Below, in pieces: positions 1 through 34,958 of a stretch of DNA of 34,958 bases. The stretch comes from a virus, in IMG/VR virus record IMGVR_UViG_3300048924_000628, positions 1-34,958 of that record; one strand, written 5' to 3'. The translations under genes and the position numbers were made by a program. The notes beneath the pieces were generated by a model. It was given only the letters and a program-made list of their open reading frames with translations. It had not been told where the DNA came from and ran no database searches. Each line of letters begins with the position of its first letter. Positions within the stretch are counted from its first letter, which is position 1.

Positions 1-714
1 GTTCCAGAACGCCTTGAAAGGATTTCCAACCTCCTTGTCACGACGGACCATCGCCGCGGCAAAATGAGGAGAGAGGGAGCGAGTTACGTTGCCAGCGCCA
101 AGGTTGACGATGGCCTGCGGGTAACAGGCGACGACGTTGAGCGATGCCGCAAAGTCGGCTGCCCAGGCAGCGGCAAGTTCGCGGGTTGTCACCGGCGTAT
201 CAGCAAACACGAGGCAATCAATAAGCTTGCCAGAGACCGCAGCCGCCGCAGTCGCCACGGGGTTGGCCACGTTGCCGATGCGCTTGGTCATGTATCCTGG
301 CGAAAGGATGCAGCCGGGCTCGAGGCCCAGTTCGGCCTTTGCGTCAAGGAACGACCAGACGCCCGTCTTAGCTCCTGCAGATCCGACGATCGAATTTGTT
401 TCAGCTTCCAGCTTGGCATCGACGTCGGTCAGTACAGAATGCTGAGAGCGGTAAAAGACGACATCGGTAATGATGCCCTCGGAATTGATCTGCGAGATGG
501 TGTCCTGGGCAACGCCGGCGCCAAGCTTCGCGATCTGCGCTGGATCATCCGTGGAGATCTTTGTCAGCTCGCCGATGGGGAAAGCGGTGTTGTCCGCTGC
601 CGGCGCCGGAAGCGCGATCGCGACGACCGTGCTGTCGCGGGTATCGATCTTCGCGACAGTGGCGCGAAGGTCTGAAAAGACGCGAACGCCGACAAAGTCC
701 GTGGTCCCAGCCAT
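1..714 (-). CDS. Contractile tail sheath protein, N-terminal part (runs off the left edge)
   Basis: This gene opens at an ATG ending at base 714 and stays open for 238 codons to the window edge, so its C-terminus is missing. The protein begins MAGTTDFVGVRV and contains a sheath-like stretch with an LSPGYMT segment, a conserved-looking WAADFAASLNVVACYPQ region and an SPHFAAAMVRRDKEVGNPFKAFWN segment, which resemble the FI/gpL sheath family of contractile-tailed phages. The sheath polymerises around the tail tube and contracts at infection. An AGGGGC motif lies about 9 bases upstream of the start. It follows a 109-base gap holding a 12-bp-arm palindrome, so it probably begins a new transcription unit. 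It comes after the baseplate and fibre genes, as in phage P2 rather than Mu. Family recognition is by eye. Confidence 0.85.
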   Translation of the reverse strand, partial: MAGTTDFVGVRVFSDLRATVAKIDTRDSTVVAIALPAPAADNTAFPIGELTKISTDDPAQIAKLGAGVAQDTISQINSEGIITDVVFYRSQHSVLTDVDAKLEAETNSIVGSAGAKTGVWSFLDAKAELGLEPGCILSPGYMTKRIGNVANPVATAAAAVSGKLIDCLVFADTPVTTRELAAAWAADFAASLNVVACYPQAIVNLGAGNVTRSLSPHFAAAMVRRDKEVGNPFKAFWN

Positions 715-776
715 AAATAGTGCCCCTGAAGGTGTGTCTGTTTTCAGGGTCGACCTTACGCGCGCGCGCAAAGAGA

Positions 777-802
777 AAGGGGCTGACAGATGTCAGCCCC
801 TT
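777..802. promoter_or_regulatory. Late-operon palindrome A (before tail sheath gene)
   Basis: A perfect inverted repeat: AAGGGGCTGACA, 2-base centre GA, TGTCAGCCCCTT. Its core matches sites at 12440 and 21083. It ends 62 bases before the sheath start. I infer a binding site for the Mor-family activator at a late promoter. On the minus strand it is followed by TTTCTCTTT, so this copy could also act as a terminator for the fibre operon. Confidence 0.6.
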
Positions 803-823
803 GGTTTTGGCAAGATCGGCAGA

Positions 824-1351
824 TTAACCGCGCGTTTGAAAGCGCTGTGGTGACAGCTGTACGGCGAAAGCCGCATCCACCTCGGCCGTGGTCGAGATCG
901 AGCCGTCGCCGATCGCGGCCAACACGTCGGCCTCGATCGAGAAGCAGTCATTCACGTGGTCTAGAACCGCGTCGCTGGCATGGATTATGGTTGCGGCATC
1001 CAGCGTGATGAAACTGCCGTCCGGGCATTTCCACTGGGCGGTAAAGGCGGGGTCTTTGTCCGCCTTCATGCGTGCGCCGGAGATCATGATCTTCGACCGG
1101 TCGTCAGTTGCGACATCGAGGCCGCCGACGACAATCCCGCCGACCTCACGCTCCCAACGCTTGGTTGCCGTGTAGGCATTGAGATCGATTGCTGACGGCA
1201 CATACGGCGGGATCGTGTTTCCCTCCGCTTCCCATTTCGCAATCATTTGGCGATGGCTGTTCCCCATATCGTCGGGGACCAGTGTTTCTCTTACATCATT
1301 GTCAAGCATCGCGCGGATCATTCCGCTTTCGGTGTAGCCTATGACCTCCAT
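824..1351 (-). CDS. DUF4376-domain protein, probable tail fibre-associated protein
   Basis: A 175-residue protein beginning MEVIGYTESGMIRAML. The second half reads like DUF4376: WEREVGGIVVGGLDVATDDRSKIMISGARM, a DPAFTAQWKCPDGSFITLDAATI stretch, then HVNDCFSIEADVLAAI. This domain is common in phage proteins encoded next to tail fibres, where it is often annotated as a fibre assembly or fibre tip component. Here it starts one base after the fibre stop codon, in the position of P2 gene G (fibre assembly), which supports a role in fibre maturation or attachment. The biochemical role of the domain is not established as far as I know. A TGACAGCTGT string near its 3' end resembles the late-operon palindrome. 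Confidence 0.75.
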   Translation of the reverse strand: MEVIGYTESGMIRAMLDNDVRETLVPDDMGNSHRQMIAKWEAEGNTIPPYVPSAIDLNAYTATKRWEREVGGIVVGGLDVATDDRSKIMISGARMKADKDPAFTAQWKCPDGSFITLDAATIIHASDAVLDHVNDCFSIEADVLAAIGDGSISTTAEVDAAFAVQLSPQRFQTRG

Positions 1352-1352
1352 G

Positions 1353-2771
1353 TCAAATCTCCGCTTGAGCTAGGGCTTCGTAAAGCAAATATACGGCTCC
1401 CGTCGTAGAAAGGGCTTGAATGCCTATTTCAAAGTGCCGCTCACTGACGGAAAACACGGTGTCGTAGCCATTGCCGCTGAGATACGTAAGACTCGGTGTC
1501 CCTCTCATCGGTGGGGAGATCGGCCCTCCAATGCTGAAGTTGAAACCTTGCTGCCCATAGCCACGAGTTGCGGCATATATCTTGCGGCAGAACCGCTGAC
1601 ACAGGTTCAACTCTTCTTGATATTTGCGGGCAAAATACTGTGCGTTTCCGAGACCTGGGACAACCTCAACGTCACGAATAAGCCAGCCACCGGTGTTTGA
1701 ACATCCTTGCGCAAAAAATTCGAGGTAAGAGCCAAGCTGCGTAATCCCGGCTGGGAGATCAAACGTGATATGCTTTCTATCAGCCAACGTCGGGTTTGAA
1801 GCAGCAGTAATTGTTTGCGTCATCCGAGTGGTGATGTTCACAAACCCGCTTTCACCATCAACAGTCATAAACCGCACTATCAGATCACCGGGGGTGCCTG
1901 TCTTTTGGCAATCAAAAGAAACCGTTACCCGACCGTCAGGGTTGTACTCAGGGAGGAGCTTCCTGAATTCAATGGTCTCAAACTTTTGGTAAAAGTTGAT
2001 ATTGATCAACGATGCCGTATTGCCGTTTATTTGCGCGCGGTAACGCCCACCAGCAAGATCTCGGCTGCAAGCTGCAGTAGCTCCCGAGAGATACCATCGG
2101 TCAAAGCAGTAACCGCTACCGACATAGACGACGCCACCCCTTTGGTTGACAGAGAAATCGCCGTTTATGACGATGCTTCTATCGGCTCCAACTGCCTGCG
2201 CGCCGATGTTGGCGATGGCCTGGCCCTTCTCGGAAGCGCTGAAATTCTGTGATGCGTCGACCTGAACCCGCTTTGCAAGAGCGCTCGCCTGCGGCGTGCT
2301 GACTGGCTTGTCTGAGTCCTTGGTGTTGTCGACATTGCCAAGTCCGACGTCGGCCTTTTCAAGCGTAACGTCTTCGGAGAGTTCCTTGCCGGCAACCTTG
2401 CGACTATTTGGAACTCGAGCAGCCAACCCAGAGGCCAAAGCCGCCGCAGTGGCATAGTATGCCGGCAGCTGCCCGCCGAGCTTAGCCGAGTTCGGCGAGA
2501 TACCGTCGATAATGATCTTGTCGATCTGATCCTGCGCGAGGTCGATCGACACCTGAAGGTTGGCGATCTGCGGCGCAACGTTCGCCTGAATGTAATCAAG
2601 CGACGCCTGGATGCCCTCCTGCTGGAGCAGCTCGAAGGACGCTTCCAACCCTTCGCGGGCATCGAGACGTTCCGCGATATCACCAAAGACGGTATTCCAC
2701 AGGTCCCGATCGAAGGTCGTTTTCGGCCAAGATGGCAGCTGGTAGCGGTCAGAGCGGGTTGGCGTAGTCAA
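1353..2771 (-). CDS. Putative tail fibre protein (receptor-binding)
   Basis: A 472-residue protein. The N-terminal 70 residues look helical and probably attach to the virion. Residues about 95-109 carry a SAKLGGQLPAYYATA motif, and about 138-160 carry LEKADVGLGNVDNTKDSDKP, a motif typical of phage fibre shafts of the Phage_fiber_2 kind. The C-terminal half (from about residue 200, VINGDFSVNQRGG) looks like a beta-rich carbohydrate or receptor-binding head. The frame opens with TTG at 2771 and has no in-frame ATG for a long distance, so TTG is the likely start; it lies 23 bases inside the end of the upstream 66-residue gene, suggesting coupled translation. The host range determinant is expected to be the C-terminal region. 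The exact fold is unknown. Confidence 0.8.
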   Translation of the reverse strand: MTTPTRSDRYQLPSWPKTTFDRDLWNTVFGDIAERLDAREGLEASFELLQQEGIQASLDYIQANVAPQIANLQVSIDLAQDQIDKIIIDGISPNSAKLGGQLPAYYATAAALASGLAARVPNSRKVAGKELSEDVTLEKADVGLGNVDNTKDSDKPVSTPQASALAKRVQVDASQNFSASEKGQAIANIGAQAVGADRSIVINGDFSVNQRGGVVYVGSGYCFDRWYLSGATAACSRDLAGGRYRAQINGNTASLININFYQKFETIEFRKLLPEYNPDGRVTVSFDCQKTGTPGDLIVRFMTVDGESGFVNITTRMTQTITAASNPTLADRKHITFDLPAGITQLGSYLEFFAQGCSNTGGWLIRDVEVVPGLGNAQYFARKYQEELNLCQRFCRKIYAATRGYGQQGFNFSIGGPISPPMRGTPSLTYLSGNGYDTVFSVSERHFEIGIQALSTTGAVYLLYEALAQAEI

Positions 2772-2949
2772 TGGCTTCCTCCCCGTCCTGGTCGACTATG
2801 GCCTTGATCATGGATCCGGCCATCGTGATTTCGTTCAAGGGGCGGTAGGTGAACGCCCCCAGCTTTACGCTCCGCGCCAGACGCACGTCGTAGGTCTTCT
2901 CGTTTTCAATGAGGGCCAAGGAGAAGCCTTTTTCCTGTTCCGTCGTCAT
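2749..2949 (-). CDS. Small hypothetical tail-region protein
   Basis: A 66-residue protein beginning MTTEQEKGFSLALIENEKTY, with no cysteines and no membrane segment. The frame is open further upstream, but that part lies inside the preceding large gene, and the ATG at 2949 falls 5 bases after its stop (2957), so I chose this start. The sequence (YDVRLARSVKLGAFTYRPLNEITMAG) suggests a compact beta-rich domain. It sits between two fibre-type genes and its end overlaps the fibre gene start, so it is probably a minor tail or fibre-attachment component. I do not recognise the family. Confidence 0.65.
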   Translation of the reverse strand: MTTEQEKGFSLALIENEKTYDVRLARSVKLGAFTYRPLNEITMAGSMIKAIVDQDGEEAIDYANPL

Positions 2950-2956
2950 AGGGACC

Positions 2957-5221
2957 TCAAAGCGCTGAGATGAACACGTCCTGCACAAACGGCACGGACA
3001 CGACATTGTTGGTGTTGGCCGCCATCTTGATGCGGACCGCAGTCGTGGCCGCACCGAGGACATAGGTCGACAGGTACGTGCGTCGCGTCGGCCGCAGTGG
3101 ATCGATGGTGACCTGTGTGGTGGTTGGGGCGACGGTTGTAGCACCCACCATGATCGACGGTGTGAAGGTATGCCGGGCCGTATCGAAGGCATCGACAGTG
3201 ATTTGCGTCACGATCGAAGTGGTCGAAACACCAAAGGCGAAACTCTTGGTCACCCCAACCATGTTTGCACGGTTGCGCGAGGCACGCGACACGGCCTTGT
3301 CATCAAGCTGGATCATCGGCTGCAGATCGGCGGTGCCCATCATTACCATGCGCAGCTCGACGGATGCCGGCAGGCCGACAAGCGGATTGGTTGCCGGATC
3401 GCCGTCGTCGAGTTCAACCCAAAGATCGGTACCGGCTGGACGGATTTCCCATGCGAGCTGGCAGCCACCCGGCACCCAGCCGGCATAAAGCATGTCGATC
3501 TGGGTCATACCGTCCGCAAGATTGAGCGCCTGCATCGGGATGACCGTTCGGGGGCTGCGATAGCGAGCAGCATTGAGGCGGAAGCAGATGTCTGTTTCCG
3601 TCGATCCTTGCGCGAACGCACCATCTGTCGTGATGAACTGGGTGCCGCCAGTGTACTTGTTCGCACCCGAGACATAGAGCGCATGCGCACCCGTCGTGAT
3701 GGTGACGATCGCATACCGCTTGCCGCTCTCCAGCAGCGTGATCGGCATCACGCACTTGTTCCAGCCGACGACCAGATTGCCGTGCGGCAGGATACCCTGC
3801 GCCAGAACAGCGTCAAATTTCGGCGTGCCGGCATTCGTGGTCTCGACCACAAAGACATGTACATCACCATCGGCGCCGACACGAGCGAATGCCAGATCGA
3901 TGCTGGTCAACTGCATCGGCTGCGCGACAAGGAAGGACTGACCGTAGATCGAGCCGTTCACGCCGACCTCTTCGGTGACATAGTCCCAATAAGGGTCGGC
4001 ATAGATTTCGTACCGGATCTGACGGACGCCATAGGTCTGATGACCAGGACCATTGTTTGTGTCCTGATAGACGACTTCGAAGGTCTCGCCGCCGACGTTC
4101 AGCATCTGGCCGGCACGCGCGTCACCTCCCAGACCCGCCCAGCCTGCGGCGTTTTCGCAAGCCCACTGGGTCGGCCCATAGGTCATGCGAATACGCGAGA
4201 CTTCCTTGCGAACCAGCGTTGTTTCCGTGTGGACCAGCTGCGAAATGTTGAGCGTGGCATCCATCGAGGTGTTGGCAATCCGCGTTACCTCATCAAATGC
4301 CGGCACCATACGGCGGCCACGAAAGGCAACCTTCGGATCATCTTCTGCCAGCACCTCAAGCCGGGTCTGGTTGGTCGCAGCAAAGCCGAAACGCACACCT
4401 TCCTCGATACGGGCAAGCCAATCGACATGGGCGTTATCCCACTGGGTCATAACGAGGCCCTGGTCGTAGACATAGGCACGAGCCTCGTCAGGAAGCTCAA
4501 TCTTCAGACGAGCCGCACCGATATCTCGTTGCATCTGTCGAATGATCACCGGGCGCGGGATTTCATCGAGCTTGCCCCAGATGTTGACGATCTGGGTTTC
4601 GATCGTTTCCGTGCGCAGGAACAGGCCGCTGAGATCGACCTCGAGCGAGGTTACCCGTCCTTCGACCTCGTAAAGAGTCTTCACACGGCTGTCGTTACCA
4701 GGCTCGATCGCCTCGATGCCTGAAGAAGTCAGCAGCACAAAGGCAATACAGGCATCGGTTGGGGCGACGACGGGCTTGGTCGGAACGGGATTGGCTTCGC
4801 CGGCCTGGACGATCATTGAGACTTTGCGATTGATCGTCTTCGGCGTCGTGCGCTGGACGATGACGCTGGTTTCCGGATCCTCTGAAGTTTCGAACGGCCG
4901 GTTCGCGCTTTCGGCGACCTCCTCGCCACGAAGCAGGATGGCTACCCAGCGCTGGTCGGAAGCGGCGGCAGGGATCCGCACCTGCAGGTTCAGGTCGATC
5001 GGAGCGGCCTGTTCATAGACAATCTCGCCAGCGACATACCGACCAGCAGATACGGTTATTTCCTGCGCCGATTTCTGGGCTACAGTGAAGGCCGCCCAGT
5101 GCGCCGGGTAGCCAATGGCATCGAGCCAAACCTTGTCGGTGGCTTCCTGACCGTAGAGGCCGATATTTTCGAAATCGCCATGATCAGCAATCTCCGCATC
5201 AGAAAAAGCAACGCGCTTCAT
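2957..5221 (-). CDS. Large tail protein, DUF4815-like
   Basis: A 754-residue protein beginning MKRVAFSDAEIADHGDFENI. The N-terminal half (YPAHWAAFTVAQKSAQEITVSAGRYVAGEIVYEQ and the following region with KTLYEVEGRVTSLEVDL, residues about 180-200) resembles DUF4815 proteins that occur in alphaproteobacterial phage tail operons. The middle holds repeats rich in beta structure, with an MQLTSIDLAFARVGADGDVHVFV stretch like jelly-roll or carbohydrate-binding modules. It lies directly after tail protein I, where P2 encodes fibre gene H, so a role in the baseplate-to-fibre region or host attachment is likely. Length is unusual for a P2 H homologue. I infer the location from context; the molecular activity is unknown. 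Confidence 0.65.
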   Translation of the reverse strand: MKRVAFSDAEIADHGDFENIGLYGQEATDKVWLDAIGYPAHWAAFTVAQKSAQEITVSAGRYVAGEIVYEQAAPIDLNLQVRIPAAASDQRWVAILLRGEEVAESANRPFETSEDPETSVIVQRTTPKTINRKVSMIVQAGEANPVPTKPVVAPTDACIAFVLLTSSGIEAIEPGNDSRVKTLYEVEGRVTSLEVDLSGLFLRTETIETQIVNIWGKLDEIPRPVIIRQMQRDIGAARLKIELPDEARAYVYDQGLVMTQWDNAHVDWLARIEEGVRFGFAATNQTRLEVLAEDDPKVAFRGRRMVPAFDEVTRIANTSMDATLNISQLVHTETTLVRKEVSRIRMTYGPTQWACENAAGWAGLGGDARAGQMLNVGGETFEVVYQDTNNGPGHQTYGVRQIRYEIYADPYWDYVTEEVGVNGSIYGQSFLVAQPMQLTSIDLAFARVGADGDVHVFVVETTNAGTPKFDAVLAQGILPHGNLVVGWNKCVMPITLLESGKRYAIVTITTGAHALYVSGANKYTGGTQFITTDGAFAQGSTETDICFRLNAARYRSPRTVIPMQALNLADGMTQIDMLYAGWVPGGCQLAWEIRPAGTDLWVELDDGDPATNPLVGLPASVELRMVMMGTADLQPMIQLDDKAVSRASRNRANMVGVTKSFAFGVSTTSIVTQITVDAFDTARHTFTPSIMVGATTVAPTTTQVTIDPLRPTRRTYLSTYVLGAATTAVRIKMAANTNNVVSVPFVQDVFISAL

Positions 5222-5230
5222 GATCTCTCC

Positions 5231-5899
5231 TTAGTCGAGGCATCTGCGGTCCATCCAGCCAGCGACGGCGTGACTGCCGTCGATCAGGATGCCGTCTTGA
5301 ATTGTGATGGGGCGTCGCCACGCGAACGTGATCGAATATTGTGTGTCCGGAACCTTCGCGATCGATAGCGCGCGCTTGGCGCGGCGTAGCGGCTCCAGAT
5401 CGACAGGACGAAGAGCTCCGCGACCGAAGCTTGAACGACCAATCTGAAACCGGCCTGCCGGCGCTTGGAGCCTCACGCGCACCAGGTAGTGTGCGGTGAA
5501 TGGCAAATGGTTGATTGGGGTACGCCCGAGAACCGCACGGCCAAACGTGAAGCGAGCGGGATGCGAGACCACATCGATGATCTCGGCATCGACGAAATCG
5601 AGGTACCTCTGGGCGCCAGCGCGCATGCCCTTCAGCTCGCCGATCGGCGACGCAGGATAAAGCACCGATACACCCGCCGCCTGCGCGATCATCTCGCGTT
5701 TGCGGTTTTCTGACCAATCTTCGAACCACAAGTCGACCGAATGATGCGCGCCCAGCCAAGGAAGGAAACGGGCTTCTGTCCGATAAGGGTCGAGCAACTG
5801 CGCGTATGGCACCGGCAAGCCATCCGACATGCCAGCAGATGCGGCCGCTTCGAAAGGTGGCGTAACGGTCGCTGGAAGGAGACGTGCGACTGCGCTCAT
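5231..5899 (-). CDS. I: Phage tail protein I (baseplate wedge)
   Basis: A 222-residue protein of the P2 gpI family. Residues about 33-65 contain the characteristic region with a PYAQLLDPYRTEARFLPWLG segment and the following SVDLWFEDWSENRKREMI helix. In P2-like phages gpI joins gpJ and gpW in the baseplate wedges. The ATG overlaps the gpJ stop codon in an ATGA arrangement (5896..5899), so translation is coupled. The C-terminal third, from about residue 150 (QAPAGRFQIGRSSFGRGALRPV), extends past the core and is probably variable. It is followed 9 bases later by the DUF4815-like gene. Confidence 0.88.
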   Translation of the reverse strand: MSAVARLLPATVTPPFEAAASAGMSDGLPVPYAQLLDPYRTEARFLPWLGAHHSVDLWFEDWSENRKREMIAQAAGVSVLYPASPIGELKGMRAGAQRYLDFVDAEIIDVVSHPARFTFGRAVLGRTPINHLPFTAHYLVRVRLQAPAGRFQIGRSSFGRGALRPVDLEPLRRAKRALSIAKVPDTQYSITFAWRRPITIQDGILIDGSHAVAGWMDRRCLD

Positions 5900-6840
5900 T
5901 GCGGATCTCCCAGCTCGACGACCGGATCGACGAGGACGGGAACTTTGTACGGAGCTGGTGTGATAACTACGGGCGCCGCGTCGTGGACTTTTGTCACACC
6001 TGGTCCATAGGCAGCGCCTGCCAGTAGTCCTGCTGGTATCTCGCCGCCGATCGCTATCCGCTCGATCGCAGCCGCGCGAACCCGAGCCTCAGCCTCCGAT
6101 CTTATCATCGCTGCAACGGCACCTGCTGCGTGGACTTCCAGGACAAGATGAACGGTGTACTCGACACGCTCGGCCGGCATGACTGAGATAGCGACTGCTT
6201 CCGGGGCACGATTGATGTTCGTAACTGCGGCTCGAACTGCAGACGTCTCGACGGCGGTTGGAAGGCGGCCGAAAGGACCAATGAGCACAACATCAGTATC
6301 ACCGCGACGGCCGTGTACCGCCCGGCCATTGACCCTAGCATGCCACAGTCCACTGCTCCGATCGTCGGACTGGGGCCATGCCGACCAGGCATCGAAAAGA
6401 TATCGACCTGCAGATCCCGCCGAGGGAGCATCGAATGACAACAGGAACCGACGCAGCAATGCTGCATCGCCTTCCATAATCGCTTCGTTATCACTGCCGG
6501 CCGGCACGATAATCTGCCGCTGGACGTTGCGGCCTGCCACGAGATTGTCGAGGTTCCCGGCTGTTGCCCTGGGAGCCAGCAGCGCCATGATCCCGTCATT
6601 AACCCGCTGCCGATCGAGATGCCTCAAAAAAGACCATGCCTGCCCGACGATCACAGCCGGATCAGTTTCCTCCTTGTGAACGTCGAACATCGGAAGGCTT
6701 GGATCGACCAGGCGCTTCGCATCCCAGACAGCAAGGAAACGCGCTACGAACGCCTGAAACAGCGCCTCGTTGTCCAGAAGCTCGATCGCGTCAGGAAACG
6801 GCAAGCGGGAGAGATCGATAGTTTCGGCGACGTAAGTCAT
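5896..6840 (-). CDS. J: Baseplate assembly protein J (gp47 family)
   Basis: A 314-residue protein of the baseplate J/gp47 family, near the P2 gpJ length (about 302). The N-terminus ISLSRLP-type segment (TIDLSRLPFPDAIELLDNEALFQAFVARFLAVWDAKR) is typical. The middle holds the usual LLRRFLLSFDAPSAGSAGRYLFDAWSA stretch, followed by TDVVLIGPFGRLPTAVETSAVRAAV near residues 180-205. It forms the peripheral baseplate wedge with gpW and gpI. It overlaps both neighbours by 4 bases, so V-W-J-I form a tightly coupled operon. Confidence 0.9.
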   Translation of the reverse strand: MTYVAETIDLSRLPFPDAIELLDNEALFQAFVARFLAVWDAKRLVDPSLPMFDVHKEETDPAVIVGQAWSFLRHLDRQRVNDGIMALLAPRATAGNLDNLVAGRNVQRQIIVPAGSDNEAIMEGDAALLRRFLLSFDAPSAGSAGRYLFDAWSAWPQSDDRSSGLWHARVNGRAVHGRRGDTDVVLIGPFGRLPTAVETSAVRAAVTNINRAPEAVAISVMPAERVEYTVHLVLEVHAAGAVAAMIRSEAEARVRAAAIERIAIGGEIPAGLLAGAAYGPGVTKVHDAAPVVITPAPYKVPVLVDPVVELGDPQ

Positions 6841-7238
6841 GCGCCCCCCAGCTGGTTGAGAGGCGTCGTCTTCAGTCCGAGGGGAATGGCAAGGTCATAG
6901 TTGCCGAAGCGACCTTCTGGAAAATAGACGCCGCCATACCGCAAGCCTAACTTGCCGCCTTCGGACAGTGTCACGAGCTGCAGCTGCGTGATTGCATACT
7001 CGTGCTCCCACTTGGCAGCAGAGGCGTAGAGTTCGTTATAGAGAAGCAGTGCAATCGCTGGGGTCAGATCCTCGGACAGCAACGATCGCAAGTCCGAACC
7101 GAAGTCCAATCGCATGACGCGGCTATCGATCCGAGTGCCCCAGATCTTGCCAAGCGACTGCATCAGGTGAGGAATGCCGGTGATGACCTTCCCAGTCCTG
7201 CCGTCGATGCCTGTCCGGTATCGGATTTCGCCTGCCAT
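6837..7238 (-). CDS. W: Baseplate wedge protein W (GPW/gp25 family)
   Basis: A 133-residue protein with the features of the GPW/gp25 family: an RYRTGIDGRTGKVITGIPHLMQSLGKIWGTRIDSRVMRLDFGSDL segment, near the family's normal length (P2 gpW is about 115). The protein is a lysozyme-like fold without enzymatic role and forms part of the baseplate wedge. Its end overlaps gpJ by 4 bases. It is separated from gpV by one small gene, which is not usual in P2. Confidence 0.9.
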   Translation of the reverse strand: MAGEIRYRTGIDGRTGKVITGIPHLMQSLGKIWGTRIDSRVMRLDFGSDLRSLLSEDLTPAIALLLYNELYASAAKWEHEYAITQLQLVTLSEGGKLGLRYGGVYFPEGRFGNYDLAIPLGLKTTPLNQLGGA

Positions 7239-7259
7239 AAATTCCTCTTTGAACGCTGT

Positions 7260-7460
7260 TTAAACGGCCTTCTCGGCCGGCATCGATTGAAGGTGACCTG
7301 CCAAAAGCTCGGCTCGTGCTTCGCTTTCGGTCAGGAGAAGTTCTTGGCCCTTCCGGGCGGTTTTGCCGTTGATGCGACCAGGGGCCAGATCGGTCACTCG
7401 GTAAGGCTGCTTCTCATCAACGCTCGTGTTTGTTTCGGTTTGTTTCGTCTGCTTCGCCAT
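7260..7460 (-). CDS. Small hypothetical protein between gpV and gpW
   Basis: A 66-residue hydrophilic protein beginning MAKQTKQTETNTSVDEKQ. The core YRVTDLAPGRINGKTARKGQELLLTESEARAELLAGHL looks like a short beta-hairpin domain with a terminal helix, a type often seen as small virion-associated proteins in phages. It lies between gpV and gpW, spaced 9 bases after gpV and 21 before gpW, so it is part of the baseplate operon. I do not recognise a named family. It could be a baseplate accessory or chaperone. Confidence 0.65.
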   Translation of the reverse strand: MAKQTKQTETNTSVDEKQPYRVTDLAPGRINGKTARKGQELLLTESEARAELLAGHLQSMPAEKAV

Positions 7461-7469
7461 GGTTGCTCC

Positions 7470-8003
7470 TTAGATCGGCGGGCCTGAGTCGCCTGGTGGT
7501 GCCGAGATATGACCGTGATCATCCCCGACGTTCTTCTCGTTGTGCTTGAAGAAGCCATTCTTCGCCTGAAAGTCGCCGTCCACGGTCACTGGCCCCTTCA
7601 GAAGGATACCGCCGTCGGCGAGAAGTTCGATCCCGCCTTCGCCGCGGTCAAACACCGCGGTATCTGACGACTTGGACGGCGCGGCATTGTCGCGATCGTA
7701 AGTTCCTGGTTCCGCGATCGAGCCTTCACCTACGGTTCCGGATTGTGACACGAGCTTCATCTGCTCGCCGACCTTCGGCTCCGTGTGGATCTTGAGATTG
7801 CCGGCGCTAGCTTCTTGCCAGCGCACCCACGGCGACAGGACATCCTTCCCGCCACTGGTCATGCCGAGTTTCAGGCGCAGAAGGCGCTTCTCCGGGTCGA
7901 CTTCTGCGACCTTCCCAGTGAGCATCATCATGGCAAGGCGGCGCTCGGCCCGCTCGATGCGTGCGTGAAGCCGGCGATTTTCGCGGGCGTAAGGATCAAG
8001 CAT
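7470..8003 (-). CDS. V: Baseplate assembly protein V (central spike)
   Basis: A P2 gpV-type protein of 177 residues from the chosen start. After a basic helix (ENRRLHARIERAERRLAMM) comes the OB-fold region with GKVAEVDPEKRLLRLKLGM, a VLSPWVRWQEASAGNLKIHTEPKVGEQMKLVSQSG segment, and a C-terminal beta-helix ending in KNVGDDHGHISAPPGDSGPPI, the histidine- and glycine-rich tip that often binds metal in spike proteins. The ATG at 8003 is preferred over ATGs at 8009 and 8060, because a GGGGG ribosome-binding motif stands 6 bases upstream and the gene then overlaps the preceding stop by 8 bases. It forms the membrane-piercing spike. Confidence 0.9.
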   Translation of the reverse strand: MLDPYARENRRLHARIERAERRLAMMMLTGKVAEVDPEKRLLRLKLGMTSGGKDVLSPWVRWQEASAGNLKIHTEPKVGEQMKLVSQSGTVGEGSIAEPGTYDRDNAAPSKSSDTAVFDRGEGGIELLADGGILLKGPVTVDGDFQAKNGFFKHNEKNVGDDHGHISAPPGDSGPPI

Positions 8004-8619
8004 CGTCATCCCCCATGACAATCCATGGGCGAATTTTGTCGATCGAGGCTGGGTCACCATAATGAACGGCCGTCAAATCGTTGGAGACCTGACCGATATC
8101 GGCTGGGAAGATTGACGGTGTGAGATCGGCGACGATCTGCGACCAGGTAACGACATAATAGGCCGTTCCCTGTTCGGCATCCTTGATAGTGAAGAACGGT
8201 TTCAGCTCGGCACCCGGCTTTTCCTCGATCGGCAGGACGCCTGTACGGCCCCACAAAGAAACGTTCGGGTCGGCGAGGATCGACAGGACGTGCGATCCGA
8301 TCGCAAGTCCGACCTCTTCCTTTTCGCGACGCTTGCCGGCGATCGCCTTTGCCTCGGCAACCACATACGCCACCCACTCGACGGCAAAGCATGACGCGCC
8401 ATCCATGAGGAACGTTTCACGCACTCGGCTCCAGCCGACGCCGATGCCCGGTGCACGCACCACGGCCTTCTTTACAAGCTCCGAAATATCGACCTTGCCG
8501 GGATGCTTCTCGATCGTGATCCCGGCCAAATGCTGGCGTAGGGTGGCGACGATCGCCGACTGCACCGGTGCGAGCGGGTCATGCTCGAGCATTTGTTCAA
8601 GTGTACGCGGCTCGATCAT
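7996..8619 (-). CDS. Mu gp37-like protein (DUF1834 type)
   Basis: A 207-residue protein beginning MIEPRTLEQMLEHDPLAPVQSAIVATLRQHL. Its place after the gpG homologue and before the tail genes, its length, and the pattern of an N-terminal region followed by FLMDGASCFAVEWVAYVVAEAKAIAGKRREKEEVGLAIGSHVLSIL fit the Mu gp37 family, which is thought to act at head-tail joining or tail completion. The assignment rests on position and overall look rather than a clear motif. It overlaps gpG's stop by 4 bases and its own end overlaps gpV, so translation is coupled throughout. Confidence 0.7.
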   Translation of the reverse strand: MIEPRTLEQMLEHDPLAPVQSAIVATLRQHLAGITIEKHPGKVDISELVKKAVVRAPGIGVGWSRVRETFLMDGASCFAVEWVAYVVAEAKAIAGKRREKEEVGLAIGSHVLSILADPNVSLWGRTGVLPIEEKPGAELKPFFTIKDAEQGTAYYVVTWSQIVADLTPSIFPADIGQVSNDLTAVHYGDPASIDKIRPWIVMGDDDA

Positions 8620-9092
8620 CGGAGCGCTCCGAAATGGTCACTCACCAGATCCTCGATCTCAGACATGTTCTCGGCCGACAAGCCGACAAACGGACGCGCT
8701 GGGATGGTGACCGACTTCGCGAAAACGCCGTTGCCGCCGATGGAAAAGGCGAGGACGTCGCCGTTCTTCGGCACGATCGTCATGCCGTCCTGGTGGACGT
8801 GCGCGCGCTCCCAGGTGGAACCCCACTCGGCCTCGTCTGCCGACGCTGTCCAAGAAATCGAATAGAGCAGGTGTTGGCCGCTTTCGACCAGGATGGATGT
8901 GCCCTCGCTGTTCGGCTTCCAGGCAGTGCCGTCAGGCGCGGTCTTTTCTTCCGAGATCCGCCGACGTGTCTGGCTTTCGCCAAGGGCGCCCAGCATCGTC
9001 ATCAACTCGGTCGGGTCGAAATCGAGGATCGGCTCCAGCTTTTTGAGAACGGTTGAAAGGTCGCCGGAGTCGACGATAAGGGAAACGCTCAT
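8616..9092 (-). CDS. Virion morphogenesis protein (Mu gpG / P2 gpS family)
   Basis: A 158-residue protein of the phage virion morphogenesis family. Typical features are the N-terminal VLKKLEPIL stretch, the MTMLGALGESQTRRRISEEKTAPDGTAWKPNS segment (residues about 32-62), where the DGTAWKPNS-like motif is a hallmark, and the C-terminal PARPFVGLSAENMSEIEDLVSDHF. In Mu gpG aids assembly of the head and its joining to tails; P2 gpS is the tail completion protein. In Mu this gene follows F; here it sits after T and gp36. It is coupled to both neighbours by 4-base overlaps. Confidence 0.88.
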   Translation of the reverse strand: MSVSLIVDSGDLSTVLKKLEPILDFDPTELMTMLGALGESQTRRRISEEKTAPDGTAWKPNSEGTSILVESGQHLLYSISWTASADEAEWGSTWERAHVHQDGMTIVPKNGDVLAFSIGGNGVFAKSVTIPARPFVGLSAENMSEIEDLVSDHFGALR

Positions 9093-9547
9093 ATCCGGCC
9101 AAGCCTCTCGCGGGTGAACATCCGCTCGGGCGCGGAAACGATGACCTCATTCTGGCCAAGATCGGCGCTCGGTTCATCCGCCGAGCCGGACGATGTTGAT
9201 GTGGTCAGCGCGCCCTTGCCAGCAGCAATTGCTTCCAACCGCTTTATAGCCTGATCATAGCGTTCTTTGATGTTTTCCGACGACCGAGAGAACGCCAGCG
9301 CGATCCGATAAAAGGCTATGTCGATGGCATACACGCGAAGGACGTCGAGCGAGGACTGATCCAGTCCGGAAAGATCCGCGGCGGAATACCGAGCGGCCAG
9401 GATGGCGCGGATCTCTGTAGAGGCGTCATTGAGACCAAAGCCGATGCGGGCATCATCACGCAAGCCGGTGTTTTCATCCGCGGCAACAAGCGTGAGCTCG
9501 TGAGGGAAGCGGGCTTCCATGTCGGAAATAGTAGCGTATGTCGTCAT
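9089..9547 (-). CDS. Mu gp36-like protein (DUF1320)
   Basis: A 152-residue DUF1320 protein. The start MTTYATISDMEARFPHELTLVAADENTG and the middle DASTEIRAILAARYS ... VLRVYAIDIAFYRIALAFSRSSENIKERYDQAIKRLEAIAAGK are the recognisable family features. Mu gp36 and related proteins are head-completion adaptors that sit near the portal at the head-tail interface. The C-terminal acidic/serine-rich stretch is probably disordered. A 4-base overlap couples it to the gpG homologue. Confidence 0.88.
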   Translation of the reverse strand: MTTYATISDMEARFPHELTLVAADENTGLRDDARIGFGLNDASTEIRAILAARYSAADLSGLDQSSLDVLRVYAIDIAFYRIALAFSRSSENIKERYDQAIKRLEAIAAGKGALTTSTSSGSADEPSADLGQNEVIVSAPERMFTRERLGRI

Positions 9548-9597
9548 ATCACCCTCGGATTTTGGTCCCGCTGCGGCCCCTCCCGCTCAGGAAGCAG

Positions 9598-9918
9598 TCA
9601 GTCGGCTGGCGGCTCTGCGCCTTCATTTCCATCCGGGTCGGTAGCTTCGTCTGCATCATCGGCCTCGAACTCTTCCCACCGGCCGTCGAGCTTCAGCAGC
9701 GGATCGCCGCGAAGTGCATCGAGTGCCTTTCCGATCTCCTCGGATGTGCTGCCCAATTCGTCCTGGCGGATCTCGCGAGGCTCAGGGCCGAAGGATAAAC
9801 CGGCACGACGGCGTGGCCCGGCCGGCGCACTGACGATGAGTACCTGTTCCGCGACCATCATCTTTTGCAGCTCACCCTCGGCGGCCTGCTTGGGTTTGCG
9901 TGATTTTGCAGTGCTCAT
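9598..9918 (-). CDS. Mu gp35-like small head-region protein
   Basis: A 106-residue protein beginning MSTAKSRKPKQAAEGELQKMM. The frame runs further upstream, but the ATG at 9918 fits the gap after the capsid gene and has a GGAGAG motif close upstream. The sequence VLIVSAPAGPRRRAGLSFGPEPREIRQDELG, followed by a LLKLDGRWEEFEAD stretch and an acidic tail (DADEATDPDGNEGAEPPAD), resembles the gp35/HI1506-type proteins that follow the major head gene in Mu-like phages. The role is not established; it is probably a small structural or head-completion protein. A strong hairpin lies between it and the capsid gene. Confidence 0.7.
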   Translation of the reverse strand: MSTAKSRKPKQAAEGELQKMMVAEQVLIVSAPAGPRRRAGLSFGPEPREIRQDELGSTSEEIGKALDALRGDPLLKLDGRWEEFEADDADEATDPDGNEGAEPPAD

Positions 9919-9973
9919 CTGTCTCTCCTGACGGTTCTTGGGAAAGCAGCTCAACAGCTGATTGCCAAAGAAC

Positions 9974-10006
9974 CGCCGGCCGCTTGGGAGGAAACAGCGG
10001 CCGGCG
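9974..10006 (-). terminator. Hairpin after major capsid gene, partial terminator or attenuator
   Basis: An 11-bp perfect inverted repeat, CGCCGGCCGCT and AGCGGCCGGCG with an 11-base loop, starts about 30 bases after the capsid stop. On the minus strand it is followed by GTTCTTTGG, a weak U-tract. It could lower transcription into gp35 and the tail genes, or stabilise the capsid mRNA 3' end. Confidence 0.55.
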
Positions 10007-10036
10007 ATCTGGGGACCAACGCGGCCCCCGCCCGGG

Positions 10037-10933
10037 TCAGTTAAGAAGCGGTGCTTCGATAATCTGAACGAGGTTCTGGACTGTGTTGGTCGAGCCGGCG
10101 ATTTCCTTGGAAAGCAGGACCTCGCGAGCATTGAACAGGTTTGTATTGCCGGTGATCAGATGGGTCGGCCGGATGTTGAGCTTGCGGCCCTCGTCATCCG
10201 TGAAGCTTGCCATCGCGGTGAAGGCTTCCTTGAGGTTGGCCGCATCAAGCGTATCGGTCGAACCGAAAGCCATCTGCCAGAACCCGAAACCTGCGGCGAC
10301 ACGAGCATCGACGCCGTACATGTACTCGTCTCGCATGAACGCAGCGTCCGAAGTCTTCGGATCTTCCTTCGAAACGAAATTGTAGTCCCGGCGTTTCTGG
10401 AAGATCCACGGCTTGAGCGGTTTGGACAGGTCCGCCAGGATCCACATCTCGCCGGAACCAGGAGCGTAGTTCTCGACGGAGGTGACGTTCCCAGGCTTGC
10501 CGACCGGATGATCGGTATCGAAGAAGTTTTGACCGTCGTAGCAGCCCGTCGTCGCGCCGTTGTTTATGAGATCGAAGGTGATCTCGTCCGGGTGCAGCGC
10601 CGCTGAGTTACCCATCATTTGGAAGCGCGGAGAGTAAAGACCGAGCTTGTCGTCCTCGATGTCGTCACGCATGACGCCGATTGTGGACTCGAACTTTTCG
10701 TTGCGGATCGAATAGCCCTTGGCAGCAAGGCTGTTGATCTGGCGATCGCCGATCCACTTACGCAGCTTCGGGATATCCCCCAGCCAGCCATAGGTTTCTT
10801 CCGAAGCCGTCGAGGTAACTACGGTTGCAAGTTGCTGATAAAGTGTCGTCGTGCTCGTGAGGCCGAGCTGGAACGATGTCTTGAAACCGCGCTGGGCGGC
10901 GGCAAGCAGATCGGGCGTGATAACGCGCGTCAT
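10037..10933 (-). CDS. Major head subunit (Mu gpT family)
   Basis: A 298-residue protein of the Mu-like major head subunit family (Mu gpT is about 305). Landmarks are the start MTRVITPDLLAAAQRGFKTSFQLGLTST, the EETYGWLGDIPKLRKWIGDRQINSLAAKGYSIRNEKFESTIGV segment (residues about 41-85), the NFFDTDHPVG segment, and the C-terminal RPTHLITGNTNLFNAREVLLSK-type region. The ATG at 10933 is the true start; upstream codons lie in another gene's frame. A strong hairpin follows its stop, matching the need for more capsid than tail protein. It builds the icosahedral shell after protease/scaffold assembly. Confidence 0.92.
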   Translation of the reverse strand: MTRVITPDLLAAAQRGFKTSFQLGLTSTTTLYQQLATVVTSTASEETYGWLGDIPKLRKWIGDRQINSLAAKGYSIRNEKFESTIGVMRDDIEDDKLGLYSPRFQMMGNSAALHPDEITFDLINNGATTGCYDGQNFFDTDHPVGKPGNVTSVENYAPGSGEMWILADLSKPLKPWIFQKRRDYNFVSKEDPKTSDAAFMRDEYMYGVDARVAAGFGFWQMAFGSTDTLDAANLKEAFTAMASFTDDEGRKLNIRPTHLITGNTNLFNAREVLLSKEIAGSTNTVQNLVQIIEAPLLN

Positions 10934-10961
10934 AGAATGGTCCCCTGAAGGTTGATTAAGG

Positions 10962-11366
10962 TCAGGAACCGACGCGTACGAAGACGCCGTCGCTTTCGAC
11001 CAGGATGATCTTGCCCGCAACAGAGCGGGTGTTGGTGGCAGCGGTCTTCGCAACCGTCTGGTCGTCAACCAAGTAGGCGTCTTTGTTGACGTCACCGGCA
11101 GTGACGGCATCGCCGGGCAGGTTGAAAAACTTGAACACGCCGCGCTTGAACTCGACAGATGCAGCAGCATCGGCGCCGGTGTTTTTGACCGTCTTGGTGG
11201 CGATACCAAGCACGGTCAGCGCCAGACCGGTTTTGCCGGCGATTGCCAACCCAGCCTCTGTGGCAACGATCGCGCCTTGGAGAATGGTCGCGCCACCCTT
11301 CATTGGAGCCTGTGCATAGATGCCTTCGATCTCGGTCGGCTGGCGCGCCTGGGTCATTGCAGACAT
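10962..11366 (-). CDS. Putative head decoration / stabilisation protein
   Basis: A 134-residue protein from MSAMTQARQPTEIEGIYAQAPMKGG. It looks like a small beta-rich protein (LQGAIVATEAGLAIAGKTGLALTVLGIATKT ... SVEFKRGVFKFFNLPGDAVTAGDVNKDAYLVDDQTVAKTAA ... KIILVESDGVFVRVG) of the kind that decorates phage heads, and it lies exactly between scaffold/protease and the major head gene. The frame also opens with TTG at 11384, but the ATG at 11366 has a GGAG ribosome-binding motif 9 bases upstream and is preferred. Decoration-type proteins bind the outside of the expanded capsid. The assignment is by context and general features. Confidence 0.7.
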   Translation of the reverse strand: MSAMTQARQPTEIEGIYAQAPMKGGATILQGAIVATEAGLAIAGKTGLALTVLGIATKTVKNTGADAAASVEFKRGVFKFFNLPGDAVTAGDVNKDAYLVDDQTVAKTAATNTRSVAGKIILVESDGVFVRVGS

Positions 11367-11400
11367 ATTCTTGTTCTCCGGCAAAAAAATCGGTTGGGAA

Positions 11401-11856
11401 TTAGGCGGCGATCAAGCCGTTCGCCTTGCGGTAATCGTCTTCGGAAAGACCCATCTGACGCATGACATCGCGGTCTTCGGCAGAAAGGGTCGACAGCTGG
11501 TTGGCTGGCGTCTTGCCGTCGAGGGTCGATGCCGCAAGCGCTGACGTCGTGACACCGAGAAGAGCGGTAACGGAAGTGAGGCCGTCAGCCGTAGCGCAGA
11601 GCGCTGCGTACTGCTCTCGCTGGGCAGGCGAGATTTTCTTTTCCTTCAGCGCGCCCTCGAGCAGCGCATCCACCTTGGACTGGTGATCTGCCTTGGTGCG
11701 GGTTTCAAGATCAGCCGACAACGAAGCCACCTTGTTCAGCGCTTCCTGGTGGACTGCGGGATCGATGCGGGACTTGAGGGACGAGATTGCAGACAAGCAG
11801 GAGTTTTCGGCGGCGTCTTCGGTCAGGCCGAGGGCGACTGCGATGGCTTTCAGCAT
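11401..11856 (-). CDS. Internal in-frame scaffold protein (Mu gpZ-type)
   Basis: Inside the protease gene an ATG at 11856 is preceded 7 bases upstream by a clear GGAG ribosome-binding motif (CCGGAGCCTAAA before ATG). It would make a 151-residue protein (MLKAIAVALGLTEDAAEN...) equal to the helical C-terminal half. Mu and related phages make their scaffold this way, from an internal start in the protease gene, so the scaffold is in excess over protease. The domain is rich in K, A, D, E and S with coiled-coil-like helices (DLETRTKADHQSKVDALLEGALKEK). That the start is used is inferred. Confidence 0.65.
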   Translation of the reverse strand: MLKAIAVALGLTEDAAENSCLSAISSLKSRIDPAVHQEALNKVASLSADLETRTKADHQSKVDALLEGALKEKKISPAQREQYAALCATADGLTSVTALLGVTTSALAASTLDGKTPANQLSTLSAEDRDVMRQMGLSEDDYRKANGLIAA

Positions 11857-12405
11857 TTTAGGCTCCGGAGTTGAGGTAAGGTCGGCCGACGCTACGGCCG
11901 GCATGGATGCAGCGGGTGCAGCGACGAGCGCGGCCGAGTGCAGCCAAAAGGCACGGCCCTGTTCGTCATGCTTGAGCACTGGCGAGATGTAACGATGGGT
12001 GCGGGCCGTAAGGACGCGAAGTCCTTCCTCCAACCATTCGACCTTGCCGAATAGTCCCGTAGCTCGCGCTTCAAGCTTGGAGATCCACCCCACGGCAGGC
12101 GCATTGTCGCCGAACATCGCCTTCTTGACCGTCGCATGGTCAACATCAACGGGCAGATCGATGCCGTCCTGCACGAAGCGTGCAGCCAGCAATTCGGGGT
12201 CGACATCAAACTGACGCCCATCGCGAGCGGTGAACTTGCCACGCGGCGCGACCATGATCCACTCAGGACCACGATTGGCCGCAGCTGCGGCCGGATCAGC
12301 CACGAAGGCGTCGAGGACCGTCAGTCCGGTCATGCTATCGGCGACGCCCATAGCAGGCGCTGCGAGGCAGGAAATCAGGAAGGTGGTTGCGGTGTGTTTC
12401 GACAT
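11401..12405 (-). CDS. Head maturation protease / scaffold (Mu gpI family)
   Basis: A 334-residue protein. The N-terminal domain (about residues 40-160) matches Mu-like prophage protease I: PEWIMVAPRGKFTARDGRQFDVDPELLAARF, then LPVDVDHATVKKAMFGDNAPAVGWISKLEARATGLFGKVEWLEEGLRVL, with THRYISPVLKHDEQGRAFWLHSAALV completing it. It self-cleaves and cuts scaffold during head maturation. The C-terminal domain after about residue 180 is helical and works as scaffold, and can be made separately from an internal start at 11856. I chose the ATG at 12405 (MSKHTATTF) over the one at 12432, since upstream residues look non-coding. No strong ribosome-binding motif stands before either ATG. Palindrome B lies just upstream. 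Confidence 0.88.
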   Translation of the reverse strand: MSKHTATTFLISCLAAPAMGVADSMTGLTVLDAFVADPAAAAANRGPEWIMVAPRGKFTARDGRQFDVDPELLAARFVQDGIDLPVDVDHATVKKAMFGDNAPAVGWISKLEARATGLFGKVEWLEEGLRVLTARTHRYISPVLKHDEQGRAFWLHSAALVAAPAASMPAVASADLTSTPEPKMLKAIAVALGLTEDAAENSCLSAISSLKSRIDPAVHQEALNKVASLSADLETRTKADHQSKVDALLEGALKEKKISPAQREQYAALCATADGLTSVTALLGVTTSALAASTLDGKTPANQLSTLSAEDRDVMRQMGLSEDDYRKANGLIAA

Positions 12406-12439
12406 GAGGCATGTTTGCCATGTCGAGGGCATTAGGCCG

Positions 12440-12459
12440 GGCTGACAGCTGTCATCCCC
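12440..12459. promoter_or_regulatory. Late-operon palindrome B (before protease/capsid operon)
   Basis: The exact 12-base core TGACAGCTGTCA (12443..12454) with a G-rich left flank and TCCCC on the right matches sites A and C. It ends about 36 bases before the protease start. In Mu, an activator-dependent late promoter lies just before the same gene (I), so I infer a Mor-family activator site. No convincing -10 element was found. Confidence 0.6.
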
Positions 12460-12505
12460 TCAAGCACGCCGGAAGATTGCCCGCTCACCCCACCATAGCG
12501 CACAC

Positions 12506-12532
12506 GCTTCAAAATTGAAGCAGTTTTGAAGC
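12506..12532. repeat. Inverted repeat upstream of the secreted-protein moron
   Basis: GCTTCAAAA and TTTTGAAGC flank a 9-base centre that itself contains TTGAAGC, so CTTCAAAATTGAAG forms a second, smaller palindrome. It lies in the 200-base gap between the divergent protease and moron genes. It could be an operator for the moron promoter or an A/T-rich dyad at a transcription boundary. Nothing else in the gap is recognisable. Confidence 0.45.
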
Positions 12533-12639
12533 CCGCTGACGCGATTTCAGGTAACCTTACGGGTATGCGGTCGTCTGACCCCTCTTGCGCGCGCCTACGC
12601 CCGCTCTATGCTTGATGTGAAATCGGCTCGGGGGAAATG

Positions 12640-13071
12640 ATGAAAGCAGTGGCTCTGGCGCTTGTTGCGTCCTTATCAGCGGTGCCAAGTTACGCGGCCG
12701 ACTGGCCACCAGCAGACAACTATCTGAACCCGATCGTTGACTGCGCTTCTGCACCCAGCCCCGATATGTGCAACTCTTCGAAAACGACTTGGCGGGATAA
12801 CTATCGGAAAGCCATCGGTGGTGACTATCAAGGTCAGCGGAACGTTTCCTACTGCTTGAGCACCGGATGTAATAAATCGGTCAAAGAGAACGCTTTACTG
12901 GGTTGCGCGTGGCGGATCGTGATCCTGGAGTCGGGGCACCTTGATGCGGACGAGTCCGATACCAGCAATGCAGACTTTTATTGCGGGCCAGACAGGATTA
13001 GCAAAACCGCTTTAGCAACGGCTCAGGCACAGGCGCGAACCATGCTAAAAATGCTGGCAGGAACCAACTGA
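12640..13071 (+). CDS. Secreted small protein, lysogenic-conversion (moron) candidate
   Basis: A 143-residue protein on the strand opposite to all late genes, set between the MuF and protease genes. Residues 1-19 (MKAVALALVASLSAVPSYA) form a clear Sec signal peptide with an AXA cleavage site before ADWPP. The mature part has several cysteines (DCAS, MCNSS, SYCLSTGC, LGCAWR, FYCGPD), which fit disulfide bonds in the periplasm. The start at 12640 is favoured over 12637 because GGGGGA stands 5 bases upstream. Its own promoter region, orientation and signal peptide fit a moron expressed from the lysogen. I do not recognise the family and assign no function. Confidence 0.8.
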   Translation: MKAVALALVASLSAVPSYAADWPPADNYLNPIVDCASAPSPDMCNSSKTTWRDNYRKAIGGDYQGQRNVSYCLSTGCNKSVKENALLGCAWRIVILESGHLDADESDTSNADFYCGPDRISKTALATAQAQARTMLKMLAGTN

Positions 13072-13106
13072 TTGAACCTGACGCGATTTCGAACTAATAT
13101 TCCCAA

Positions 13107-13186
13107 AGCGCGGCAGCGAAATCCGTAGGCCTCGATTGCCCCTTGGAGGGTTCCCGTTACCGGGATCGGTCCCTCCCTGCCGCGCT
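13107..13186. terminator. Large nested inverted repeat between convergent genes
   Basis: Outer 10-bp arms AGCGCGGCAG (13107..13116) and CTGCCGCGCT (13177..13186) pair perfectly. Inside them GGAGGG pairs with CCCTCC, and CCCG/CGGG close a TTAC loop. The structure fills the gap between the secreted moron (+) and MuF (-), ending at the MuF stop codon. No T-run follows on either strand, so it is not a standard intrinsic terminator. It may be a bidirectional boundary or a small structured RNA. Confidence 0.5.
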
Positions 13187-14412
13187 CATTCCACCCAAGG
13201 CCATGCGATCCCGGCTCGCTCAACCTGCCTCCGCAGTTCACCCTCCGTTTTCTGATGGAGGGAAGTGACCCGCATGTAGCCGTTTTCCGAAACCGTCACG
13301 AAGCTTCGCCACAGCGCTCGCCCTATCCATCCAATCAGCATCCGGCTTGCTCCTTTGGTCTTCTGGAGGTTGGGCAGGATCGCTCCGTCGGACAGGAGTT
13401 GGGGCAGCGTCGCGAAGTCGTCCACTGGCAGTCTGTGCCTAACGACACGATCGGCGATATCCTCACTGGTGATCGAGATTACAGGCGACTTTGCGCCGAG
13501 CTCCGCAGCAAGCTTAGCATTGTGGCCGGCTGGCAACCAAACCTTCTGCGGCAGTTTAGGCGCAATCCGTAGGTATGGATCCTCCCAGAGATCTTTCAGG
13601 ACCTTCGTCGCATCCTCTGGTGCTGCCGTCTCCAACTTGGTTTCAAGATTGCGGATCAGCGTCGAGGCGCGAGCTAGGCCAGGATTGGTTTGCCATCCGG
13701 CATCGATGCCAGGCGGCACCATGGTGATCTCACCGGTGCGGCGGTTTCGATGAGGAGTGTCGGGGCCGAGATCCGGAGGGCTGCTGCGATAGAGCACGCC
13801 ACCCTCTTCGGGGACGCGACCAAGAAGCCGCTCTGCCTCTCGTGCCGAAATTTGACGCACCTGGCATTTGCAGAGCCAGCCATTCGGTGGCCAATGCGTC
13901 TGCCAAAACGGATGATCGACAGGCAAGATGATGCCGACCCAGCTGAGATGCTCCGGACGCGGATCGCCTGACGTCGTTCGAACATAGAGGATATACGGCA
14001 GCGCCTTCTTGGATCGCTGCACCCGTTCCCACTGACCGGCCGATCGGGCGCTATTCGCATTCGACCAGAAGATTGTCTTCAGGCGACGATCACTGGAAAA
14101 GTTCACCATCCGATCGGGCTGTTCACCGATCGGGTCGGTGACCATGCGTGGTCCCCACCATCCTTGCTTCGTCAGTTCCTTTTCGATCAGCGGTTTCCAG
14201 CTGTCGAAACCCTTGCCCTCAGCGATCGCCTGGGCAATCGTCGACCGGAACGAGGTGAGCACGTCCAGCTCGGTCACCTTTGCCACGGTGAACTTGTAAG
14301 CATGCTCCTCGGCCCAAACGTCGAGGTAGGAAAACGCCGGCACATTGGACTTGCCGTCGAAATAGCTGGTGACCTCAGCAGGCACAGCGAAGACTTTGCG
14401 AGTTTCCTTCAC
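13186..14412 (-). CDS. MuF head morphogenesis protein with C-terminal RNase-toxin-like domain
   Basis: A 408-residue protein beginning at GTG (14412) five bases from the portal stop. Residues about 50-200 form the MuF domain (IAQAIAEGKGFDSWKPLIEKEL, then IFWSNANSARSAGQWERVQRSKKALPYILYVRTTSGDPRPEHLSWVG), with the family's late NGWLCKCQVRQIS motif at about 178-189. MuF proteins bind the portal and enter the head. After a linker, residues about 285-395 (QKVWLPAGHNAKLAAELGAKSPVISITSEDIADRVVRH ... FVTVSENGYMRVTSLHQ) resemble the PBECR-type (phage Barnase-EndoU-ColicinE5/D-RelE-like) nuclease domains that are fused to MuF in many phages. Candidate catalytic residues include H326. Whether the domain is active is unknown; no immunity gene is evident. 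Confidence 0.82.
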   Translation of the reverse strand: MKETRKVFAVPAEVTSYFDGKSNVPAFSYLDVWAEEHAYKFTVAKVTELDVLTSFRSTIAQAIAEGKGFDSWKPLIEKELTKQGWWGPRMVTDPIGEQPDRMVNFSSDRRLKTIFWSNANSARSAGQWERVQRSKKALPYILYVRTTSGDPRPEHLSWVGIILPVDHPFWQTHWPPNGWLCKCQVRQISAREAERLLGRVPEEGGVLYRSSPPDLGPDTPHRNRRTGEITMVPPGIDAGWQTNPGLARASTLIRNLETKLETAAPEDATKVLKDLWEDPYLRIAPKLPQKVWLPAGHNAKLAAELGAKSPVISITSEDIADRVVRHRLPVDDFATLPQLLSDGAILPNLQKTKGASRMLIGWIGRALWRSFVTVSENGYMRVTSLHQKTEGELRRQVERAGIAWPWVE

Positions 14413-14416
14413 GCCA

Positions 14417-16081
14417 TCAGTCCGCGATGTCGCCGATGCCGCGTGCGATCGCCGTCAAACGACCGAGACGCTCGGCCATCTTCGAGGCGTCCGGACCGGA
14501 GGCTTGAAGCATCTTCAAAGCGTCTTCAAAGCTTGTTGCGTTGAGGACGATGTCGGCGATTGGCTGGACAATGGGATTAGCCATTTCCTCCCAGTCGTCC
14601 ATGGCGCGGGCAAATAGCGTTTCGACCTGGTCGAGCGCATCAGGCTCGCCGGCCTCGGCCGCAAGGAAGGCAGTGCAGGCACCGCACCGGCACGCGCGGC
14701 GATGATCGATGACGATCGCCGAAAGCGCGGCGGTCTTCGATTTCGCTTCCTGGGCGGCCTTGTCATCGTTTGCCGGCACCGGTGCCTTTGCCTCACGAGC
14801 CTTCGTAGACGGCTCCGATGCTCCCGGCGCTGCGGTGGAGACGGGAGGCGTCAGCAGCTCGTCACCCTCGCCGGGATCCGAGAGGCCGATCTTTTCGCGG
14901 ACCTCGGATTGCTTGATACGCAAGCCGAGCGGTACAAGTCGCTCGACCGCCGTGCTCAGAGCATCGATGTCCTCCGGGTCGGAGACCAACAGCTGGACCT
15001 GCGGATAGTGTTCCTGAGGACCAAAGTTCAAATCGACGAACACTTTGATCAGGTCACGATTGGCAGTTCGCGAAAGCTGCTTCCCGTCTGCCGTCAGAAT
15101 ATCGAGGCGGACTTCATTGTGGATCTTGGCCTGACCGAGCGACGATCCGTTGTCACTCGTCATGGTCTGCCCAACGACAAGCTTGGAGACCTGCTTGTCA
15201 ACGTAATCTACCAGGCCGCCGAAGACTGCAGCGCCATTCGATCCAGTGACTTCATGGAACTCGATATCCATCCCGGCCGGAATGATCGCGGCCGCGTCGT
15301 TGGCGATCGACGACACGGCCCTCAGAAGCGTGCGTTTGTCAGCCGGGCTTGCGGCAGCATTATATTTGCCGACGCGCAGAGGCATCCCGTAAACTTCAGA
15401 AAATGCCGCCCAGTCCTGCAGAGTGAACTGCTGGATCAGATAACCCCACGCCGCCGCACGCGCCATTCCTCTTCGGAGCGGCAAGCCCATCTTGGTTCGC
15501 GGTAGATGCCGCAGAAACTTGCCTTCAGGCAGCACCTCGCCCTCGATCGAGCCATCCACTGCGAGCCGCAGTTCGGATAGGGTCAGTCGATCGAATTGGA
15601 AAAAGCGTGGATCCCGCGGCTTGTACTCAACCGGCTTCAGGAACTTGCTTTCATATTCCCACATCATCTCGACAACGGCGTATCCCTTGGAAATACCGTC
15701 CGTCAGATTGCCGAGTGCCTCACCGAACTCAGGATCGTTAACCAGCTCGGTGACGGCATCGACAACCTTCCTGTCCGCCTTTCCTGCTTCAACGGTGGGA
15801 TTGATCCCTTCGATAGCCAAGCGCCTGGTCTGCAGCTGGGATGCATAGTGCAGATACCGCTCTTCCATCTCTTCCGCGAGCGTGAGGTAGGATCGGGCAT
15901 CACCAATTGCTGCATCACGAAGGATCGTCCCAAGGCGCTCAGGTGTAAGTCCTGATGCGACACGGTCCTCATGTGTCCGCCGGACGCCTGCAATGGTCGG
16001 TGTTGCGACCTCCTGCGAAAGAGCCTGGACGATGATGGCCTGTCCATCGGGGCCAAGTATGGAGGATGTACGCGTGGTCAC
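14417..16081 (-). CDS. Portal protein (Mu gp29-like, DUF935)
   Basis: A 554-residue DUF935 portal protein. Landmarks are LTPERLGTILRDAAIGDARSYLTLAEEMEERYLHYASQLQTRRLAI near residues 40-90, GYAVVEMMWEYE, FFQFDRLTLSELRLAVDGS, and MGLPLRRGMARAAAWGYLIQQFTLQDWAAFSEVYGMPLRVGKY, in family order. The dodecameric portal forms the DNA entry vertex and connects to the terminase. GTG at 16081 is my preferred start; TTG at 16084 in the same frame is equally close to a GGGAG ribosome-binding motif, giving one extra residue. It overlaps the terminase stop by 4 bases, so translation is coupled. The C-terminal tail includes a short Cys-rich RACRCGACTAF segment. Confidence 0.9.
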   Translation of the reverse strand: MTTRTSSILGPDGQAIIVQALSQEVATPTIAGVRRTHEDRVASGLTPERLGTILRDAAIGDARSYLTLAEEMEERYLHYASQLQTRRLAIEGINPTVEAGKADRKVVDAVTELVNDPEFGEALGNLTDGISKGYAVVEMMWEYESKFLKPVEYKPRDPRFFQFDRLTLSELRLAVDGSIEGEVLPEGKFLRHLPRTKMGLPLRRGMARAAAWGYLIQQFTLQDWAAFSEVYGMPLRVGKYNAAASPADKRTLLRAVSSIANDAAAIIPAGMDIEFHEVTGSNGAAVFGGLVDYVDKQVSKLVVGQTMTSDNGSSLGQAKIHNEVRLDILTADGKQLSRTANRDLIKVFVDLNFGPQEHYPQVQLLVSDPEDIDALSTAVERLVPLGLRIKQSEVREKIGLSDPGEGDELLTPPVSTAAPGASEPSTKAREAKAPVPANDDKAAQEAKSKTAALSAIVIDHRRACRCGACTAFLAAEAGEPDALDQVETLFARAMDDWEEMANPIVQPIADIVLNATSFEDALKMLQASGPDASKMAERLGRLTAIARGIGDIAD

Positions 16082-17694
16082 CAATGCCGTCTCCCAAAGT
16101 CCAAATCGCCGTCATCGCCATCGGCCGCAGCTGCGGCAACCAAATCGCGGACAGACTGATAATTGTAATCGTGCCACTGGCCTCGACTGGCGTAGTGCGC
16201 CAGCGCCAGAGCAATCGCGAAGTCGCCATGGCGCTTCTTCGAGCCTTCGCCAGTACGAAGATCCGGCACCTTCGGCACACCGTTAACGACGCGCACCAGC
16301 CGGATGTCAGCCAGGTGTTCATCGTCCTTTGAAAGGGCGATTGCATCGTCTTCAAAGGCTGCTTTCAAGGGCGGCATCTGGAAGCGATACCAATCAACGG
16401 AGAACTTGATTGCAGCAATCAGGCCGCCCGGAGCATCAGGAAGCCGGAAGCCGAATTCGCGCCCCATGTCTTCTGCTACTGTCCAACCCATGCCGGTCGC
16501 ATCGAACGCCGCACCGATAAGCCGCGGGGCACCTTTCAGGATCATGCGGGTCAGAAGCTTTTGCTCGTCACCCGGCACATTCCGCATCTCCAACGTTAAG
16601 GCTTCCTCACGCTTCAGGAGCTTGGTCATCGACAGAAGTGTACCAACAGAAAGGTCGGCGACGCGGGCGAAGTCAAACCCGAAAGCATGTGTGCGTTCAC
16701 GGTCGAGCTGGGAAAGAGCTTGGGTCAACTCGAAAATCGCGGGTGCCATCAGCGTGGCCCGCTCCAGTCGAGTGCGTTGCAGATAGTCGCGAGGCAGCTC
16801 CAACCGAATAATCGGGGCCTCGATCGTCATTCGAGCCTCGATCAGCGGCGCCGACAGCCAGGCACCGGTGCCAGCGGTCGGAATACAGAACAACTCCTCG
16901 TCAGCGCCGTCGCCATAGAAGTCGATAATCTCCTGGCGCCACTTTGCTTCACCCTCGGCCGACCATTCGGTCCCGTTAACGAGACAGATGCGCTCGTATA
17001 GCCCCTCTTTAAGCGCTTGATCGAAATCGATGCGAATATGGCTGTACTTCGAACGCTCGGCCAGGATGTCCTGGATCTGCTTATTGAACTCGTTCTCAGT
17101 GCCATTGTGTGTAGAGCAGACAACGACCTGGCCACCCCACATCAGGAATGCGAGGGCAGCCTTCAGCAATTCTGGCAAACTGTCGACGAAGGCCGCTTCG
17201 TCGATCATGACGACGCCTTGCTTGCCTCGGAGGGTTCGCGGCGCCGACGACAAGGCAAGGATCTCGAAGCCAGAAGCAAACCGAATGCGGAACGCCTGGA
17301 TAGACCGTTCGCCCTCTTTGTCACTGTCGTCGAACAGGAACTCGTCGACTGCCATGGCAGCATTGGAAAACGCCCGCGCCCACATTGCACAGGCGTCGAT
17401 GAACTCTCGCGTCATCTCCTGAGAATAGGAGATGTACATCACGTCCATACCGCCAGCTTCCTTGATGCGGCCAGCGCGTAGCGCGGCATAGGAAGCAAAT
17501 CCAAAGGTCAGGCCAATACGGCGGCTTTTTTCCACGAACAGGACGCGGCATGAACTTTCGAGCAGTTCGATGACGCGGGCCTGATATGAAATAAGGGCCT
17601 TCGGCAGGCCCAACTCCTTGACGACACCCGGCAGAACCTCAGTCGCAGTGCGCCGGGCTTCGGCCCATTGTGCTTCTGTGATCGGAGCGCTCAT
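16078..17694 (-). CDS. Terminase large subunit (Mu gp28-like)
   Basis: A 538-residue packaging motor. Residues 55-63 (EKSRRIGLT) form the Walker A-like motif, and 161-169 (VVMIDEAAF) form Walker B with the catalytic glutamate. A conserved CSTHNGTENEF coupling region lies at about 193-203. A FGFDFARVAD segment (338-347) begins the RNase-H-fold nuclease. The protein cuts and pumps phage DNA together with flanking host DNA, as Mu packages headfuls from integrated copies. It overlaps the gp27-like gene and the portal gene by 4 bases each. Confidence 0.93.
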   Translation of the reverse strand: MSAPITEAQWAEARRTATEVLPGVVKELGLPKALISYQARVIELLESSCRVLFVEKSRRIGLTFGFASYAALRAGRIKEAGGMDVMYISYSQEMTREFIDACAMWARAFSNAAMAVDEFLFDDSDKEGERSIQAFRIRFASGFEILALSSAPRTLRGKQGVVMIDEAAFVDSLPELLKAALAFLMWGGQVVVCSTHNGTENEFNKQIQDILAERSKYSHIRIDFDQALKEGLYERICLVNGTEWSAEGEAKWRQEIIDFYGDGADEELFCIPTAGTGAWLSAPLIEARMTIEAPIIRLELPRDYLQRTRLERATLMAPAIFELTQALSQLDRERTHAFGFDFARVADLSVGTLLSMTKLLKREEALTLEMRNVPGDEQKLLTRMILKGAPRLIGAAFDATGMGWTVAEDMGREFGFRLPDAPGGLIAAIKFSVDWYRFQMPPLKAAFEDDAIALSKDDEHLADIRLVRVVNGVPKVPDLRTGEGSKKRHGDFAIALALAHYASRGQWHDYNYQSVRDLVAAAAADGDDGDLDFGRRHW

Positions 17695-18281
17695 GCCGCT
17701 TTAACCCCAAGGATCTGCGAAAGGATTTCCTGCGTGGTCTCCGCCGTGAGGCCCCTGGATTTGGCGACATTCGCGACGGCCTTCTCAGCCTGGTCCTTGA
17801 ACTCGCTTTCGATCTTCTGGCGCCGGCTTGAAGAAACGCCCTGGGCCTGCGCGGCAGCGCGCAGCGCGTTGGCCATCGCCATCGCCTCCTTTGGTGCCCA
17901 ACCAGCTTCACCCTTGTTGGTCAGCAATTCGAAGACAAGCGTTTTGATCGCCTCCGCTGCAATCAGCGTGAGGTTATCCGAGTCTTCGACATCGAACTGG
18001 CCGGCCAGGGTTTTCGCGATATCACGGGTCTGATTAAGCCGTGAAGTCAGGGTCGCAAGCTTCAATGAATACCGGTTGAAGGCGCTGAAAGACGGTATGG
18101 TGAACTCGAGCTCGCCGCGATGCTCGCGCAACACAGTCTCCAGGCGGCCCACAAACTCCTGATAGATGTCTGTCTGAGTTCGATCGGTATCCTGCAACGC
18201 TTCAGCAGCCCATGCGACAACCGGAGCGCAAGGCTCCGGCAAAAGCTGAATGCCGCTTAGACGGCCTCGACCTTGCGCCAT
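17691..18281 (-). CDS. Terminase small subunit-like (Mu gp27, DUF3486)
   Basis: A 196-residue DUF3486 protein from MAQGRGRLSGIQLLPEPCAPVVAWAAEALQD. The GRGRLSGIQLLPEP start and the middle QTDIYQEFVGRLETVLREHRGELEFTIPSFSAFNRYSLKLATLTSRL match this family, which stands where the small terminase (DNA recognition) subunit is expected in Mu. The frame also opens with TTG at 18287, but ATG at 18281 sits after the upstream stop and is preferred. It is followed by a 4-base overlap with large terminase. Confidence 0.87.
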   Translation of the reverse strand: MAQGRGRLSGIQLLPEPCAPVVAWAAEALQDTDRTQTDIYQEFVGRLETVLREHRGELEFTIPSFSAFNRYSLKLATLTSRLNQTRDIAKTLAGQFDVEDSDNLTLIAAEAIKTLVFELLTNKGEAGWAPKEAMAMANALRAAAQAQGVSSSRRQKIESEFKDQAEKAVANVAKSRGLTAETTQEILSQILGVKAA

Positions 18282-18283
18282 CG

Positions 18284-18583
18284 TCAACCTCCGATCGAGG
18301 GGCGCTTAACGCCTTCGAGAATGGTGCGGCGCTCGACGTGATCAGCGCCTAACTGCTTCAGTTCAGCCACCAGCGTCGTGCCGATGGCAGCGATACGGAT
18401 AGCATCCATGTCAGCGAGGAAGCGCAACTGCTGCCTGATCCATTCGCGAGTGCGACGATGGGCATAGCTCTCCAAGACCGCAGCGATAATGCTGTCGTTC
18501 AAGCGATTGTCGGTTTGCTCATGCAGCGCCCGAAGGATAACGAGCCGGGCATCCTGCGTAAGGGTTTCATTGAAGTCGCTCAT
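18284..18583 (-). CDS. Mu gp26-like small protein
   Basis: A 99-residue protein from MSDFNETLTQDARLVILRALHEQTDNRLNDSII. The LRALHEQTDNRLNDSIIAAVLESYAHRRTREWIRQQLRFLADMDAIRI segment has a winged-helix look and matches small phage proteins of the VpaChn25_0724 type, which occupy this place in Mu-like head operons (Mu gp26 position). The start ATG at 18583 was chosen because it overlaps the DUF2730 stop by 4 bases; upstream codons in the same frame belong to that gene. Its role, possibly in packaging or regulation, is not known. Confidence 0.78.
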   Translation of the reverse strand: MSDFNETLTQDARLVILRALHEQTDNRLNDSIIAAVLESYAHRRTREWIRQQLRFLADMDAIRIAAIGTTLVAELKQLGADHVERRTILEGVKRPSIGG

Positions 18584-18945
18584 GCTGCGGGCCTTTCCAT
18601 CAAGAAGTCTTCCACGCGACGGATCGCCCGCTCTGTGGCTTCCGACGATTTGACCATCGTCGTCACCTGACCTTTCATTTCGGTGAGATCGTTCTGGAGC
18701 TTGTAGACCATCTCCTTGTTCGGCATGTGCTTGAACTCGTTCTCGAGCGTCTGCGTACGCTTCCCAAGCTCGGCGATCGCCGCCATCATGGTCTTCTTTT
18801 CCTCGGCATCGGACTTCCGGAAAGCGTCCAGTTCGGAAGCCATTTTCTTGGCGCCGGACGAAATCATGATCCACGCGGACGTCCCTACCGAGATGATCAC
18901 CGCAATCAGGCCAAGCCAGTCTTTCAAAACACCCACATCGATCAT
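18580..18945 (-). CDS. Mu gp25-like protein (DUF2730)
   Basis: A 121-residue DUF2730 protein: one N-terminal membrane segment (residues about 10-30, WLGLIAVIISVGTSAWIMISSG), then a long coiled coil (KKMASELDAFRKSDAEEKKTMMAAIAELGKRTQTLENEFKHMPNKEMVYKLQNDLTEMK). The MPNKEMVYKLQNDLTEM motif is typical. In Mu-like phages this gene lies right after the lysis cassette. Its function is unknown; the single anchor with a coiled coil could suggest an accessory lysis or envelope role. Confidence 0.85.
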   Translation of the reverse strand: MIDVGVLKDWLGLIAVIISVGTSAWIMISSGAKKMASELDAFRKSDAEEKKTMMAAIAELGKRTQTLENEFKHMPNKEMVYKLQNDLTEMKGQVTTMVKSSEATERAIRRVEDFLMERPAA

Positions 18946-18948
18946 CGG

Positions 18949-19158
18949 CTACTTTCCTTCGTCAGCTGACTGGCAGCCGACGCACCGGATCGCGGACGGC
19001 ATTATAAGTCGGCGGGCTTCTGGTATCGTGTGCCCGCATTCCACGCATTCATCACGGCCCGTTTGATTGAGCGCGGTACTAGCGCTGGCGATCATCGCCA
19101 TGCGCTCTTCGTCTTCTCGCTGGGATGCCAGATCGAAAGCAGCGTTGCTCCAGCTCAC
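18949..19158 (-). CDS. TraR/DksA-type zinc finger protein
   Basis: A 69-residue protein with a C4 zinc finger at the C-terminus: CVECGHTIPEARRLIMPSAIRCVGCQ, the spacing of TraR/DksA proteins (Cys-X2-Cys, then about 17 residues, Cys-X2-Cys). TraR-type proteins enter the secondary channel of RNA polymerase and change promoter use. The N-terminus is helical (DEERMAMIASASTALNQ), also as in TraR. It overlaps the Rz1 stop by 4 bases within the late operon, as in other Mu-like and P2-like phages. Confidence 0.88.
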   Translation of the reverse strand: MSWSNAAFDLASQREDEERMAMIASASTALNQTGRDECVECGHTIPEARRLIMPSAIRCVGCQSADEGK

Positions 19159-19445
19159 TGAATGCCTCCGGCAGCATCAACGGCCGCAACTGCAGCTGCT
19201 CGACGTGCCTCGCAGACATTGCGAGCAACACGGTCGCTCGACCAGCTGGAGAACACCTTGTCTTCAGCCAGGCGAGAGGTCGGCCGAGGCGTGAGCGCCG
19301 GACAGGGCTTGCGGGCTTCAGGCGGAAGCTCGATCGGTACCTTCCTGGTGATGACCACCGGCTCGGCCACTTTTCGCTCAGTCTGGGAGCATGCGGCCAC
19401 GATCGAGGCCAAGCCCACAATCGCTGCTAACCGGTAGCTGTTCAT
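19155..19445 (-). CDS. Outer-membrane spanin (Rz1-like lipoprotein)
   Basis: A 96-residue protein with a lipoprotein signal: MNSYRLAAIVGLASIVAAC with the lipobox cysteine at residue 19. The mature part is proline-rich (ELPPEARKPCPALTPRPTSRLAED), as usual for o-spanins. Its first 68 bases overlap the end of the Rz-like gene in another frame, the classic Rz/Rz1 layout. Spanins join inner and outer membrane and fuse them at lysis. A second cysteine at about residue 48 (RKPCPAL) may pair with a partner. Confidence 0.85.
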   Translation of the reverse strand: MNSYRLAAIVGLASIVAACSQTERKVAEPVVITRKVPIELPPEARKPCPALTPRPTSRLAEDKVFSSWSSDRVARNVCEARRAAAVAAVDAAGGIQ

Positions 19446-19764
19446 TCTTCACCTTCAGGTCTGCGAGTTGCTGTTCTGCGGTCCGGATCTGCTCGGCCGC
19501 GTTGGTTTGGATCTGCAGCGCAGTGCGGATCTGCTCAGCCGCGCGCTTTTCGGTCGCGGCATTGGCTTTCTCGATCTTGCCTTCCCAGATGGCGTCCCGC
19601 TCGGCGATCGCGCTATCCACGCGGTCTGCTGTCGTTCGTTCGTAGGTAGCGGCAGTCTGCCTCTCGAAGTATGCCGTGCCGAGCAGCAAGACGTTGATGG
19701 CGATGACTGCGAAGATCAGTTTGGTCAGAGGCGATGCCGCCTTCAAAAGCATCGCCTCGATCAT
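19378..19764 (-). CDS. Inner-membrane spanin (Rz-like)
   Basis: A 128-residue protein with one N-terminal membrane helix (residues about 14-32, TKLIFAVIAINVLLLGTAY) and then a long periplasmic coiled coil rich in Ala, Glu and Gln (IEKANAATEKRAAEQIRTALQIQTNAAEQIRTAEQQLADLKVKNEQ), as in i-spanins. The C-terminus ends in a short cysteine-containing tail. The ATG overlaps the holin-like gene stop (ATGA), and its 3' end encloses the Rz1 start. It acts with Rz1 in the last lysis step. Confidence 0.85.
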   Translation of the reverse strand: MIEAMLLKAASPLTKLIFAVIAINVLLLGTAYFERQTAATYERTTADRVDSAIAERDAIWEGKIEKANAATEKRAAEQIRTALQIQTNAAEQIRTAEQQLADLKVKNEQLPVSSDCGLGLDRGRMLPD

Positions 19765-20048
19765 GGGCGCTCGCCCTCCTGATCCGGTTCATCGCGGGGA
19801 TGGTAAGGCGGTGAAGAAGGCTGATGCTGCGACCTGGTCATGGTGCGCATGTCGAGCGAACCAAAGCCGCGATGAATGCCGAGGATCGAAACGATCAGGG
19901 CGACCATCAACGGAATGACCAGGCTAGAAAACGCCATAACCTGTCCTTGGGCGACCGCGCCGATCGTCAAACAGACGATGACGATCCACGCCATAAAGGA
20001 CGAAAGCCAGAGGGCCTTTTTCGTGGTGCCGTAGCTCGGCTTTTCCAT
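19761..20048 (-). CDS. Holin-like protein with two membrane segments
   Basis: A 95-residue protein with two hydrophobic helices (about residues 15-36, WLSSFMAWIVIVCLTIGAVAQG; and 38-58, MAFSSLVIPLMVALIVSILG) and a charged C-terminal tail (RSQHQPSSPPYHPRDEPDQEGERP). A two-helix topology, the length and its place between endolysin and spanin genes fit a holin that forms pores at a set time. I do not recognise the exact family, so antiholin is an alternative. It begins 4 bases after the endolysin stop. Confidence 0.68.
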   Translation of the reverse strand: MEKPSYGTTKKALWLSSFMAWIVIVCLTIGAVAQGQVMAFSSLVIPLMVALIVSILGIHRGFGSLDMRTMTRSQHQPSSPPYHPRDEPDQEGERP

Positions 20049-20052
20049 TGGC

Positions 20053-20772
20053 TCAGGCCTCGTTTGTGGAGACCGGCACGCCGGCAGCCGTGAGCATGAT
20101 GCGACCGCCGACAGGAGCCTCGCCGGTGTTCGGCCAGCGGAACTGCGACAACCGATCTTTTTCGATCCGGGTGATGCTCACGCTGTTTTTTTGGTTGCCG
20201 CCCAGTACGTGGTAATGGGTCGCGTCTTCGCCCATGTAGAACGCAACGTGACCACCACCCGAGCGGGTAAAGGTTACGATCGCGCCAAGTGCAGGATTAA
20301 CCAGGCGGCGGCCGAGCTTGTTGTACTCCAAAGCTCCGAGCGGGTTCTTCGGCAGCAGCTCGCGCGGCAAAGTCTGCGCGATTACATGACCGACGAACAG
20401 GCCACACCAGGCGGTGTCGTCATTGGTGAAGAATGATGCGACCCAGCCGCCCACGGACTTCGCCCAGCTGATGATTGTCGGATTGGATTTCGGGCCAGGA
20501 ATTTCCTTAAGTCCCATGAAGCGGCGAGCCTCACGCATCCAGACTGGCTCGGCCGGAACTTGCACGTCGACGGACCTGTCGATCTTGCTGCCGGGATCGA
20601 GGCGCAGGGCCGCGACCGTTGCCGCATCGGCCTGACCGCTCACCAACAGCCTTGCAGCGCGTTGGAAGCGCTCCAGAGCCTGAATAACGCCGCGCCCGTG
20701 CGCGCCGTCATATGCACCACTATAGGCACCCCACAAACGCAGTCGTGCAATCAGCCATTCGTCAAACGTCAT
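20053..20772 (-). CDS. Endolysin (NlpC/P60-like, TIGR02594 type) with N-terminal peptidoglycan-binding domain
   Basis: A 239-residue protein. Residues about 3-60 (FDEWLIARLRLWGAYSGAYDGAHGRGVIQALERFQRAARLLVSGQADAATVAALRL) look like a peptidoglycan-binding repeat. The catalytic part holds EARRFMGLKEIPGPKSNPTIISWAKSVGG (81-109), AWCGLFVGHV with candidate nucleophile C123, GGGHVAFYMGED with candidate H175, and GGNQKNSV (191-198), the order of the TIGR02594 group of cysteine peptidases. It would cut peptide links of the cell wall. No signal peptide is visible, so it needs a holin. It overlaps the upstream gene by 4 bases. Confidence 0.88.
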   Translation of the reverse strand: MTFDEWLIARLRLWGAYSGAYDGAHGRGVIQALERFQRAARLLVSGQADAATVAALRLDPGSKIDRSVDVQVPAEPVWMREARRFMGLKEIPGPKSNPTIISWAKSVGGWVASFFTNDDTAWCGLFVGHVIAQTLPRELLPKNPLGALEYNKLGRRLVNPALGAIVTFTRSGGGHVAFYMGEDATHYHVLGGNQKNSVSITRIEKDRLSQFRWPNTGEAPVGGRIMLTAAGVPVSTNEA

Positions 20773-21044
20773 GTATTCGACCCTTTGATGTAGATGCTCC
20801 CCTCGGAAGAAGGGATCGGGTTGAACACCACGTGAGCTACATCAGGCCTCGCCCCCTGGTCACGGCGCAGTTCGTAAACCGTCAGCACGTCCGGTTCGCC
20901 GGTAATCGCGATACCTTTGCTGTCCTGGTACAAACTGATCGCCGTCGCCACATCAGGCGCCTGTTCACCGAGGCGCAATGCGCCGACGGCGACCAGTCGC
21001 TCAAGCAGCCACAGGTCGAACTGATGCATGTTATGCCCCGTCAT
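20769..21044 (-). CDS. Peptidoglycan-binding-like protein upstream of endolysin
   Basis: A 91-residue protein. The segment FDLWLLERLVAVGALRLGEQAPDVATAISLYQDSKGIAITGEPDVLTVYELRRDQGA closely echoes the N-terminal domain of the next gene's endolysin, so it appears to be a free-standing peptidoglycan-binding-like domain. ATG at 21044 has AGGG very close upstream; the ATG at 21029, with GGGG 6 bases before it, is an alternative. It is the first gene after mor and is expected to start the late operon, 39 bases from palindrome C. It could target or tune the endolysin. Confidence 0.65.
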   Translation of the reverse strand: MTGHNMHQFDLWLLERLVAVGALRLGEQAPDVATAISLYQDSKGIAITGEPDVLTVYELRRDQGARPDVAHVVFNPIPSSEGSIYIKGSNT

Positions 21045-21082
21045 GTCCCTGGGGCGAATATGCTCTGATTGGTTTGGGGTAA

Positions 21083-21103
21083 GGGGCTGACAGCTGTCAC
21101 CCC
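21083..21103. promoter_or_regulatory. Late-operon palindrome C (between mor and lysis genes)
   Basis: GGGGC then TGACAGCTGTCA then CCCC: the 12-base core (21088..21099) is identical to site B and equals site A except for the centre. It lies 18 bases after the mor stop and about 39 bases before the first lysis gene, the place of the Mu lys promoter. I infer activation by the adjacent Mor-family protein. There is no T-run after it, so a terminator is less likely. Confidence 0.65.
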
Positions 21104-21120
21104 ATGCGGCCCGTACAGGG

Positions 21121-21513
21121 CTAGAACAGACGACCTTGGCGGTTATCGTGTCTCTTCATGCGAAATATCGTGCGCTCGTGCAAGCCCGATATCCGCGCAG
21201 CCTCTCGCACACTCTTCCCTTGGTCAAGTGCTTCAGCCGCTTTTCGCCTTGCGGTCAGCATCAAGGAGGCGGCTCCGCGCGGAATTACATGCCGCTGCAG
21301 GCCAACCAGTCGATCATCTCCATCGATGACCGCAAGGCCGCGGCAGATCTTATCAGCGGTCTCGAAACCGAGCAGCTCGGTCAGCCAGTGGCCTTCCTTC
21401 GCCTGCGGCGGCAGATCAACGCGCGTGCCCCCGTGGCTCTGGGCGATTTTCAGAGCGACCTCGGTACCGGCGATATCAGCTATGTCCGCAAGAATGCCTG
21501 GAAGGTTGCTCAC
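21121..21513 (-). CDS. mor: Mor-family transcription activator
   Basis: A 130-residue protein of the Mor/C family of Mu-type activators. The N-terminal dimerisation part contains LADIADIAGTEVALKIAQSHGGTRVDLPP, with the IA..G...AL.....GG..V.IP pattern typical of Mor. After a linker, SVREAARISGLHERTIFRMK (about 101-120) forms the C-terminal helix-turn-helix. Mu Mor activates the middle promoter and its homologue C activates late promoters; here only one member is seen, so it may do the late job alone. The GTG start overlaps the upstream stop (GTGA). It is the last gene of the early/middle block. Confidence 0.9.
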   Translation of the reverse strand: MSNLPGILADIADIAGTEVALKIAQSHGGTRVDLPPQAKEGHWLTELLGFETADKICRGLAVIDGDDRLVGLQRHVIPRGAASLMLTARRKAAEALDQGKSVREAARISGLHERTIFRMKRHDNRQGRLF

Positions 21514-21710
21514 AGCCGATCTCCGTATAGTTCGTTCTCGATCGACATCAGCTTAAGCGTGGCCTGGCGCACCCGGTCTTCCAGCGCCACCCGACGATGG
21601 GCACGCGGCGGCAGTTTGGCGATGCGCAGCAGCAGCTGGTCGCGATCGTTCTGCAGGCGAACATGTTCCGCCTGTTTCTGCCAGTTGAAGAGAGGGAGCG
21701 CCGGCGTCAT
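21510..21710 (-). CDS. Small hypothetical protein before mor
   Basis: A 66-residue protein from MTPALPLFNWQKQAEHVRLQNDRDQLLLRIAKLPPRAHRRVALEDRVRQATLKLM. It is helical and basic, with a coiled-coil-like stretch (RLQNDRDQLLLRIAKL). The ATG at 21710 is preferred over GTG at 21731 because GAGG stands about 9 bases upstream and the ATG lies just after the previous gene's stop. A 4-base overlap couples it to mor, so it may have a regulatory role. The family is not recognised. Confidence 0.65.
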   Translation of the reverse strand: MTPALPLFNWQKQAEHVRLQNDRDQLLLRIAKLPPRAHRRVALEDRVRQATLKLMSIENELYGDRL

Positions 21711-21711
21711 C

Positions 21712-22047
21712 TCAGATTGCCTCACCTTCACCTGGGCGGCGAAGCATTAGCTTCGCCAGCTCCGGATCGGTCGGCTGCAACTCTTCGAGCACCTGCCGAA
21801 GCTTGGCCGCATCGCGGCTGGCGACCGGTCGATTGTAAGACCGGCGATGGTGCTCGATCACATCCGTCACCCTGCCGTAGCGCAGCACAAAGTTGACGCC
21901 CTCGACCTTGACGCCTGTCGAGCCGTTCTCGATGCCGGCCTTTGTCAGCTCGTCAATACGGTTACGGAAGAAATCGACATCGAAGCCGTAGACCAGTTCG
22001 AGGTAACGGATAACAGCGCGATCGCTGACGTGAAAAGCGTGTGTCAT
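21712..22047 (-). CDS. Hypothetical phage protein (HVSDRAVIRYLE type)
   Basis: A 111-residue protein beginning MTHAFHVSDRAVIRYLELVYGFDVDFFRNRIDELTK. The conserved-looking HVSDRAVIRYLEL start and the LRYGRVTDVI stretch are shared, as I recall, with many small alphaproteobacterial phage proteins that have no known role. The frame is open further upstream but inside gemA; the ATG at 22047 overlaps the gemA stop by 4 bases and is the natural start. It is part of the early block ending in mor. No enzyme motif is seen. Confidence 0.7.
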   Translation of the reverse strand: MTHAFHVSDRAVIRYLELVYGFDVDFFRNRIDELTKAGIENGSTGVKVEGVNFVLRYGRVTDVIEHHRRSYNRPVASRDAAKLRQVLEELQPTDPELAKLMLRRPGEGEAI

Positions 22048-22688
22048 GCTGCCACCGCCTTCCGGCCGGACTGACGCACCCGTTCGCCAAAAGCGTTCAT
22101 AACCTCGATCCACTGCTGACCGGTGAGATCGCGCTGAAGCTTTCCAACCTGTGCAATCGTCGTGACCTCAGGCCAGAAATCGTTATGGCGGGCTGGGCAG
22201 ATCATGGCCCACTGAGCGCGGGCGATACGATAGCCATCGGCACGGCGGTACGGCTGGCGCTGCTCGCTATCAGACCAGTCAACCTTGGCCTCGCGCTCCA
22301 TCCACTTCTTCAGCGCCTCGATGACGCGGGCGGCATCGCTGGCGTGGTGCAGAAAGCGCTCGGAAGAAATGCCGGTCTGCCGCGTCACGAACGCTTCGAG
22401 CGCCGCGTCGTCGCGCAGCTTGACGATGCCGAGGTTCCATCCAGCGATCCAAAGTGCCTGCAGCTTTTTAGCAAACTTGCCGGACATTTTACGACGGCCG
22501 TTCGGACGCTTCAAATCAGATTTAAAGCCAAGGCGGCGCAGCTCGCGCAGCACCTTGTCATGGTCGGCCGACTGCATTTCGGTGAGGCGATCCTTGCCGG
22601 TCACGCGAAGATACAGAGCCCGCTTGTCGTCATCGCCGATGCCGAGCTGCTTCAGGCCGACATGAATGGCAGGGAGAGCGGATTTCAT
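22044..22688 (-). CDS. gemA: GemA-like regulatory protein (DUF1018)
   Basis: A 214-residue GemA/gp16-type protein. The N-terminus (AIHVGLKQLGIGDDDKRALYLRVTGKDRLTEMQSADHDKVLRELRRLGFKS) is the usual start, with LYLRVTGKDRLTEM a strong family mark, and KKLQALWIAGWNLGIVKLRDDAALEAFVTRQTGI completes the core. Mu GemA modulates host gene expression and DNA topology early in infection. The protein is highly basic. It is coupled to both neighbours by 4-base overlaps. Confidence 0.87.
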   Translation of the reverse strand: MKSALPAIHVGLKQLGIGDDDKRALYLRVTGKDRLTEMQSADHDKVLRELRRLGFKSDLKRPNGRRKMSGKFAKKLQALWIAGWNLGIVKLRDDAALEAFVTRQTGISSERFLHHASDAARVIEALKKWMEREAKVDWSDSEQRQPYRRADGYRIARAQWAMICPARHNDFWPEVTTIAQVGKLQRDLTGQQWIEVMNAFGERVRQSGRKAVAA

Positions 22689-22960
22689 ACCAGTACGCCT
22701 TTTCGGTTGCGGCGGTGTTTTGCCGCCAGTCGTCTTAGGAGGATCTGCTCGAAGGCCTTTACGGCCTCCATAGCTTCGACATCGGTTTGAGCGTCCGGGA
22801 CGCCGGGCACGACCAGACAGCCGTCACTCGTCTGAAGGGCGCACTCGCGCATGATCCAGCGGATCTTGCGGCCGTCGCCGGTCATGACCTTCAAGAGGCC
22901 TTTACCGGCATAGCGGGAGATCGAGAGAGCGCCGAGGCGGGTGCAAAGAACGTGGCCCAC
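22685..22960 (-). CDS. Small hypothetical protein upstream of gemA
   Basis: A 91-residue protein if it starts at the GTG at 22960 (VGHVLCTRLGALSISRYAGKGLLKVMTGDGRKIRWIMRECALQTSDGCLVVPGVPDAQTDVEAMEAVKAFEQILLRRLAA). The frame continues upstream to 23104 but there it lies across the moron's promoter and looks non-coding, so the GTG with GAGAG about 9 bases upstream is preferred. No ATG stands early. The family is not recognised. It is the gene next to the + strand moron inserted in this block. Confidence 0.55.
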   Translation of the reverse strand: MGHVLCTRLGALSISRYAGKGLLKVMTGDGRKIRWIMRECALQTSDGCLVVPGVPDAQTDVEAMEAVKAFEQILLRRLAAKHRRNRKGVLV

Positions 22961-23103
22961 TATACCGCTCTCGTTTGCGGCAGTGCCTCTAACATAGGAG
23001 AAATAGCTCCATGTCGCGGCTGCATCCAGTATCGCGAAGCGGCTTTGAGTTGAACTGCAAGGCGAGCGATGATTAGTTTGTTCGCAACAACGCGGGGGCT
23101 GCA

Positions 23104-23793
23104 ATGAAACACTTTAATCCCGATCAAATACTCCGATGGTTTGGACCAGCAGTGGTGATGGCAATAGGCTTGGCCGTTATATTCGACATGCCCATTTCTC
23201 GAAGCATGGTCTGCGAACCTGAGAAGAATTGCCTGATTGCCTGGGTCGGCGCCCTTAGCGGATGGGCTGCGTTGGCTGGCGCTCTTTTTACAGTTGTTGT
23301 GATGAGAGAGCAGCTTGCCGAACAAAAGCGCCAAACTGATTACATCACCGGGGATCTCGACCCGGAATACTTTTTCGACTCGTCGATGCGGGAAGACGAT
23401 GGAGTTTATTTTTCGGAGGCCAAGATTTCGGTAATAAATCGAAATCGACGTACTCTGGTACTTCAACGTTTCGAGGCATCTTTGCCAGAGGGCTTCTCGA
23501 TTGGCGTACGAACCACAAAAGTGGATGACCACGAATTTGAATGGCCAATTTCTCAAAATTGGCCATCTCCGTTCATACACAGCGTCATTCCCGGTAAGGA
23601 GGATGGTGCCAGGGCCAGTCGATGCGTAATCGTTTGCCACGTGTTCCGTGGAAGGGAGTTGGTCACTTTGTCCCGTGAAACTGAAAATTGGAGCGAACAA
23701 CCTGTGACAATTAAAGTATTTGGTTTCTTCAAGGGAGCCGTCGATACTCCGTTTGATCTTATCGTCAACGGCACGGTCACTGCTTCGCACTGA
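23104..23793 (+). CDS. Two-helix membrane protein, moron candidate
   Basis: A 229-residue protein on the strand opposite to the early operon. Two membrane helices stand at residues about 12-30 (WFGPAVVMAIGLAVIFDM) and 44-66 (IAWVGALSGWAALAGALFTVVVM), followed by a short charged helix (REQLAEQKRQTDYI) and a soluble C-terminal domain of about 140 residues. Its base use is visibly richer in A and T than its neighbours, and it sits in the semi-essential early region where Mu-type phages often carry host-benefit or exclusion genes. Membrane location, orientation and composition suggest a moron such as a superinfection-exclusion factor. The family is not recognised. Confidence 0.78.
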   Translation: MKHFNPDQILRWFGPAVVMAIGLAVIFDMPISRSMVCEPEKNCLIAWVGALSGWAALAGALFTVVVMREQLAEQKRQTDYITGDLDPEYFFDSSMREDDGVYFSEAKISVINRNRRTLVLQRFEASLPEGFSIGVRTTKVDDHEFEWPISQNWPSPFIHSVIPGKEDGARASRCVIVCHVFRGRELVTLSRETENWSEQPVTIKVFGFFKGAVDTPFDLIVNGTVTASH

Positions 23794-23804
23794 AACGCCG
23801 TTGA

Positions 23805-24140
23805 TCATGGCTTGCCCCTCCCGAGGACTTGATCAACCGTGCCCGCCTGGGCGACGGCGGTGGCGATATCGAGCACGAGCCGATCGACAGAGATGTCGCG
23901 CTGCCGAGCTGCCGGGCGCAGCAGCATGCGGACATCAATCGGAATGACGAGGCCTACAGATACGCCGGGTTTCGAGGGAATTTTGCCCGGACGGGCGTAC
24001 CCGAGATCCGTGACGTTTTTGAGCGAGATGCCGATCATCTCAGCGATCTCGGCATCCCTGTGGCCCTTGGCGCGAAGCCCGGCAACGGCTTCGGTGCGGG
24101 AAGCGTAGCCAAGCGTTGGTTTTGGTTTGCCGGTCCTCAT
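23805..24140 (-). CDS. Small HTH-like DNA-binding protein
   Basis: A 111-residue protein with a likely helix-turn-helix near residues 14-48 (SRTEAVAGLRAKGHRDAEIAEMIGISLKNVTDL), basic N-terminus, and a second part (GLVIPIDVRMLLRPAARQRDISVDRLVLDIATAVAQAGTVDQVLGRG) resembling ribbon-helix-helix or accessory regions. It probably binds DNA as an early regulator. Coupled by a 4-base overlap to the gene before it; its stop lies 11 bases from the convergent moron stop. The family is not known to me. Confidence 0.68.
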   Translation of the reverse strand: MRTGKPKPTLGYASRTEAVAGLRAKGHRDAEIAEMIGISLKNVTDLGYARPGKIPSKPGVSVGLVIPIDVRMLLRPAARQRDISVDRLVLDIATAVAQAGTVDQVLGRGKP

Positions 24141-24352
24141 GAAGCCCTCCGTCCATGCGCAGGGCTGTAGTCCAGCTCTTCCGGATGACTGGTGACCATG
24201 TGGGCATCACCGGCATACTGGACATTGACGAACAGCTGGTTCGCATCGGTCTCGGGCCGCACTCGGCCGTAGCGACCGGTGTAACGGTTCTGGACCAGCT
24301 CATTGACCGGCACATCGATGCCGTAGCGATCGCGGATGAACTCGTAGCTCAT
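24137..24352 (-). CDS. Small hypothetical early protein
   Basis: A 71-residue protein, MSYEFIRDRYGIDVPVNELVQNRYTGRYGRVRPETDANQLFVNVQYAGDAHMVTSHPEELDYSP. It looks like a small beta-barrel domain (YGRVRPE...QLFVNVQYAG...TSHPEELDY), a type often seen in phage early regions. The ATG overlaps the next gene's neighbour by 4 bases at both ends, so it belongs to the coupled early block. Function is unknown. Confidence 0.7.
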   Translation of the reverse strand: MSYEFIRDRYGIDVPVNELVQNRYTGRYGRVRPETDANQLFVNVQYAGDAHMVTSHPEELDYSPAHGRRAS

Positions 24353-24540
24353 GACACCCTCCGGATAATCGCATCGGCAAGACGGGTGAGGTTGACTTCA
24401 GACGCCGTGATGGCGCCTGTTTCGCTTGAGTGCTCGATGCGAGCATAGTGGACGGTCTCGGCCTCAATGACCTCGTGGCCTTCGGCCTGGAACTCGACCA
24501 CGAGCATTTCAATCAGATCTTCTAGGGTGAGCTCTCGCAT
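24349..24540 (-). CDS. Small hypothetical early protein
   Basis: A 63-residue acidic protein from MRELTLEDLIEMLVVEFQAEGHEVIEAETVHYARIEHSSETGAITASEVNLTRLADAIIRR. The frame is open further upstream, but there it lies inside the DUF3164 gene; ATG at 24540 is 7 bases past that gene's stop and has GGGCG-like purines upstream. Helical throughout. Coupled by a 4-base overlap to the next gene. Family not recognised. Confidence 0.65.
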   Translation of the reverse strand: MRELTLEDLIEMLVVEFQAEGHEVIEAETVHYARIEHSSETGAITASEVNLTRLADAIIRRVS

Positions 24541-24547
24541 TTCGCCC

Positions 24548-25207
24548 TCACGCCTTGGCCAGATCGATCGTGATGGCAGTCCAGCCATCCTTCTGATCGC
24601 GGCGGGTGTAGAAGCGCAGGTATTCCTTCGAGCCGGTGATCTTGATGGCATCGCGGATTGCGTCCATTGCGCGCTGCCAGCGCTCGTCCTGGATCTCCAG
24701 CTTAAGCAGCATGAAGATGTCGGCGCGGTTCACCTGGCCCTCTTTTTCCGTGTTGAAGGCCTTGGTCACAATCGACTGAATTTCCGGCCGGCTGTCGGCC
24801 GACCATTCGACCAGGCACTCGTCGATCAGCTGTTTGGCGATCTGCAGCTCAGGTCCGAACGTGAACTGATCCTGCACCTTGACCTCGATTTTCATCAGAC
24901 CGTCGTATGTCGTGTAGGTGCGGTTGCCCTTAGCGCCGCCGACCTTGGCACCGTACTTCTCGGCCAGGAGAGCATCGAACTCGGCGAGATCGGCGAAGGA
25001 ATGATCGCGGAAGCGAGCAATCTGATCGCTAAGATCGATGGCGAACTTCATGCATCCGCGCACCGTCTGATCTTCGAGCTTGTTCTGCGGCTTGACCGCA
25101 TCGATCGGATCGAAGCCGCCTTTGCCATTGGTCATGAACTGGCGACCACCAAGGATGATGATGCCTTCGCCTGCGTGTGCGGGGTTGCTTGCTACTGCGG
25201 TGTCCAT
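24548..25207 (-). CDS. DUF3164 protein
   Basis: A 219-residue DUF3164 protein. Landmarks are GRQFMTNGKGGFDPIDAVKPQNKLEDQTV near the N-terminus, RFRDHSFADLAEFDALLAEKYGAKVGGAKGNRTYTTYDGLMKIEVKVQDQFTFGPELQIAKQLIDECL in the middle, and KEYLRFYTRRDQKDGWTAITIDLAKA at the end, a signature common in Mu-like phages next to MuB. Its role is not established; it is always in the early block and may relate to transposition or host-replication takeover. ATG at 25207 fits after the previous stop. Confidence 0.88.
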   Translation of the reverse strand: MDTAVASNPAHAGEGIIILGGRQFMTNGKGGFDPIDAVKPQNKLEDQTVRGCMKFAIDLSDQIARFRDHSFADLAEFDALLAEKYGAKVGGAKGNRTYTTYDGLMKIEVKVQDQFTFGPELQIAKQLIDECLVEWSADSRPEIQSIVTKAFNTEKEGQVNRADIFMLLKLEIQDERWQRAMDAIRDAIKITGSKEYLRFYTRRDQKDGWTAITIDLAKA

Positions 25208-25253
25208 TTTCGAATGTCCTTTGAAACTGATTTGAAGAGGGTTTGGAGGCCGC

Positions 25254-25571
25254 TTAAGCGAGGCCTTCAGGATGGCGCGGACCCGGAAACGGGATGATCT
25301 TCGGGTCATTGCGGAATGCGCTCAGCACCACGACGGCTGAAGCACCGAACGGCACGTTGTGAGCGGCGATCGTGCGCTGTGTCCGGGCGGCGCTGTTCAC
25401 CTCGAATTCGAGGTTCAGCGCCATGGCGATTGATGCATCGAGATCCGCGACCAGGGCCGCGACCTGCTCGCCATCGAGGACGACGCCGCCGTGCACGAAC
25501 TGGATCAGCTTGTTGCGGGTCTTGCGCAGATTTTCCGAGCAATGGTCGAGCTTGTAAGCAGAATTGGTCAT
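25254..25571 (-). CDS. Hypothetical early protein
   Basis: A 105-residue protein from MTNSAYKLDHCSENLRKTRNKLIQFVHGGVVLDGEQVAALVADLDASIAMALNLEFEVNSAARTQRT. It has a helical first part and a disordered-looking tail. The frame is open upstream, inside the next gene; ATG at 25571 overlaps that gene's stop by 4 bases, so I use it. No enzyme or binding motif is visible. It sits between the HTH-like and DUF3164 genes in the early operon. Confidence 0.65.
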   Translation of the reverse strand: MTNSAYKLDHCSENLRKTRNKLIQFVHGGVVLDGEQVAALVADLDASIAMALNLEFEVNSAARTQRTIAAHNVPFGASAVVVLSAFRNDPKIIPFPGPRHPEGLA

Positions 25572-25984
25572 GCGTCTTCTCCCGTTGTGATGGAGCCGGC
25601 GATCCGGCTGTAAGGGCAGGAATTGCGGCAGGCGCGAAACATCGCGACCCGATGCGACGAGGTTGCCGCGTAGGGTTTGCCCTGCCATTCGAGGCACACA
25701 TTGCGGGCGATATCGCCCAGCGCCGGGCATGGGACCGTCTCGGCCATCAGCGCCCCGCGTACAACCAGCTCGACGCGGCCGACATCGCCCTTGTAGTTGT
25801 TGGCGAGGATCGAGCTGACGACGGCCGGCGAATAGTCCAGGCGCTTGGCAACAGCGCTCTGGTTGGTCTTCTGGCAGGTCTCGGCCAGGATCAGCACCCA
25901 GTCAGGCATGGTTTCACCCCATGCGGTGGATGCCTTCTCGACTGGATCAGCCGCGAGCCGGCCGGTTTGAGGTCCCCGGATCAT
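25568..25984 (-). CDS. Putative HTH regulator with Cys-rich C-terminus
   Basis: A 138-residue protein. The middle carries a helix-turn-helix-like stretch (ETCQKTNQSAVAKRLDYSPAVVSSILANNYKGD, about 35-67), and the end has spaced cysteines (VPCPALGDIARNVCLEWQGKPYA ... MFRACRNSCPYSR), with the CPALG.I...VC and RACR.SCP patterns I associate with a small protein found in many Mu-like phages after MuB. The cysteines may bind metal. Start at 25984 overlaps the upstream stop (ATGA); the ATG of MPDWVLILA is an alternative. Its regulatory role is inferred. Confidence 0.68.
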   Translation of the reverse strand: MIRGPQTGRLAADPVEKASTAWGETMPDWVLILAETCQKTNQSAVAKRLDYSPAVVSSILANNYKGDVGRVELVVRGALMAETVPCPALGDIARNVCLEWQGKPYAATSSHRVAMFRACRNSCPYSRIAGSITTGEDA

Positions 25985-26595
25985 GAGCGATCCTCCTGGG
26001 CAAGCAGATCGCCGAGGACAGTCGAGCTGTTCGGATCGTACATAAAGGTGGAACGCATGCGGCGCGGTGCCTTCGGACCCGTGTTGCCGGTGCCGGTCAG
26101 CACGTACCAGCGCTCTTTCTGTGTCTTGCCCTCACGGGTGATCTTGACCACGCCAGCGCGGACAAGCAGGCCGACATACGAACTCGCTGCAGCATCGGTG
26201 ACGCGCACCTCATCGGTGCTGCCGTCGATGACTAGCTGGTCGATCGTGAAGCCAAGCCGCTCCCGACGCATGACGTTCCACATCTGCTGTTGCGAACGGC
26301 CCTGCAGGGACGGCCGACCATCGGCCGTGACCAATGGGTAGTCCCGCTGTGGCTTGACGATCCGGAAACGGTACGGCGGCTTTTCACCGGAACGTTCGAC
26401 ATAACCAGCGTCGAGCATCCGCTTCATGAAGCTGGTGACGGCACCGGCATGGCCGGGATCGCAAACGCCGCGCAGCTCGACGAGCGACATGGAGCCGCCG
26501 TCGCGTGACGCTTCGAGCAGCTTGCTCCAGAAGTAGTCGCTGCCAGAACGTACCGCCCGGACGCCTGCGACCTTGATGTTAATCATCGCAGTCAT
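25981..26595 (-). CDS. Winged-helix-like early protein
   Basis: A 204-residue protein with a start MTAMINIKVAGVRAVRSGSDYFWSKLLEASRDGGSMSLVELRGVCDPGHAGAVTSFMKRMLDAGYVERSG, which looks like a winged helix (a two-copy arrangement is possible: a second similar stretch runs TIDQLVIDGSTDEVRVTDAAASSYVGLLVRAGVVKITREG). It follows MuB directly (TGATGA overlap), as does a similar unknown gene in several Mu-like phages. ATG at 26586 is an alternative start. It may be a DNA-binding helper of transposition; this is inferred. Confidence 0.68.
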   Translation of the reverse strand: MTAMINIKVAGVRAVRSGSDYFWSKLLEASRDGGSMSLVELRGVCDPGHAGAVTSFMKRMLDAGYVERSGEKPPYRFRIVKPQRDYPLVTADGRPSLQGRSQQQMWNVMRRERLGFTIDQLVIDGSTDEVRVTDAAASSYVGLLVRAGVVKITREGKTQKERWYVLTGTGNTGPKAPRRMRSTFMYDPNSSTVLGDLLAQEDRS

Positions 26596-27344
26596 CAGTG
26601 GCCCCTCCGAGGTGCCTTGCCGGTGAAGATCTGCTGGCCCATGTAGTCGGCCAAAGTGATCTCGGTTTTGGCTTCGCGAAGGCAGAACTGAGCGACCTCG
26701 GCAAGGGCCGTGACAATCCGCGAGGCAACACCCTTCGTCTTCGTGACGATTTCGGCGAGCAGATCATCGCTGATTTTAAGGTGGCGCTGGTAGATCCGAG
26801 CAAGTGCGCGGGCATCGTCGAGATCGGCAGGGTTGGCCATTCCCCAGGCAGCAACACGGTTCTGGCAGCGCTCGTAGTTTTCGAGCTTCTGCGGCAGCTT
26901 TTCCTCGCCGACAAGAAGGATCGGAATGCGCGCGCCCTTGTAGATGTCGCGGACCAGCTCGATCATGCCCTTGTCGACGAGCTTGTCGGCTTCATCGATG
27001 ATCATCAGTCGGTTCGGATCGTCCTGCAGGGTGCGAAGGATCTGCATCATCATGTCGGCGATCGTGCCACGCGGCTTATCGATGCCAAGCTCGGACAAAA
27101 GAGCCGTGCAGAACGTCTTCTTCGTCCAGAAATCGAAAACTTCGAGATAGATCGCGTTCGTCTTGTTCTGGACGTATGTGCTGGCCTTCGACTTGCCGTA
27201 GCCGGAAAAGCCGTAGAACAGGCCAAGACCATCAACGCCGACCGGCCGGTCGATCAACTTCTGTGCCGTCTCCATCGCCAGCGCTACGTTCTTCAGGGGC
27301 GCTACGGTACCGAAACCGATCGGAGGATTGACATTCTGGTTCAT
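26595..27344 (-). CDS. B: MuB-like transposition ATPase / target-DNA activator
   Basis: A 249-residue AAA+ ATPase. Walker A GFSGYGKS is at residues 45-52 and Walker B MIIDEAD at 114-120. The VGEEKLPQKL sensor-type stretch follows, and the C-terminus (about 165-230, LKISDDLLAEIVTKTKGVASRIVTALAEVAQFCLREAKTEITLADYM) is the typical AAA lid. MuB-type proteins bind target DNA, stimulate MuA and give target immunity. It is shorter than Mu B (312) because the N-terminal HTH domain is missing. It follows MuA after a 72-base gap that holds a hairpin. Confidence 0.9.
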   Translation of the reverse strand: MNQNVNPPIGFGTVAPLKNVALAMETAQKLIDRPVGVDGLGLFYGFSGYGKSKASTYVQNKTNAIYLEVFDFWTKKTFCTALLSELGIDKPRGTIADMMMQILRTLQDDPNRLMIIDEADKLVDKGMIELVRDIYKGARIPILLVGEEKLPQKLENYERCQNRVAAWGMANPADLDDARALARIYQRHLKISDDLLAEIVTKTKGVASRIVTALAEVAQFCLREAKTEITLADYMGQQIFTGKAPRRGH

Positions 27345-27379
27345 CTGATTACTTCCTTATGTGTCTTGAGCAGCATGCA

Positions 27380-27410
27380 GGCTCACCGGGGTGCAAGCCG
27401 GTGGGCCTTT
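27380..27410 (+). terminator. Intrinsic terminator-like hairpin facing + between MuA and MuB
   Basis: GGCTCACCGG and CCGGTGGGCC pair with one mismatch around an 8-base loop, and the + strand continues TTTCTCGTTT. As a terminator it faces against the early operon, so it would stop antisense transcription between the two transposition genes. On the minus strand no T-run follows, so early transcription should pass. Confidence 0.55.
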
Positions 27411-27416
27411 CTCGTT

Positions 27417-29597
27417 TCAGGTACGCAGTCCCGGCGCCTGATCGCCGAAGTCATCCCAAAGCGCCTTCTGCGCCTTGAATTCTGCACTGGTCTCGAAGTG
27501 ACCGGCCCAGTGAGCCTCCTCCATCGAGACTTCCTCGCCAGCCTCGGCGCGGGTTTTGAAATCCAGCCACCGGCGAAATTTCTGTTCGGCCGTGGCAGCG
27601 GTGCGGATTGGTGTCACGTTGCCGCCCGGTGCCTGGGGAGCGAGGTCGGCAAGGATCTGCGCGTGCAGCTCGGTTAGCTCGCGTGGCATTTCGGCCGCCG
27701 CTGGCTGGCGCGTGACATCGAGCGCGGCAAGGATCTGTGGCGTTTCGTGCGCGATCTCTTCGGGCTTGCGCAGAGGAACGACGTTCGGAATGTCGCGGGC
27801 AGCGATTTCGAGTGACTTGTCGATTAGCGCCGGGCCGGAAACGATCTTCTTGATCTGGCGCTTGATCGGGTCGACGCGCTCTTTAAGAAGCTGTTGGTTG
27901 AGTTCCTTACGGGCCCGTTCGAAGGTCTGCGGATGGATGCCTGCCAGCTCCGGGCAAATAGCTTCGCCAAGGTACTGCGACTGATCCGGAGTAAAGACAT
28001 GCACCTTGCCCGCGTCGTTGGGATCTTGCCGCACGAACACGTCCGCACCTGCATCCAGTGCCCCCGACCGGTAATAGTTGTGGTCGTGACGAATGCCGAA
28101 CTTGGTAATGGTGCGGATGCCGTTCTTGCCGACAACCGGCATCAGCAGCACATCGAGGGCGCGCTCCTGTACCATGCGGATCGAGGTGACCGATGCCATT
28201 GCGACTGCAAATGGTGTCCGCTTTCCGAGGCCTTCGTGCTCTTCGTGCTGATACTTATCCAGGCACCAACGGTCGGAACGCTCTTGGAACTGGGCAGCGG
28301 TGTACTGCACGCTGAATGCATCGGCCGTGTCCTGGCCGAGCCGATCGGCGAAACTCTTGCGATCCTCGATCGCCTTGCGTTCTGTTACGTTGTGGCCGAC
28401 GTAGCCCGGCAGCAGGGTGACGAAGCCATGCTGCCACGTCTTGATGGCGCGCTCGACATGGCCTTTCTGCGCTGGGCTGTAGGCCTCAGATACGTCCGGC
28501 TCGATGTTGAGATTGGTGAACAGGCGCTTAGTTTCACCGGCAGTGAAATCCGAGCCGTTATCCGTCTTGATGATCTTCGGTACGCCCCAGGCGAGGATCG
28601 CCTTGCGAAGCAGCAGACCGACTGCCGAGGCGCGCGGCGTCTTCGACATGTACGTGATGAAGCGGCGGGTGGCGATGTCGACGCACACATACACCGAATG
28701 ACGGCCGTCGGTGCAAAGCGCGTCCACCGGTGAAGCATCGATCTGCCACATCTGGTTCGGTGCGGTAATATCCGACAGCATGCCACGGCCAGAGGGCTGC
28801 ATGTGCGAACGGAACTTGTCCGGGTTGGTGAGCTTCAGTAGCTCGACCTTTTTCTCTTCTTTGATGCGTGCAATGTACGCCTGGAACGTGCGCTCGGACG
28901 GTACCGGAACCTGCTTTTCACCGGTCTTTGAATGCACCATAAGCAGATCGCCGAAGTCAAAACGGACCATGTCGCGAACGTCGTCGGCCGACAACTGCGG
29001 CGCATGGGCGATGTAGCCGACGATGGCGAGGGCAACCTGACCACCATTGGCATTGTCGAGCACGCCGGTGCCTGCGCGGGCTTTGCTGCGGTCGACTGCG
29101 AAAGCCTCAGTCTTCCCGGCCTTTTTGACGCTCAACCAGCGCCACAGGGTGCGCCGGCCTACGGACGGAATGATCTCTTTAACCCAAGGCTCGACGCTGA
29201 TTGCGCCCATCTGGTACTTGTCGCAGAAGACCTGAATATGCGCCTGGCGCTTGAGATTGCGCAGACCGCGAGAGAACGTCTCGAATGCAGCGAGAACAGC
29301 GAGCCGTGCATCACGCTCTTTGCCGGCCGCGCCGGAAACGACCGGTCCGTCTTCGCTGACGGAAGGAATTGTCTCGCCAACCGACATATGCCGCTGGACG
29401 TAGGCGACCTGCGCGAGTGTCGGAAGGATGCGGTAGTGGTATTCGAACCCGCCGCCACGCCCGACGCGCTTGCGGGCATAGGTAGGGTGCGAGTTCCAAG
29501 CATTTCGATCAGCAAAACGGATCGTCGCGCTTTCAGTGCTCGGCATGTCTGGCAGAGAATTTGACGCGATGTCGCGGGCCGTCATCCACTCTTTCAT
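27417..29597 (-). CDS. A: MuA-like DDE transposase
   Basis: A 726-residue protein beginning MKEWMTARDIASNSLPDMPST, the end-binding helix-turn-helix region of Mu-type transposases (residues about 1-60). Helical DNA-binding segments follow (about 100-250). The catalytic core shows D287 in WQIDASP, D346 in KTDNGSDF and E382 in HVERAIK, the DDE triad with a D-35-E spacing. The C-terminal part (about 500-720) includes KEL-type helices for MuB contact. It cuts and joins the phage ends. The frame is open upstream, but 29597 overlaps the small membrane gene by 4 bases and is the natural start. Confidence 0.94.
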   Translation of the reverse strand: MKEWMTARDIASNSLPDMPSTESATIRFADRNAWNSHPTYARKRVGRGGGFEYHYRILPTLAQVAYVQRHMSVGETIPSVSEDGPVVSGAAGKERDARLAVLAAFETFSRGLRNLKRQAHIQVFCDKYQMGAISVEPWVKEIIPSVGRRTLWRWLSVKKAGKTEAFAVDRSKARAGTGVLDNANGGQVALAIVGYIAHAPQLSADDVRDMVRFDFGDLLMVHSKTGEKQVPVPSERTFQAYIARIKEEKKVELLKLTNPDKFRSHMQPSGRGMLSDITAPNQMWQIDASPVDALCTDGRHSVYVCVDIATRRFITYMSKTPRASAVGLLLRKAILAWGVPKIIKTDNGSDFTAGETKRLFTNLNIEPDVSEAYSPAQKGHVERAIKTWQHGFVTLLPGYVGHNVTERKAIEDRKSFADRLGQDTADAFSVQYTAAQFQERSDRWCLDKYQHEEHEGLGKRTPFAVAMASVTSIRMVQERALDVLLMPVVGKNGIRTITKFGIRHDHNYYRSGALDAGADVFVRQDPNDAGKVHVFTPDQSQYLGEAICPELAGIHPQTFERARKELNQQLLKERVDPIKRQIKKIVSGPALIDKSLEIAARDIPNVVPLRKPEEIAHETPQILAALDVTRQPAAAEMPRELTELHAQILADLAPQAPGGNVTPIRTAATAEQKFRRWLDFKTRAEAGEEVSMEEAHWAGHFETSAEFKAQKALWDDFGDQAPGLRT

Positions 29598-29818
29598 GCC
29601 AGCAACCCCGCCGATACGATCAGAGTGATTGTGACGAGCGTAATGGCGGTGAGCACATATGCGGCGCTCGCGCGGACAATCGAGAAGCTCGACGATGCAT
29701 AGATGACAGCCGTAGCAACGGTTGCCGTGCTCCAGCTCAGAATAAGCAGCATAAGGATTTCGTCTGCCGAAAGTCCGGCAGCCCATCCACGGGCAACGTC
29801 GACGAGGTAAGTCAGCAT
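29594..29818 (-). CDS. Small two-helix membrane protein upstream of MuA
   Basis: A 74-residue protein from MLTYLVDVARGWAAGLSADEILMLLILSWSTATVATAVIYASS, with a second hydrophobic stretch AAYVLTAITLVTITLIVSAGLLA at the end. Two helices are likely. Its ATG overlaps the stop of the 38-residue gene (TGATG) and its stop overlaps the MuA start, so all are translated in a chain. The frame is open upstream, which reads through other genes. Function unknown; a membrane protein inside the transposition operon is unusual. Confidence 0.7.
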   Translation of the reverse strand: MLTYLVDVARGWAAGLSADEILMLLILSWSTATVATAVIYASSSFSIVRASAAYVLTAITLVTITLIVSAGLLA

Positions 29819-29934
29819 CACTGAACCCTCGACAGCAGCACGAGATAAGAGGCGATTTCCGCCCACATCCAGAACGTTGTCAGGAACGACAACATCGCGG
29901 CGAATGCACATGCGTCCTTGATAAACTGGTTCAT
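29818..29934 (-). CDS. Tiny membrane protein (38 residues)
   Basis: A 38-residue reading frame, MNQFIKDACAFAAMLSFLTTFWMWAEIASYLVLLSRVQ, mostly one hydrophobic helix with a short charged start. The ATG overlaps the stop of the previous gene (ATGA at 29931..29934), and its TGA overlaps the next ATG (TGATG), so it fits perfectly in a translationally coupled series. These overlaps, more than the sequence, make it a likely gene. Function unknown. Confidence 0.6.
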   Translation of the reverse strand: MNQFIKDACAFAAMLSFLTTFWMWAEIASYLVLLSRVQ

Positions 29935-30386
29935 CGGTTAGCCTTCCATTGGGCATCGGCATTCTGAATTTCACGGTCCAGGGCCTCGCGAAGTTCGCGG
30001 GCGCGCTCACGCTTCAAAAGCGCTTCAAATTTCTTGGGAACGACAATCAACCCGGCCTCTTCCAGGAGGACATTGAGAGCGCGGGCGTCACCGGTGATCT
30101 CGACAAGTGCAGCCAAGCGAAGCGCGGAGATTTGATGGTTCTCCTTCGCTTGGCTTGCATAGGCGTCGAGTGTCGTGCGTGAGATCTCTGTTTTGGTGAT
30201 CTCGGACATCTGCGCGGCAATCTCGTCGCGCGAGAGGTCGCATTCTTCCATGCAAAGCGCGATCGCCCTCTTCAGCTTGCCTGCGAGCGACCATGCCTTG
30301 ACCTGGTCGGCCGCAAAACGATCGACGACAGGCTCTGGCTGGTAGTCCTTGAACAGGTCAATCGTGAGGGTGTCGCGCTTGCGCAT
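29931..30386 (-). CDS. Putative DNA-binding partner of the ParB-like protein
   Basis: A 151-residue protein, MRKRDTLTIDLFKDYQPEPVVDRFAADQVKAWSLAGKLKRAIALCMEECDLSRDEIAAQMSEITKTEISRTTLDAYASQAKENHQISALRLAALVEITGD. The CDLSRDEIAAQMSEITKTEISRTTLDAYAS stretch (about 49-78) reads like a helix-turn-helix, and a long helix closes it (FEALLKRERARELREALDREIQ). It is coupled to the ParB-like gene (TGATG) and to the tiny membrane gene. Such a gene pair is seen, as I recall, in other alphaproteobacterial Mu-like phages. Role uncertain. Confidence 0.7.
   Translation of the reverse strand: MRKRDTLTIDLFKDYQPEPVVDRFAADQVKAWSLAGKLKRAIALCMEECDLSRDEIAAQMSEITKTEISRTTLDAYASQAKENHQISALRLAALVEITGDARALNVLLEEAGLIVVPKKFEALLKRERARELREALDREIQNADAQWKANR

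Positions 30387-34958: not shown

Follow-up and report, generated by a model that had tools for sequence, protein, structure and literature searches.

Three matching palindromes as candidate operators of a late regulon in a Mu-like phage

Late gene blocks and palindromes

The window analysed here, a stretch of 34,958 nucleotides of viral DNA (IMG/VR record IMGVR_UViG_3300048924_000628), contains the palindromic core TGACANNTGTCA (TGACA-N2-TGTCA) three times, with no further exact copy over its whole length (Table 1). All three cores lie in intergenic gaps among minus-strand late genes. One precedes the tail sheath gene, one the head maturation protease and one the lysis/packaging genes, the last being located right after the mor-like gene, as a sequence-only reading of the window had described. 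The protease was assigned by its profile matches (phrog_328, E=3.5e-66; PF10123 Mu-like_Pro, E=3.6e-48), and the sheath N-terminus following operator 1 is also found in relatives after their third operator.

Table 1 Coordinates of the genes, candidate operators and predicted control elements
Feature	Position	Strand	Remarks
Tail sheath gene	1..714	-	MAGTTDFVGVRVFSDL...; ATG A at 714; cut by contig end
Inverted repeat CCCTGAA (743-749) / TTCAGGG (724-730)	724..749	-	Between predicted start and sheath Shine-Dalgarno
Predicted -10 TAAGGT, sheath promoter	753..758	-	25 bp from operator 1; predicted +1 about 746
Intrinsic terminator hairpin around operator 1	777..802	-	11 pairs, then TCTCTTT
Candidate operator 1, sheath promoter	784..795	-	TGACATCTGTCA on coding strand; same place in relatives
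Mu I-type head maturation protease, head operon gene 1	11401..12405	-	ATG A at 12405
Predicted -10 region CAAACAT, head promoter	12411..12417	-	Predicted +1 at, or 1-2 nt from, protease ATG 12405
Candidate operator 2, protease/head promoter	12443..12454	-	TGACAGCTGTCA
First lysis/packaging gene, small protein, putative promoter 3 target	20769..21029	-	ATG at 21029
Inverted repeat GCCCC (21051-21055) / GGGGC (21035-21039)	21035..21055	-	Leader of first lysis-region gene
Predicted -10 CATATT, lysis promoter	21057..21062	-	25 bp from operator 3; predicted +1 about 21050
Candidate operator 3, lysis promoter	21088..21099	-	TGACAGCTGTCA; core 22 bp past mor-like stop codon
mor-like activator gene, 130 aa	21121..21513	-	Predicted C-terminal helix-turn-helix (SVREAARISGLHERTIFRMKR)

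None of 100 dinucleotide shuffles of the window contained an exact core. Cores with up to two mismatches were at chance level (15 seen, 11.5 expected). Host genomes carry about one core copy per Mb outside prophages, which is near chance; the motif is not common in host DNA. On these counts an origin of the palindromes by chance or from a host repeat was rejected. The G4/C4 flanks that had been described around the core are only partly regular, the consensus among relatives being cTGAC(A)NNTGTCAGCC.

The mor-like protein

The mor-like protein matches the profile phrog_836, annotated as 'late transcriptional activator', with E=1e-18. Mu Mor (1.2e-10) and Mu C (2.1e-11) match the same profile, which places the three proteins in a shared family, the window protein as a distant relative of the two Mu activators. 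Against the Pfam Mor family PF08765, the window protein scores 16.0 bits, under the curated cut-off of 24.9, and we therefore call it Mor-like instead of filing it as a PF08765 member; the Mor protein of the Ochrobactrum phage POA1180 scores 23.0 bits against the same cut-off. The predicted structure (pLDDT 84) has C-terminal helices in the helix-turn-helix (HTH) region, and the protein contains a single cysteine. A Foldseek search of the model against the PDB gave no match at E <= 0.001, with no Mor crystal structure among the 50 matches listed, and neither the sequence nor the fold searches of the PDB placed the protein in a solved family. Its best viral fold match (E=0.055) is a Mor-like factor of Achromobacter phage Mano. 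Among the scanned ORFs of the window, which lacks part of the late region, one phrog_836 protein was seen; POA1180 likewise has one annotated activator.

Conservation of the three sites

In relatives, the motif occurs at the same three places: just past the mor-like gene, ahead of the Mu-I-type protease and ahead of the sheath gene. The Mor proteins of relatives with the motif at all three homologous positions are 55-89% identical to that of the window, and the positions are kept in phages that keep this mor. Of 45 Mor loci, 36 carry an exact operator 3 at the same position and 4 more carry it with one mismatch. In another four loci (L071, L072, L077 and L078), no site was found at 120 bp or less from mor; near L071, as well as in L163 and L165, one is located about 770-790 bp further along. 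The only long relative that has a single site is without homologues of both the protease and the sheath protein.

When 2.9 million viral contigs were scanned with the 16-base form GGCTGACANNTGTCAGCC, 84 exact matches came up, 65 of which are at the three expected positions (25 after mor, 22 ahead of the protease and 18 ahead of the sheath gene). TGAC and TGTCA were invariant at all 70 two-base-spacer sites compared, although these counts are not independent, since most core bases were preset by the search pattern and the phages are kin.

Promoter layout

At 96% of 73 non-redundant sites, a -10-like hexamer of the form nAnnnT begins 24-26 bp past the palindrome. Such a hexamer at this distance was found at 13% in shuffled sequences, and a value as high as the observed one in 0 of 2000 shuffles. 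With this spacing, the centre of the dyad falls at about -43.5, the binding position of Mu Mor. The sites show no -35 element, and they display the layout of Mor/C-type promoters, in which a dyad near -43.5 replaces the -35 and is combined with a -10.

The tail module resembles that of P2, a phage with a late promoter ahead of its sheath gene and with Ogr/delta-type activators, which are zinc-finger proteins with a site near -55. The P2-type tail genes could accordingly answer to such an activator, with the mor-like protein acting on the Mu-type genes only. However, the sheath, protease and lysis genes share one dyad and one -10 spacing, and in L309, a phage with a divergent Mor, all three sites change together. 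Neither the dyad centre at -43.5 nor an activator with a predicted HTH and a single cysteine matches Ogr/delta control, and we regard P2-like control as the least probable of the alternatives, to the point of being negligible.

The sheath copy is also nested in a terminator. The span of 777 to 802 previously given for this copy is that of the whole hairpin, which encloses the core at 784-795. No other hairpin of its region is as terminator-like, and it probably ends the tail-fibre operon. Across relatives, the perfect arms of sheath sites are long, with a median extension of 6 bp past the core, and the tails are rich in T (3.7 of 8), as would be expected if the palindromes were merely intrinsic terminators repeated between operons. 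At the lysis and protease sites, on the other hand, the arms are short, with about one T in 8, and these sites were not called as terminators; in the window, a GC-rich stem followed by a T run was found at site 1 only. A pure terminator role was rejected for these two of the three sites on account of the short arms, the few T and the missing calls. Furthermore, the core sequence itself is constant, not just its pairing, the -10 lies at a fixed spacing, and four relatives (L049, L081, L091 and L092) have a separate terminator yet keep the operator beside it. Termination as the sole role of the palindromes is thus very improbable.

Operator class and Mor class

Phages with POA1180-type Mor proteins (36-41% identical) have sites of the form TGACA-N1-TGTCA, with a 1-bp spacer. 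L309, whose Mor is 37% identical, contains exactly three copies of GGACANNTGTCC (GGACA-N2-TGTCC), one following mor and the others preceding the protease and a tail gene, all three operators being altered together.

These phages encode several further DNA-binding proteins, and the dyad might be read by one of them (ParB-like, the CII-like CP76 or Ner-like) or by a host factor. All 17 phages tested encode a ParB-like protein, and proteins of this kind often bind palindromes. The candidates nevertheless diverge independently of operator class, which follows the Mor class alone. L004 keeps the operator with a Mor that is 88% identical but a ParB that is 28% identical, while in L309 the operator differs though CP76, Ner and tnpB are 53%, 47% and 63% identical; the same operator class was also seen with a CP76 only 37% identical. 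ParB, CP76, Ner, the transposition genes, GemA and DUF3164 were rejected as the dyad reader, as none of them tracks operator class. Together with the dyad centre at the Mu Mor position, this makes another reader improbable, if the least improbable of the alternatives. Among the sequences compared, operator class shifts with the Mor clade and not with other phage regulators. An activator family in which the sequence and the spacing of the operator change together across three sites would constitute a natural set for decoding DNA recognition by Mor/C proteins.

Leaders of the first genes

The ribosome sites of the first lysis gene and of the sheath gene can pair with bases just 3' of the -10. 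In the window, the GGGGC arm of the lysis leader is the Shine-Dalgarno sequence of the first lysis-region gene, and the GCCCC arm precedes the predicted +1. When the bases between -10 and +1 were included, inverted repeats reached p <= 0.05 at 17 of 28 lysis sites and 6 of 17 sheath sites, while a hairpin test confined to the predicted transcript was weak (5/26). The repeat being strong only with these bases suggested a read-through model, in which the ribosome sites of the lysis and sheath genes may be concealed by a hairpin in read-through RNA. Late transcripts would lack the 5' arm of this hairpin. Predicted Shine-Dalgarno accessibility at lysis sites is 0.28 in read-through RNA versus 0.46 in late RNA; for the lysis leader of the window, it is 0.34 both with and without the GCCCC arm. 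In the relatives listed, the protease ATG lies 36-39 nt past the operator, and the protease mRNA is predicted to be leaderless.

Each Mor-controlled late promoter may be paired with a device limiting translation of the first gene to the late transcript, namely a hairpin hiding the ribosome-binding site (lysis and sheath) or a leaderless start (protease), possibly in Mu too. We put this forward tentatively, as an idea with a reasonable chance of holding that falls somewhat short of probable. With such devices at all three promoters, one activator would gate both transcription and translation of the lysis, head and tail genes. This second, translational gate may have a counterpart in Mu, even though Mu is a classical model phage.

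A proposed late regulon

Judged from sequence comparison, a phrog_836 (Mor/C-related) activator very probably drives a late regulon of three promoters directly, with the palindromes as its operators. The earlier suggestion of a single activator for Mu-type head and P2-type tail genes is supported by the conserved positions, the fixed -10 spacing and an operator class that follows Mor. The promoters would be activator-dependent and of the sigma-70 type. The mor-like protein would bind the dyads, most likely in dimeric form with its centre at about -43.5 in lieu of a -35, and bring the RNA polymerase of the host to a weak -10. Probably produced from the early operon, it would turn on the lysis/packaging, head and tail operons together. 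While the positions, the spacing, the absent -35 and the concerted change of operators with the Mor clade are read directly from the genomes, we infer the binding, dimer state, activation and timing of the protein. A possible second layer would comprise the sheath operator inside the terminator of the upstream operon, the predicted leaderless head mRNA and the hairpins of the lysis and sheath leaders. The proposal provides a testable late-gene map for widespread, little-studied Mu-like phages of soil bacteria, with Rhizobiales and relatives as hosts.

Comparison with known systems

One of the closest parallels is POA1180 (PMC5492332), whose genes follow the same order and whose three dyads occupy the corresponding places. 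Its Mor, 41% identical, is annotated as 'late transcriptional activator'; unlike in the window, the spacer is one base. The text of the POA1180 paper does not mention promoters or palindromes.

The lysis and sheath leaders would act like that of T4 gene e, where early read-through RNA conceals the ribosome site in a hairpin and transcripts from the late promoter, without the 5' part of the hairpin, are well translated (review PMC3014915). For the phages described here, only base pairing, covariation and the predicted accessibility speak for this likeness. T4 differs in having its own late sigma factor. Mu itself has, by sequence, an inverted repeat of 6-7 bp at Plys, PI and Pm, which begins near the -10 and extends as far as the start codon or ribosome site. 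A short leader containing a ribosome site is annotated for gene I of Mu, whereas the protease mRNA here looks leaderless.

The dyad bound by Mu Mor has its centre at -43.5, and the promoter there has no -35; Mu C also binds dyads, and Mor activates Pm, not the late promoters (PMC4390567, PMC4287176). Like Mu Mor, the protein described here is an activator of about 130 aa encoded at the same early-region place, after gemA. Like Pm, its putative promoters have 5-bp inverted repeats centred at -43.5 and a -10 but no -35, and one of them is found at the mor 3' end. A further likeness is the predicted terminator that overlaps Pm in GenBank AF083977. The operator had been described as a dyad unlike that of Mu. 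Mu operators are dyads as well, and the placement is the same; it is the half-site sequence and spacing alone that differ, with TGACA/TGTCA half-sites and a 2-bp (or 1-bp) spacer here and a 16-bp element with a 6-bp spacer in Mu. As at the C-dependent late promoters Plys, PI, PP and Pmom of Mu (PMC4461284, PMC4287176), dyads would be served by one activator, with promoters ahead of the lysis genes and gene I. Mu, however, has C as a separate second activator, whereas the sites described here precede the lysis, protease and sheath genes, and the mor-like protein, unlike Mu Mor, is proposed to drive the late operons directly. With one activator for the lysis/packaging, head and tail operons, the two steps of Mu, Mor and then C, would merge into one.

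Three palindromes precede the late genes

The window, an IMG/VR fragment, carries three exact copies of TGACANNTGTCA; none occurred in 100 dinucleotide shuffles of it and looser matches to the palindrome were at chance level, bearing out the earlier claim that the full palindrome is found only three times. All late genes of the window lie on the minus strand, and their positions confirm that each copy stands ahead of a late block (lysis, protease or sheath). Just upstream of operator 2, the protease copy, lies a gene running against the late-gene direction, whose 144-residue product has a signal-peptide-like start and matches only the uncharacterised family phrog_5882.

Coordinates of features in the window and predicted -10 elements
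Feature	Position	Strand	Location or sequence
Operator 1	784-795	-	Between tail-fibre gene (stop at 824) and tail sheath gene
Operator 2	12443-12454	-	Immediately 5' of Mu I-type protease gene
Operator 3	21088-21099	-	Between mor-like gene and first lysis-region gene
Inverted repeat, -10-adjacent bases to Shine-Dalgarno (lysis)	21035-21055		
Inverted repeat, -10-adjacent bases to Shine-Dalgarno (sheath)	724-749		
Inverted repeat flanking protease -10	12405-12420		GGCA...TGCC
Opposed gene	12637-13071	+	
Predicted -10 elements, three promoters			CATATT, CAAACAT, TAAGGT

Promoter anatomy

In a non-redundant set of 73 promoter sites (31 lysis, 23 protease and 19 sheath), an nAnnnT hexamer begins 24-26 bp past the palindrome in 96% of cases, compared with 13% when the spacer was shuffled, and none of 2000 shuffles reached as high a frequency. 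The mean best match to TATAAT was 3.29 versus 2.09 in shuffled spacers, and a -35 element at the usual spacing did not exceed the shuffled level (2.27 versus 2.59). If the predicted -10 is placed at -12 to -7, the palindrome would span about -49 to -38, with its centre at -43.5. In Mu, a pair of 5-bp inverted repeats with its centre at -43.5 is bound by a Mor dimer and takes the place of the -35 element (PMC4390567), and a related dyad at Mu late promoters is bound by C (PMC4287176).

Across all compared sites, collected with a pattern fixing most core bases, the promoter-proximal TGTCA was invariant, whereas the distal TGACA sometimes ended in G or T. The sequences suggest that the two half-sites may have unequal roles.

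Conservation among related phages

Mor relatives were gathered from viral contigs and Rhizobiales genomes. Exact TGACANNTGTCA was found 6-37 bp after the Mor gene in 36 of 45 Mor loci, and a palindrome with one mismatch 11-93 bp after it in four more; at the locus of the Ochrobactrum phage POA1180 the spacer is a single base, and the remaining four loci lack a palindrome close after the gene. Six relatives with contigs longer than 39 kb carry exactly three perfect copies apiece. In a second set (contigs >38 kb), seven of eight contained at least three copies, the exception being a single-site contig, G031, in which protease and sheath homologues were not detectable. The third site in relatives precedes a gene beginning M(S/A)GTTDFVGVR, the sheath. 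At all 36 collected protease sites the ATG lies 36-39 nt beyond the palindrome; a distance of 36-38 nt was a search condition for sites with a two-base spacer, but these sites were also listed without it. The motif occupies homologous positions in related phages that retain this mor.

We also scanned 2.9 million viral contigs for exact GGCTGACANNTGTCAGCC without reference to Mor. Of the 84 matches, 25 closely followed a Mor gene, 22 preceded the protease and 18 the sheath; the other 19 lay elsewhere, some of them on truncated fragments of these phages. The motif is not equally common in host DNA: prophage-bearing genomes contain 3-9 copies per ~5 Mb, usually with at least two within the prophage, and copies outside it are near chance, the reversed control pattern nevertheless giving only 0-2.

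Some loci are arranged differently. In one Mor subgroup (L163:5012, L165:2734 and the L071 record), the first operator lies ~770-790 bp after mor, a gap that could fit another gene. An imperfect copy of the dyad (CTGACACCTGTCAT) adjoins another dyad at L077:7952, in an unusual position ~100 bp upstream of a Mor gene (45% identical Mor).

The likely reader of the palindrome

The window protein, Mu Mor and Mu C all match phrog_836; the window protein scores below the Pfam Mor cut-off. Its structural model (pLDDT 84) has C-terminal helices in the helix-turn-helix region; Foldseek gave no PDB match at E <= 0.001, and the top viral match was a Mor-like factor of Achromobacter phage Mano at E=0.055. 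In phages with POA1180-type Mors, the palindromes downstream of mor and ahead of the protease read TGACA-N1-TGTCA; in L302 the first lies ~850 bp from mor, and the protease copy of L306 has an imperfect half-site. A phage with a further diverged Mor, L309, carries exactly three copies of GGACANNTGTCC, one behind mor, one ahead of the protease and one ahead of a tail gene; an nAnnnT hexamer lies 26 bp past each. Three changes, the minimum, suffice to explain the operator classes on the Mor tree. Between mor and operator, L305 has a separate terminator-like dyad (9376-9420, CCTGACTTAGTCAGGCTTTTTT), with the half-site letters of the operator and a different centre.

The palindrome might instead be read by ParB, CP76, Ner or some host factor, but this is unlikely because identities do not follow operator class. 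L004 shares the window's operator and an 88% identical Mor, while for its ParB and CP76 identity is 28% and 37%, in alignments covering roughly half of each protein; L309 has another operator despite CP76, Ner and tnpB identities of 53%, 47% and 63% and a full-length ParB at ~37%. Module exchange in these two phages thus sets Mor apart from the other regulators, and co-variation of the operator with Mor is the best evidence for Mor as the predicted reader.

Overlap of putative operator and terminator at the sheath

Sheath copies form long perfect hairpins (median 6 bp beyond the core, versus 3 bp at other sites) with T-rich tails (3.7 T in 8, versus about 1), and their outer arms vary among phages yet stay paired. 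In the window, the operator 1 hairpin outscores every other terminator in the region. Four relatives (L049, L081, L091 and L092) have a separate terminator just upstream of the sheath operator; therefore, some phages fuse the terminator that ends one operon with the operator that opens the following one, and others keep the two side by side. A partial precedent exists in Mu, where a predicted terminator overlaps Pm. The L081 prophage (Rhizobium rhizogenes GBBC3284) has two tandem operators before the sheath, and a separate -10-like hexamer follows each of them at 25 bp.

A possible translational layer

A secondary and less certain finding concerns translation. The predicted +1 at the protease gene falls at the ATG or within 1-2 nt, and 11 of 23 non-redundant protease leaders lack a Shine-Dalgarno match; the head mRNA is therefore predicted to be leaderless. 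The small GGCA...TGCC repeat around the protease -10, directly before this ATG, is kept in most relatives.

Upstream of the lysis gene, the sequence that immediately follows the -10 (GCTCCAG, GCCCC or a variant) pairs with the Shine-Dalgarno region, in most cases 5-8 nt ahead of the ATG. The perfect stem averaged 6.0 bp, against 3.4 bp after shuffling, 17 of 28 sites individually reached p <= 0.05, and the lysis/sheath repeat shows compensating pair changes among relatives; sheath sites have a weaker form of this pairing. Predicted Shine-Dalgarno accessibility was 0.28 in read-through RNA versus 0.46 in RNA from the predicted +1, with a p value that is not independent as the phages are related; the window's own lysis leader showed no difference. 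Late transcripts of T4 gene e lack the 5' arm of a hairpin (PMC3014915), an arrangement predicted for these lysis leaders too. By sequence comparison, candidate counterparts, repeats of 6-7 bp, occupy the corresponding place in Mu (L313) Plys, PI and Pm (GCCATCA/TGATGGC, CTGCTCA/TGAGCAG and TGATGA/TCATCA); the word "hairpin" is absent from a paper on Mu lysis.

Comparison with Mu

The proposal of the sequence-only reading, late promoters sharing a palindrome and a Mor-family activator, was right in substance, as judged from conservation, -10 spacing and operator/Mor co-variation. Among the papers searched, none describes the motif in phages. The system is predicted to work like the Mor/C-dependent promoters of Mu, with activation, binding and start sites as predictions from sequence. 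Unlike Mu, these phages have a new operator sequence with spacing classes and apparently one activator in place of two, and the three promoters span Mu-type head and P2-type tail genes.
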